Assembly (NCBI RefSeq): GCF_028292805.1
Contig: NZ_JAQGLS010000101.1
Location: 1-46,306 of the forward strand
Source of the DNA: Ramlibacter sp.
GTDB lineage: Bacteria > Pseudomonadota > Gammaproteobacteria > Burkholderiales > Burkholderiaceae_C
Reading direction: 5' to 3'
DNA: 46,306 nt
In this document: positions 1 through 46,306 of the stretch, one piece after another
How the letters are laid out: the number at the start of each line of letters is the position of its first letter
How positions within the stretch are numbered: position 1 is the stretch's first letter
The notes under the pieces: model-generated
What the model saw: only the letters and a program-made list of their open reading frames with translations
The model's database searches: none
What the model was told of the DNA's origin: nothing
Translations under genes and position numbers: made by a program

Positions 1-487
1 CGCCGAGGGCGCGCGCATGCTGGCGGCGCGCCAGCTGGTGGTGCCGGTGGTCGGCATCGCACCGTCGACACTGGCCGACCACTACGACGACGCCCGCGGC
101 CGCCGCGTGCACGAGGCGATCGACATCATGGCGCCGACCGGGCGGCCGGTGGTGGCGGTGGACGACGGCAAGATCGCCAAGCTGTTCACCAGCCCCGGCG
201 GTGGCGGCCTGACCATCTACCACTACGACACGCAAGGCCAGCTGGCCTACTACTACGCGCACCTGCAGTCGTACGCGTCCGGGCTGCGCGAAGGCGCGAC
301 GGTGCGACGCGGCGAGGTGATCGGCTTCGTGGGCAGCACCGGCAACGCCGACCCGGCGGCGCCGCACCTGCATTTCGCGGTGTTCCGGCTCGGGCCGCAG
401 CGCAACTGGTGGCAGGGCGAGGCGATCAATCCGTACCCGGCACTGCGCCAGGGCGCGCCGGCGCAGGAACTGGCGGCGGTGCGCTGA
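1..487 (+). CDS. M23 family metallopeptidase, 5' truncated
   Basis: This is the C-terminal part of a LytM/M23 zinc endopeptidase, a family that cleaves peptidoglycan cross-links or acts as a hydrolase activator in the periplasm. The frame is open to the window edge, so the true start lies upstream; the first ATG seen is at 17. Counting from that ATG, the HxxxD zinc motif is H32-E-A-I-D36, a conserved His follows at H82 (AHLQ), and the HLHF motif is at 117-120. All metal and catalytic residues of an active M23 domain therefore appear to be present. The neighbour on the right (MFS) is convergent. Membrane anchor or signal sequence cannot be judged because the N-terminus is missing. Confidence 0.9.
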   Translation, partial: AEGARMLAARQLVVPVVGIAPSTLADHYDDARGRRVHEAIDIMAPTGRPVVAVDDGKIAKLFTSPGGGGLTIYHYDTQGQLAYYYAHLQSYASGLREGATVRRGEVIGFVGSTGNADPAAPHLHFAVFRLGPQRNWWQGEAINPYPALRQGAPAQELAAVR

Positions 488-526
488 CGTCGCTGGACTG
501 CGGGGCAGGCCGGCAACGACAAACAG

Positions 527-555
527 CCTGTCCCGGGCTTGACCGGGCATCCATG
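527..555. repeat. Possible palindromic intergenic repeat
   Basis: The gap between two convergent genes contains a CCCGGG-CTTGA-CCGGG type imperfect palindrome followed by CATCCATG. This resembles short palindromic intergenic repeats common in proteobacterial genomes. A related core (ATCCGGGCTTGAGCCGG) occurs at about 3771-3787. The call rests on resemblance only. Confidence 0.25.
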
Positions 556-600
556 CGCGTCCGCTCGGTCTCGGCCTGCCGGCCGCCCTGGCGCGGATCA

Positions 601-1821
601 TCAATTCGCCACCGGATACCGCTTGGCCAGCCACAGGTAAAGCCCGGCCCCCGCCAGCAACGCCCCGGTCGCGATCCACAGCGACAGCTGGAAGCCGGCC
701 GCCGCGCTGGCGCTGCGCGTGACCAGCCAGGCCGCCAGCGGTGGGCCGGCGATCTGGCCCAGCCCGTACATGGCCGTCAGCAGCCCCATGAAGCTGGTCG
801 CGCGCAGCGGCTGCAGCCGCCGCACCTCCTGCATCGCAAAGAAGGTGATGGCCGTGAATGGCAGGCCCAGCAGCAGGCTGCCGATGGCGAAGCCGGCGAG
901 CGTCGGGCTGACCAGGCTGGCGGCCACGCCCGCCGCCTGCACCGCGTAGCAGGCCGCCAGCCGCAGCCGCAAGTCGCCGGCGCCGCGGATGCGCGAGGCC
1001 AGGAACGCGCCGGCCATCACGCCGGCGCCGAACAGCGGCCAGAACAGGTCCAGCCAGGCCGAGCCGGGCAGGGCCTGGCGGGCGATCACGGGCAGGAAGG
1101 TGGCGGTGACGATGTAGCCGATGCCAGCCAGGCCGTAAGCCAGCGCCAGCAGCGCCATCGCGGTGCCGTCCGCGGCGGCCGGCAACGGCGCGGCAGCCGT
1201 GGCGTTCGCCGCGACGACAGGGCGGGGGTCGCCGGCGCCGAAGGTGCGCCGGACTGCCGCCGTCAAGGCGGCGGCCAGCAAGCCGAAGGCAAGCCAGGCC
1301 GCGGCCGCGTTGGCTTGCATCACGACCAGCCCGCTGGCGGCCAGTCCGCTGGCCAGGATGCCGGCACCGGGGCCGATGTAGATCAACGCGCCCATCGCCG
1401 GCACTTGCCGGCGCGCCAGCTGCTCCAGGCACCAGCCCGTGGTGTAGAGGAACACCACCGCGCTGGCCACGCCGGCCAGAAAGCGCAGCCACACCCAGGC
1501 GGCGGGCCAGTGCAGCGCCATGCCGAGCGTGAGCAGCACCGTGGCCACCAGCCCGGTGCGCACCAGCGCCGGCCCGTCCACGCTGGTGCTGCTGCCCAGG
1601 CGCCGCCACAGCCAGGGCTGGAAGGTGCAGGCCAACGCGCCGATCAGGTAGCCCAGGTAATTGGCGCTGGCCAGCAAGCTGGCGCCGGGCAGGTCGACCG
1701 CGCCTTCGGCCAGCATCATGGGCAGGATCGGCGTGAAGGCGAAGCGGCCGATGCCCATGGCGACGGCCAGCGCCACGAGGCCGGCGACGGCGATGGAGGC
1801 GGGGCGCAAGGCGGCGGTCAT
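601..1821 (-). CDS. MFS transporter, YbfB/YjiJ-like
   Basis: A 406-residue inner-membrane carrier of the major facilitator superfamily. The start chosen is the ATG at 1821 (MTAALRPASIAVAGL), because the open frame upstream reads as Ser/Arg/Ala-rich antisense of the divergent gene and has no membrane character. The protein is almost entirely hydrophobic helices separated by short Arg-bearing loops. The early helix with AVAMGIGRFAFTPILPMM is the hallmark N-terminus of the YbfB/YjiJ subgroup, whose substrates are mostly unknown. The gene is divergent from the unknown gene at 1883 with only 61 bp between them, so the promoters must lie very close together. Family is fairly certain; substrate is unknown. 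Confidence 0.85.
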   Translation of the reverse strand: MTAALRPASIAVAGLVALAVAMGIGRFAFTPILPMMLAEGAVDLPGASLLASANYLGYLIGALACTFQPWLWRRLGSSTSVDGPALVRTGLVATVLLTLGMALHWPAAWVWLRFLAGVASAVVFLYTTGWCLEQLARRQVPAMGALIYIGPGAGILASGLAASGLVVMQANAAAAWLAFGLLAAALTAAVRRTFGAGDPRPVVAANATAAAPLPAAADGTAMALLALAYGLAGIGYIVTATFLPVIARQALPGSAWLDLFWPLFGAGVMAGAFLASRIRGAGDLRLRLAACYAVQAAGVAASLVSPTLAGFAIGSLLLGLPFTAITFFAMQEVRRLQPLRATSFMGLLTAMYGLGQIAGPPLAAWLVTRSASAAAGFQLSLWIATGALLAGAGLYLWLAKRYPVAN

Positions 1822-1882
1822 GCCGCGCGCAGTTTCGCATGCGCGGCGGGCGCCCGCCGGGCAACGGCTACCATTGGTCCCC

Positions 1883-2785
1883 ATGAAAATCATGCTCGCG
1901 CTGCGGCCCTGCAGCCCCGCCCTGTCGCACCGCCTGGCCGCCGATGCGGCGCTGGCCAAGGCGCTGGGCGCCAAGCCCAATGCGGCGGTCGGCTACCTGT
2001 TCCCCAAATTCTTCGACGGCTCCGGCGCCGTGCTGCCCCGGCTGCTGCAGCTGACCGAGGGCGAGCCGGTCAGCTTCCTGCGCGAGCTGCAATGCAGCCC
2101 GGCGGAACTGGAAGCGGCGTCGCACCTGGAGGCCGTGTGCCGCTCCACCATCGGCCAGAGCCGGGCCGATTCCAAGGCCACCATGGCCGCCTATCACCAG
2201 GACAGCCTGCATCCCACCGCCAGCCGCTGGCCGGTGCGGTTGCCGCAGCGCATCTACCTGAGCAAGCCGGTGGCCGACGCCACCATCAGCCATGTCGACG
2301 AGTGGACCGGGGAGTACGTGGTGGGCAGCCAGGCGGCGCAGGGCCTGCGTGACAGCGGCCTGACCGGCTTCGAGCTGCGCCCGGTGCTGCATGCCAGGAC
2401 CGGCGAGGCACACGCCGCCGGCCACCACCTGGTCACGCGCGAGCTGTTGCCGGCGGCGCTGGAGGACGCGACGACCTTCGAGACCTTTGACGACGGCCCG
2501 CGCCAGCCTTCGACGCCGCGCCGTTACGGGCTGCTGTCGTATGCGCGTGGCGCGCTGGAGGCCAGCCCCGACCTGGCGCGCACCGCGGAGCCCTGGGGCG
2601 CTTGGCGCACGCCGGTGTGGATCGTGCGGCAACGCGCGCGCGCCTGGCTCGATGCGGCGCAGGTGCGCGGCTGGAAGTTCCAGCCGGTGCTGGACCAGGA
2701 CGGCCCGCTGCACGGCGAGCACAGCCAGCGCTGGGAAGAGTTGCTGGGCCGGCTGCGGCCGGCGGGCGCGAGCGTGCTGGCCTGA
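1883..2785 (+). CDS. Protein of unknown function, 300 aa
   Basis: I do not recognise this protein. The start taken is the ATG at 1883 (MKIMLALRPCSPALS); the longer open frame upstream overlaps the divergent MFS gene. It has no signal peptide or membrane segment. It has scattered Trp, Pro and charged residues and a compact C-terminal stretch around residues 245-290 (WRTPVWIVRQRARAWLDAA, then WKFQPVLDQDG). That tail faintly recalls immunity-type or contact-system proteins of the Imm11/double-CXXCG group, but no CXXCG pair is present, so I do not adopt that call. Codon use matches its neighbours, so it looks resident rather than recently acquired. Confidence 0.6.
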   Translation: MKIMLALRPCSPALSHRLAADAALAKALGAKPNAAVGYLFPKFFDGSGAVLPRLLQLTEGEPVSFLRELQCSPAELEAASHLEAVCRSTIGQSRADSKATMAAYHQDSLHPTASRWPVRLPQRIYLSKPVADATISHVDEWTGEYVVGSQAAQGLRDSGLTGFELRPVLHARTGEAHAAGHHLVTRELLPAALEDATTFETFDDGPRQPSTPRRYGLLSYARGALEASPDLARTAEPWGAWRTPVWIVRQRARAWLDAAQVRGWKFQPVLDQDGPLHGEHSQRWEELLGRLRPAGASVLA

Positions 2786-2792
2786 GGGGCTG

Positions 2793-3233
2793 CTAGCGCA
2801 CCACCAGCACCGGCACCGTCGCCTCCGCCAGCACCCGGGTGGTGACGCTGCCCAGCACGATCTTGCGCAGCGCGCCGTGGCCGTGCGAGGCCATCACGAT
2901 CAGGTCGGCGCCCTCGTCGTGCGCGGTTTGCGCGATGCCGTGGGCGGCCGTCGCTTCCTCCACGATCCGTGTTTCCAGCGGGGTCGGCTCGCCGCCGTCG
3001 TCGCACAGCTCGGCGACCCGCGCCAGCGCCCGCCCGGCATGCGAGTGGGCCGCGGAGATGTAGGCCTGAAAGCCCATCGGATTGGTCTGCCCCATGCCCA
3101 GGTAGGGAAACGGATCGATCACGTACACCGCCGTCAGGCCGGCATCGTGGGTGCGCGCCAGGCCGATGGCGACGCGGGCCGCCTGGTCGCAGGCGGGCGA
3201 GCCGTCGGTGGCCAGCAGGATGTGTTTGAACAT
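2793..3233 (-). CDS. Universal stress protein, UspA family
   Basis: A 146-residue cytoplasmic single-domain Usp. It begins with the classic beta-1 segment MFKHILLATDGSPACDQA, where the Asp after the first strand contacts nucleotide. It ends with an ATP-binding-type loop, SHGHGALRKIVLGSVTTRVL, followed by VPVLVVR. That G-x-G...GS pattern suggests an ATP-binding member. Proteins of this family are induced under starvation, oxidative and energy stress. The gene is convergent with the unknown gene at 1883-2785 (7 bp between stops) and divergent from the DUF2721 gene. Confidence 0.93.
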   Translation of the reverse strand: MFKHILLATDGSPACDQAARVAIGLARTHDAGLTAVYVIDPFPYLGMGQTNPMGFQAYISAAHSHAGRALARVAELCDDGGEPTPLETRIVEEATAAHGIAQTAHDEGADLIVMASHGHGALRKIVLGSVTTRVLAEATVPVLVVR

Positions 3234-3310
3234 GGCAGCGTCCTCATGCGCGAAGGCGCCCGGGCAGGGTAGGCCGCACCAGCGCCCGCGTCAACCGCAT
3301 AATCGGCGCC

Positions 3311-3763
3311 ATGGTCTTCGCCATCGACAACACCGCCATCACCCATGGCATCCAGCTGGCGGTCGCGCCCGTGTTCCTGCTCACCGCCGTCGCCGGGATG
3401 ATCGGCGCCGTGGCCGGCCGGCTGGCCCGCATCATCGACCGCGCGCGGCTGGTGGAGGGCCGCTCGCTGGACGCGACCGATTCGGCGGTGCTGCAACGCG
3501 CGGCGCAGGAGCTGCAGCAGCTGCGCCTGCGCGGGCAGCTGGCCAACGGCTGCATCGCCTTGCTCACCTGCTGCGCGCTGCTGATCGGGCTGACCATCAT
3601 CGTGCTGTTCCTGCGCGAGACGGCGGCCATGCAGATCAGCGGCTACGCCGTCGCCAGCTTCCTGCTGGGGGTGCTCTGCTTCATGGCGGCGCTGCTGTGC
3701 TTTCTGGCGGAAACCTTCCTGGCCACCCGCCTGCTCGATTTCCAGGTGGCGCGGCGGCATTGA
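3311..3763 (+). CDS. DUF2721 family membrane protein
   Basis: A 150-residue protein that fits DUF2721 in length and layout. There is an N-terminal hydrophobic segment (about residues 8-30, ITHGIQLAVAPVFLLTAVAGM), a basic amphipathic stretch with GRLARIIDRARLVEG (about 37-52), then two closely spaced membrane helices (about 78-105 and 113-140). The role of DUF2721 proteins is unknown. The gene stands alone between the divergent usp and the downstream FHA gene, 73 bp away. Confidence 0.85.
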   Translation: MVFAIDNTAITHGIQLAVAPVFLLTAVAGMIGAVAGRLARIIDRARLVEGRSLDATDSAVLQRAAQELQQLRLRGQLANGCIALLTCCALLIGLTIIVLFLRETAAMQISGYAVASFLLGVLCFMAALLCFLAETFLATRLLDFQVARRH

Positions 3764-3836
3764 CAACCTGATCCGGGCTTGAGCCGGCGGCGGCGCGGCG
3801 CTAGCATGGGCCCACGGCCGCCTTCGCGGCACGGAG

Positions 3837-4466
3837 GTGCACATGCCGCAGCTGATCGCCAGCGTCAAGGGTGTCGAGCTCAACCACGTCTACCTGACCA
3901 AGGACCGCACCACCCTGGGCCGCAAGCCCGACAACGACATCGTGCTGGACACGCTGGTGGTCAGCGGTCGCCACTGCGCCTTCGACCTGGAAGGCGTGGC
4001 CGACGTGTTCCTGCAGGACCTGGGCAGCACCAACGGCACCTACGTCAACGACCACATGGTCAAGGAGCGCACCCGCCTGGGCGACGGCGATGTCATCGCC
4101 ATCGGACCGTTCCGCATCCGGTACCTGCAAGCGTCCGGGGATCCCGCCAGCACCTTCGGCGAAACCCAGATGATGGCAGCCGACAGCCAGATGCCGAGCC
4201 AGATCCGGGCCAGCTTCGAGCTGGTCTCGGGCACCTCCGCGGGGCTGGAGGTGCCGGTGGTCAAGGCCGTCACCACCTTCGGCAAGGCGGGGGTGGCGGT
4301 GGTTTCGGTGGCGCATCGGCGCAACGGTTTCTTCGTCACCCATCTGGCCGGCTCCAGCACGCCGCTGCTCAATGAGAAGCCGCTCGGGGCCGACGCCGTG
4401 CAGTTGTTCGACCACGACGTGCTCGATCTCGCGGGCACCCGGATGCGCTTCCTGTTGAGCGAATGA
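3837..4466 (+). CDS. FHA domain protein
   Basis: A 209-residue cytoplasmic protein with an N-terminal forkhead-associated domain (about residues 8-100) that binds phosphothreonine peptides. The binding signature is intact: GRKPDNDIVL, then SGRH, then GSTNGTYVN. Residues 120-209 have FHA-like strand spacing but lack the GR/SxxH/N residues, so they are probably a degenerate second FHA fold. FHA proteins usually partner Ser/Thr kinases or secretion systems; neither is nearby, so the partner is unknown. Start could be MHMPQ (3837) or MPQ (3843). The next gene begins 6 bp after the stop, suggesting co-transcription. Confidence 0.9.
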   Translation: MHMPQLIASVKGVELNHVYLTKDRTTLGRKPDNDIVLDTLVVSGRHCAFDLEGVADVFLQDLGSTNGTYVNDHMVKERTRLGDGDVIAIGPFRIRYLQASGDPASTFGETQMMAADSQMPSQIRASFELVSGTSAGLEVPVVKAVTTFGKAGVAVVSVAHRRNGFFVTHLAGSSTPLLNEKPLGADAVQLFDHDVLDLAGTRMRFLLSE

Positions 4467-4472
4467 CGCACA

Positions 4473-5180
4473 ATGGAGCCCATGGGCTGGCTCCAGAAAA
4501 TCTTTGGCGGGACACACAGGCAAGCGGCTCACGCCGGCGCGCCCCCGACCTCGCAATTCCACGAGAGCGAGCCGACCGGGGACGACGACAGGGTCTCGCG
4601 CAACGCGCCGCGGCGCGAGCTGGTGCAGGTGATCCTGCGCGACACGATGCGCCAGCACGGCATCCCGTCCGACTGGATCGAATGCCGCATCCTGTCCACG
4701 GGCGGCCGCGGCGGCCGCCCCGGCATGCACGTGAACTTCGTCGTCAAGCAGGCGCATGAGCGGCTGCTGAACTACGTCTTCGCCTTCCAGCAAAGCTTCG
4801 AGCGCGAGCTGTCCCGCTTCGAGCCGCGGTCCCGGGAATGGATGCTCGGCCTGAGCTGGGAATTCCAGGACTACAAGGCCGGCCCCCACGGCATGCCGGA
4901 GCCGGGCAGCTGGGTACGCGCCTCGGCGCAGCAAAGGTCGCTGGTCGCGGCGGGCCTGCCGGGACCCGAGGAGGCCGACCTGGAGCGCGGCTTCGCCCCG
5001 ACCACCGATCCGCTGGGCAACGAGGCGATGAAGTCCGAGGACGACGTGCAGCGGGACCTGGAGGCGCTGTTCGCGATCCGCGATGCGGCGATGGCGGACA
5101 CCGCCCGCAAGGCGCCGGCCCACCACAAGGATTTCGAGAACACCCGCCCGTTCGAGGATTCGGGCGGCGGCCGCGACTGA
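4473..5180 (+). CDS. Conserved-looking hypothetical protein, 235 aa
   Basis: Function not recognised. It begins MEPMGWLQKIFGG and has a low-complexity polar N-terminus to about residue 45. An ordered core follows (residues 50-135): ELVQVILRDTMRQHGIPSDWIECRI, a Gly/Arg turn, HVNFVVKQ, and a helix-rich section ending in GLSWEFQDYK. The C-terminal third is charged, with a segment KSEDDVQRDLEALFAIRDAAM that resembles an amphipathic helix. No signal peptide or membrane helix is seen. It follows the FHA gene by 6 bp, so the two probably form a transcription unit and may work together; this is inference from spacing only. An alternative start is the ATG at 4482. Confidence 0.7.
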   Translation: MEPMGWLQKIFGGTHRQAAHAGAPPTSQFHESEPTGDDDRVSRNAPRRELVQVILRDTMRQHGIPSDWIECRILSTGGRGGRPGMHVNFVVKQAHERLLNYVFAFQQSFERELSRFEPRSREWMLGLSWEFQDYKAGPHGMPEPGSWVRASAQQRSLVAAGLPGPEEADLERGFAPTTDPLGNEAMKSEDDVQRDLEALFAIRDAAMADTARKAPAHHKDFENTRPFEDSGGGRD

Positions 5181-5339
5181 CCTTGCGCCGGCGCCGGGGC
5201 AGCGTCGGCAAAAACCCATGGATGAGCAGGACGGGCCGGTGAATCGCGGTACAGTTCCCCCGATGCATACGCGCAGCCAGACGCACCGATACCGGGAATC
5301 CACCGCGCCCGCGCGCGCCGGCCCGCGCCGCCGCGGGTG

Positions 5340-5720
5340 ATGGCCAAAGGCGAAGTGCCGGCCGAAATTCGCCGGTTCATCCTCACCACCATCCCGTCCG
5401 TTCCCTACCTCGAAGCCGTGCTGCTGTTGAGAGCGGAGCCGGACCATGCCTGGGACGCTTCCTTGCTGGCGCGCCGCCTCTACGTGGGCGAACGCACGGC
5501 AGCGGAGCTGCTCGCCCTGCTGACCGCCGCGGGCGTGGCCAGCGCCCAAGCCGGCGTGGCCGGCGTGCGCTACGCACCCGCGCCGGAAGTGGCCAGCCTG
5601 TTCGACCAGGTGGCCCTTGCGTACGCCACCGACCTGGTGGCCATCACGGACCTCATCCATTCGCGCATCGACAAGCGGGCCCAGCAGTTCGCCGATGCCT
5701 TCCGGTTCCGCAAGGAGTGA
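5340..5720 (+). CDS. Small protein with a predicted winged-helix-like fold
   Basis: About 126 residues with no family I can name. The ATG at 5340 is preceded directly by an in-frame GTG at 5337, so either could be used. Residues 15-65 (VPYLEAVLLLRAEPDHAW, then ASLLARRLYVGERTAAELLALLTAAGVA) have the helix-turn-helix spacing and the LARRLYVGERTA motif typical of winged-helix DNA-binding or MarR-like folds. The C-terminal half is helical (LFDQVALAYATDLVAITDLIHSRIDK). It sits 4 bp before a tandem pair of DUF5985 membrane proteins and is likely co-transcribed with them. DNA binding is only suggested by pattern. Confidence 0.65.
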   Translation: MAKGEVPAEIRRFILTTIPSVPYLEAVLLLRAEPDHAWDASLLARRLYVGERTAAELLALLTAAGVASAQAGVAGVRYAPAPEVASLFDQVALAYATDLVAITDLIHSRIDKRAQQFADAFRFRKE

Positions 5721-5724
5721 CGTC

Positions 5725-5985
5725 GTGGGTACCCTGATCTATTCGTTGTGCGCCCTGACCTCCGTCACCTGCGCCGTGCTGCTGTGGCGCAGCTGGCGCG
5801 CGAGCGGCGCCCGCCTGCTGTTCTGGTCGGCGCTGTGCTTCGCGGCCTTGAGCGCGAACAACGTGCTGCTGGTGATCGACCGCGTGATCCTGCCGGTGGA
5901 AGTCACCCTCTACACCTGGCGCCTGGTGGCGGCGCTGATGGCGGTGCTGCTGCTGCTGTTCGGCCTGATCTGGGAGGAGGACTGA
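5725..5985 (+). CDS. DUF5985 family membrane protein (first of two)
   Basis: An 86-residue protein starting at GTG 5725 (VGTLIYSLCALTSVTCAVLLW); the longer upstream open frame overlaps the previous gene and has no membrane character. There are three hydrophobic segments (about residues 2-20, 30-50 and 60-82), with a short basic loop WRSWRASGAR between the first two. This layout matches DUF5985, which often occurs as two adjacent paralogues. The next paralogue starts 2 bp after this stop. The function of the family is not known. Confidence 0.8.
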   Translation: MGTLIYSLCALTSVTCAVLLWRSWRASGARLLFWSALCFAALSANNVLLVIDRVILPVEVTLYTWRLVAALMAVLLLLFGLIWEED

Positions 5986-5987
5986 CC

Positions 5988-6245
5988 ATGGCGGCCATGC
6001 TCACCGGCGCCATCGCGCTCGGCTGGCTCGCGGCCGGCCTGTTCTTTTTTCGGTTCTGGCGCCATACGCGGGACAAGTTCTTCCTGTATTTTGCGCTGTC
6101 GTTCTGGCTGGAGTGCGGCAACCGCGTGGCGCTGGGCCTGATGGCGAACGCCAACGAAGGCCACCCCGGCTTCTACCTGGTGCGGCTGGTGTCGTACGCA
6201 CTGATCCTGCTGGCGATCTGGCAGAAGAACCGACCGCGCAGCTGA
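5988..6245 (+). CDS. DUF5985 family membrane protein (second of two)
   Basis: An 85-residue paralogue of the preceding gene, beginning at ATG 5988. It has three membrane segments, the loop FRFWRHTRDKFFLYF (aromatic and basic, about residues 22-36), and a middle helix containing WLECGNRVALGL. The pair, encoded 2 bp apart, may form a heteromer; that is inferred only from conserved adjacency. It is convergent with pssA. Confidence 0.8.
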   Translation: MAAMLTGAIALGWLAAGLFFFRFWRHTRDKFFLYFALSFWLECGNRVALGLMANANEGHPGFYLVRLVSYALILLAIWQKNRPRS

Positions 6246-6255
6246 GCGCGCCGGC

Positions 6256-6909
6256 TCAGAGCTTTGGGATCCGCAGCGTCTTGCTGATCATCAACGTGCC
6301 CGACAGCGCGAACATCAGCGCCAGCGGGTGCAGCTCCCACGGGCCCAGCTGCAGCACCCCGCCCCACAGGTTGCCGGCCAGCCGGTCCTGCCAGGCCGCC
6401 AGCGCCAGCACACCGGTCAGCAGCACGCTGGTGGGGATGGGCGTGCCCTCGAAGTACTTCACCTTGCCCGATTCGTCGCCGGCCAGGCTTTCCGCGGTGA
6501 CGTTGTAGCGCGCCAGCCGGCTGACGCCGCAGCAGACGAAGTAGATCAGCATGACCGCGTCCCAGCCGCCTTGCAGGCCGGCCGCGAAGCCCAGGGCGGC
6601 GGGCGCCACCCCGAACGAAATCACGTCCGACAGCGAGTCGAGCTCGCGGCCCAAGGCCGAGTGCTGGTGACGGGCGCGCGCGATCCGGCCGTCGAGCACG
6701 TCGAAGATGAAGGCGGCCGGCGCCAGCGCCGCAGCCCAGAAAAAATGCTCCAGCTGGCTGGAGGCCATGAACATCATGGCCAGCAGCACGGCCCCCACGC
6801 CGCAGGCGGCGTTGCCCAGGGTGAAGAAATCGGCCAGGTGGAATTCCCGGACCATGGAAAAGTGGCGAGGCGCGATGCGCTGCATGGGTGTCCCATCGTT
6901 GTTCTTCAT
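6256..6909 (-). CDS. pssA: CDP-diacylglycerol--serine O-phosphatidyltransferase
   Basis: Makes phosphatidylserine from CDP-diacylglycerol and serine, the precursor of phosphatidylethanolamine, at the inner membrane. The full CDP-alcohol phosphatidyltransferase signature DG-x2-AR-x8-G-x3-D-x3-D is present as DGRIAR...GRELDSLSD near residues 68-90, so the catalytic Asp residues are intact. The 217-residue length with about six or more hydrophobic helices fits the bacterial type II enzyme. Start taken at ATG 6909 (MKNNDGTPMQR); MQRIAPRH at 6885 is an alternative. Upstream in-frame sequence is not protein-like. The gene is divergent from the MFS gene at 7048. Confidence 0.92.
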   Translation of the reverse strand: MKNNDGTPMQRIAPRHFSMVREFHLADFFTLGNAACGVGAVLLAMMFMASSQLEHFFWAAALAPAAFIFDVLDGRIARARHQHSALGRELDSLSDVISFGVAPAALGFAAGLQGGWDAVMLIYFVCCGVSRLARYNVTAESLAGDESGKVKYFEGTPIPTSVLLTGVLALAAWQDRLAGNLWGGVLQLGPWELHPLALMFALSGTLMISKTLRIPKL

Positions 6910-7047
6910 CCACGCACCATAGTCCAATGCGGGCGCGCACGCGTCGGCTCGGGTCAGCCGCGGCTGTCGGTCGATGCCGACGGCTGGCCGCCCCCTGTGG
7001 AAAGCCCGGCTGGTGCGCAGGGGCCCGGATGCGGTCCAATCGTCGCC

Positions 7048-8331
7048 ATGCACACAGCAACCCGCGACGCCGTCGAGTCGTCTTACGCCTGGGGCCGACT
7101 GGCCATTTCCCTGCTGCTGATGACCATCGGCGGCGCCGGCATGTACTCGATCACCGTGGTGCTGCCTGCCATGCAGCAGGACTTCAGCGTCAGCCGCGGC
7201 GAGGCCTCGCTGGCCTACACGCTGACCATGATCGGCTTCGGCGTCGGCGGCATCCTGATGGGCCGGCTGGCCGACCGCTTCGGCGTGATGGTGCCCGTGA
7301 TGCTGGGCGGGCTGGGCCTGGGGCTGGGTTTCATCGGGGCCGGGCTGGCGCCCAGCTTGTTGCTGTTCTGCCTGGCCCAAGGGCTGCTGGTCGGGCTGCT
7401 CGGCACCTCGGCCACCTTCGCGCCGCTGGTGGCCGACACCACTCAATGGTTCGACCGCCGGCGCGGCATCGCGCTAGCCATCTGCATGAGCGGCAACTAC
7501 ACCGCCGGCACCGTCTGGCCGCCCATCATGCAGTTCTTCATCGACAGCGTCGGCTGGCGTCAGACCTACGTGGGCATGGGGCTGTTCTGCATGCTGAGCA
7601 TGGTGCCGCTGGCCTTGGTGCTGCGGCGCCGCCCGCCGCCGGCACCGGCGCCGGTCTCCATGCAGGCCAGGACGGCGGCCGACGTGGCGGGACCGCGCAC
7701 ATCGACCCGGCCGCTGGGCCTGAACCCAAATCTGTTGCTGGGGCTGCTGTGCGTGGCCGGCGTGTCCTGCTGCGTGGCCATGTCCATGCCGCAGGTGCAC
7801 ATCGTCGCCTACTGCGGCGACCTGGGCTTCGGTGCCGCGCGCGGCGCCGAGATGCTGTCGCTGATGCTGGGGCTGGGCGTGGTGAGCCGGCTGGTCTCGG
7901 GCTGGATCTGCGACCGCATCGGCGGGCTGCGCACGCTGCTGCTGGGCTCACTGCTGCAAGGCGTGGCGCTGCTGCTGTTCCTGCCGGCCGACGGGCTGCT
8001 CTCGCTGTACCTGGTGGCCGGGCTGTTCGGGCTGTTCCAGGGCGGCATCGTGCCGGCCTACGCCCTGATCGTGCGCGAGTACTTCCCGGCCAACCAGGCC
8101 GGCGCGCGCACCGGCACCGTGCTGATGGCGACGTTGCTCGGGATGGCGCTGGGCGGCTGGATGTCGGGCGCCGTGTTCGACCTGACCGGCAGCTACCGCG
8201 CCGCCTTCTTCAACGGCATCGCCTGGAACTTCCTGAATCTGGCGATCGTCGGCTGGCTGCTGCATCGCGCCAGCGGGCTCGGGCTGGTCAAGCCCTGGCG
8301 GCTGGTGGAAGCGGGGCAGGTGCGGGCCTGA
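7048..8331 (+). CDS. MFS transporter, 427 aa
   Basis: A 12-helix major facilitator carrier in the inner membrane. The start is ATG 7048 (MHTATRDAVESSYAWGRLAIS); the open frame upstream is antisense to pssA. The conserved loop 2-3 motif is recognisable as GRLADRFGVMV (about residues 72-82) and its repeat in the second half as GWICDRIGGLRTL. A cytoplasmic loop near residues 195-220 is Pro/Ala/Arg-rich. The sequence resembles the monocarboxylate/oxalate-formate antiporter side of the superfamily, but the substrate cannot be fixed from sequence. The stop lies 4 bp from that of the convergent serB. Confidence 0.88.
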   Translation: MHTATRDAVESSYAWGRLAISLLLMTIGGAGMYSITVVLPAMQQDFSVSRGEASLAYTLTMIGFGVGGILMGRLADRFGVMVPVMLGGLGLGLGFIGAGLAPSLLLFCLAQGLLVGLLGTSATFAPLVADTTQWFDRRRGIALAICMSGNYTAGTVWPPIMQFFIDSVGWRQTYVGMGLFCMLSMVPLALVLRRRPPPAPAPVSMQARTAADVAGPRTSTRPLGLNPNLLLGLLCVAGVSCCVAMSMPQVHIVAYCGDLGFGAARGAEMLSLMLGLGVVSRLVSGWICDRIGGLRTLLLGSLLQGVALLLFLPADGLLSLYLVAGLFGLFQGGIVPAYALIVREYFPANQAGARTGTVLMATLLGMALGGWMSGAVFDLTGSYRAAFFNGIAWNFLNLAIVGWLLHRASGLGLVKPWRLVEAGQVRA

Positions 8332-8335
8332 GGGT

Positions 8336-9058
8336 TCAGGCCATCAGCTCCAGCAGCCGGTCCAGCCCACCCGAATTGATCGCCACCATCGCCTGCTCGC
8401 GCACCGCCGGCTTGGCGTGGTACGCCACTGACAGGCCGGCTTCCTTCATCATCGGCAGGTCGTTGGCGCCGTCGCCGACGGCGATCGCCTGCTTGGCAGA
8501 GATCCCGAGCAGGGCGCAAGTCTCCAGCAGCATCTTGCGTTTCTCGGCGCCGTCGCAGATGTCGCCCCAGGGCTGGTCCAGCAGGTAGCCGGTGAGCTCG
8601 CCGCAGTTGGCGCCCGAGCGCAGCTCCAGCACGTTGGAGCGGGTGAAGTCGATCTCGAGCCGGTCGCGGATGCGGTCGGTGAAGAAGGTGAAGCCGCCCG
8701 ACACCAGCAGCACCTTCATGCCCGCCGCCTGGCAGGCCCGCACCAGCTGCTCGGCGCCGGGGTTCAGCTGCAGCCGCTCGGTGTAGACCTGCTCCATGTC
8801 GGCCACGGTCACGCCCTTGAGGAGCCTGACGCGCCGGCGCAGGCTTTCCTTGTAGTCGGCGATCTCGCCGCGCATCGCCGCTTCGGTGATGGCCGCCACT
8901 TCCTCCTTGCGGCCGACCGCGTCGGCGATCTCGTCCACGCACTCAATGTTGATCAGCGTGGAGTCCATGTCGAAGGCGGCGAGCTTGAAGTCGGCCAGCT
9001 TCAGCGGCGGGGTGATGTCCTGGATGACCAGGCCGGGGGCGAATTCTTGGGCGGGCAT
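8336..9058 (-). CDS. serB: Phosphoserine phosphatase
   Basis: Last step of serine biosynthesis: dephosphorylates L-3-phosphoserine in the cytoplasm. It is a HAD-superfamily enzyme of 240 residues. Motif I is DMDSTL with nucleophile D30 and general acid D32. Motif II is LLVSGGFT. Motif III/IV is the Lys in AEKRK followed by GDGANDLPMM, the Mg-binding acidic pair. The cap region CVDEIADAVGRKEEVAAITEAAMRGEI is typical of SerB. The protein lacks the N-terminal ACT-like extension of longer SerB forms, as is usual in beta-proteobacteria. It is followed 24 bp upstream (genome order) by the mfd stop, so it may be the distal gene of an mfd-serB unit. Confidence 0.95.
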   Translation of the reverse strand: MPAQEFAPGLVIQDITPPLKLADFKLAAFDMDSTLINIECVDEIADAVGRKEEVAAITEAAMRGEIADYKESLRRRVRLLKGVTVADMEQVYTERLQLNPGAEQLVRACQAAGMKVLLVSGGFTFFTDRIRDRLEIDFTRSNVLELRSGANCGELTGYLLDQPWGDICDGAEKRKMLLETCALLGISAKQAIAVGDGANDLPMMKEAGLSVAYHAKPAVREQAMVAINSGGLDRLLELMA

Positions 9059-9082
9059 GGGTGAATTGTCGCAAACCCGGAC

Positions 9083-12000
9083 CTACGCCGGCTCCGCCAC
9101 CTTCGGTTGCCCCAGCGACTTGAGCACGTCGCGAACCATCTGCGCCCGGTCTTGCGGATCGGGCAGGGCGCGTTCGATGCGCAGCTTGTCGTTGCCGGCC
9201 AGTTTGATGTGCTTGTTCTTTTGCACCAGCTGGATGATGGCCAGCGGCTCGATCGGCGGATTCGCCTTGAAGGTGATGTGGATCATCGTCGGCGCCGCAT
9301 CCACCTTCACCACGCCGTACGGCCGCGCGATCACGCGCAGCCTGTGCACGTCGACCAGGGTCTGGCCCTGCGGCGGCAGCTTGCCGAAGCGGTCGACGAT
9401 TTCCTCCAGCAGACGGTCGATCTGGTCGACCGTCTTGGCGGTGGCCAGCTTCTTGTAGAACGACAGCCGCAGGTGCACTTCGCCGCAGTAGTCGGTGGGC
9501 AGCAAAGCCGGCGAGTGCAGGTTGATCTCGGTGGTGACCGACAGCGGCGCCAGCAGGTCCGGCTCCTTGCCGGCCTTCAGGGAGCGCACCGCCTCCGACA
9601 GCATTTCGTTGTAAAGCTGGAAGCCGACCTCCAGCATGTTGCCGCTCTGGTTCTCGCCCAGCACCTCGCCGGCGCCGCGGATCTCCAGGTCGTGCATCGC
9701 CAGGTAGAAGCCCGAGCCGAGCTCCTCCATCTGCTGGATCGCCTCCAGCCGCTGCGACGCCGCCTTGGTCAGGCCCTCCACGTCCGGCACCATCAGGTAG
9801 GCATAAGCCTGGTGGTGGCTGCGGCCGACGCGGCCGCGCAGCTGGTGCAGCTGCGCGAGACCGAACTTGTCGGCGCGGCTGATCACGATCGTGTTCGCCG
9901 TCGGCACGTCAATGCCGGTCTCGATGATGGTGGAGCACAGCAGCACGTTGTGGCGCTGGCCGATGAACTCGCGCATCACGCGCTCGAGCTCGCGCTCGGG
10001 CATCTGGCCGTGGGCGACGGCGATGCGCGCTTCTGGCAGCAGGCGCTCCAGCGCCTCGCGCCGGTTCTGGATGGTCTCCACCTCGTTGTGCAGGAAGTAG
10101 ACCTGGCCGCCGCGCTTCAACTCGCGCAGCACCGCCTCGCGGATCACGCCGTTGCTTTCGCTGCGCACGAAGGTCTTGATGGCCAGGCGCCGCTGCGGCG
10201 CGGTGGCGATCACCGACAGGTCGCGCAGGCCTTCCAGCGCCATGCCCAGCGTGCGCGGGATCGGCGTGGCGGTCAGCGTCAGCACGTCGACCTCGGCCCG
10301 CATCGCCTTGACAGCCTCCTTGTGGCGCACGCCGAAGCGGTGCTCCTCGTCGATGATCAACAGGCCCAGGTTGGCGAACTTGGTCGACTGCGCCAGCAGC
10401 TTGTGGGTGCCGACCACGATGTCGACGCTGCCGTCCGCCAGCCCCTTGAGCGCGGTGTTGATCTCCTTGGTGGAGCGAAAGCGGCTCATCTCCGCCACCT
10501 TCACCGGCCATTTGGAAAAGCGGTCCACCAGGGTCTGGAAGTGCTGTTCCGCCAGCAGCGTGGTCGGCGCCAGGAAGGCCACCTGCTTGCCGCCGGTGAC
10601 GGCGATGAAGGCGGCGCGAAGCGCCACCTCGGTCTTGCCGAAGCCGACGTCGCCGCAGACCAGCCGGTCCATCGGCTGCGGCGACACCATGTCCTGGATC
10701 ACCGCGTGGATCGCCGCGTTCTGGTCCGGCGTCTCCTCGAAGCCGAAGTCGTTGGCGAACTGCTCGTAGTCCTGCGCCGAGAAGCGGAAGGCATGGCCTT
10801 GCCGCGCCGCGCGCCGCGCATAGAGGTTCAGCAGTTCGGCGGCGCTGTCGCGCACCTGCTCGGCCGCCTTGCGCTTGGCCTTTTCCCACTGGCCCGAGCC
10901 CAGCCGGTGCAGCGGCGCCTCGTCGGCGGCCACCCCGGTGTAGCGGCTGATCACGTGCAGCTGGCTGACCGGCACATACAGCGTGGCGTCGCCGGCGTAT
11001 TCCAGGTGCAGGAATTCGGTGCTGCCCTGGCCCAGGTCCATGTTGACCAGGCCCTTGTAGCGGCCGATGCCGTGCTGCGAGTGCACCACCGGGTCGCCCA
11101 CGTTCAGCTCCGACAAGTCCTTGATCAGCGCCTCGACGTCGCTGACCTGTTCCTGCTTCCTGCGCCGCCGCACCACCTGGGTGCTGTGGAACAGCTCGGT
11201 CTCGGTGACCAGGTCGACGCCTTCTTCCACCCACGAGAAGCCGCTGGCCAGGGCGGCCGTGGCGATGCCCAGCTTCTCGTCGCCGTCCAGGAACTCCTGC
11301 AGCGACTCGAAGGCCGGCAGCGTCAGGTGGCTGGCGCGTAGGAAGTCCAGCAGGCTCTCGCGCCGGCCGGCGCTTTCGGCCAGCACCAGCACCTTGTAGG
11401 GCGTGCGCTGGGCGTGCTCCTTGAAGCGGGCCAGCGGGTCCTGGGCGCCGCGCACCACCGACAGGTCGGGCAGCTTCTGCACCCAGGCGCTGTCTTCCAC
11501 GTCCTGGACACTGGAGCGCAGCGCCACCTGCGCCTGCTGGTTGGCGCGGATGAAGAACTGCTCGCTGCTCAGGAACAGCGCCTCCGGCGGCAGCACCGGG
11601 CGGTCCGGGTCGCCCTGCACCAGCCGGTAGCGGTCTTTCGTGTCCTGCCAAAAGCGCTGGAAGGCCGGCTCCAGCTCGCCGTGCAGCACCACCGTGGCCT
11701 GCTCGCCCAGGAAGTCGAAGACCGTCGCGGTGTCCTCGAAGAACAGCGGCAGGTAGTACTCGATGCCGGCGGTGGCCACGCCGTTGCCCATGTCCTTGTA
11801 GATGCGGCTCTTGGTCGGGTCGCCTTCCAGCAGTTCGCGCCAGCGGCTGCGAAAGCGCGCCCGCGCGTCCTCGTCCATCGGAAACTCGCGGCCCGGCAGC
11901 AGTCGCACCTCGGGCACCGGGTACAGGCTGCGCTGGGTGTCGGGGTCGAAGGTGCGGATGGAATCGACTTCGTCGTCGAACAGGTCGACCCGGTACGGCA

Positions 12001-12529
12001 CCGGCGAGCCCATCGGGAACAGGTCGATCAGGCCGCCGCGCACCGCATATTCGCCCGGGCTCACCACCTGCGCCACGTGGTTGTAGCCAGCCAGGGTCAG
12101 CTGGGCCTTCAGCCGCGCCTCGTCGAGCTTTTGCTGCACCTTGAACTGGAAGGTGTAGCCGGCCAGGAAGGCTGGCGGCGCCAGCCGGTACAAGGCGGTG
12201 CTGGCCGGCATCAGCACCACGTCGGCCTCGCGCTGCAGGATGCGCCAGAGCGTGGCCAGCCGTTCGCTGATCAGGTCCTGGTGCGGCGAGAACTGGTCGT
12301 ACGGCAGCGTCTCCCAGTCCGGGAACAGGGCGCAACGCAGGCCGGGGGCGAAAAAGGCGACTTCCTCCAGCAGGCGCTGGGCGTCCGTCGCGTCGGCCGT
12401 CACCACCGCGGTGATGCGCCCGGCGGCGTGCTCGCGCTGCGCCAGCCGAGCCAGCAGCAGCGCGTCCGCCGAACCCGTGGGTCGCGGCAGGGTCATTCGC
12501 CGGCCGGGGGTGAGCTTGGGTAATTCCAT
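9083..12529 (-). CDS. mfd: Transcription-repair coupling factor
   Basis: Removes RNA polymerase stalled at DNA lesions and recruits UvrA. The 1148-residue length taken from ATG 12529 (MELPKLTPGRR) equals the usual proteobacterial length, which decides this start over the longer open frame running into ispD. In order there are the UvrB-homology N-terminal region (about 1-330, with FPDWETLPYDQFSPHQDLISERL), the RNA-polymerase-interacting CarD-like domain (about 470-560, with GDPVVHSQHGIGRYKG), the RecG-like SF2 motor (Walker A GDVGFGKTE, DEEH box, later QLRGRVGRS), and a TRCF C-terminal domain. The leader contains a strong terminator-like hairpin, described separately. Confidence 0.98.
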   Translation of the reverse strand: MELPKLTPGRRMTLPRPTGSADALLLARLAQREHAAGRITAVVTADATDAQRLLEEVAFFAPGLRCALFPDWETLPYDQFSPHQDLISERLATLWRILQREADVVLMPASTALYRLAPPAFLAGYTFQFKVQQKLDEARLKAQLTLAGYNHVAQVVSPGEYAVRGGLIDLFPMGSPVPYRVDLFDDEVDSIRTFDPDTQRSLYPVPEVRLLPGREFPMDEDARARFRSRWRELLEGDPTKSRIYKDMGNGVATAGIEYYLPLFFEDTATVFDFLGEQATVVLHGELEPAFQRFWQDTKDRYRLVQGDPDRPVLPPEALFLSSEQFFIRANQQAQVALRSSVQDVEDSAWVQKLPDLSVVRGAQDPLARFKEHAQRTPYKVLVLAESAGRRESLLDFLRASHLTLPAFESLQEFLDGDEKLGIATAALASGFSWVEEGVDLVTETELFHSTQVVRRRRKQEQVSDVEALIKDLSELNVGDPVVHSQHGIGRYKGLVNMDLGQGSTEFLHLEYAGDATLYVPVSQLHVISRYTGVAADEAPLHRLGSGQWEKAKRKAAEQVRDSAAELLNLYARRAARQGHAFRFSAQDYEQFANDFGFEETPDQNAAIHAVIQDMVSPQPMDRLVCGDVGFGKTEVALRAAFIAVTGGKQVAFLAPTTLLAEQHFQTLVDRFSKWPVKVAEMSRFRSTKEINTALKGLADGSVDIVVGTHKLLAQSTKFANLGLLIIDEEHRFGVRHKEAVKAMRAEVDVLTLTATPIPRTLGMALEGLRDLSVIATAPQRRLAIKTFVRSESNGVIREAVLRELKRGGQVYFLHNEVETIQNRREALERLLPEARIAVAHGQMPERELERVMREFIGQRHNVLLCSTIIETGIDVPTANTIVISRADKFGLAQLHQLRGRVGRSHHQAYAYLMVPDVEGLTKAASQRLEAIQQMEELGSGFYLAMHDLEIRGAGEVLGENQSGNMLEVGFQLYNEMLSEAVRSLKAGKEPDLLAPLSVTTEINLHSPALLPTDYCGEVHLRLSFYKKLATAKTVDQIDRLLEEIVDRFGKLPPQGQTLVDVHRLRVIARPYGVVKVDAAPTMIHITFKANPPIEPLAIIQLVQKNKHIKLAGNDKLRIERALPDPQDRAQMVRDVLKSLGQPKVAEPA

Positions 12530-12544
12530 TGGAGACTGCGAAGC

Positions 12545-12587
12545 AGGAAAATGCAAAACACCCCGCGCCTGGACAGGGCGGGGTGTG
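12545..12587 (-). terminator. Terminator-like hairpin in the mfd leader (candidate attenuator)
   Basis: Read on the minus strand, ACACCCCGC pairs perfectly with GCGGGGTGT (12586-12578 with 12566-12558), and the RNA then runs into TTTTGCATTTT. The loop adds CCTG/CAGG complementarity. This is an intrinsic-terminator shape placed about 30 nt before the mfd start. No gene lies upstream on this strand that needs ending, since ispD is divergent. It could therefore attenuate mfd, or belong to a small leader RNA. Confidence 0.55.
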
Positions 12588-12603
12588 CGAGGATTTGCGG
12601 GCT

Positions 12604-12651
12604 GCAGCGCAGGCTGCAAATCGTTCCCGGCGCGCGCATGCGTGCCGGGAA
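12604..12651. repeat. Two further inverted repeats between mfd and ispD
   Basis: GCAGC/GCTGC (12604-12617) and TTCCCGGC/GCCGGGAA (12624-12631 with 12644-12651, the latter around a GC-rich loop) sit in the divergent mfd-ispD spacer. With the hairpin nearer mfd they make three stem-loops in 162 bp. On the minus strand they would all be in the mfd leader if its promoter is near 12653-12680, where the minus strand reads TACAAT. Confidence 0.45.
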
Positions 12652-12691
12652 GATTGTAGGGTGAACAGTCTCTTGGGATGAGAATACGGAC

Positions 12692-13390
12692 ATGAATGGC
12701 AACGCTATCCAACAACGTTACTTCGCCTTGATCCCCTGCGCCGGCAACGGCAGCCGCGCCGGCACCTCGGGGCCCAAGCAATACGAACGTGTCGCCGGCC
12801 AGCCCATGGTGTGGCACACGCTGTCGGCCTTTGCCGGCGTCAAGCGCATCGCCCGCACCCTGGTGGTGGTGGCCGCCAGCGACGGCTTCTTCGAGCGCAA
12901 CCCCACCACGTCGGCCCTGGTGGTGCCGTGCGGCGGCGCCACCCGGGCCGCCAGCGTGGCCAACGGCCTGCGCGAGCTGCGCCGGGTGGGCGCGACCGAC
13001 GCCGACTGGGTGCTGGTGCACGACGCCGCCCGTTGCCTCGTCACGCCGGACCTGATCGACCGGCTGATCGACCGCTGCTCCGGCGACGAGGTCGGCGGCC
13101 TGCTGGCCCACCCGCTGGCCGATACGCTGAAGATCGCCAAGGACGGCCGCGCTGCCGGCACGCTGCAGCGCGACGACAAGTGGCTGGCCCAGACTCCGCA
13201 GATGTTCCGCCTGGGCATGCTGCGCCAGGCGCTAGAGGGGGTGGGCGACGCCATCACCGACGAAGCCGGCGCGATCGAGGCCATGGGCCTGCAGCCGCTG
13301 CTGGTGGAAGCCGGGGCGCAGAACTTCAAGGTCACCTACCCGGAAGACTTCGCCATGGCCGAGGCCGTGCTGCGTGGCCGGGCGCGATGA
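12692..13390 (+). CDS. ispD: 2-C-methyl-D-erythritol 4-phosphate cytidylyltransferase
   Basis: Third committed step of the MEP isoprenoid pathway: couples CTP to methylerythritol phosphate. The 232-residue protein starts at ATG 12692 and shows the nucleotide-binding loop [18 protein letters not shown] (about residues 14-31), VHDAARCL (about 109-116) and [10 protein letters not shown] (about 168-177), all diagnostic of IspD. The start is 5 bp downstream of GAATACGGAC, with no strong Shine-Dalgarno. ispF follows 85 bp later, the usual bacterial pairing. Confidence 0.96.
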
Positions 13391-13475
13391 GCCCCCACGC
13401 TCCGCACTGCGTGTCGTCGCTGCTCCCCGGGGGGGCGCTGGCGCTCGTCGGGCGGCCGGGCAGGCGGGCTTGAGC
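13391..13475. repeat. Possible Comamonadaceae-type dispersed GC-rich intergenic element
   Basis: The 85-bp ispD-ispF spacer reads as CCCACGCTCCGCACTGCGTGTCG, then CTCCCCGGGGGGGCGCTGGCGCTC, then GGGCGGCCGGGCAGGCGGGCTTGA. From memory, similar CTCCGC...CCCCGAGGGGGGCGCTGGC strings recur between genes in related genomes. A shorter relative with CCTTCCCCGAAGGGGCGGCAGC lies at about 22387-22408, before tRNA-Val. The identification needs a genome-wide comparison. Confidence 0.35.
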
Positions 13476-13970
13476 ATGCATTTGCGCATCGGCGAAGGCT
13501 GGGACACGCACGCACTGGTGCCCGGGCGCAAGCTCGTCCTGGGCGGGGTGGAAATCCCCTACGAACGCGGCCTGCTGGGGCACTCCGATGCCGACGCATT
13601 GCTGCACGCGATCACCGATGCCTTGCTCGGCGCGGCCGGCCTTGGCGACATCGGCCGCCATTTCCCGGACACCGACGAACGCTTTCGCGGCGCCGACTCG
13701 GTGCTGCTGCTGCAGGAGGCGATGCGGCGGGTGCGGGCCGCGGGCTGGCAGCTGGTGAACGTCGACAGCACCATCGTCGCCCAGGCACCGAAGCTGGCGC
13801 CGCACATCGAGGCCATGTGCGCCCGCATCGCCAAGGCGCTGGGCGTGACGCCGCAGCAGGTGAACGTCAAGGCCAAGACGGCCGAGAAGCTCGGCCCCGT
13901 GGGCATGGGGCAGAGCATCGAGGCGAGGGCGGTGGTGCTGCTGGTGGTGCTGCCCGAGGAGCGTGCCTAG
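13476..13970 (+). CDS. ispF: 2-C-methyl-D-erythritol 2,4-cyclodiphosphate synthase
   Basis: Cyclises the CDP-methylerythritol 2-phosphate product of the MEP pathway; acts as a cytoplasmic trimer. The 164-residue protein starts at ATG 13476 ([12 protein letters not shown]). Metal ligands are visible as D10 and H12 (GWDTHAL) and H44 in [10 protein letters not shown]. The C-terminal half has the conserved [15 protein letters not shown] near residues 130-144. Length is normal. It is probably co-transcribed with ispD despite the 85-bp spacer. Confidence 0.97.
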
Positions 13971-14026
13971 CTTGCGTAGCCGGGGTAACCGCAGGGCACC
14001 TCAGCGCTTGCGCGCAATCGCCGCGG

Positions 14027-15496
14027 TCAGCCCGCCTCTTCCGGTTGCGCCTGCCGTTGATGGCCGTTTCCCCCGCCCGGCACCGGCGGCATTTGCCGCG
14101 GCCGCTGCAGCTTGATGTGCGCGGCCAGCCCGCCCGAGGTGGTGTTGGCCAGCGCGAAGATGCCGCCCATGCGCTGCACCGTCTTGTCGACGATCGCCAG
14201 CCCCAGGCCGGCGCCGGTGGCGGCGGTGCGGGCCGCGTCGCCGCGAAAGAAAGGCTTGACCAGGTTGGGCAGCGCCTCGGGCGAGACCCCCATGCCGTGG
14301 TCGCGCACCTTGAGCAGCACCCATTCGTTGCGCGCACGGGCCGCGATGTCCACCACCGCGATGCCGGTCTCCGGCGTCTTGCCGTAGCGGCGGGCGTTCT
14401 CCAGCAGGTTGGAGATCACGCGCGCCAGTTCCACCTCGTCGGCCAGCACCTGCACGTTCTTGGGCAGGTCGAGGTTGACGCGGATGTCGCCGTGGTCTTC
14501 GATGGCGTACATGCAGGCTTCGATCACGTCGTTCAGCACCACCGGCTTGAGCTCGGCGTGGTCCGGCCGCGCGTAGTCGAGGAACTTGTCGATGATGGCG
14601 TCGAGCTGGTCGATGTCGGCCGCCATGTGGTCGCGCGCGTCGGCGTCCACCACGCTCATCTCGGTTTCTAGTCGCAGCCGCGCCAGCGGCGTGCGCAGGT
14701 CGTGCGAGATGCCGGCCAGCATCACGGCGCGGTCCTGCTCGATCTTGGCCAGCTGCTGCGCCATCCGGTTGAAGCCGATGTTGACTTCGCGGATCTCGCT
14801 GGTGACGGCCTTCTCGTCCAGCCGGCTGGCGTCGAAGTCGCCGTCGCGCACGCGGCTGGCTGCGAACGACAGCTGCTTGAGCGGCCGGTTGATCAGCCGC
14901 GCGATCACCGCCGCGCCGGCCAGCGACAGCGCTGCCGCCGTGATCAGCCAGACCAGCCAGGTCTTGCCCCCCACCTGCGAAAAGCGGGTGCGGTCCATCA
15001 GCATCCAGTAGTCGTCGCGGTCGATCTTGAAGCCGATCCACAGGCCCTCCTCGCTGTTGACGCTGCTGGCCATCAGCGCGGCATCGCCCAGCCGGCTGAC
15101 CAGCTCGTCGATGATGCGGCGGTCCATGGCGCTGGCCGACATCGGCGTGAAGCGGTCCCTGGGCTCGCGCGGCAGGATGCGCACGCCTTCCTGGTCGGCC
15201 AGGGTCTTGATCAGCGAGACGCGGGCGATCGGGTCGGCGTGGACCAGCGCCGCCCGGCTCAGGTTGACCAGCGAGGCGATCTGCTGCGCCGTCTGCACGG
15301 CCCGCGGCTCGAACTCCAGCGCCCGGAAGGTCTGCAGCCAGGCGACGATGGAGCCGATCAGCAGCAGCGAGAGCAAAAAGAAGGTGCGCCAGAACAGCGA
15401 CAACCCCAGGCGGGGCCGCATCTCCAGCGGCGCGGGCGCGGTTTCCAGCGGCGCGGGGCTGGTGGCCTCCACGCTCGTGACGTTGCCGCGGATCAT
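14027..15496 (-). CDS. EnvZ/RstB-type sensor histidine kinase
   Basis: An inner-membrane sensor kinase of 489 residues. There is a first membrane helix at about 36-56, a periplasmic sensor region of about 120 residues, a second helix at about 180-200, a HAMP domain, the H-box LAGISHDLRTPLARLRLETE with phospho-acceptor H265, and an ATPase domain with N-box NLLENARRYG, G1 DHGMGVS and G2 GAGLGLAI. The H-box is nearly that of EnvZ. The C-terminal 30 residues are Pro/Gln/Gly-rich. The response regulator gene lies 80 bp upstream on the same strand, so the pair is an operon with the regulator first. The signal is unknown; osmolarity cannot be assumed. Confidence 0.92.
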   Translation of the reverse strand: MIRGNVTSVEATSPAPLETAPAPLEMRPRLGLSLFWRTFFLLSLLLIGSIVAWLQTFRALEFEPRAVQTAQQIASLVNLSRAALVHADPIARVSLIKTLADQEGVRILPREPRDRFTPMSASAMDRRIIDELVSRLGDAALMASSVNSEEGLWIGFKIDRDDYWMLMDRTRFSQVGGKTWLVWLITAAALSLAGAAVIARLINRPLKQLSFAASRVRDGDFDASRLDEKAVTSEIREVNIGFNRMAQQLAKIEQDRAVMLAGISHDLRTPLARLRLETEMSVVDADARDHMAADIDQLDAIIDKFLDYARPDHAELKPVVLNDVIEACMYAIEDHGDIRVNLDLPKNVQVLADEVELARVISNLLENARRYGKTPETGIAVVDIAARARNEWVLLKVRDHGMGVSPEALPNLVKPFFRGDAARTAATGAGLGLAIVDKTVQRMGGIFALANTTSGGLAAHIKLQRPRQMPPVPGGGNGHQRQAQPEEAG

Positions 15497-15576
15497 GAGG
15501 CAAGGGACTGCAAGGTCATCCCTCGATTAGAAGCGCAGCGCGGCAGCTTTGTCACCCGTTGCCGCGTAACTCAGCG

Positions 15577-16308
15577 TCAACCGGCGCCGTCCGGCACGAA
15601 CACGTAGCCCACGCCCCACACGGTCTGGATGTAGCGCGGCGAGGCCGGGTCGGCCTCGATCAGCTTGCGCAGGCGCGACACCTGCACGTCCAGGCTGCGG
15701 TCGAACGGCTCGAACTCGCGGCCGCGCGCCAGCTGCGCCAGCTTTTCGCGCGACAGCGGCTGGCGCGGGTGCCGCACCAGCGCCTTGAGCATGGCGAACT
15801 CGCCGGTGGTCAGCGGCAGTTCCTCGCCATTCTTGCGCAGGGTGCGGGCCCCCAGGTCGAAGGCGAACGGGCCGAACGACACCACCTCGTTGTCGGAGGA
15901 GGGCGCGCCCGGCGCTTCCTGCGCCGGTCGGCGGCGCAGCACGGCGTGCACGCGCGCCAGCAGCTCGCGCGGGTTGAACGGTTTGCCCAGGTAGTCGTCG
16001 GCGCCGACTTCGAGGCCGACGATGCGGTCGACGTCCTCGCCCTTGGCGGTCAGCATGATGATCGGGGTGCGGTCGTTGGCGGCGCGCAGGCGCCGGCAGA
16101 TGGACAGGCCGTCTTCGCCGGGCATCATCAGGTCCAGCACGATCAGGTCGGCGGTTTCGCGCAGCATCAGGCGGTTCAGCGCCTTGCCGTCTTCGGCCAG
16201 GATGACCTCGAAACCTTCCTGCGTCAGGTAGCGACGCAGGAGGTCGCGGATGCGAGCGTCATCGTCGACGACAAGAATCTTGTCGGTACGGGCTGCGGCT
16301 TGGGTCAT
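15577..16308 (-). CDS. OmpR-family response regulator
   Basis: A 243-residue cytoplasmic transcription regulator starting at ATG 16308 (MTQAAARTDKILVVDDD). The receiver domain has the acidic triplet near residues 15-17, phospho-acceptor D59 (VLDLMMPGEDG), the switch Thr in MLTAKG and the Lys in GKPFNP. A winged-helix C-terminal domain spans about 140-240, with SLDVQVSRLRKLIEADPASPRYIQTVWGVGY. The sequence is close to the OmpR branch. The partner is the EnvZ-like kinase downstream. Two inverted TGTAACA/TGTTACA sites in the upstream intergenic region could be autoregulatory. Confidence 0.94.
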   Translation of the reverse strand: MTQAAARTDKILVVDDDARIRDLLRRYLTQEGFEVILAEDGKALNRLMLRETADLIVLDLMMPGEDGLSICRRLRAANDRTPIIMLTAKGEDVDRIVGLEVGADDYLGKPFNPRELLARVHAVLRRRPAQEAPGAPSSDNEVVSFGPFAFDLGARTLRKNGEELPLTTGEFAMLKALVRHPRQPLSREKLAQLARGREFEPFDRSLDVQVSRLRKLIEADPASPRYIQTVWGVGYVFVPDGAG

Positions 16309-16327
16309 GGTTCTCCAGAATCCAACA

Positions 16328-16401
16328 TGTAACAACGGCCATTCTGAGGGCCTGCGTAGCGCGACAGCCGGATTTTGGCGAATGCCTTTCACAGTGTTAC
16401 A
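16328..16401. promoter_or_regulatory. Candidate response-regulator sites (TGTAACA and TGTTACA)
   Basis: The spacer between the divergent response-regulator and SIMPL genes carries TGTAACA at 16328-16334 and its reverse complement TGTTACA at 16395-16401. GTTACA is the core of the RstA box of OmpR-family regulators, so these may be binding sites for the adjacent regulator. Seven-base words with 60 bp between them could also be chance in this AT-richer spacer. Confidence 0.3.
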
Positions 16402-16516
16402 AGTATTGCGCCCCATGGCCGAGCTTCACATCTGCTACGCACGCCGCAACGCTGGCGACGCCGTTTTCATGGGTCCGGCGGCTAGCATCGGCCCTGCCAG
16501 AACAAAGGATCCCCTG

Positions 16517-17230
16517 ATGAAACTGAAAGCTCAAGCCTTGCTGCTCTCCTGTGCCTTGCTGGCTCCGGTGGGCTCCGCGCTGGCCCAGGGCGGCGTGCTG
16601 CCGCCGCAGAATGTGCTTGAGCTGCAGGCCAGCGGCACGGTCGAGGTGCAGCAGGACCTGCTGACGATCAACCTGACCACCACCCGCGAGGGCCCCGACG
16701 CCACGGCCGTGCAGACGCAGCTGAAGACGGCCCTTAACGCGGCGCTGGCCGAGGCGCGCAAGAACGCGCAGCCCGGGCAGATGGACGTGCGCACCGGCAA
16801 CTTCGGGCTTTATCCGCGCCACGGCCGGGACGGCAAGATGACGGGCTGGAGCGGCACGGCCGAACTGGTGCTGGAAGGCCGCGACTTTGCGCGCATCACC
16901 CAGGCCGCCGGCCGCATCCAGACCATGACCATGGGCGGCGTCGGCTTCGGCCTGAGCCGCGAGCAACGGGCCAAGGTGGAAACCGATGCGCAGACGCTGG
17001 CCATCGAGCGCTTCAAGGCCAAGGCGGCCGAGCTGGCCAAGGGCTTCGGCTTCGGCGGCTACACCTTGCGCGAGGTGGCGGTCAACGCCAGCGACCAGGG
17101 CTTGCAGCCGCGCATGCGCATGCAGGCGATGGAGGCCAAGGCCGGCAGCGCGGCCGAGGCATCGGTGCCGGTCGAGGCCGGCAAGACCAGCGTGGTGGTG
17201 ACTGTCTCGGGCTCGGTACAGCTGCGCTGA
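16517..17230 (+). CDS. SIMPL domain (DUF541) secreted protein
   Basis: A 237-residue periplasmic or outer-envelope protein. A clear signal peptide (MKLKAQALLLSCALLAPVGSALA, cleavage after ALA near residue 23) decides the start at ATG 16517. The mature part is a SIMPL domain: ASGTVEVQQDLLTINLTTTREG at the front, GWSGTAELVLEGRDFARITQAAG in the middle, and a C-terminal AKAAELAKGFGFGGYTLREVAV. Members of the family are linked to oxidative-stress protection or unknown envelope functions. The gene is divergent from the two-component pair across a 208-bp spacer. Confidence 0.9.
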   Translation: MKLKAQALLLSCALLAPVGSALAQGGVLPPQNVLELQASGTVEVQQDLLTINLTTTREGPDATAVQTQLKTALNAALAEARKNAQPGQMDVRTGNFGLYPRHGRDGKMTGWSGTAELVLEGRDFARITQAAGRIQTMTMGGVGFGLSREQRAKVETDAQTLAIERFKAKAAELAKGFGFGGYTLREVAVNASDQGLQPRMRMQAMEAKAGSAAEASVPVEAGKTSVVVTVSGSVQLR

Positions 17231-17316
17231 GTTCCGGCCAGCTTGCGCCGCCGGCTCATCCGAACCAAGCCCCAGTCCGACAGGCGGGGCCGGCCGCAGC
17301 CCCTAAGCTGCGGCCA

Positions 17317-18303
17317 ATGTCAGCCATCCTGTCCGATCCCGAACTCCAGGCGCCGCCGCCCGGCGCGAGCCCCGAGGCCGAACTGTTCATCGTGATGAAC
17401 CCCGGCTCGGGCCATAACGAGAAAGACGGCGTGCGCGAGGCCATCGAGGCCGAACTGCAGGCCGCCGGGCGTCGCTACCGCTTCGTGCCAGTGGCGCCCG
17501 GGGAGATCGTGCAGGCGTGCCAGCAGGCCGCCCGGCTGGCCAAGGAGAACGGCGGCGTGGTCGTCGGCGTCGGCGGCGACGGCACCATCAGCGCCACTGC
17601 CCAGGCAGCGCTGGCCCACGACACCCCGCTGGGCGTGATTGCCCAGGGCACCTTCAACCTGTTCGCCCGCACCCACGGCTTGCCGCTGGATGCCTCCGAG
17701 GCGATCCGGGCGCTGTTGCAGGCGCGGCCCGAGGAGGTGCAGGTGGGGCTGGTGAACCAGCGCGCCTTCCTGGTCAACGCCTCCCTGGGCCTGTATCCCA
17801 AGCTGCTGGCCGACCGCGAGCTGGTCAAGCAGAAGCTGGGCCGGCGCCGCTGGATCGCCATGCTGGCCGGCCTGGTCACGCTGTTCGAATGGCGGCTGCG
17901 GTTGCGGCTGGACATCGATCTGGACGGCACCGTCACGCGGCTGAAGACGCCCGGCCTGTTCATCTGCAACAACCGCCTGCAGCTGGAGCGGCTGGGCATC
18001 GCCGCCGAGGTGCTGGACCAGCTCGGCCAGGGTCGGCTGGTCGGCCTGCACGTGCCGTCACTCAAGCTGGGTACCAAGCTGCGGCTGGCGGTGCGGGCCT
18101 TGCTCGGCAACCTGGGCGACACCGAGGAGATGCAGAGCTTCACCTTGCGCTCGCTCACCACCGGCACCCGCAACGCGCGGCGGCTGAAGGTGGCCACCGA
18201 CGGCGAGGTGCAGTGGATGCAGCTGCCGCTGCACTTCACCGTCTCGCCGCGCCCGCTCAAGCTGATGCTGCCGCCGCCGGAACTGCGAGTGGCTGTCGAA
18301 TGA
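17317..18303 (+). CDS. Diacylglycerol kinase-like lipid kinase
   Basis: A 328-residue cytoplasmic or membrane-associated kinase of the DAGK/sphingosine kinase/YegS family. The catalytic domain is visible as FIVMNPGSGHN (about 28-38), VVGVGGDGTISATAQAAL (about 83-100, with the signature GGDGT) and GTFNLFARTHGLP. The C-terminal half has the usual two-layer beta structure with an ICNNR motif. The lipid substrate cannot be assigned. The start is ATG 17317. The stop overlaps the start of the next gene by ATGA, so translation is coupled with the metallophosphoesterase. Confidence 0.9.
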   Translation: MSAILSDPELQAPPPGASPEAELFIVMNPGSGHNEKDGVREAIEAELQAAGRRYRFVPVAPGEIVQACQQAARLAKENGGVVVGVGGDGTISATAQAALAHDTPLGVIAQGTFNLFARTHGLPLDASEAIRALLQARPEEVQVGLVNQRAFLVNASLGLYPKLLADRELVKQKLGRRRWIAMLAGLVTLFEWRLRLRLDIDLDGTVTRLKTPGLFICNNRLQLERLGIAAEVLDQLGQGRLVGLHVPSLKLGTKLRLAVRALLGNLGDTEEMQSFTLRSLTTGTRNARRLKVATDGEVQWMQLPLHFTVSPRPLKLMLPPPELRVAVE

Positions 18304-19115
18304 CGGTGCTGCTGCATATCTCCGACACCCACTTTGGCACCGAGCAAGCGCCCGTGGTGGCGGCGCTGCAGGCGCTGGTGCGCGACCAAAAACCGGACGG
18401 GCTGATCCTGAGCGGCGACATCACCCAACGCGCCCGCAGCGCCCAGTTCGCGGCCGCCCGCGCTTTCGTCGACTCGCTGGGCATCGCCCAGGTGCTGACG
18501 CTGCCGGGCAACCACGACATCCCCCTTTACAACATCGCCGCCCGGCTGTTCCAGCCCTACGCCGGCTACACCGCCGCCTTCGGCCCTGACCTGGAGCCGG
18601 AGCTGGACTTCGGCGACGTGCTGGTGCTGGGCGTGAACACCACGCGGCCGCATCGCCACAAGGACGGCGCCGTCTCGGCCCGCCAGGTCAACCGGGTGGT
18701 CAAGCGCATGCACGCGGCCCGGCGCGAGCAGCTGCGGGTGGTTGTGACGCACCAGCCGGCCTGCGTGATGCGGCCGGAGGACGAGAAAGACCGGCTGCAC
18801 GGCGGCGAGGTGGCGGTGCAGTCCTGGGCCCGGGCCGGCGCCGACCTGGTGCTGGGCGGCCACATCCACCTGCCCTACGTGAGCGACCTGTGCGCGCGGG
18901 CGAAAGGCACGCCACGCGCGCTGTACTGCGTCCAGGCCGGCACCGCCGTCTCGCACCGGGTGCGCCACGGCACGCCCAACTCGGTCAACATGATCCGCTG
19001 GACCGCGCCGACGCCGCACGAAAAGCGCGTGGTGCGGGTGGAGCGCTGGGACTACGACCTGGCCGACGACCGCTTCGAGGAGAGCAAGGGGCAGGAGCTG
19101 CCGCTGGCCGAGTAG
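18300..19115 (+). CDS. Metallophosphoesterase, 271 aa
   Basis: A calcineurin-like phosphoesterase with a complete dinuclear-metal set: HISDTHFG (D9, H11), LSGDI, LPGNHDIP, THQP and GGHIHLPY. It starts at ATG 18300, overlapping the lipid kinase stop. The family includes phosphodiesterases for nucleotides and phospholipid head-groups. The coupling to a lipid kinase suggests, without proving, a role in phospholipid metabolism. No signal peptide is present, so it is cytoplasmic. Confidence 0.9.
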   Translation: MTVLLHISDTHFGTEQAPVVAALQALVRDQKPDGLILSGDITQRARSAQFAAARAFVDSLGIAQVLTLPGNHDIPLYNIAARLFQPYAGYTAAFGPDLEPELDFGDVLVLGVNTTRPHRHKDGAVSARQVNRVVKRMHAARREQLRVVVTHQPACVMRPEDEKDRLHGGEVAVQSWARAGADLVLGGHIHLPYVSDLCARAKGTPRALYCVQAGTAVSHRVRHGTPNSVNMIRWTAPTPHEKRVVRVERWDYDLADDRFEESKGQELPLAE

Positions 19116-19189
19116 GGCGGCCTGGGCCGCGATGATTTACGATGGCGCGAACCCTGCGGCAGCGTTTGCCGCCCGGCATTGCCGCTTTC

Positions 19190-20134
19190 ATGACCGAACC
19201 CACGCTGAACCACGTCACCTGCCCGGACAGCGCCGGCAGCCACCGCATGGCCTACTGGCTGTGGGGCCCGGAGGACGCGTGCGACCTGGTGGTCTGTGTA
19301 CACGGCCTGTCGCGGCAGGGGCGCGACTTCGACACCCTGGCGCGGGCCCTGCTGGCGCGCAGCCCGGTGCCGCTGCGCGTGGCCTGTCCGGACTTGGTGG
19401 GGCGCGGGCGCAGCGAGTGGCTGGCCGAACCGATGGGCTACGGCATTCCCACCTATGTGTCCGACATGCTCCAGATGCTGCAGCAGTTGCACGCGGCCGC
19501 GCCGCTGGGCAGCCTCGACTGGGTCGGCACCAGCATGGGCGGCCTGGTGGGCATGGGCATCTGCGGCAGCGCCAGCCTGCCGCTGCCGGTGCGCGTGCGG
19601 CGGCTGGTGCTCAACGACGTCGGGCCGGTGATCCAGTGGAGCGCGCTGCAGCGCATCGCCCGGTACCTGGGGCAGGGCGGCAGGTTCGACAGCGTGCGGC
19701 AGGCGGCCGACGCGATGTGGCAGCTGTCGCGGAGCTTCGGCCCGCACACGCCCGAGCAATGGCTGGAGCTGTCGCAGGCGATGGTGCGGCCGCTGCAGTC
19801 CGGCGGCTTCGCGCTGCACTACGATCCTGCCATCGCCGTTCCCTTCCGCACCCTCGACGAAGCCATGGCGCTGGCCGGCCAGGCCGCTCTCTGGCCGCTG
19901 TACGATGCCATCCGCGCCCAGACGCTGCTGCTGCGCGGCGCCGAGTCCGACCTGCTGACGGCGCAGACCGCGCGCGAGATGACGCGCCGCGGCCCGCGCG
20001 CCAAGCTGGTCGAGTTCGCCGGCGTCGGGCATGCGCCGACCCTGATCGCCAACGACCAGGTCGAGGCCGTCGCCTCGTTCCTGCTGCCAACCGGACCCAC
20101 CCGCGATGAAAAGCCAGGCAGCGGAACTGGCTGA
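19190..20134 (+). CDS. Alpha/beta hydrolase
   Basis: A 314-residue serine hydrolase fold protein. It has the oxyanion-hole segment VVCVHGLSRQGRDFD (about residues 35-49), nucleophile elbow GTSMGG (Ser near residue 122), and the C-terminal GVGHAP that carries the catalytic His. The acidic residue is probably the Asp in LLRGAESDLL. Start is uncertain: ATG 19190 (MTEPTLNHV) fits the family N-terminus, while ATG 19142 would add 16 residues. Neither has a strong ribosome site. The 3' end overlaps relA by 29 bp. Confidence 0.85.
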   Translation: MTEPTLNHVTCPDSAGSHRMAYWLWGPEDACDLVVCVHGLSRQGRDFDTLARALLARSPVPLRVACPDLVGRGRSEWLAEPMGYGIPTYVSDMLQMLQQLHAAAPLGSLDWVGTSMGGLVGMGICGSASLPLPVRVRRLVLNDVGPVIQWSALQRIARYLGQGGRFDSVRQAADAMWQLSRSFGPHTPEQWLELSQAMVRPLQSGGFALHYDPAIAVPFRTLDEAMALAGQAALWPLYDAIRAQTLLLRGAESDLLTAQTAREMTRRGPRAKLVEFAGVGHAPTLIANDQVEAVASFLLPTGPTRDEKPGSGTG

Positions 20135-22307
20135 GCCCGCGGCGGCGCCGGAGCTGATGGCGGCCGCCGAGCAGGCACTGCCGCACCAGGCCAACGCGCT
20201 GGCGCGGGCCCGCGCCTTCGCCGAGCCGCTGATCGCCGGCGAGCTGCTGGAAACCGGCGAGAACACGCTGGCCCACGCCGACGGCGTCGCCGGCATCCTC
20301 AAGGCCATGGGCGGCAGCGAGGCCATGCAGGCCGCCAGCTACCTGGTCTATGCCTGCACCCACCTGAACAAGCCGCAGGAAGTGATCGCAAAGGCCTTCG
20401 GCGAGAGTTACGCCGCACTGGCGGTGGAAACCACCAAGCTGGTGCGCGTGCAGCAGCAGGCCCGTGGCGCCGCGGACGCCGTCTATTCGGCCGACGACCC
20501 ACGCGCCCAGACCGAAACCGTGCGCAAGATGCTGCTGGCCTTTTCGCGCGACCTGCGGGTGGTGCTGCTGCGGCTGGCGTCGCGGCTGCAGACGCTGCGC
20601 TTCTTCGCGGCCACCAAACGGGTGATGCCCGGCAGCGTGGCGCGCGAGGCGCTGCATGTGTTCGCGCCGCTGGCCAATCGGCTGGGCATCTGGCAGCTCA
20701 AGTGGGAGATGGAAGACCTGGCGTTCCGCTTCCTGGAGCCGGACACCTACCGCCAGGTGGCGGGCTGGCTCGACGAAAAGCGGGCCGAGCGCGAGGAGTA
20801 CGTGGACCAGCTGCGCTCCGGCCTCGAGGCGGAACTCAAGGATCAGGGCATCAGCGCCCAGGTGCACGGGCGGCCCAAGCACATCTACAGTATCGTCAAG
20901 AAGATGCGCGGCAAGTCGCTGGACTTCGAGCAGGTGCTGGACATCCGGGCGCTGCGGGTGATCGTGCCGGACGTCAAAGACTGCTACGCCGCGCTGGCCT
21001 GGGTGCACTCGCGCTTTGCGCCGCTGGGCGAGGAGTTCGACGACTACATCGCGCGGCCCAAGCCCAACGGCTACCAGTCGCTGCACACCGTGGTGCGCGA
21101 CGCGAGCGGGCGGCCGATCGAAATCCAGATCCGCACCCAGCTGATGCACGACCACGCGGAGCATGGCGTGGCCGCGCACTGGGCGTACAAGGAGGCGGGC
21201 CAGAAAGGCTACGCGGGGGTGGCGGCCAGCGGCGAGTACGACGCCAAGATTGCCGTGCTGCGCCAGCTGCTGGCTTGGGAGCGGGATCTGGCCGGCTCGG
21301 CCGACGGCCTGTTCGACGACCGCATCTACGTGCTGACGCCGCAGGCTTCGGTGGTCGAACTGCCGCAGGGCGCGACGCCGGTGGACTTCGCCTACACCGT
21401 GCACACCAGCCTGGGGCATCGCTGCCGCGGGGCCCGGGTGGACGGCGCGATGGTCCCGCTCAACACCCAGCTGCGCAACGGGCAGACCGTGGAGGTCGTC
21501 GCGGCCAAGGAGGGCGGGCCTTCGCGCGACTGGCTCAATGCGGAGCTCGGTTTCCTGGCCAGCCACCGCGCCAAGTCCAAGGTGCGCGCCTGGTTCAACG
21601 AGCAGGTGCGGCACGAAACGGTGGCGCGCGGTCGCGAGCTGGTGGAGCGGCTGCTGCAGCGCGAAGGCCGCACCGCCTTCAAGCTGGAGGACCTGGCCGG
21701 CCGGCTGGGCTTCAAGTCGGCCGAGGACCTGTTCGACGTGGTCGGCAAGGACGAGTTTTCGCTGCGCACCATCGAGATCCTGCTGAACCCGCCGGCCGCC
21801 CCGTCGGCGCAGGACGAGCTGCAGCTGAAGAAGCCGCGTGCGCCGGCCAAGGGCGACAAGGGCGGGGTGCTGGTGGTGGGGGTGGATTCGCTGATGACGC
21901 AGCTGGCCAAGTGCTGCAAGCCGGCGCCGCCCGACGCCATCGGCGGCTTCGTCACGCGCGGCAAAGGCGTGAGCATCCACCGCGACGACTGCACCAATTT
22001 CCGCCAGCTCGCCACGCGCACGCCGGAGCGGCTGATCGACGTTGCCTGGGGCGCGCCCAGGTCGACCGAGGGTGCCGTCTACCCGGTGGACGTGACCATC
22101 GAGGCGGCCGACCGGCAGGGCTTGCTGCGCGACATCTCCGAGGTGTTCACCAAGGAAAAGATGAACGTGATCGGCGTGCAGACCCAGTCCGTGCGCGGCA
22201 CGGCGTGGATGACATTCACGGTGGAGATCACGGACTCGCAGCGGCTGGCGAAAGTGCTGGGGGTGGTCAACGAAGTGCAGGGCGTGCGCTCGGCGCGGCG
22301 GCGCTGA
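20106..22307 (+). CDS. relA: GTP pyrophosphokinase, RelA type (synthetase-only)
   Basis: Ribosome-associated stringent-response enzyme that transfers pyrophosphate from ATP to GTP or GDP. The 733-residue order is: pseudo-hydrolase region (1-190), synthetase (about 230-360), TGS (about 400-460), helical and zinc-finger-like region (TQLAKCCKPAPPD), and ACT domain (650-733). The HD site of bifunctional Rel/SpoT is lost: residues 83-90 read ACTHLNKP where bifunctional enzymes have the HDxxED motif. The synthetase carries E310-F-D-D313, the EXDD motif of monofunctional RelA. This is therefore RelA, with SpoT expected elsewhere. It starts inside the preceding hydrolase gene. Confidence 0.95.
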   Translation: MKSQAAELAEPAAAPELMAAAEQALPHQANALARARAFAEPLIAGELLETGENTLAHADGVAGILKAMGGSEAMQAASYLVYACTHLNKPQEVIAKAFGESYAALAVETTKLVRVQQQARGAADAVYSADDPRAQTETVRKMLLAFSRDLRVVLLRLASRLQTLRFFAATKRVMPGSVAREALHVFAPLANRLGIWQLKWEMEDLAFRFLEPDTYRQVAGWLDEKRAEREEYVDQLRSGLEAELKDQGISAQVHGRPKHIYSIVKKMRGKSLDFEQVLDIRALRVIVPDVKDCYAALAWVHSRFAPLGEEFDDYIARPKPNGYQSLHTVVRDASGRPIEIQIRTQLMHDHAEHGVAAHWAYKEAGQKGYAGVAASGEYDAKIAVLRQLLAWERDLAGSADGLFDDRIYVLTPQASVVELPQGATPVDFAYTVHTSLGHRCRGARVDGAMVPLNTQLRNGQTVEVVAAKEGGPSRDWLNAELGFLASHRAKSKVRAWFNEQVRHETVARGRELVERLLQREGRTAFKLEDLAGRLGFKSAEDLFDVVGKDEFSLRTIEILLNPPAAPSAQDELQLKKPRAPAKGDKGGVLVVGVDSLMTQLAKCCKPAPPDAIGGFVTRGKGVSIHRDDCTNFRQLATRTPERLIDVAWGAPRSTEGAVYPVDVTIEAADRQGLLRDISEVFTKEKMNVIGVQTQSVRGTAWMTFTVEITDSQRLAKVLGVVNEVQGVRSARRR

Positions 22308-22452
22308 CGCAGCTTTCTCCTCCCCTCCGGGTGGTCGGCAGCGGGGCGCTGGGGCGCTCGATCGCGGCCGCGTGCCCTCACCGCAACCTTCCCCGAAGGG
22401 GCGGCAGCAAGACAAATCTTCAGGCCTCAATGCCCGCGCACTTTTTTCGCTA

Positions 22453-22458
22453 TATACT
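22453..22458 (+). promoter_or_regulatory. Probable -10 box of tRNA-Val
   Basis: TATACT ends 16 nt before the mature tRNA 5' end. A plausible -35 (ATGCCC at about 22430) is poor. Placement is right for a tRNA promoter, but support is modest. Confidence 0.4.
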
Positions 22459-22474
22459 CGTGGGCTTCGACGAC

Positions 22475-22551
22475 AGGCGCGTAGCTCAGCTGGTTAGAGC
22501 ACCACCTTGACATGGTGGGGGTCGTTGGTTCGAGTCCAATCGCGCCTACCA
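22475..22551 (+). tRNA. tRNA-Val(GAC)
   Basis: A 77-nt cloverleaf including an encoded CCA. The acceptor AGGCGCG pairs with CGCGCCT. The D-arm is GCTCAGCTGGTTAGAGC. The anticodon arm CCACC-TTGACAT-GGTGG gives anticodon GAC at 22509-22511. The T-arm is GTTGG-TTCGAGT-CCAAT, which closes with one G-T pair. The last 24 nt recur with two mismatches at 43066-43089, on the far side of the catabolic block. Confidence 0.97.
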
Positions 22552-22645
22552 AATTGACCCCTTTGGAATCAAGCTTTTATGTGAGGGCTTGGTTCCTCTG
22601 GGGAGCTTTGGGGACATCAAAGCCTGTCTTTCGAAAGGCGTGGAG

Positions 22646-22720
22646 TCAGCGGCGCGTGCCGCTGACGAGCTCCGCCGGAGGATGGCATCAGACGAAAGAG
22701 CCCGCATCAGCGGGCTTTTT
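22646..22720. terminator. Hairpin cluster and intrinsic terminator after tRNA-Val
   Basis: GTCAGCGGC-gcgt-GCCGCTGAC (22646-22667) is a perfect 9-bp stem. It is followed by CTCCGCCGGAG, then by the terminator AGCCCGC-atca-GCGGGCT-TTTT (22699-22720). The last element should end tRNA-Val transcription on the plus strand. The rest of 22552-22996 holds no gene or mobile-element remnant that I can recognise in either strand. Confidence 0.7.
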
Positions 22721-22996
22721 GCCGTTTGGCGATGGTCCCCGTCGTCCCCATAACTTGTGAGTCATTGGTGCAGTGACGCAGGGACTCCAGCGAGGCGCTC
22801 AAAGCCTGCCCCACATTCACCACCTCGAACGCATCTGACGTGGGCGATCTTCGGACTCGACCACACGGTCGGTCTTGCTTCATCGAACCCGTATTCCGTG
22901 TCGGCTCCATCTGCAGCGAGCGAGCGACCATGTCAGCACCGATCTTCTCCATTCCCGCACGTGGCACATCGACAGGTGGCGTGCTCTACACCGCAT

Positions 22997-23025
22997 TTGA
23001 CAAGTCATGTTGTCGTCTTCATAAT
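22997..23025 (+). promoter_or_regulatory. Promoter of the atuA-like/carboxylase operon
   Basis: A perfect TTGACA (22997-23002), a 17-bp spacer and CATAAT (23020-23025). Predicted transcription start is near 23032, giving a leader of about 47 nt with an AAGGA ribosome site at 23066-23070 before ATG 23079. The candidate operator begins at 23024, over the -10 box, which suggests repression. Confidence 0.7.
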
Positions 23026-23053
23026 GGAATTTGTGCTTCAGAAACGAAATTCG
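23024..23053 (+). promoter_or_regulatory. Candidate operator 1 (AYGRAAYT direct repeat, 20-bp period)
   Basis: ATGGAATTTG at 23024-23033 and ACGAAATTCG at 23044-23053, 20 bp apart start to start. The same two-copy arrangement occurs at three other promoters in the block (30087, 30935 and 42533 minus). It covers the -10 box and transcription start. The likely ligand is one of the two IclR regulators encoded at 28404 and 29228. Confidence 0.6.
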
Positions 23054-23078
23054 CACGATTTCCCACAAGGATGGCCGC

Positions 23079-24455
23079 ATGAAGAAGATCGTTCGCCTGG
23101 GGGCCGGTTCCGGCTTCTGGGGAGACGCAATGGATCCAGCAATGGAATTGCTGGAGCACGGGAACCTGGATTACCTGTGCTTTGACTTCCTGGCTGAGCT
23201 CACAATGGCATTGCTGCAAAGGCAGAAGCTCAAGAACCCGCAGGCCGGCTACGTGCCCGATGCGGTCACGTACATGAACGCGATGCTGAAGATGGCACGT
23301 CAGCGCGGTACGCGGCTGATCTCGAACGGTGGCGGCGTCAACCCCAGGGCTGCCGCGGAGCGCGTGGCGGAAGGCGCCCGGGCGGCCGGACTGCAGGGAA
23401 CCCGGATCGCCTTGGTGGAAGGGGACGACCTGCTGTCTAAGCTCGACACCCTGGTCGCGGATCGGATTCCGCTTGTCAACATGGATACCGGCGACGAGGA
23501 TTTCGCCGCCATTCGCTCGCGGGTTGTCTCGGCCAACGTCTACACCGACAGCACCGGGATCGTCGCGGGTCTGGAAGACGGCGCCGACGTCGTGATCGCC
23601 GGACGCGTCTCCGACAACGCCGTGTATGTCGGGCCACTGGCGCACGAGTTTGGCTGGAAACGGGATGCGGCCCACGTGGACCGGCTTGCGGCGGCGGTCA
23701 CCCTCGGGCATATCGTCGAATGCGCGTCCGCCTGCACCGGCGGCATGTCTTCGCGTTTCGCCGAGATGCCTGCCATGGGCCGGGTCGGGTTTCCGATCCT
23801 CGAAGTCGCTTCCGATGGAAGCGCCGAAATCACGAAGCTGCAAGGCAGCGGCGGCCGCATCGACGAGTTCACGATCAAGGAGCACCTGGTCTACGAGATC
23901 GGCGATCCCCGCAGCTACCTGATGCCGGATGCGATCGCGGACTTCACGTCCCTGCGGCTGCAGCAGAGCGGAACCGACCGCGTCCGAGTCTGGGACGTGA
24001 AGGGGCGCACGCCCCCCGAGATGCTCAAGCTGGTGGTGGGCTACCAGGACGGATGGATCGGCGAAAGCATGGCGTTCTTTCCCTGGCCCAACGCCTACGA
24101 CCGGGCGCTCAAGGCTAAGCAGACGATGCTGGAGCGGTTCGAGCGCATGGGCCTGGAAGCATCGCAGGTGCACTTCGACCTGATCGGCCTCAACACGCTG
24201 CACGGACCGGCCGCGCCTGCGCCCGATCCGGCCGCCGCCAATGAATTGCCGGAGGTCGGCTTGCGTTGCGCCGTGCGCACGCGCACGATGGAGGAGGCCG
24301 ACAAGGTGCGGCGCGCCGGCGCCCACCTGTGGATCATGGGTCCGGGCGGGACTTCGTTCGGCACGCCGATCAAGCCGCGGCCGGTCATCTCGCTGTGGCC
24401 GACGCTCATTCCCCGCTCGTACGTCGAGCAGAAAACACAAACCCTCGTGGCTTGA
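23079..24455 (+). CDS. AtuA-like (DUF1446) protein
   Basis: A 458-residue protein of the acyclic terpene utilisation AtuA/DUF1446 family. It begins MKKIVRLGAGSGFWGDAMDPA, with AAGGA placed 8 nt before ATG 23079. Diagnostic blocks are GNLDYLCFDFLAELTM, LISNGGGVNPRAAAE, VVIAGRVSDNAVYVGPL, and CASACTGGMSSRF. In Pseudomonas the first gene of the citronellol cluster encodes a relative of unknown biochemical role. Here it heads an operon with a small partner and a biotin carboxylase pair, the same association as in the atu cluster. The usual C-terminal extension of long family members is absent and is supplied by the next gene. Confidence 0.85.
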   Translation: MKKIVRLGAGSGFWGDAMDPAMELLEHGNLDYLCFDFLAELTMALLQRQKLKNPQAGYVPDAVTYMNAMLKMARQRGTRLISNGGGVNPRAAAERVAEGARAAGLQGTRIALVEGDDLLSKLDTLVADRIPLVNMDTGDEDFAAIRSRVVSANVYTDSTGIVAGLEDGADVVIAGRVSDNAVYVGPLAHEFGWKRDAAHVDRLAAAVTLGHIVECASACTGGMSSRFAEMPAMGRVGFPILEVASDGSAEITKLQGSGGRIDEFTIKEHLVYEIGDPRSYLMPDAIADFTSLRLQQSGTDRVRVWDVKGRTPPEMLKLVVGYQDGWIGESMAFFPWPNAYDRALKAKQTMLERFERMGLEASQVHFDLIGLNTLHGPAAPAPDPAAANELPEVGLRCAVRTRTMEEADKVRRAGAHLWIMGPGGTSFGTPIKPRPVISLWPTLIPRSYVEQKTQTLVA

Positions 24456-24466
24456 GGAGCAGGACG

Positions 24467-24778
24467 ATGACCAAGATTGTTCGCGACATTGCATACGTCC
24501 GTTCCGGCGACAAGGGAGACATTTGCACGGCCGGCGTCATTGCCCGCACCCCGCAGGACTATCGCGCGCTGAAAGCCAGCGTGACGCCGCAGGCCGTCAA
24601 GGCGCTTTACGGCGACTGGGTGGCAGGTGACGTCGATTGCTACTCCATGGACAACATCGAAGCGGTGGTCGTGGTGATGCGGCAAGCGTTGGGCGGCGGC
24701 GCCACCCGGACCCTGCGCCTCGACCAGACCGGCAAGTCACTGGGTTACGCCCTGCTGCGCCTTCCGGTTCTGGACTGA
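24467..24778 (+). CDS. Small AtuA-associated protein (detached AtuA C-terminal domain)
   Basis: A 103-residue cytoplasmic protein starting at ATG 24467 with an AGGAGCAGGA ribosome site. It reads MTKIVRDIAYVRSGDKGDICTAG, the conserved YVRSGDKGDxxNxG-like start of the domain found fused to the C-terminus of longer AtuA/DUF1446 proteins. Here it is a separate gene 11 bp after the atuA-like gene. The pair probably act as one enzyme in two chains. The reaction is unknown. The carboxylase beta gene follows 3 bp after its stop. Confidence 0.78.
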   Translation: MTKIVRDIAYVRSGDKGDICTAGVIARTPQDYRALKASVTPQAVKALYGDWVAGDVDCYSMDNIEAVVVVMRQALGGGATRTLRLDQTGKSLGYALLRLPVLD

Positions 24779-24781
24779 GAG

Positions 24782-26386
24782 ATGGCGCTGCTAGGTTCGC
24801 CCGTCCGCCCCGCAAGCTCCGAATTCACAGCAAACCTCGCCCAGCATCGCGCCTTCTCGCAGCAGGTCGACAGCGCGCGAAGTAGCGCGATCGCCGGGGG
24901 CAGCAATCAGGCTCGCGATGCCCATGGCGCGCGCAACAAGCTCCTGCCGCGCCAGCGCATCGATGCCGTGCTGGATCCGGCCACCCCGTTCCTGGAAATC
25001 GGGCAGCTGGCGGGGCACGGTCTCTACGAGGGCGGGGTGCCCAGCGCGGGAATCATCACCGGCGTCGGCATCGTCGAGGGCCGGCCTTGCATGGTCATGG
25101 CCAACGATGCCACGGTGAAGGGCGGGACGTACTATCCCCTGACGATCAGGAAGCAGATCCGCGCACAGACCATCGCGCGCGAGAACGCGCTGCCGTGCCT
25201 CTACCTGGTCGACTCCGGCGGCGCCTTCCTGCCGCTGCAGGAGGACATCTTCCCGGACGAGAACCACTTCGGGAAGATCTTCCGCAACATCGCAGAGATG
25301 TCGGCGCTGGGCATTCGCCAGGTCGCGGCCGTCCTCGGATCGTGCACGGCGGGAGGTGCCTACATTCCTGCCATGTGCGACGAGACCGTGATCGTCGAGG
25401 GCAACGGCACCATCTACCTGGGCGGGCCGCACCTGGTGCAGGCGGCCACGGGTGAAGTCGTCGACCACCAGTCTCTGGGCGGTGCCGACGTGCACACGCG
25501 GATGTCCGGTGTGGCGGACCACTACGCGCACGACGAACTGCATGCGCTCTCCCTGGTCCGCGACATCGTCGCGCGGCCCGGCCCCGCCCGCATCGCAAAG
25601 CCGCCGCTGGTGCCGGTCCCTCCCAAGTACGACCCGGCGGAACTGCAGGGGCTGATTCCCGCCAATCCGAAGCAGCCGATTCCGGCACGCGAGATCCTCG
25701 CGCGCATCCTCGATGGCAGCGAGATTGCGATGTACCGTGAACGCTACGGCGCCACCCTGCTTTGCGGAACGGGTGCCATCGGCGGCTATCCTGTCGGGGT
25801 TCTCATCAACGACGGGGTGCTGATGAGCGAGAGCGCGCAGAAGGCCGCGAACTTCATCCAACTGTGCAGCCAGAGCGGTATTCCGCTCGTGTTCCTGCAC
25901 AACGTCAGCGGCTTCATGGTCGGCGTGTCGCACGAGCAGGGCGGGATCGCCAAGGATGGCGCGAAGATGGTCAATGCAGTGTCGACTTCGCGCGTGCCCA
26001 AGTTCAGCGTGATCGTCGGCGGCAGCTACGGAGCCGGAGCCTATGCGATGTGCGGCCGGGCCTTCGGGCCGCGATTGATGGCGATGTGGCCGAACGCCCG
26101 CACTTCGGTGATGGGAGGCGAGCAGGCCGCAACCGTCCTCGCCCTGGTTCGGCAAGAGCAACTCGCGCGCAAGGGCCAGCGGTTCACGGCCGAGGAAGCC
26201 GAAGCCTTCAAGCAGCCCGTACGCGAGAGCTACGCGGCGCAGAGCACTGCCCTTCATGCGGCGTCCCGGCTCTGGGTGGATGCGATCATCGATCCCGCGG
26301 ACACCCGCGCGTGGCTGGCGATGGGGCTTTCGCTGGCCGCCGCCAGCCCGCCGCAGGAGACGCGGTTCGGCGTTTTCAGGATGTGA
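24782..26386 (+). CDS. Acyl-CoA carboxylase, carboxyltransferase (beta) subunit
   Basis: A 534-residue carboxyltransferase that moves CO2 from carboxybiotin to an acyl-CoA. It belongs with the methylcrotonyl/geranyl-CoA carboxylase beta group (LiuB/AtuC type). Visible are the ARNKLLPRQRID start block, MANDATVKGGTYYPLTIRK, CLYLVDSGGAFLPLQ, GSCTAGGAYIPAM in the N-terminal crotonase-like half, and FLHNVSGFMVG and GGSYGAGAYAMCGRAF in the C-terminal half that form the biotin site oxyanion pockets. Placement beside an AtuA-like protein points to a beta-methyl-branched enoyl-CoA. The exact substrate cannot be read off. It is followed 2 bp later by the alpha subunit. Confidence 0.92.
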   Translation: MALLGSPVRPASSEFTANLAQHRAFSQQVDSARSSAIAGGSNQARDAHGARNKLLPRQRIDAVLDPATPFLEIGQLAGHGLYEGGVPSAGIITGVGIVEGRPCMVMANDATVKGGTYYPLTIRKQIRAQTIARENALPCLYLVDSGGAFLPLQEDIFPDENHFGKIFRNIAEMSALGIRQVAAVLGSCTAGGAYIPAMCDETVIVEGNGTIYLGGPHLVQAATGEVVDHQSLGGADVHTRMSGVADHYAHDELHALSLVRDIVARPGPARIAKPPLVPVPPKYDPAELQGLIPANPKQPIPAREILARILDGSEIAMYRERYGATLLCGTGAIGGYPVGVLINDGVLMSESAQKAANFIQLCSQSGIPLVFLHNVSGFMVGVSHEQGGIAKDGAKMVNAVSTSRVPKFSVIVGGSYGAGAYAMCGRAFGPRLMAMWPNARTSVMGGEQAATVLALVRQEQLARKGQRFTAEEAEAFKQPVRESYAAQSTALHAASRLWVDAIIDPADTRAWLAMGLSLAAASPPQETRFGVFRM

Positions 26387-26388
26387 GC

Positions 26389-28350
26389 ATGTTCCGTCGG
26401 ATCCTGATCGCCAACCGCGGCGAAATCGCCTGCCGCATCGCACGCACGTGCCGGGCGCTGCGCGTCGAGTACGTCGCGATCTACACGGATGTGGACGCTG
26501 GCGCGCTTCACCTTCACGACGCGGTGACGGCCGTGCGCATCGGCGCGGGGCCGGCGGCGCAAAGCTATCTCGACGGCGCGCTCATCATCGCGGCCGCGCT
26601 GGAAACTGGATGCGATGCGGTGCATCCGGGCTATGGCTTCCTGTCCGAGAACAGCAGGTTCGCTGCCGACGTCATCGCAGCCGGGTTGACCTTCATCGGC
26701 CCGAAGCCGGAAACCATCGCCGCTCTCGGCGACAAGGCCCGTGCCAAGTCGCTCATGCAAGCCGCCGGGGTACCGGTCGTGCCGGGAGGGGAGGGTGCAA
26801 GCGACGAGCCGGCGGTCATCCAGGAGATGGTGCGCAGGGTTGGCCTGCCGGCGCTGTTGAAGCCCAGCGCCGGCGGCGGTGGCAAAGGCATGCGGGTGGT
26901 CGCCTCGCACGCGGAGCTGGACGAGGCGGTGGCGTCGGCCATCCGTATCGCGCGCAGCAGCTTTGGGGACGGGCGGCTGATCGTGGAGCGCTACATCGAG
27001 CAGCCGCGCCACATCGAGGTGCAGGTTTTCGGCGATTTGAACGGGGACGTCGTCCACCTGTTCGAGCGCGAGTGCTCCTTGCAGCGGCGCCACCAGAAGG
27101 TGGTGGAGGAAGCCCCGGCACCCAACCTGCCCGCCGCAGTGCGGCATCGCCTGATCGACGCAGCCGTGCGCGGCGCGCGCAGTGTCGGCTATTTGAACGC
27201 GGGAACCTTCGAGTTCATCGTTGGCCGGGACCTGCAGTTCTATTTCCTCGAGGTGAATACCCGCTTGCAGGTCGAGCACCCAGTGACCGAATGCGTCACC
27301 GGCCTCGACCTGGTCGAGTGGCAGCTGCGTGTCGCGGCCGGCGAACCCTTGCCGTTGCAGCAGGACATGATCCGCTGCAACGGGCATGCCGTGGAGTGCC
27401 GGATCTACGCGGAAGATCCGGCCCGCGATTTCATGCCCGCTCCCGGTACCGTCGGCGTCGTCCGCTGGCCCGCCGGGGTCCGCGTGGAAGCCGGCATCAG
27501 CTGCGGCGGCAGCGTGCCGTCCTTCTACGATCCGATGGTTGCCAAGCTCGTGGCGCACGCGCCCGACCGCGTCGGCGCGCTGGCGAAGTTGAGCGTCGCC
27601 CTGAGCGAGACCTTGCTGCTGGGCCTCACCACGAACATCGGCTACCTACGGCGCGTCCTTGCCGACCCGGGAGTCAAGATGGCCCAAGCGCACACAAGGT
27701 ATCTTGATGAACATTCCACGCGCTTCGTGCCGGCTGCGGGCGAAGCCCGGGCTGCGGCTTGCGCGGCGGTTCTCGGGGTCGCGCCCAACGCCGGCGGCCA
27801 CCCCTGGGCCGTCGACGAGAACCAAGGCCCGGCGGATCGCGCCTGCCTCGACCCGCAGGCCCCATTGGGCAGGGTCCACCTCTGGATCGGCGAGACGCGC
27901 TGGCAGTGCGCACTGCAGGCGCGATCCGCTTGCGGCTTCGTGGTGGCCGTGGGCGGCACGGCTTGGCAAGTCCAGGGCGCCCCAGATCCGTCCCGCCTGT
28001 GGACGGGCAGCGTCGGATCGGCTCCATGGTCGGCGCAATGGGGCGACGGTGTCTGGGAGTTGCAGGTGGACGGTGACCGCTTCGCGCTGCAGCCGGCTCG
28101 CTCGCGGGCCTTCGCCAGCGCGGCGGCTGCCGGCGCGGCGGTGGCCCCCATGTCCGGAACCGTCGCCGCGGTTGCGGTCGCTGTCGGAGACCGGGTCCGC
28201 CAGGGCGATTCGGTTGCGGTGGTGGAAGCCATGAAGATGGAGCACAACGTGGTCGCGGCAGTGGACGGCACGGTGCGCGCAGTCGCCTTTCGCGTCGGAG
28301 AGCCGGTGAAGGCCGGGGAGCTGATCGTCGACATCGACGCTTCGCAGTGA
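26389..28350 (+). CDS. Acyl-CoA carboxylase, biotin carboxylase/carrier (alpha) subunit
   Basis: A 653-residue subunit starting at ATG 26389. Biotin carboxylase (about 1-445) has HPGYGFLSE (79-87), ATP-grasp loop GGGGKGM (162-168), RHIEVQVFGD and FLEVNTRLQVEHPVTE. A linker of about 120 residues follows. A biotinyl-carrier domain ends the chain with VEAMKMEHN, the acceptor being K616. This three-part layout is that of LiuD/AtuF and PccA alpha subunits. With the preceding beta gene it forms a complete acyl-CoA carboxylase holoenzyme. The short Ala-rich linker before the carrier domain (about 575-590) is a swinging arm. Confidence 0.94.
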   Translation: MFRRILIANRGEIACRIARTCRALRVEYVAIYTDVDAGALHLHDAVTAVRIGAGPAAQSYLDGALIIAAALETGCDAVHPGYGFLSENSRFAADVIAAGLTFIGPKPETIAALGDKARAKSLMQAAGVPVVPGGEGASDEPAVIQEMVRRVGLPALLKPSAGGGGKGMRVVASHAELDEAVASAIRIARSSFGDGRLIVERYIEQPRHIEVQVFGDLNGDVVHLFERECSLQRRHQKVVEEAPAPNLPAAVRHRLIDAAVRGARSVGYLNAGTFEFIVGRDLQFYFLEVNTRLQVEHPVTECVTGLDLVEWQLRVAAGEPLPLQQDMIRCNGHAVECRIYAEDPARDFMPAPGTVGVVRWPAGVRVEAGISCGGSVPSFYDPMVAKLVAHAPDRVGALAKLSVALSETLLLGLTTNIGYLRRVLADPGVKMAQAHTRYLDEHSTRFVPAAGEARAAACAAVLGVAPNAGGHPWAVDENQGPADRACLDPQAPLGRVHLWIGETRWQCALQARSACGFVVAVGGTAWQVQGAPDPSRLWTGSVGSAPWSAQWGDGVWELQVDGDRFALQPARSRAFASAAAAGAAVAPMSGTVAAVAVAVGDRVRQGDSVAVVEAMKMEHNVVAAVDGTVRAVAFRVGEPVKAGELIVDIDASQ

Positions 28351-28389
28351 GGGAGGCGGGCGCCCGCGTTGCCACTGTTAGACTCGACC

Positions 28390-28399
28390 CGAATTTCAT
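28390..28399 (-). promoter_or_regulatory. Single operator-like half-site before the first iclR gene
   Basis: On the minus strand this reads ATGAAATTCG, which fits the AYGRAAYT core shared by the four paired operators. No second copy is present 20 bp away on either side. It lies 5 bp before ATG 28404 and could support weak autoregulation, or be chance. Confidence 0.3.
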
Positions 28400-28403
28400 T
28401 CCG

Positions 28404-29228
28404 ATGATGGCTTCGAGTCCCGCGATCTCCTCTCATGAACCGCCGACGGCCTTGACCGAAGTCAGGGTGCTGGCGCGCGGATTGGCGCTGCTCAGGGCGT
28501 TCGAACCCGCCAACGACTGGAAGACGAATGCTGAGCTTTCCAGCGTCACTGGGCTGCCGAAGCCGACGGTCTCCCGCATCACCGCCAGGCTCACTGAGGC
28601 AGGCTATCTGATCTATTCCGGTGAACGGGCGGCCTACCGGCTGGGCACGTCGATCCTGGCGCTCGGCTACGGCGCGGCATCCAATCCCAACCTGGTCGTG
28701 ATTGCGCGGCCATTGATGCAGCAGTTTGCCGACCAGCACAAGGTGTCCGTCGTCCTGGCCTCTTCGGATGCCGACAGCATGGTGTGCGTCGACGTGGCGC
28801 ACAGCCGGGCAATGATGTTCACCCTGCGCGTTCGCGCGGGCTGGAGGTTCCGGATGGACCAGTCGGCACTGGGTCGGGCCCTGATCGGATCGATGGGCGA
28901 TGCCGAGCGGGAGCGGATGCTGACGAGGCTGGCCGAAGCCGATCACAGCACCTGGTCGGCGCTCCTTGGTCAAGTCAAGTCGCTGGTCACCCAGATGCAG
29001 CGACGGCAATACTGCATCGCCGCAGGCACTCTGGAACGAGGCACCAACGGAGTCGCGGTGGTTATCGATACGCCGGACCGGCCGCATTCGTACGCGCTCG
29101 GCTGCGCGGCTCCTTCCAACGTCATGAGCGTGGCGCGCATCGAAAGCGATGTGGGTCCAGGCTTGGTCGCGCTCAAGCACGCGCTCGAGAAGGAACTGGG
29201 TGCGGCAGTCGAAAGGACGGAGGACTGA
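28404..29228 (+). CDS. IclR-family transcriptional regulator (first of tandem pair)
   Basis: A 274-residue DNA-binding regulator starting at ATG 28404, with a second ATG next to it. N-terminal winged helix (about 20-80): VRVLARGLALLRAFEPAND then ELSSVTGLPKPTVSRITARLTEAGYL. The effector-binding domain spans about 95-265, with MVCVDVAHSRAMMF, ALGRALIG and ERGTNGVAVVI in place of the common variants. Family members sense small organic acids or CoA-pathway intermediates. The gene is 53 bp after the carboxylase alpha stop and overlaps the next iclR by TGATG. Confidence 0.93.
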   Translation: MMASSPAISSHEPPTALTEVRVLARGLALLRAFEPANDWKTNAELSSVTGLPKPTVSRITARLTEAGYLIYSGERAAYRLGTSILALGYGAASNPNLVVIARPLMQQFADQHKVSVVLASSDADSMVCVDVAHSRAMMFTLRVRAGWRFRMDQSALGRALIGSMGDAERERMLTRLAEADHSTWSALLGQVKSLVTQMQRRQYCIAAGTLERGTNGVAVVIDTPDRPHSYALGCAAPSNVMSVARIESDVGPGLVALKHALEKELGAAVERTED

Positions 29229-30040
29229 TGGTCAGGAGAAGGAGTCCGGATACGCTCGCGCTGAACCCGGAGCGGGTCCATGGTCCCGGCGAGGAGGTCG
29301 ATTCCCTGCTGCGCGGACTGGAACTCCTGCGGCTGTTCGACGTGCGCCATCGCGTTCTGGAGACGACGGAGATTGCCGCCAAGCTCGGTTTGTCGCGCGC
29401 CACGGCCGCCAAGCTGGTGGCAACGCTGCAGCAGCACAACTTCCTGCGCGCGCGAAACCCGGGCGGCGGCTTCGAGCCCCACGTCGCTTGCCTCGCCCTG
29501 GGGCGCGCCGTCAAGCGGGGGCTGCCGATCGTCACCGCGGCGCAGCCGCGCATGCTTGCGCTGTCGCAGCGGTTCGGCGTGCATGTCACGCTGTCCACCC
29601 GCGACCGCTCGCACATGCTGGTGGTCGAGCACGTCGTCCCCGCGGGGCAGGTTCGCCTGGGACTCGACACCGGGGCACGGCTGCCGCTTGCCGCCTCCGC
29701 ATCCGGCCGCGCGTACCTGTGGGCCCAGCCACCGGCCTTGCGTGACCAGTTGCTGGAACGCATCCGCGAGCATGACCAAGACGGCTCGTTCCGGCTGCTG
29801 TCCAACGTGTACGCGGCATTCCAGGAGCTGGCGGAGAAGGGCTGGTGCTTCCTGGCGGCGCCGATGACGAGCCAGACCGGCTCACTCGCCGCGCCGATCG
29901 AGGTCTTCGGGCGTGTCGACTACGTGCTCACCGCCATGGCCGTGGGGCCGGACGCGCAACGACAGCTGCGCGCGCGGGTGGCCCCCGAGCTCGTGGCGCA
30001 CGCCAGCTTCATCGCGCAGGACCTGACAGCCGCGTCCTGA
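29228..30040 (+). CDS. IclR-family transcriptional regulator (second of tandem pair)
   Basis: A 270-residue regulator starting at ATG 29228, in the TGATG overlap with the previous gene, so the two are translated together. Winged helix: EVDSLLRGLELLRLFDVRHR then EIAAKLGLSRATAAKLVATLQQHNFL (about 23-80). The effector domain follows to the end, with LVVEHVVPAGQVRLGLDTGARLPLA (split by no gap) and ASASGRAYLWA. It is clearly diverged from the first IclR protein, especially in the effector pocket, so the pair may sense different ligands or form a heteromer. Confidence 0.92.
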   Translation: MVRRRSPDTLALNPERVHGPGEEVDSLLRGLELLRLFDVRHRVLETTEIAAKLGLSRATAAKLVATLQQHNFLRARNPGGGFEPHVACLALGRAVKRGLPIVTAAQPRMLALSQRFGVHVTLSTRDRSHMLVVEHVVPAGQVRLGLDTGARLPLAASASGRAYLWAQPPALRDQLLERIREHDQDGSFRLLSNVYAAFQELAEKGWCFLAAPMTSQTGSLAAPIEVFGRVDYVLTAMAVGPDAQRQLRARVAPELVAHASFIAQDLTAAS

Positions 30041-30079
30041 GGTCGCCAGCCTGGGGTGCGGGCCCTGATTCCGCTTGGA

Positions 30080-30108
30080 TCGACAAATGAAATTTGCCGG
30101 TCCATAAT
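30080..30108 (+). promoter_or_regulatory. Promoter of the enoyl-CoA hydratase-like gene (predicted leaderless)
   Basis: TCGACA (30080-30085), a 17-bp spacer and CATAAT (30103-30108), the same layout as the promoter at 22997. The ATG at 30116 lies 7 nt past the -10 box, which is where transcription should begin. A leaderless mRNA is predicted. Confidence 0.6.
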
Positions 30109-30116
30109 GGAATTGA
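30087..30116 (+). promoter_or_regulatory. Candidate operator 2 (AYGRAAYT direct repeat, 20-bp period)
   Basis: ATGAAATTTG at 30087-30096 sits between -35 and -10. ATGGAATTGA at 30107-30116 covers the end of the -10 box up to the A of the predicted start codon. The spacing is exactly 20 bp, as at the other three sites. Confidence 0.6.
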
Positions 30117-30925
30117 TGAAAGAACCTACCGACCATGCCGCCGGTGCGGCCCAGCACGTCCTGTACAGCGTCGAGGGATCCGTCGCCACCATCACGCTCA
30201 ACCGGCCAGAGCGCCGCAATGCGCTCTCGCTGGCAGCCAATGAGCGCTTGCACAGCCTATGGAGCAGCATCGATGCGGACCCCGCGATCCGCGCGGTCGT
30301 GCTGACCAGCACCGACTGCGGCACCTTCTGTGCCGGCATGGACCTGAAGGAAGCGGCCGAACTCAGGCAGAGCACCGGGCGGGACATCCTGGACCTCCTC
30401 GCCGATCCGTTCTATGAACGCATGCGCCGGCTGTCCGTGCCCATCATCGCCGCCATGACGGGCCACTTCACCGCCGCCGGCATGGTGCTGGCCGCCAGCG
30501 CCGACATTCGCATCGGGCTGGCCGGCACCCAGGGCGGCATCACCGAAGCCCTGGTGGGGCGTGGCACCCCCTGGGCCGCCCGCATGCAGGACTTGCTCCC
30601 CTTGGGCATCCTGATGGAATTGGTCGCCACCGCGCGGATGATGCCGATCGAAAGACTGCACGCGCTGGGCTTCGTCAATGCGATCGAGGCCACCCCGGAG
30701 GCCGTTCGCGGCAGGGCGCATGAGATGGCGGCGGCCATCGCCGGCAATGCGCCGCTGTCGGTGCGGGCCGGCAAGGCCGGCCTGCTGGCAGCCAGCGATT
30801 TCGGCAGCGAGGCGGGGTTCGCGATTTCCCGCGCGCTGCATCGCCAGGTGTATGCGAGTGAGGATGCGCAGGAAGGGCCGCGCGCTTTCGCCGCCAAGCG
30901 GCGTCCGCAATGGCTTGGTCGTTGA
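30116..30925 (+). CDS. Enoyl-CoA hydratase/isomerase family protein
   Basis: A 269-residue crotonase-fold protein starting MKEPTDHAAG. The family core is plain: VEGSVATITLNRPERRNALS, then CAGMDLKEAAE for the first oxyanion loop, and AMTGHFTAAGMVLAASADIRIG for the second. Of the two catalytic Glu residues of classical hydratases, the first is replaced (GMVLAASADI, where GxxEL is usual) and the second is present in GGITEALVG. It may therefore be an isomerase, a hydratase acting on an unusual substrate, or a thioesterase or decarboxylase-like crotonase. In the atu and liu routes a crotonase hydrates the product of the carboxylase. No Shine-Dalgarno is present, in keeping with a leaderless mRNA. 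Confidence 0.88.
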   Translation: MKEPTDHAAGAAQHVLYSVEGSVATITLNRPERRNALSLAANERLHSLWSSIDADPAIRAVVLTSTDCGTFCAGMDLKEAAELRQSTGRDILDLLADPFYERMRRLSVPIIAAMTGHFTAAGMVLAASADIRIGLAGTQGGITEALVGRGTPWAARMQDLLPLGILMELVATARMMPIERLHALGFVNAIEATPEAVRGRAHEMAAAIAGNAPLSVRAGKAGLLAASDFGSEAGFAISRALHRQVYASEDAQEGPRAFAAKRRPQWLGR

Positions 30926-30934
30926 CAAACCAAA

Positions 30935-30964
30935 ACGAAATTGTTGAAGTCAAAACGAAACTGG
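30935..30964 (+). promoter_or_regulatory. Candidate operator 3 (AYGRAAYT direct repeat, 20-bp period)
   Basis: ACGAAATTGT at 30935-30944 and ACGAAACTGG at 30955-30964 flank the -35 box of the following promoter. The period is again 20 bp. Its place relative to the promoter matches operator 4 at 42533-42562. Confidence 0.6.
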
Positions 30965-30973
30965 CGCTATGAT
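30944..30973 (+). promoter_or_regulatory. Promoter of the maoC-to-acyl-CoA dehydrogenase operon
   Basis: TTGAAG (30944-30949), an 18-bp spacer and TATGAT (30968-30973). Start of transcription is expected near 30980, leaving a leader of about 50 nt with GAGGA at 31014-31018 before ATG 31029. The TTGACA at 30922-30927 is an upstream alternative but lacks a good -10 box. Confidence 0.55.
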
Positions 30974-31028
30974 GCATCGTGGCTCACGCAACGCACCGTG
31001 CCGGCGATCTATTGAGGAATGACCGAAG

Positions 31029-31475
31029 ATGATGAATCTCCTTTACGGCGAACTCGCGATCGGCGACCGCGCGCGCTCGCGCGGCCGGACCATCACCGAG
31101 ACCGACGTGGTGAACTTCTGCGGCCTGACGGGCAACTGGCTGGAGATCCACGCGAACGCGGAATTTGCCAAGCAGTCCATGTTCGGCCAGCGCGTGGTGC
31201 AGGGTGGACTGGTGTTCGTCATCAGCAACGCGCTTTTCGGCTTCGACTCCGCGGTGGTGGAGGCGTTCTACGGCGTCGACAAGCTGCGCTTTCTCAAGCC
31301 CACCTTCATCGGCGACACGCTGCACGCCGAGAGCGAGATCATCGCCATGCGCGAAAAGGGTGACAAGCACGGCATCGTCACAGCCCAGCTGTGGGCGGTG
31401 AACCAGCGTTCGGAGAAAGTCCTGAGCTGCGAATTCATGCTCCTGATCCGGCGCGAGCGCCTGCTCGCGGACTGA
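31029..31475 (+). CDS. MaoC-like hot-dog dehydratase
   Basis: A 148-residue hot-dog protein. It has GELAIGDRARSRGRTITETDVVNFCGLTG as the usual front (seen as consecutive motifs) and NWLEIHANAEFA at about 37-48, where MaoC-type hydratases have DWNPxHxD. The catalytic His is kept but the Asp is Asn here. The loop GQRVVQGGLVF then matches the family. It may be a 2-enoyl-CoA hydratase with changed activity. Translation can start at ATG 31029 or 31032. It is the first gene of a ten-gene same-strand run ending at 41452. Confidence 0.85.
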   Translation: MMNLLYGELAIGDRARSRGRTITETDVVNFCGLTGNWLEIHANAEFAKQSMFGQRVVQGGLVFVISNALFGFDSAVVEAFYGVDKLRFLKPTFIGDTLHAESEIIAMREKGDKHGIVTAQLWAVNQRSEKVLSCEFMLLIRRERLLAD

Positions 31476-31509
31476 CCTTCACCAACATCCAACGAGACAG
31501 GCAGACCCC

Positions 31510-32649
31510 ATGAATTTTCTGACCGAAGAGCAGCAGTTGTGGAAAGACACCGTCGATCGCGTGATGCTGGAGGAGATCACGCGTGAGTACGTGCGCGAGT
31601 GCGACATCAGCCGCAATTACCCCTACGAGGCCTACGAGAAGGTGGCCAAGATGGGATGGCTGCGGCTGCTGGTCCCCGAGGAGAACGGCGGCGACGGCGG
31701 CAGCATCTTCGACTACGCGCTGATGTGCGAAGGCCTGGCGCGCTACGGCTTCGACTTCGCCACCGCGTTCATGGTTTCGACCTTCACGGCGATGAACATC
31801 TGCAAGTTCGGCACCCGGGAGCAGCAAGAACAGTACCTGCCGGCCTTCATGAGAGGCGACATCCGCTTTTCGATCTCCATCTCCGAGCCCTCGGCCGGAT
31901 CGGATGCCGCCAACACCCGCACGCGCTCGGAGCAGACGGCGCAAGGCTGGAAGATCACGGGCCAGAAGCTCTGGTGCTCGGGCGCCGCCGCGCGCAACAC
32001 GGTGATCGCGATGCTGACGCGCAGCGACAAGGCTGCGGCGAAGCACAAGGGCCTGACCGTCTTGCTCGTGCCGAACGACACGCCCGGCCTCGACATCCGC
32101 CGGCTGCCCACGATGGCGCGGCGCGCCACCGGCACCACCGAGATCTTTGCCGACGCGGCGGTGGTGCCTTCCGGCAACGTGCTGGGGGAGCCGGGCGATG
32201 GCTGGAAGATCGTCACCGACCACTTGGAACTGGAGCGGATCGCGGTTTCGGCAGCCTACGTCGGCAACGCCCAGCAGGCCGTGACGGATGCCCTGCGCTA
32301 CGCGCACGAGCGGATCCAGTTCGACAAGGCGATCTACGAATTCCAGGTAATCCGCCACATGCTGGCGGACATGCAGACCGCCGTGGACGCCGCCCGGCTG
32401 ATGGTCTATCGCGCTGCCGACCTGGCCTCGCGCGGCATACCCTGCCAGCGCGAGGTTTCCATGGCGAAGCTGATGGCGTCCGAGACCTTGCAGACCGTCA
32501 CCCGTAACGGCATGCAGATCCTCGGCGGCCACAGCATGCTCCCCGAGGCCGACATGGAACGCTATTTCCGTGAGGGGATGCAATCCACCATCGGTGGCGG
32601 CACTTCGCAGATCCAGCGCACGATCATCGCGAAATCGCTGAGCCTCTGA
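31510..32649 (+). CDS. Acyl-CoA dehydrogenase (isovaleryl-type base)
   Basis: A 379-residue FAD enzyme that oxidises acyl-CoA to 2-enoyl-CoA. It has MGWLRLLVPEENGGDGGS near 48-65, SISEPSAGSD (123-132) and the C-terminal GGTSQIQRTIIAKSLS. The position of the short/medium-chain catalytic Glu (YEGT) is Gly here (IGGGTSQ). A Glu is instead available in the helix LELERIAVSA (E242), the place used by isovaleryl-CoA and long-chain dehydrogenases. This fits a branched substrate, as in LiuA or AtuD. The stop overlaps the next start (TGATG). Confidence 0.92.
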   Translation: MNFLTEEQQLWKDTVDRVMLEEITREYVRECDISRNYPYEAYEKVAKMGWLRLLVPEENGGDGGSIFDYALMCEGLARYGFDFATAFMVSTFTAMNICKFGTREQQEQYLPAFMRGDIRFSISISEPSAGSDAANTRTRSEQTAQGWKITGQKLWCSGAAARNTVIAMLTRSDKAAAKHKGLTVLLVPNDTPGLDIRRLPTMARRATGTTEIFADAAVVPSGNVLGEPGDGWKIVTDHLELERIAVSAAYVGNAQQAVTDALRYAHERIQFDKAIYEFQVIRHMLADMQTAVDAARLMVYRAADLASRGIPCQREVSMAKLMASETLQTVTRNGMQILGGHSMLPEADMERYFREGMQSTIGGGTSQIQRTIIAKSLSL

Positions 32650-33911
32650 TGTCACAGACCGCTTCCATGCCGAAGAACGCGGCGCCCCTGACGGGTGTGC
32701 GGGTGCTGGACCTCACGCGCATCCTGGCGGGCCCCTGGGCGACCCAGAACCTGGCCGACCTGGGTGCGGAGGTCATCAAGATCGAGCACCCAAACGGCGG
32801 CGACGACACCCGGCAGATGGGGCCTCCCTTCGTGCGTGACCAGCACACCGGCGAGATTGGCGACGCGGCCTACTTCCTGGCGGCCAACCGGGGCAAGAAG
32901 TCGGTTGCGATCGACATTGCCAAGCCGGAGGGGCAGAAGCTGGTGCGGGGGCTCGCGGCGAGCTGCGACGTGTTGGTGGAAAACTTCAAGGTCGGCGGCC
33001 TGGCCCGCTATGGCCTTGACTACGCCTCGCTGCGCACCGAACTGCCGCGGCTGGTCTATTGCTCGATCACCGGCTTCGGCCAGACCGGGCCCTACCGGCA
33101 GCGCGCGGGCTACGACTACCTGATCCAGGGCATGGGGGGCCTGATGAGCGTGACGGGGGAGCCGGACGACAAGCCGGGCGGCGGCCCCCAGCGGGCCGGC
33201 GTGGCGCTGGCCGACGTCATGTCGGGCATGTACGCTGCGCTGGGCATCCTCGCCGCACTTCGGCACCGCGACGCTACCGGCGCAGGGCAGCATCTCGACA
33301 TCGGGATGCTCGACGTGCAGGTGGCGGTGCTGGTCAATCAGTCGATGAACTTCCTCACGACGGGAACGCCACCGCAGCGCATGGGCAACGGCCACCCGAA
33401 CATCGTGCCGTACCAGTACTTCCCGGCCACCGACGGCCAGTTCATCCTTGCAGTCGGCAACGACGCCCAGTTCCGTCGGGCGATGCAGGTGCTGGGCCTC
33501 GGGGTGGAAGGTGCCGACCTTCGGTTCGCGACGATCGCGCTGCGGGTGGCGAACCGTGAGGCGCTGCTCGCGTTGATGACGGAGCGCACCCGCACGCGGA
33601 GCGTCGATGATTGGGTCAACGCCATGGAGGCGGTGGACGTCCCGTGCGGCCCAATCAACACCATCGACCGGGTGTTCGCCGATCCGCAGGTCAAGGCGCG
33701 CGGCATGCAGATGTCGCTGGCGCACGAATGCGCGGGCGAGGTGCCCTCCGTCGCCAATCCGATGCGGTTTTCGGAAACTCCGATCCGCTATCAAAGCGGC
33801 CCGCCGCTCCTTGGACAGCACACGAGGGAGGTGCTGCGCGACGTGCTGGGAGCCAGCGATGCGGACATCACGACCTGGATCGGGCAGGGTCTGGTCAAGG
33901 AAACACCATGA
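32649..33911 (+). CDS. Family III CoA-transferase (CaiB/BaiF)
   Basis: A 420-residue enzyme that moves CoA between carboxylic acids. The N-terminal Rossmann-like part has VRVLDLTRILAGPWATQNLADLGA and VIKIEHPNGGDDTR. The catalytic Asp is D189 in QRAGVALADVMSG. The family signature GFGQTGPYRQRAGYDYLIQ comes before it. The block has no acyl-CoA ligase, so this or the other CoA-transferase probably activates the growth substrate, with succinyl-CoA or an internal acyl-CoA as donor. It is coupled to its neighbours at both ends (TGATG and ATGA). Confidence 0.93.
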   Translation: MSQTASMPKNAAPLTGVRVLDLTRILAGPWATQNLADLGAEVIKIEHPNGGDDTRQMGPPFVRDQHTGEIGDAAYFLAANRGKKSVAIDIAKPEGQKLVRGLAASCDVLVENFKVGGLARYGLDYASLRTELPRLVYCSITGFGQTGPYRQRAGYDYLIQGMGGLMSVTGEPDDKPGGGPQRAGVALADVMSGMYAALGILAALRHRDATGAGQHLDIGMLDVQVAVLVNQSMNFLTTGTPPQRMGNGHPNIVPYQYFPATDGQFILAVGNDAQFRRAMQVLGLGVEGADLRFATIALRVANREALLALMTERTRTRSVDDWVNAMEAVDVPCGPINTIDRVFADPQVKARGMQMSLAHECAGEVPSVANPMRFSETPIRYQSGPPLLGQHTREVLRDVLGASDADITTWIGQGLVKETP

Positions 33912-34414
33912 GGAACACAGCAGCCGAGAGCGGACCCGATTCAAGCTGGGATGACGCCCCGGTCATGGGGTTGGGCCTTCATTGGGACGACGTCAAGCCG
34001 GGGCACCGTTTCCGCACACTGGCTCGCACCATCACCGAAGCCGACATCACGCTGTTCGTGGGCGTGACGGGCATGGTCGAGGAGATGTTCACCAACCTCG
34101 AATACATCCAGGCCGAGTCGAAGATCGGTGCGCGGCCCGCGCCCGGGTCGATGGTGTTCTGCATTTGCGAAGGGCTGCTCATGCAGTCCACCATGCAGCG
34201 CACCGGCATGGCCTTCCTCGAGTGCGACCTGCGCATCCTCAAGCCGACCGTGGCCGGCGACACCATTCACGTGCAGGCCGAGGTTGTGGAAGCTCGTGCG
34301 ACCAGCAAGCCGGGCCGCGGCCTGATGCGAACCTTGAACCGGGTGGTGAACCATCGGGGCGAGTTGGTCGCCACCTACAACCCGCTGCGCATGGTCAAGG
34401 GACGCCAGCACTGA
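33908..34414 (+). CDS. MaoC-like hot-dog protein lacking catalytic Asp/His
   Basis: A 168-residue protein from ATG 33908, overlapping the CoA-transferase stop by ATGA. It has the MaoC front GLHWDDVKPGHRFRTLARTITEADITLFVGVTG in order, but the active-site stretch reads MVEEMFTNLEYIQ where active MaoC enzymes have DxNPxHxD. Neither the Asp nor the His is there. A following GARPAPGSMVFCICEGLL keeps the fold signature. It may be a thioesterase, a structural partner of the MaoC protein at 31029, or a distinct dehydratase subgroup. Confidence 0.82.
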   Translation: MRNTAAESGPDSSWDDAPVMGLGLHWDDVKPGHRFRTLARTITEADITLFVGVTGMVEEMFTNLEYIQAESKIGARPAPGSMVFCICEGLLMQSTMQRTGMAFLECDLRILKPTVAGDTIHVQAEVVEARATSKPGRGLMRTLNRVVNHRGELVATYNPLRMVKGRQH

Positions 34415-34452
34415 CGCCACATCGTGCCAACCAAAACCAAAGGAGACCGACC

Positions 34453-35427
34453 ATGACTTTCCCCACAGCGTTCCGTAGACTGCTCGCCGGCTGCATTCTG
34501 CTCGCGACCGCATGCGCTTCGTTCGCGCAGACGGCGGCGACGTTCCCCAACAAGCCGATGCGCATCATCGTGCCGTTTGCCGCGGGAACCACGACGGACC
34601 AGGCGGCGCGCTACATCGGCCAGAAAATCTCCGACCAGTACAAGCAGCCGGTGATCGTGGAAAACAAGGCGGGTGCCAACGGCTTCATCGCGCTGCAGTA
34701 TCTGCTCAGCCTGCCTGCGGACGGCTACTCCATCACCATCGGCACCAACACTACGCACGCGGCCAACACGGCGCTGTTCAAGAAGGTGCCTTACGACCCG
34801 GTTGCCGACTTCGTGCCTCTCTCCGGGGTGACCATCGGCGGCGTGGTCCTGGTGGTGGCGCCCAGCACCCCGGCCAACAACGTGCAGGAACTGCTCGCGC
34901 TCGCCAAGAAGAAGAAGATGACCTTCGGCGCCGGCAATTCGTCTTCCCGCGCCGGCGGCGAGGTGTTGCGCGAGCTCGCCGGGATCGACCTCCTGCACGT
35001 GCCCTACAAGGCGCTGCCGGCGGCCCTGACCGACCTGATGGGCGGGCAAATCGACATGGTCTTCGGTGATGCGCCGGCAGTGATGCCACTGGTGAGGGGC
35101 GGCAAGCTCAAGGCCCTGGGCGTCTCCACCAAGGAGCGCATGCCCGGTTACGGGGAGATCCCGACGATCGCCGAACAAGGCGTCGCCGGCTACGAGACCA
35201 ATGGCTGGCTTGCGGCATTCGCCCCCAAGGGCACGCCGCCCGATGTGGCCGACAAGCTCAGCAAGATGATCTTCGACATCATGCGAACCCAGGATGCCGC
35301 GGCCCACTTCGGCGCGAATGCGTGGAAGCCGATCCCGTCGACCCGTGACGAACTCGCGACTTTCCAGAAGGCGGAGATTGCCCGCTGGGCGCGCCTCGTC
35401 AAGAACGCCGGCATCGAGCCGGAATGA
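34453..35427 (+). CDS. Bug/TctC-type solute-binding protein (first)
   Basis: A 324-residue periplasmic receptor of the tripartite tricarboxylate transporter family. ATG 34453 follows AGGAGA by 6 nt. The signal peptide is MTFPTAFRRLLAGCILLATACASFA. The mature part starts FPNKPMRIIVPFAAGTTTDQAAR, the family ligand-loop block. PADGYSITIGT, VPYKALPAALTDLMGG and YGEIPTIAEQGV are further standard blocks. No TctA or TctB membrane component is in the window, as is common for Bug receptors. Position inside the operon suggests it binds the pathway substrate or a relative. Confidence 0.93.
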   Translation: MTFPTAFRRLLAGCILLATACASFAQTAATFPNKPMRIIVPFAAGTTTDQAARYIGQKISDQYKQPVIVENKAGANGFIALQYLLSLPADGYSITIGTNTTHAANTALFKKVPYDPVADFVPLSGVTIGGVVLVVAPSTPANNVQELLALAKKKKMTFGAGNSSSRAGGEVLRELAGIDLLHVPYKALPAALTDLMGGQIDMVFGDAPAVMPLVRGGKLKALGVSTKERMPGYGEIPTIAEQGVAGYETNGWLAAFAPKGTPPDVADKLSKMIFDIMRTQDAAAHFGANAWKPIPSTRDELATFQKAEIARWARLVKNAGIEPE

Positions 35428-35488
35428 CCCCCGCCGGCCACACGCCACGCCTGTGGCGGTGGCCGCAACAAGACGGCAGGTGAGAAGC

Positions 35489-36907
35489 ATGGCAACCCTC
35501 GTCGAACAACTGGCGGCATTCACGCAGGTGCCTTACGCGAAGCTGCCGGCGCCCGTCGTCGAGGAGAGCAAGCGACTGCTGCTGGACTCCATCGGGGCGG
35601 CACTGGCGGCGGTCGATTCGCCGAAGGGCCGCATCGGCATCGAGTACGGCCGCATGCAGGGCGCGAGCGGCCGCGCGACGGTGATCGGTACCTCCGAGCG
35701 TCTCAACGTCTTCGGAGCCGCTTTCGCCAACGCGGAGCTGATCAACGCGCTGGACATGGATGCGATCCTGCCGCCGGGCCATGTCACGCCTTACGTCCTG
35801 CCCGGCGCGCTGGCCGTGGCGGAAGACCAGGCCCTCGCTGGCAAGGACCTCATTCGGGCGATCGCGGTCTCCCATGAAATGTCGTGGAGGCTTGGCAAGG
35901 CGATGGACTACCTACGCGACACCAGGGACGGCAAGGTCGCCACGCCGCTCGTCTTCGGCTACAGCAGCACCGTCTTCGGTGCGACGGCGGCCATCGGCCT
36001 GCTGCAGGGAATGTCCGCCGAGGTCATGGCGCACGCGCTCGGCATTGCCGGCTGCATCTCTCCCGTGAATGCCCAGATGGCCTGGTTCGACCACGCGCCG
36101 AGTTCGACCATCAAGTACCTGCTGGGTGGCACCCTCACGCAGGCGGCCATGACGGCAGCGCACATGGCGGCGCTCGGACATCGCGGCGACCTGACGGTGC
36201 TGGACGACCGGGAAGTCGGCTACGCCCGCTTCATGGGCACCAGCCGCTGGGAGCCGGCGGTGATCCGCGCCGGGCTGGGGACGGACTGGAACTTTCCCGC
36301 CGAGACGTCCTACAAGCCCTACGCGCATTGCCGGATCCTGCACGCCCTGGCGGACGTGCTGATGGAGATCGTCCGCACGAACGCCATCCGGCCGCAAGAG
36401 ATCGACGGGATCAAGGTCTGGGTCGAAGGCATGGTCGAACGCCCCATCTGGCTCAATCGCCAGATCCACGAACCGATGGACGCGCAGTTCAGCATCGCCC
36501 ACGGGATCGCGCTTGCGGCGCACTGCCCGCCGACTGCGCGTGCCTGGCAAGACCCCGCCTTCATCTTCCGCCCATCGGTGCTGGCTCTGATGGACAAGGT
36601 CAGCCACGAGGTCCATCCCGACTACGTGAAGCTTCTCACGAGCCACGGGTCGAGCCGGCCCGCCAAGGTAGAGGTACGCGCGCGCGGAACCAGCTTTACC
36701 GGCGAGAAGCGTTTTCCGAAGGGCAGCCCTTCGCCCGATCCTTCCACGGCGATGACGAACGGCGAGTTGATCGCCAAGTTCCACGACAACGCACAGGGAC
36801 GAATCCCGGATCGGCAGGCGCAGGAGCTAGTCACCGCGGTGTTCGGGCTGGAGGCGGTGCAGGACATCGGCGACCTGATGGTCCTGTCGGCCCCAGGTCG
36901 CGCATGA
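35489..36907 (+). CDS. MmgE/PrpD family protein
   Basis: A 472-residue protein from ATG 35489 (MATLVEQLAAFTQVPY). Members include 2-methylcitrate dehydratase, cis-aconitate decarboxylase and many uncharacterised hydro-lyases. Seen are LLDSIGAALAA, NAELINALDMDAILPPGHVTPYVLPGALAVAE (two adjacent blocks), GSSRW-like FMGTSRWEPA and TSYKPYAHCRILHALADVL, with the conserved KPY-x-x-C region. PrpD itself has DDTW/HPS near the first block; here DAILPPGHVTP replaces it, so it is not ordinary PrpD. It may dehydrate or decarboxylate a methyl-branched dicarboxylate. It overlaps the next gene by ATGA. Confidence 0.88.
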   Translation: MATLVEQLAAFTQVPYAKLPAPVVEESKRLLLDSIGAALAAVDSPKGRIGIEYGRMQGASGRATVIGTSERLNVFGAAFANAELINALDMDAILPPGHVTPYVLPGALAVAEDQALAGKDLIRAIAVSHEMSWRLGKAMDYLRDTRDGKVATPLVFGYSSTVFGATAAIGLLQGMSAEVMAHALGIAGCISPVNAQMAWFDHAPSSTIKYLLGGTLTQAAMTAAHMAALGHRGDLTVLDDREVGYARFMGTSRWEPAVIRAGLGTDWNFPAETSYKPYAHCRILHALADVLMEIVRTNAIRPQEIDGIKVWVEGMVERPIWLNRQIHEPMDAQFSIAHGIALAAHCPPTARAWQDPAFIFRPSVLALMDKVSHEVHPDYVKLLTSHGSSRPAKVEVRARGTSFTGEKRFPKGSPSPDPSTAMTNGELIAKFHDNAQGRIPDRQAQELVTAVFGLEAVQDIGDLMVLSAPGRA

Positions 36908-38199
36908 CGCCTGCGGCTCGCCTCTGTCCCGCCGACGCATTCAGTTTCCATGGACTGTTGGCGGCCGGCGACCACATTGTGTGCGGCCAGGCGGCGGCAG
37001 AGCCGCTGACGCTCACCCGCAAGCTGGTCGCGCAGGGAGCGGCCGTGGCGCCCGTGACCTTGTTCCTGGGCGCGACGCTCAGCCCCACCTTCGACGGCGG
37101 CGTTCCCGCAGGCATGCGCTTTTTCTCGTACGGAACGCTCGGGCACAACGCGTCGCTGGCCGACCGCGGCCTGCTCGAGATCCTGCCCGAACGCTACAGC
37201 CGCATCGCTCCGCTGTTCCGGGCCGGCACGCTGCCCGCCGACGTGGTGTTGCTGCAGTTGGCGCCCGGCCGCGGCGGGCGGCGGCCCAGCCTGGGCCTTG
37301 CCCACGACTACTGCGTCGATGCCGCCCGCCGTGCGCGGTGCGTGGTCGCCGAACTCAATGCAGGCGTGCCCTGGACGCACGGGGCCGAACTGCCGCCCGA
37401 CGTGCGCATCGACCACTGGGTCCAGGCCGACACCGGGCCGGTCGTCCTGCTGCCCCCGGCTGCAGGAGCGGTGGACGTGGCCATCGGCAAGCATGTTGCC
37501 GGCATCGTGCCGGATGGTGCGACGCTGCAGGCCGGCATCGGCAGCCTGCCCGACGCCGTGTTCCGGCAACTGCGCGGGCATCGCCACCTCGGCTTGCATT
37601 CCGGTGTCTTCGGCGACGCGGCTGCGCTCCTGATGCAGGCGGGCGCACTCACGAACACGCGCAAGGGGATCGATGCCGGAACCTCCGTCACCAACACCGT
37701 GGTCGGCAGCACCGACCTGTACCGATGGGTCGACGACAACCCGGGCGTGCAGGTGCGGCCGGGCAACTACACGCATGCGGCGGAGGTCATCGCGCGCATT
37801 CATTGCCTGTACGCCATCAACGGCGCGCTGCAGGTCGACCTCACGGGCCAGGTGAACAGCGAGGCTGTGGGCGGCCGGCAGCGGGGCGGAATCGGCGGGC
37901 TCCTCGATTTCTGTCATGCGGCACGCCAGTCGGACAGCGGCGGCCGGGCCATCACCGTGCTGCCCGCGACGGCGCACGGCGGTCGGCAAAGCCGCATCGT
38001 GGTCGATCTCGACGGTCCCGCCACTGTCGGCCGCGGCGATGTGGACGTGGTGGTGACGGAGTTCGGCGTGGCCGATCTGCGGCATGCGACCTTGGAGCAG
38101 CGCGCGGAGCGACTGATCGCCATCGCGGCGCCGGCATTCCGCGAAACCTTGCGTCACGCGTGGCGCAAATCTACCTGGGGATACAGGGCATGGCATTGA
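36904..38199 (+). CDS. Acetyl-CoA hydrolase/4-hydroxybutyrate CoA-transferase-like protein
   Basis: A 431-residue two-domain family I-like CoA-transferase starting at ATG 36904. It has GDHIVCGQAAAEPLTL in the first domain, and DGATLQAGIGSLPDAVF, VVGSTDLYRWVDDNP, NYTHAAEVIARI and LQVDLTGQVNSEAVGG in the second. In AbfT-type enzymes the covalent-catalysis Glu lies in HSE/HTE; the matching place here reads LHSGVF, giving Gly at residue 234. The enzyme may use another residue, may be a CoA hydrolase, or may have changed role. It overlaps the racemase gene by 10 bp. Confidence 0.85.
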   Translation: MTPAARLCPADAFSFHGLLAAGDHIVCGQAAAEPLTLTRKLVAQGAAVAPVTLFLGATLSPTFDGGVPAGMRFFSYGTLGHNASLADRGLLEILPERYSRIAPLFRAGTLPADVVLLQLAPGRGGRRPSLGLAHDYCVDAARRARCVVAELNAGVPWTHGAELPPDVRIDHWVQADTGPVVLLPPAAGAVDVAIGKHVAGIVPDGATLQAGIGSLPDAVFRQLRGHRHLGLHSGVFGDAAALLMQAGALTNTRKGIDAGTSVTNTVVGSTDLYRWVDDNPGVQVRPGNYTHAAEVIARIHCLYAINGALQVDLTGQVNSEAVGGRQRGGIGGLLDFCHAARQSDSGGRAITVLPATAHGGRQSRIVVDLDGPATVGRGDVDVVVTEFGVADLRHATLEQRAERLIAIAAPAFRETLRHAWRKSTWGYRAWH

Positions 38200-39353
38200 A
38201 AGGCGGGCCGCTTGCGGGCGTCCGGGTGGTCGAACTGGCGGGCATCGGCCCCGGGCCGATGTGCGGCATGCTGCTGGCCGACATGGGTGCGCAAGTGCTG
38301 CTGGTCGAGCGGCTGGAGCCGGCGAACGTCGGTATAGCGCGGCCACGCAAGTACGAATTGCCGCACCGTGGCAAGCAGTCGATCGCGATCGACCTCAAAC
38401 ACACGGACGGCGTGGCCCTCGTGGCTGACCTGGCCGCCGCCGCGGACGTGTTGATCGAGGGCTTTCGGCCCGGCACCATGGAACGGCTCGGCCTTGGGCC
38501 AGACGCCTGCATGGCGCGCCAACCGCGCCTGGTCTACGGCCGCATGACCGGCTACGGCCAGAGCGGGCCAATGCGTCACGCCGCCGGGCACGACCTGAAC
38601 TACCTGGCGCTGTCCGGCGCGTTGTCGGCCATCGGCCGTGCCGGCCAGAAGCCGAACGCACCGCTCAACCTGCTGGCCGACTATGCCGGTGGTGCCATGA
38701 ACCTGGCCTTCGGGATCGCGTGCGCGCTGGTCGAGCGCGACCGCTCTGGCTTGGGGCAGGTGATCGACGCCTCGATGGTCGAAGGCACGGCACTGCTCAT
38801 GACCTCGATGTTCGGCATGTACGCGGCCGGCATTCACAACGCGCCGCGCGGCCACAACATCCTGGACGGCGGCGCGCCTTACTACGACACTTACGCTTGC
38901 TCGGACGGCGCGTACGTCGCGTTCGCCGCGATCGAACACAAATTCCGGGCGGTCTTTGCCGAGCGCGCGGGCATCGCCTACGAGGCTCTCACGCAGCTGG
39001 ATGACCCGCTCACCTGGCCGGAAGGAAGGGCCATGCTCACTGCCGTGTTCGCGAGCAGGACACAACGCGAATGGTGCGAACTGCTGGAAGACAGCGACGC
39101 ATGTGTCACTCCCGTCCTGAACCGCGAAGAGGCGCCTGGCCACCGGCACAACGCGGCGCGGGGCAGCTTCGTTGTCAGCGATGGTGTGGCCCAACCGGCC
39201 GTCTCGCCCCGTTTGTCCCGCACGCCCGGAGCCAACCCTGCGCCGCCGCCGGAGCGGGGCGAACGGGGAGACGCCACAGCGATGTCGTGGGGCATCCCGC
39301 TCGCGCGCCTGGAGCGGCTGCGTGGCGCGCGCGTGCTGGGCCCGACGTCGTGA
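38190..39353 (+). CDS. Alpha-methylacyl-CoA racemase
   Basis: A 387-residue member of the CaiB/BaiF fold. It carries racemase rather than transferase residues: AGHDLNYLAL with H134 and LLADYAGGAM with D164, spaced as the His/Asp acid-base pair of the mycobacterial racemase MCR (H126 and D156). The front VVELAGIGPGPMCGMLLADMGA is the classic AMACR N-terminus. It epimerises 2-methyl-branched acyl-CoAs so that stereospecific dehydrogenases can act, which implies that the substrate has an alpha-methyl stereocentre. Start is ATG 38190. The C-terminal 60 residues are Pro/Arg-rich. Confidence 0.9.
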   Translation: MALKGGPLAGVRVVELAGIGPGPMCGMLLADMGAQVLLVERLEPANVGIARPRKYELPHRGKQSIAIDLKHTDGVALVADLAAAADVLIEGFRPGTMERLGLGPDACMARQPRLVYGRMTGYGQSGPMRHAAGHDLNYLALSGALSAIGRAGQKPNAPLNLLADYAGGAMNLAFGIACALVERDRSGLGQVIDASMVEGTALLMTSMFGMYAAGIHNAPRGHNILDGGAPYYDTYACSDGAYVAFAAIEHKFRAVFAERAGIAYEALTQLDDPLTWPEGRAMLTAVFASRTQREWCELLEDSDACVTPVLNREEAPGHRHNAARGSFVVSDGVAQPAVSPRLSRTPGANPAPPPERGERGDATAMSWGIPLARLERLRGARVLGPTS

Positions 39354-40249
39354 GGGATCTCGTGCAGGAACTCGTTTCCTCCATGCCGGCTTGGGCCATC
39401 GCCGCGCGCGCCATGGAGAGCCGCAGCGGCTTCATCGAAGTCGACGGCTGCTCCATCCACTATCTCGCGTGGGGCGATGCATCCTTGCCGCCGCTCGTCC
39501 TGGTCCACGGCAATGCGGCGAGCGCCGAGTGGTGGCGCTTTGTCGCACCCCTGCTCGCGAACGCGTACCACGTGATCGCCCCCGACCTCGGCGGGATGGG
39601 TGACAGCAGCCATTGCGGCCGCTACGCTCGCGAGCGCTATGCCGACCAGGTCATGCATGTGGCGGACAGCCTCGCGCCAGGCCGAGCGCCTGTCGTCGTC
39701 GGCCACAGTCTCGGCGGTTTCGTGGCGATCATGGCCGGGGTCAGCCATGGCGACCGCATGGCCGGGCTCGTGGTGCTCGACTCTCCACCGCGCGAGCCGG
39801 ACGGCGCGACCTTCGTTTCGTACGTGCAGTCCCGCCCGGTGCCCAAGATCTATCCAGACCGGGAAAGTGCACTGCAGCGGTTCAAGGTGCTGCCCGACCA
39901 GCCCGTCAACTGCGCCTTTTACCTGGACCATATCGCGCGGACGGCGATCAGGCCGGAGGCCGGCGGCTGGCGCTGGAAGTTCGATCCCGCCGCCTTGACG
40001 CACCCACGCCGGCTCGACTACGTCCAGGACCTCCTGGACATGCGCTGTCCGGTGGCGTTGATGTGGGGCGAGCTGAGCGAGCGCTTCGGCAGCGAGGCCC
40101 GCGGGTTTGCGCACGCAGCGTTCGATGGCGTGCTGCCGCTGGTGGAGATCGCGAACGCACGTCACCACATCATGCTGGACGAGCCGCTCGCACTCGTCAC
40201 CGCGCTGCGCACCCAGCTGGCGAACTGGAAGGCCGCCCGCAAAGGGTGA
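39350..40249 (+). CDS. Alpha/beta hydrolase
   Basis: About 299 residues from GTG 39350 in a GTGA overlap with the racemase. GTG 39362 (after AGGGA) and ATG 39383 are other possible starts. Fold marks are LVLVHGNAASAEWW (oxyanion hole), APDLGGMGDSS, VVGHSLGGFVA with nucleophile Ser, the acid probably in LMWGELSERFG, and NARHHIMLDEP with the catalytic His. It may hydrolyse an ester or lactone form of the pathway substrate, or act as an acyl-CoA thioesterase. No signal peptide is seen. Confidence 0.85.
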   Translation: MRDLVQELVSSMPAWAIAARAMESRSGFIEVDGCSIHYLAWGDASLPPLVLVHGNAASAEWWRFVAPLLANAYHVIAPDLGGMGDSSHCGRYARERYADQVMHVADSLAPGRAPVVVGHSLGGFVAIMAGVSHGDRMAGLVVLDSPPREPDGATFVSYVQSRPVPKIYPDRESALQRFKVLPDQPVNCAFYLDHIARTAIRPEAGGWRWKFDPAALTHPRRLDYVQDLLDMRCPVALMWGELSERFGSEARGFAHAAFDGVLPLVEIANARHHIMLDEPLALVTALRTQLANWKAARKG

Positions 40250-40285
40250 CTCCGGCATACCGACCTTACTGACCGAACACCACCC

Positions 40286-41452
40286 ATGGACCTCGAATTC
40301 ACATCCAGCCACTTGGCCCTGCGCGAGGCGATCCTCGACCTGTGCAGCCGTTTCGACGACGCCTACTGGCTCAACAAGGACCGCGTCGGTGGTTTTCCGG
40401 AAGATTTCTACCGCGCCGTCGCCGATGCCGGATGGCTGGGCATCGCGATGCCGGAGGAGTACGGCGGCTCGGGCCTGGGCATCACCGAGGCGGCGGTGAT
40501 GATGCTGGCCATCGCGGAGGCAGGGGGAGCCTTGTCCGCGGCGTCCTCGGTGCACATGAACATCTTCGGCCTGAACCCCGTCGTGGTGTTCGGCAGCGAC
40601 GAGCAGAAGCGCCGCGCCTTGCCGCCGCTGATCCGGGGCGAGACGAAGGCTTGCTTCGCAATCACCGAACCCGATGCCGGGCTGAATACGACCCAGCTGA
40701 CGACGCGCGCGGTCCGCAACGGCGATCACTATCTGATCTCGGGGCGCAAGGTCTGGATCTCGACGGCGCAGGTGGCGGATTACATGCTGATCCTGGCGCG
40801 CACGACGCCCCTGGATGAGGTAAAGCGACCGACCGACGGGCTGAGCCTGTTCTATACGAAGCTTGACCGCAACTACATCGACGTGCGCGAGATCGACAAG
40901 ATGGGCCGCAAGGCGGTCGATTCCAACGAACTGTTCATCGACGGCCTGCTCGTGCCCGTGGCGGACCGGATCGGCGAGGAAGGCAAGGGTTTCCAGTACA
41001 TCCTGCACGGCCTCAACCCCGAGCGCGTGCTGGTCGCGGCGGAGGCGGTGGGCATCGGCCGCGCCGCCCTGGGGCGCGCCACGCGCTATGCAAAGGAACG
41101 CGTCGTGTTCGGCCGCCCGATCGGCCAGAACCAGGGCATTCAGCATCCGCTCGCCATCTCATGGGCGGAGCTGGAGGCGGCGCAACTCATGGTCTTTCGT
41201 GCAGCGGGCCTGTATGACCGCAACCTGCCTTGCGGGCCGCAGGCCAACGCGGCAAAGTACCTGGCGGCGGAGGCGGCGGTCAAGTGCTGCGAAACGGCCA
41301 TCCTGACCCACGGCGGGTACGGATACGCCAAGGAATACCACGTGGAGCGCTACCTGCGCGAGGTGATGATCCTGCGCATCGCGCCGGTCAGCCCGCACCT
41401 GGCGTTGTGCAACATCGCCGAAAAGGTGCTGGGGCTACCGAAGTCCTATTGA
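40286..41452 (+). CDS. Acyl-CoA dehydrogenase (second)
   Basis: A 388-residue FAD acyl-CoA dehydrogenase, last gene of the long operon. It has AGWLGIAMPEEYGGSGLG (about 49-66), FAITEPDAGLNTTQ (about 130-143) and HGYGYAKEYHVERYLRE-like GGYGYAKEYHVERYLREV. The C-terminus ends ILRIAPVSPHLALCNIAEK with no YEGT Glu, so the base is again likely in the internal helix (LNPERVLVAAEA). It differs much from the first dehydrogenase, so two oxidation steps, or two stereoisomers or chain lengths, are expected. The convergent bug gene ends 30 bp away. Confidence 0.91.
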   Translation: MDLEFTSSHLALREAILDLCSRFDDAYWLNKDRVGGFPEDFYRAVADAGWLGIAMPEEYGGSGLGITEAAVMMLAIAEAGGALSAASSVHMNIFGLNPVVVFGSDEQKRRALPPLIRGETKACFAITEPDAGLNTTQLTTRAVRNGDHYLISGRKVWISTAQVADYMLILARTTPLDEVKRPTDGLSLFYTKLDRNYIDVREIDKMGRKAVDSNELFIDGLLVPVADRIGEEGKGFQYILHGLNPERVLVAAEAVGIGRAALGRATRYAKERVVFGRPIGQNQGIQHPLAISWAELEAAQLMVFRAAGLYDRNLPCGPQANAAKYLAAEAAVKCCETAILTHGGYGYAKEYHVERYLREVMILRIAPVSPHLALCNIAEKVLGLPKSY

Positions 41453-41459
41453 GAGCCAA

Positions 41460-41476
41460 GCGCCCGGGGAGGGCGC
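41460..41476. terminator. Hairpin between convergent genes
   Basis: GCGCCC-gggga-GGGCGC lies in the 30-bp gap between two convergent stops. It has no T-tract, so it is a weak or factor-dependent bidirectional terminator at best. Confidence 0.4.
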
Positions 41477-41482
41477 CGCTGC

Positions 41483-42460
41483 TCACTCCAGCGTGACGCC
41501 GGAACTCTTGATGATGGGTGCCCACTTCTCGCGTTCTTTCTGCAGCAACTTCGACAGGTCGGCCGACGTGCCGCCGATCGGGATCAGTCCGCCATCGATG
41601 AACTGCTGCTGCAGCGCGGGAGCTTTCATGGCGTCCATTGCGGCGCGCTGGAGTTTTGCCAGCACGGGCGCGGGCGTGTTGGCCGGCGCCAGCAGGCCGC
41701 CATAGGCCTCCATTTCGTAGCCGGGAACGCCGGCTTCCGAGATCGTGGGGAGCTCGGGAAAGATCCGGGAGCGGTACGGGTTGGCCGCCGCGATTGCGCG
41801 AATCTTGCCGCCCTTGATCAACTGGCCTGCCACGGCGGTGGAAATGATGGCCGCGTCGACGCGTTCGCCGACGAGATCCAGGATCGCGGGGCTCTCGCCT
41901 TTGTACGGCACGTGCGTCATCTCGGTGTGGGTCATGAACTTCAACAGTTCCATGGCCAGATGCTGTGGCCCGCCGGTTCCGGACGAGCCGTAGCTCAGCT
42001 TGCGCTCCTTCGCCACCTTGAGGAATTCCTGTACGGTGCGCGCCGGCAGCCCGTTGCGCACCACCAGCAGGTGGTCGTACGTGACGACATGGCTGATCGG
42101 CGCGAGGTCCTTGTCGACCTTGTACGAAAGCTTCGGATCCATGATCGGACGCAACGTGAGGTTCCCCGCGCCGCCGAAGACGAGCGTGTATCCGTCCGCG
42201 GGCGACTTGGCCACCAGATCCGTGCCGATGACGCCGGCGACGCCTGGCTTGTTTTCCACGATGACGCTTTGCGCGAGCAGCTTCGCCATCTCCCCGGCCA
42301 CCAGGCGAGCGGACACGTCGGTGGCTCCCCCCGGCGGGTACGGCACCACGATGCGGATAGGCCTGTCCGGAAAGGCTCCTTGCGCGATGGCGGACACGTG
42401 CGCGCTGAAGACGCAGGTGGCAACAAGGCCGACCAGCGCGGGGAAATGACGTCGCTTCAT
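41483..42460 (-). CDS. Bug/TctC-type solute-binding protein (second)
   Basis: A 325-residue periplasmic receptor. The start at 42460 (MKRRHFPALVGLVATCVFSA) has AAGGA about 6 nt upstream and opens a normal signal peptide ending near VSAIAQGA. The mature protein begins FPDRPIRIVVPYPPGGATDVSARL. PADGYTLVFGGAGN, HVPYKGESPAILDLVGERV and PTISEAGVPGYEMEAYGGLLAP are the standard family blocks. It is transcribed toward the long operon from its own promoter, which bears the shared operator. It has the canonical PPGGATD ligand loop, unlike the first receptor (AAGTTTD), so the two may bind different ligands. Confidence 0.94.
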   Translation of the reverse strand: MKRRHFPALVGLVATCVFSAHVSAIAQGAFPDRPIRIVVPYPPGGATDVSARLVAGEMAKLLAQSVIVENKPGVAGVIGTDLVAKSPADGYTLVFGGAGNLTLRPIMDPKLSYKVDKDLAPISHVVTYDHLLVVRNGLPARTVQEFLKVAKERKLSYGSSGTGGPQHLAMELLKFMTHTEMTHVPYKGESPAILDLVGERVDAAIISTAVAGQLIKGGKIRAIAAANPYRSRIFPELPTISEAGVPGYEMEAYGGLLAPANTPAPVLAKLQRAAMDAMKAPALQQQFIDGGLIPIGGTSADLSKLLQKEREKWAPIIKSSGVTLE

Positions 42461-42521
42461 GGCAATTCCTTCGATGCATTGCTGCGCTTGGACGCGCCTG
42501 GTGGTGCGCATTCGCGAGCCC

Positions 42522-42550
42522 ATGATAGCGCACCAATTTCATTGTGAGAA
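42522..42550 (-). promoter_or_regulatory. Promoter of the second bug gene
   Basis: On the minus strand TTCTCA (42550-42545), a 17-bp spacer and TATCAT (42527-42522). The -35 box lies between the two operator half-sites, as at the 30944 promoter. The leader would be about 55 nt. Confidence 0.5.
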
Positions 42551-42562
42551 CCCTAATTTCAT
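42533..42562 (-). promoter_or_regulatory. Candidate operator 4 (AYGRAAYT direct repeat, 20-bp period)
   Basis: On the minus strand ATGAAATTAG (42562-42553) and ATGAAATTGG (42542-42533), 20 bp apart. This is the most uniform of the four sites and the clearest statement of the motif. Confidence 0.6.
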
Positions 42563-42686
42563 TGCGAGGCGAACGTGATCGTGGCGGGCGCGCTGTACGG
42601 CAAAGGGCTACCCGTGGCCGACTTCATCGAGTCCACGCAAATAGACCGGTCGCCACGGGCTCGCCCGACATGTCCAGCAAGGGGTC

Positions 42687-42729
42687 GGCCGGCACCACGG
42701 GCGAACCGGGCCGGCACCACCGGCGAACC
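42687..42729. repeat. Short tandem repeat, two 21-bp units
   Basis: Two copies of GGCCGGCACCAC(G/C)GGCGAACC with one mismatch, starts 22 bp apart (42687-42707 and 42709-42729). They lie inside the decayed region next to the enoyl-CoA hydratase remnant and are probably slippage in non-coding sequence. Confidence 0.5.
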
Positions 42730-42768
42730 GACTTCCCAGTCGGCGGGCTTGCTTGGCGCCGCTCGCGG

Positions 42769-42990
42769 TGCCGTGACGGCGGCGGTCACCGCAGCCTTCA
42801 GGTTGGCTAGGGCCAGCGACGTGCGCCGGATGCGGGTGCGGCACTCCTGCTGGATCTCCGTGCCGTGCACTGCGCTGGAGGATTGCCACTGCATGTCGCG
42901 GATGTCCCCGCCGGAGGAGAAGGCGCTCACGGCGCCGGCGAAGAGGACCGTGGGCGCCGCGGCCGGGGTGGATGCGCTCGTGCTGCCGCA
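42769..42990 (-). pseudogene. Decayed enoyl-CoA hydratase/isomerase fragment
   Basis: On the minus strand a short open segment reads VLFAGAVSAFSSGGDIRDMQ, then EIQQECRTRIRRTSLALANLK, then AAVTAAVTA. This is the first oxyanion-loop region of a crotonase (AFSSGGDIRDM) and the following helix up to the AAVNGP strand. The N-terminal strand, the second loop and the whole C-terminal half are missing, and the downstream frame loses similarity. It differs from the intact crotonase at 30116 (CAGMDLKEA), so it is not a copy of it. The 42563-43062 stretch otherwise holds no recognisable gene. Confidence 0.7.
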
Positions 42991-43031
42991 GCCTCGGCTG
43001 GCGCCAAAGGTTCCGCAGCGTGGAGAACCCC

Positions 43032-43037
43032 TATAAT
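43032..43037 (+). promoter_or_regulatory. Orphan TATAAT, probably of a lost tRNA gene
   Basis: GAGAACCCC-TATAAT-GCC resembles strong stable-RNA promoters of this group, from memory. It points to the truncated tRNA end at 43066. The matching -35 region (TTCCGC near 43011, only a 15-bp spacer) is poor, as expected if it has decayed. Confidence 0.4.
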
Positions 43038-43065
43038 GCCTCATGACTGCAGACCTGATTTTTTA

Positions 43066-43089
43066 GTTCAAGTCCAACCGCGCCTACCA
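43066..43089 (+). repeat. Truncated copy of the tRNA-Val 3' end (possible attachment-site duplicate)
   Basis: GTTCAAGTCCAACCGCGCCT plus ACCA matches the last 24 nt of tRNA-Val (22528-22551) at 22 of 24 positions. The match covers the T-loop, T-stem 3' side, acceptor 3' strand and CCA. The 5' two thirds of a tRNA is absent. It marks the right edge of the catabolic block in direct orientation with the intact gene. Confidence 0.75.
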
Positions 43090-43207
43090 GTTTCTCGTTC
43101 CGCATCCCAGCCCGTAAGGGTTATACCCCGGGCTTGCGGCCGAGCTCCTCCCTAGAATCTGCTGCTATGCAATAGCGGGCTGCTCGCCCGTGCGAGGAGC
43201 TTCGTTC

Positions 43208-43744
43208 GTGACCAGCAAGAAGACCAATGCCGGCACCAAGCCGGCGCAGCGGGTGATCAAGAAGTACCCGAATCGCCGGCTGTACGACACCAACACCTCC
43301 ACCTACATCACGCTGGCCGAAGTCAAGCAACTGGTGCTGGACACCGAGTCGTTCATCGTTCGCGATGCCAAGACCAACGAAGACCTGACCCGCGCCATCC
43401 TGCTTCAGATCATCCTGGAGGAGGAAGCGGGCGGCGCGCCGATGTTCAGCGAGGCGGCCCTGGTCAACATCATCCGCTTCTACGGCCATGCGATGCAGGG
43501 CTTCATGGGCAACTACCTCGAAAAGAACGTGCAGGCGATCACCGACATGCAGGCCCAGATGGCGCAGCAGTCGCAGACGCTCACGCCCGAGGCCTGGACC
43601 AAGTTCGTGAGCATGCAGAACCCCATGATGCAAGGGCTGATGGGCAACTACACCGAGCAGTCCCGGACCATGTTCGAGCAGATGCAGGAGCAGATGCAAA
43701 AACAGACCGAGCAGATGCTCGGCGCACTCGGGATCAAGAAATAA
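43208..43744 (+). CDS. phaR: Polyhydroxyalkanoate synthesis repressor
   Basis: A 178-residue regulator that binds DNA and PHA granules and represses phasin genes until polymer builds up. The start is GTG 43208 ([12 protein letters not shown]), 8 nt after GAGGAG at 43194-43199; a GTG at 43190 is less likely because it precedes that ribosome site. The N-terminal DNA-binding domain is [20 protein letters not shown] and onward (about 15-75). The accumulation-regulator domain follows (about 80-120, [21 protein letters not shown]). The C-terminus is Gln/Met-rich and probably a coiled coil. Confidence 0.95.
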
Positions 43745-43773
43745 GTCTTTCAGATACTGGGACAATACGGGGG

Positions 43774-45162
43774 ATGAGCGTCCTTGCTGCCCCCCAACCC
43801 ATCACCGCCACCCCCAAGGTCGGCTTCGTCAGCCTCGGCTGCCCGAAGGCGCTGACCGACTCCGAACTGATCCTCACCCAGCTCAGCGCGGAGGGCTACG
43901 CCACCTCCAAGACCTTCGAGGGCGCCGACCTCGTGATCGTCAACACCTGCGGCTTCATCGATGACGCCGTGCGGGAAAGCCTGGACACCATCGGCGAGGC
44001 GCTGGCCGCCAACGGCCGCGTCATCGTCACCGGCTGCCTGGGCGCGCGCACCGGCGACAGCGGCGGCAACATGGTGCGCCAGATGCATCCCTCGGTGCTG
44101 GCCGTCACCGGCCCGCACGCCACCCAGGAGGTGATGGACGCGGTGCACCTGCACCTGCCCAAGCCGCACGACCCGTTCGTCGACCTGGTGCCAGCCATGG
44201 GCATCAAGCTGACGCCCAGGCATTACGCCTACCTGAAGATCAGCGAAGGCTGCAACCATCGCTGCACCTTTTGCATCATCCCTTCGATGCGCGGCGACCT
44301 GGTCAGCCGCCCGGTGGGCGACGTGCTCAAGGAAGCGCGCGCGCTGTTCGAAGGCGGCGTCAAGGAGCTGCTGGTGGTCAGCCAGGACACCTCGGCCTAC
44401 GGCGTTGACGTCAAGTACCGCACCGGCTTCTTCGACGGCCGGCCGGTGCGCACCCGCATGCTGGACCTGGTGCAGGCGCTGGGCGAGCTGGCCGAGCCGC
44501 ACGGCGCCTGGGTCAGGCTGCACTACGTGTACCCGTACCCGCACGTGGATGAGGTGATTCCGCTGATGGCGCAGGGCCGGGTGCTGCCTTACCTGGATGT
44601 GCCGTTCCAGCACAGCCACCCTGACGTGCTGCGCCGGATGAAGCGTCCCGCCTCGGGCGAGCGCAACCTCGAGCGCATCGCGCGCTGGCGCGAGATGTGT
44701 CCCGAGCTGGTTGTGCGCAGCACCTTCATCGCCGGCTTCCCGGGCGAGACGGAAGAAGAGTTCCAGCACCTGCTGGACTTCGTGCGCGAGGCCCAGATCG
44801 ACCGCGCCGGCTGCTTTGCCTACAGCCCGGTGACGGGCGCCGCCGCCAACGAACTGCCGGGCGCGCTGCCGGCGGAACTGCGGGAAGAGCGGCGCGCCCG
44901 CTTCATGGCGGTGGCCGAGCAGGTGTCGGCCGAGCGGCTGCGCCGGCGCATCGGCGCCACCATGCAGGTGCTGGTGGATTCGGCACCGGCGCTGGGCCGC
45001 AAGGGTGGAGTCGGGCGGTCGTACGCGGACGCCCCGGAAATCGACGGCATCGTCCGTCTGCTTGCGCCACGCAAGTTGAGCAAGCGCCTCGCCGTCGGCG
45101 AGTTCACGCAAGCCCGCATCGTCAGCACGGATGGCCACGATCTCGTGGCCGAGCCGATCTGA
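43774..45162 (+). CDS. rimO: Ribosomal protein S12 methylthiotransferase
   Basis: Radical-SAM enzyme that adds a methylthio group to an Asp of ribosomal protein S12. It has 462 residues. The N-terminal MTTase domain (about 14-130) carries three cluster Cys: [17 protein letters not shown] and TGCLG. The radical-SAM domain has [15 protein letters not shown] (about 162-176). A C-terminal TRAM domain ends the chain. [12 protein letters not shown] and the TRAM composition favour RimO over MiaB. It is 29 bp downstream of phaR. The 45219-45245 hairpin should end its transcript. Confidence 0.96.
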
Positions 45163-45182
45163 GCGGGCTCCAGGCTTCGAGC

Positions 45183-45245
45183 GCAGCCATCGGCTGCGGC
45201 CACGCGACCGCGAAAATGACGAAGCCGGCGTTGCCGGCTTCGTTT
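45183..45245 (+). terminator. rimO terminator region
   Basis: GCAGCC-atc-GGCTGC at 45183-45197 is followed by a perfect 11-bp stem ACGAAGCCGGC-gtt-GCCGGCTTCGT at 45219-45243, ending in TTT. The second hairpin has the shape of an intrinsic terminator, although the T-run is short. Confidence 0.65.
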
Positions 45246-45252
45246 GGAACGC

Positions 45253-45315
45253 TGCCGGCATTGCCGGCTTGCGTTGTTCTCTCGCGGAAACAACAAAGCC
45301 GGCAAAGCCGGCCTT
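45253..45315 (-). terminator. GCCGGC hairpins, terminator of tRNA-Leu
   Basis: Further GCCGGC pairs lie at 45253-45268 and 45298-45312. On the minus strand GGCCGGC-TTT-GCCGGC-TTTGTTGTTT follows the tRNA-Leu 3' end by about 20 nt and should end that transcript. With the rimO terminator this puts six GCCGGC words in about 95 bp. Confidence 0.55.
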
Positions 45316-45332
45316 ATCATCTCGTCATGAGT

Positions 45333-45417
<85 letters not shown>

Positions 45418-45436
45418 ATTTCAGGAAAGAAACGCA

Positions 45437-46306
45437 TTGTATAACAAAAGCACAGACCCTTCTCCCACCGGAATCCTCGATGAAATCGAGGGCGCGATCC
45501 AGGGCCACCGCGATGGCCACGGCTACGTCGCGCGCGACGACGGCGGCCCCGATATCTATCTTCCGCCCAACGAAATGCGGGCCGTCCTGCACCGCGACCG
45601 GGTGCGCGCGCGCATCGTGCGGCAAGACCGCAAGGGCCGCCCTGAAGGCCGAGTCGTCGAGATCATCGAGCGCCCGCCGCATCCAATCATCGGCCGGCTG
45701 CTGCACGAAAGCGGCGTCTGGCTGGTGGCGCCGGAAGACAAGCGCTACGGCCAGGACGTCCTGATCCCCAAGGGGGCGACCGGGCTGGCCAAGGCCGGCC
45801 AGGTGGTGGTGGTCGAACTGACCGAGCCGCCCAGCCTGTACGGGCAGCCGGTCGGCCGCATCAAGGAAGTGCTGGGCGAGATCGACGATCCCGGCATGGA
45901 AATCGAGATCGCGGTGCGCAAGTACGGCGTGCCGCACGAGTTCTCCGACGCCTGCATCGCGCAGGCCCGTTCGCTGCCCGACAAGGTGCGGCCGCAGGAC
46001 AAGGAAAATCGGGTCGACCTCACTGATGTGCCGCTCGTAACCATCGACGGCGAGGACGCGCGCGACTTCGACGACGCGGTCTATTGCGAGCCGGCCAAGG
46101 TCGGCCGCGCCAAGGGCTGGCGGCTGCTGGTGGCCATTGCCGACGTCAGCAATTACGTGGAAACCGGCAACGCGCTGGTCATCGACGCCTACGAGCGCGC
46201 CACCAGCGTCTACTTCCCGCGCCGGGTCATCCCTATGCTGCCGGAGAAGCTATCGAACGGGCTGTGCTCGCTCAACCCGGAGGTCGAGCGGCTTTGCATG
46301 GTTGCG
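45437..46306 (+). CDS. rnr: Ribonuclease R, 3' truncated by window end
   Basis: The first 290 codons of a 3'-5' exoribonuclease that degrades structured RNA. The frame has no ATG or GTG before the first domain. TTG 45437 (read LYNKSTDPSPTGILDEIEG), 6 nt after AGGAAAGA, is the only standard start with a good ribosome site, so I use it. Cold-shock domains follow: GAIQGHRDGHGYVARDDG and DIYLPPNEMRAVLHRDRV, then RPIIG-like PIIGRLLHESGVWLVAPED. The catalytic RNB domain begins with VPLVTIDGEDARDFDDAVYCE, which holds the Mg-binding Asp cluster, and VAIADVSNYV. The N-terminal helix-turn-helix of E. coli RNase R is absent. Confidence 0.9.
   Translation, partial: MYNKSTDPSPTGILDEIEGAIQGHRDGHGYVARDDGGPDIYLPPNEMRAVLHRDRVRARIVRQDRKGRPEGRVVEIIERPPHPIIGRLLHESGVWLVAPEDKRYGQDVLIPKGATGLAKAGQVVVVELTEPPSLYGQPVGRIKEVLGEIDDPGMEIEIAVRKYGVPHEFSDACIAQARSLPDKVRPQDKENRVDLTDVPLVTIDGEDARDFDDAVYCEPAKVGRAKGWRLLVAIADVSNYVETGNALVIDAYERATSVYFPRRVIPMLPEKLSNGLCSLNPEVERLCMVA

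Follow-up and report, generated by a model that had tools for sequence, protein, structure and literature searches.

Paired direct boxes at four promoters of a Ramlibacter catabolic block as probable operators of an IclR-type regulator with a tandem partner gene

Described IclR operators and the box pairs of the Ramlibacter block

In the parts of the published survey available here (PMC8222616), the group 1 operator of the IclR family is given as GKTYCRYW3-4RYGRAMC, with a subgroup WTTYCRYW3RYGRAAW. The operators of PcaU and PobR consist of a palindrome and one external direct box; three-box operators are described for PcaU, PobR, HmgR and 32 predicted groups, and two modes of dimerisation have been inferred from these three-box sites (PMC8222616). 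Tandem palindromic sites located 18-22 nt apart are reported in 94 groups (PMC8222616).

The window analyzed here is a stretch of 46,306 nt from Ramlibacter sp. (GCF_028292805.1, contig NZ_JAQGLS010000101.1; genome size 3.83 Mb). The four pairs of direct AYGRAAYT boxes which the first-pass annotation reported at promoters of its catabolic block, 20 bp apart, are all present (Table 1), the expectation in shuffled sequence being 0.00. This observation is confirmed and is stronger than first claimed: the pattern AYGRAAYT-N12-AYGRAAYT has four exact matches in the 3.83-Mb genome, all four inside the block, with no equal pairs elsewhere and no additional match when one mismatch is allowed, while two mismatches yield nine further matches, a number close to that obtained with the backwards control (6). 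Same-strand box pairs in the window (at most one mismatch in total, starts up to 60 bp apart) number four and show the 20-bp spacing only. When the window was scored with a position matrix derived from 33 sites in other genomes, the window sites being excluded, the four sites occupied the top four ranks in the window (36.5, 34.0, 30.6, and 22.0 bits). The next scores (8.4, 5.1, and 2.2) belong to the same four sites, read with a shift; the best other place in the window scored -1.1, and the best among five locally shuffled windows 0.4.

The block sites resemble the three-box operators in their RYGRA-core half-site, their direct outer boxes, their association with catabolic operons and the protein family involved, which is that of IclR1, whereas in the three-box operators an inverted box forms a palindrome with another box and the block sites have none (PMC8222616). 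The PcaU/PobR precedent cited in the first-pass annotation is thus not equivalent, because the operators of these proteins, as described in the available parts of the survey, contain a palindrome, and the inverted box is missing here. The tandem palindromic sites share with the block sites a unit of about two helical turns on one DNA face, but carry a palindrome per unit instead of one arm, and the operators of Escherichia coli IclR and KdgR have a similar GAAA/GGAA-type half-site, arranged in inverted and not in direct repeats (PMC8222616). Both boxes of the block sites contain the published right arm RYGRAAW preceded by W3; the inverted left arm WTTYCRY (at most one mismatch) was found upstream of box 1 in 0/37 of them. 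No IclR operator in which two direct boxes stand alone, with no inverted one, occurs among the literature matches listed (titles and abstract starts), and the literature searches gave no match for BlcR or for AtuA combined with IclR.

Table 1. Boxes, promoters and genes of the catabolic block (positions in the window)
Feature	Position	Strand	Remarks
Operator 1 (atuA promoter)	23024..23051	+	Boxes ATGGAATT then ACGAAATT, starts 20 bp apart
Operator 2 (ECH promoter)	30087..30114	+	Boxes ATGAAATT then ATGGAATT
Operator 3 (MaoC-ACAD-CaiB promoter)	30935..30962	+	Boxes ACGAAATT then ACGAAACT, either side of -35
Operator 4 (Bug2/TctC receptor promoter)	42535..42562	-	Boxes ATGAAATT and ATGAAATT, either side of -35
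Lone reversed box	28392..28399	-	7 bp after TAGACT -10-like hexamer, just before iclR1
atuA promoter	22997..23025	+	TTGACA-N17-CATAAT, -10 at -4..+1 relative to box 1
ECH promoter	30080..30108	+	TCGACA-N17-CATAAT, -10 overlaps box 2, 7 bp before ECH start codon (30116)
MaoC-ACAD-CaiB promoter	30944..30973	+	TTGAAG-N18-TATGAT, -35 between boxes; assigned by eye, automatic search favoured a different hexamer pair
Bug2 promoter	42522..42550	-	TTCTCA-N17-TATCAT
atuA-type gene	23079..24455	+	First of operon 1; Pfam scan
Small conserved gene	24467..24778	+	Between atuA and carboxyltransferase
Acyl-CoA carboxylase carboxyltransferase	24782..26386	+	Pfam scan
Biotin carboxylase-like subunit	26389..28350	+	Open frame, named by eye from translation
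IclR1	28404..29228	+	HTH_IclR + IclR_C; proposed box reader
IclR2	29231..30040	+	HTH_IclR + IclR_C; tandem partner gene, divergent recognition helix
ECH, enoyl-CoA hydratase family	30116..30925	+	Pfam scan
MaoC dehydratase	31029..31475	+	First gene of operon 3; Pfam scan
Presumed operon 3, remainder	31510..41452	+	Pfam scan; content of presumed operon: acyl-CoA dehydrogenase, CaiB, MaoC2, TctC receptor, PrpD, acetyl-CoA hydrolase C-terminal family, CaiB2, alpha/beta hydrolase, acyl-CoA dehydrogenase 2
TctC (Bug) receptor 2	41483..42457	-	Pfam scan

The claim that the pairs occupy the same register at the four promoters does not hold as it was written, since the -10 box starts at -4 (atuA), +16 (ECH), +33 (MaoC1) and +35 (Bug2) relative to box 1; what stands is a series of roughly 20-bp steps. 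The ECH message may be leaderless. In 12/15 atuA sites from the various genomes, the -10 box occupies -4..+1 of box 1 and is preceded by TTGAC at a distance of 17-18 bp, a count made without a chance control. Four sites show a promoter (TTGACA) in the opposite direction with its -10 box at +25..+30, so that the same stretch is still covered by the operator. This fixed-register overlap of the -10 box by the atuA operators would suit repression. The A/T-rich box by itself helps to create a -10 match in the promoter search.

The lone reversed box near the start of iclR1 was absent from the list of the first-pass annotation and is retained in some relatives; it is possibly an autoregulatory half operator of iclR1. 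No duplicated tRNA end marking the far border of an island was found in the window, where the longest repeat of the tRNA measures 12 bp and lies inside the block.

Conservation of the direct repeat and absence of the middle box

The same 20-bp direct repeat was found at promoters of orthologous blocks in 21 other genomes, which bears out the expectation of conservation. The proposed spacing of two helical turns is supported as well. Each of the 22 genomes (the window, G295, and 20 from the locus scan, three of which correspond to G023, G300, and G109) has at least one site beside a block gene with at most one mismatch. A site is located just upstream of atuA in 17 of the 21 genomes in which atuA was seen, and is missing there in the other four blocks at the same threshold. 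Among the close loci L025-L040, the 20-bp spacing is not outstanding when two mismatches in total are allowed, because 12 pairs occur at 16 bp vs 10 at 20 bp.

In the alignment of 37 non-identical sites, which do not represent 37 independent events, both boxes were rich in information, each was preceded by a conserved A/T flank, and spacer positions 8-16 did not exceed 0.46 bits; a second conserved sequence readable by IclR2 was searched for in the spacer of these sites and was not found. The set was hand-picked (at most one mismatch, at block genes) and completed with the four window sites, identical copies being merged. Five of the 37 carry a weak gene label: L135:1677 has no recognised block gene within 700 bp, an atuA site lying 800 bp away; the block gene nearest to L022:8240 is CaiB1, on the opposite strand; and the TctC genes at L024:1539, L140:1469, and L140:1545 are merely 37% identical to that of the window. 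Sites located at other genes, or not at block genes, were excluded (L108, L112, L115, L121, L125-L127, L130-L133, L141-L145, L150-L152).

The relatives of IclR1 encoded without a detected IclR neighbour present a different picture. In 47 of these 60 lone loci, the 600 bp upstream of the relative's own iclR gene contain two RYGRAAY boxes (at most one mismatch) with a spacing of 20 bp; a central inverted box accompanies this outer pair in 44 of the 47 regions. The outer pair is missing near iclR in the remaining 13 loci. No outer pair was obtained for L044, a lone relative showing 39% identity. With at most one mismatch, the middle box is present in 43/58 lone-set sites vs 0/37 block sites (shuffled-spacer expectation 0.65), and its key C at position 14 in 48/58 vs 2/37; at this one-mismatch threshold, the three alternating boxes of a PcaU-like operator are absent from all the block sites. 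The middle box may have left a faint trace in the block spacers: 17/37 match it with up to three mismatches vs 10.8 expected from shuffled spacers, and two of the 37 reach one mismatch when the position may shift by as much as 2 bp. When box pairs were scanned with the box matrix, additional peaks (inverted -11 and direct 5) appeared beside the direct 20 in both lone and block regions; these may reflect the partial self-complementarity of the A/T-rich box and were left out of account.

The lack of the middle box coincides with the presence of a tandem second IclR gene. The IclR2 gene adjoins IclR1 in 20/21 of the closer loci and was detected in 0/59 of the distant ones; in the lone set, a neighbouring IclR could escape detection where the locus ends soon (L060, L078, and L097, within 410 bp) or where its sequence is too distant from the three queries. 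In a tree of 18 tandem IclR1-type proteins, 60 lone ones and four IclR2 proteins (near copies L033, L034, L035, and L040 excluded from the tandem set, midpoint root for drawing only), the tandem IclR1 rows form one side of a branch with a support of 100/100; long branches, including L045 and the IclR2 rows, were flagged. Since the tandem clade corresponds to one event in the tree, a single change underlies the association of IclR2 with the loss of the box.

Candidate reader of the boxes

IclR1 and IclR2 both contain the N-terminal IclR HTH (PF09339) and the C-terminal effector domain (PF01614) with scores above the cut-offs. Among solved structures, IclR1 matched 5whm (4.8e-37), the Pca regulon regulator 8eju (3.8e-15) and TtgV 2xrn (4.1e-08), and IclR2 matched 5whm (1.4e-23). 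The recognition helix PKPTVSR of IclR1 is identical in five BLAST-found genomes, including G109, in which the overall identity is 41%. Its presence throughout L025-L104 is partly due to selection, because one of the peptide patterns used in the locus scan contained PKPTVSR, and the difference in helix entropy between IclR1 (0.30 bits) and IclR2 (0.99 bits) is likewise partly an effect of this selection; the central box was no selection criterion. IclR2 orthologues showing more than 60% identity number four in 399 family genomes (own included), all of them in IclR1-bearing genomes.

A single IclR-type regulator of the block, as the first-pass annotation had supposed, is supported. The motif travels with the IclR1-IclR2 pair across 22 genomes. 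Its suggestion that the reader is one of the two IclR proteins can be narrowed: the most likely reader is IclR1, because the lone relatives' own genes adjoin similar boxes 20 bp apart and PKPTVSR is unchanged. We consider the four pairs likely to be operators of IclR1, probably acting with IclR2. The recognition helix of IclR1 would enter each AYGRAAYT box, the two boxes lying on one face of the DNA helix. At atuA and ECH, where the operator overlaps the -10 box, the bound protein should block RNA polymerase until released by a pathway metabolite, probably an acyl-CoA intermediate. At MaoC1 and Bug2, where the boxes flank the -35 box, repression is the simpler reading, although activation is also conceivable. 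The ancestor would have been a three-box operator (direct, inverted, direct) such as that of the lone relatives, and the middle box would have been lost in the clade carrying the second IclR gene; a takeover of that arm by IclR2, within a mixed oligomer, may have been the reason. We tentatively propose an obligate mixed oligomer of IclR1 and IclR2, two units of which would be arranged head to tail, with IclR1 alone reading the specific box. No heteromeric IclR pair occurs among the literature matches listed (titles and abstract starts, mostly from non-subscription journals).

It is also quite possible, if somewhat short of an even chance, that a homo-oligomer of IclR1 acts alone, one subunit of each dimer sitting on a box while the other arm does not read, and that IclR2 is separate or a modulator. 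The spacer, which shows no visible conserved IclR2 box, and the constancy of the boxes while the IclR2 recognition helix varies among blocks would both suit this reading, as would the tandem sites 18-22 nt apart, which the available parts of the survey present as tetramers with their dimers on one DNA face (PMC8222616); it leaves unexplained, however, why the gene pair has been kept together in the closer loci and why the inverted box is absent in the tandem clade. That IclR2 rather than IclR1 reads the boxes is improbable: its HTH is complete and better conserved than its C-terminal part (1.26 vs 1.60 bits, 18 loci), but its recognition helix differs between blocks whose boxes do not vary, and similar boxes occur beside lone IclR1 relatives with no detected IclR2 neighbour.

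AraC/XylS-type activators, which belong to a protein family other than IclR, use direct repeats about two turns apart around the -35 box. The two direct boxes of the block sites have this layout, surrounding the -35 box at two promoters, and an unrelated regulator of this kind encoded elsewhere might be imagined. Such a regulator is very improbable, given that the Pfam scan detected no such protein among the 20 window proteins, that the motif accompanies IclR1-IclR2, that its three-box relative adjoins lone iclR genes, and that an operator overlapping the -10 box suits a repressor. Chance, or the A+T-rich composition of promoters, in which such boxes are more easily found, has a negligible probability. 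The bare exact pattern does occur nine times in the other 298 family genomes (one match per genome) vs nine times in the backwards control, and only G295 of these nine pattern-bearing genomes is among the IclR1 matches, so that this search over 299 family genomes is uninformative by itself. A chance origin was rejected on the grounds of the block-only matches in the Ramlibacter genome, the single fixed spacing, and the ranking by a matrix trained on other genomes; conservation across genera also speaks against it.

Implications for the IclR family

The atuA/acyl-CoA carboxylase block of several Burkholderiales genera would possess a regulon with clean operators. The direct-box switch is unusual, because the boxes of the IclR family are normally described as facing each other, and the relatives having the same reading helix, with three boxes if they are lone and two if a second IclR gene is present, form a natural experiment on the preference of IclR proteins for inverted or for direct boxes. 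The tandem IclR clade makes the idea of two dimerisation modes, as put forward in the available parts of the survey (PMC8222616), directly testable. If the proposal of an obligate mixed oligomer is true, its formation converted the direct-inverted-direct arrangement of the ancestor into a direct repeat alone, and IclR1-IclR2 would represent a heteromeric regulator of the IclR family whose operator is polar.

Distribution and conservation of the operator pairs

The catabolic block begins with an atuA-type gene, a small gene, a carboxyltransferase gene and a biotin carboxylase-like gene (the small gene and the last one lying outside the family search), followed by two IclR genes (iclR1 and iclR2) and a gene of the enoyl-CoA hydratase family (ECH). 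These are succeeded by MaoC, acyl-CoA dehydrogenase, CaiB, MaoC, TctC receptor and PrpD genes, then by acetyl-CoA hydrolase C-terminal family, CaiB, alpha/beta hydrolase and acyl-CoA dehydrogenase genes, and the block ends with a second TctC receptor gene (Bug2) on the opposite strand.

Features of the catabolic block and its borders, with positions in the window
Feature	Position	Strand	Remark
tRNA-Val (gac)	22475-22551		block border
Catabolic block	23079-42457		
Lone reversed box AATTTCAT	28379-28399		with TAGACT, before the iclR1 start
iclR1	28404-29228	+	
iclR2	29231-30040	+	
ECH -10 box and start codon	30103-30118		start codon 7 bp past the -10 box
phaR-type gene	43118-43744		block border

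The first-pass annotation had placed pairs of direct AYGRAAYT boxes, with starts 20 bp apart, at four promoters of the block, which are those of atuA, ECH, MaoC1 and Bug2; a pattern search of the window found all four positions correct, and the observation is confirmed. AYGRAAYT-N12-AYGRAAYT has four exact matches in the genome (3.83 Mb, 329 contigs), all of them inside the window; permitting one mismatch adds none genome-wide, and permitting two adds nine, as compared with six for the backwards control. When same-strand boxes in the window are paired over start distances of up to 60 bp, with no more than one mismatch per pair, the sole spacing is 20 bp. In the motif built from 37 non-identical block sites, each box is TYAWAAYGRAATTA-like, and the information is high in both boxes and little in the spacer. 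When trained on the 33 of these sites that come from outside the window, a matrix put the four operator sites at the top (22 to 36.5 bits), and the next place elsewhere in the window scored -1.1.

IclR1 matches at E 1e-40 or better were identified in 5 of the 399 family genomes, own genome counted. In the blocks of G295, G300, G023 and the more distant G109, block genes or a TctC gene are preceded by the 20-bp direct repeat, either perfect or departing from it at one or two positions, and in G295 an exact copy of the pattern lies about 5.4 kb away from IclR1. Scanning the genome collection with peptide patterns, PKPTVSR among them, yielded 443 relatives, the best 80 of which were kept as loci. 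Loci L025-L043 combine block genes with a tandem IclR1-IclR2 pair; L045 carries the gene pair with MaoC-ACAD-CaiB genes, atuA being absent from the stretch. Conservation in orthologous blocks was borne out: at least one site (up to one mismatch) lies beside a block gene in 22/22 genomes. Such a site is found upstream of atuA in 17 of the 21 genomes where atuA was seen, the exceptions (G412, G415, G416 and G417) having their sites at other block genes. With up to one mismatch, the spacing spectrum peaks at 20 bp in both the close group (8/16 pairs) and the far group (8 pairs, the runner-up spacing having 3). With two mismatches, the far group keeps its peak (32 pairs, the runner-up having 20), and there is none at 20 bp in the close group (10 vs. 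12 at 16 bp), in which several loci stop short of the atuA promoter.

In L008, L009 and L152, which belong to one genus (g19), a near-identical 20-bp pair lies upstream of a gene whose protein starts MNSQFGIANVWIQGD; two of these three genomes have no IclR1 match. ATGAAATGCCGTACCGCAACATGAAATT is kept in 6 of the 20 genomes of the block-bearing set, namely that of L127, where it sits between divergent reading frames, G403, G404, G406, G407 and G408, the last with one base different.

The middle box and the probable cognate regulator

The far relatives are lone IclR genes (33-39% identity) with boxes arranged direct, inverted, direct. In 47 of 60 lone loci the outer pair lies no more than 600 bp upstream of iclR, and 44 of these 47 have the inverted middle box (up to one mismatch). 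This box occurs in none of the 37 block sites, against 0.65 expected from shuffled spacers, and is therefore at chance level there. A faint trace may remain in the spacers, 17/37 of which come within three mismatches of the middle box (10.8 expected); when shifts of up to 2 bp are permitted, 2/37 sites get to one mismatch. In L125 and L141-L144, TctC receptor genes that do not belong to the block are preceded by 20-bp direct pairs with a middle inverted box that is perfect by eye; these pairs are probably operators of other IclR proteins. Since these genomes bear the block, the absence of the middle box is not a genome-wide property.

The block box corresponds to the right arm of the IclR subgroup motif WTTYCRYW3RYGRAAW (PMC8222616), and direct boxes lacking the inverted one are not described in the main-text parts consulted of that survey. 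The architecture is of a known IclR operator kind, but two direct boxes without the inverted box appear to be new.

The proposed link between the pairs and the block's IclR genes is well supported by the comparison, which points to IclR1 as the best placement. Among the five genomes that BLAST turned up with no peptide pattern involved, the IclR1 helix PKPTVSR is identical throughout, even at 41% whole-protein identity, and in that same distant genome the IclR2 helix is different. Over 18 loci, helix entropy is lower in IclR1 (0.30 bits) than in IclR2 (0.99 bits), a comparison biased by the presence of PKPTVSR among the scan patterns. IclR2 is adjacent to IclR1 in 20 of the 21 loci L025-L045, and an IclR2 neighbor was detected in 0/59 distant loci. 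IclR2 orthologs above 60% identity occur in 4/399 family genomes, each also with IclR1 (the diverged IclR2 of G109 fell short of the search cut-off). The other matches (32-37% identical), which come from genomes without IclR1, bar a second one in G295, look like ordinary paralogs. In a tree for which the tool warned of long branches, a branch with support of 100/100 separates the tandem IclR1 proteins from the others, so that the coincidence of the gene pair and the lost box is one event. That a mixed IclR1-IclR2 oligomer reads the boxes is a testable reading, to which we give slightly less than even credence.

Promoter geometry and possible autoregulation

A -10 at -4 to +1, counted from box 1 and with TTGAC 17-18 bp ahead of it, is seen at 12 of 15 atuA sites, and at four sites the best promoter is reversed (TTGACA, -10 at +25 to +30), these promoter scores having no chance control and the box sequence itself contributing to a -10. 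At the reversed sites the operator spans the same stretch, starting at the -10 and running downstream, but flipped; this indifference to orientation argues for polymerase being blocked rather than contacted. In a second class, the two boxes flank the -35, and the -10 follows at about +33 to +40 (the window's Bug2, L136 and L138 by script; the window's MaoC1 and the Bug2 of G295 by eye). The ECH promoter in the window has its -10 at +16, and the -10 positions step by close to 20 bp, retaining one helix face. The position of the ECH start codon suggests a leaderless message; L042 resembles this arrangement, with TATCAT and an ATG 6 bp later.

A lone reversed box 7 bp past TAGACT or TAGAAT was found near the iclR1 start in 6 of the 17 loci examined (the window, G295, Diaphorobacter and three Achromobacter/Bordetella loci). 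L037-L039 have AATTCCRT variants there, and the other loci of the 17 showed no reversed box. Autoregulation of iclR1 via a half operator is possible, judging from these sequences.

Origin of the block

The block is flanked by tRNA-Val and the phaR-type gene. In same-genus genomes, the distance between these two is less than 80 bp (L172), about 1.6 kb (L171) or about 5.8 kb (L174). No tRNA repeat of at least 13 bp was found within the window. The simplest reading is that the block was inserted at a variable site, and this would account for the operator and the regulators traveling together.
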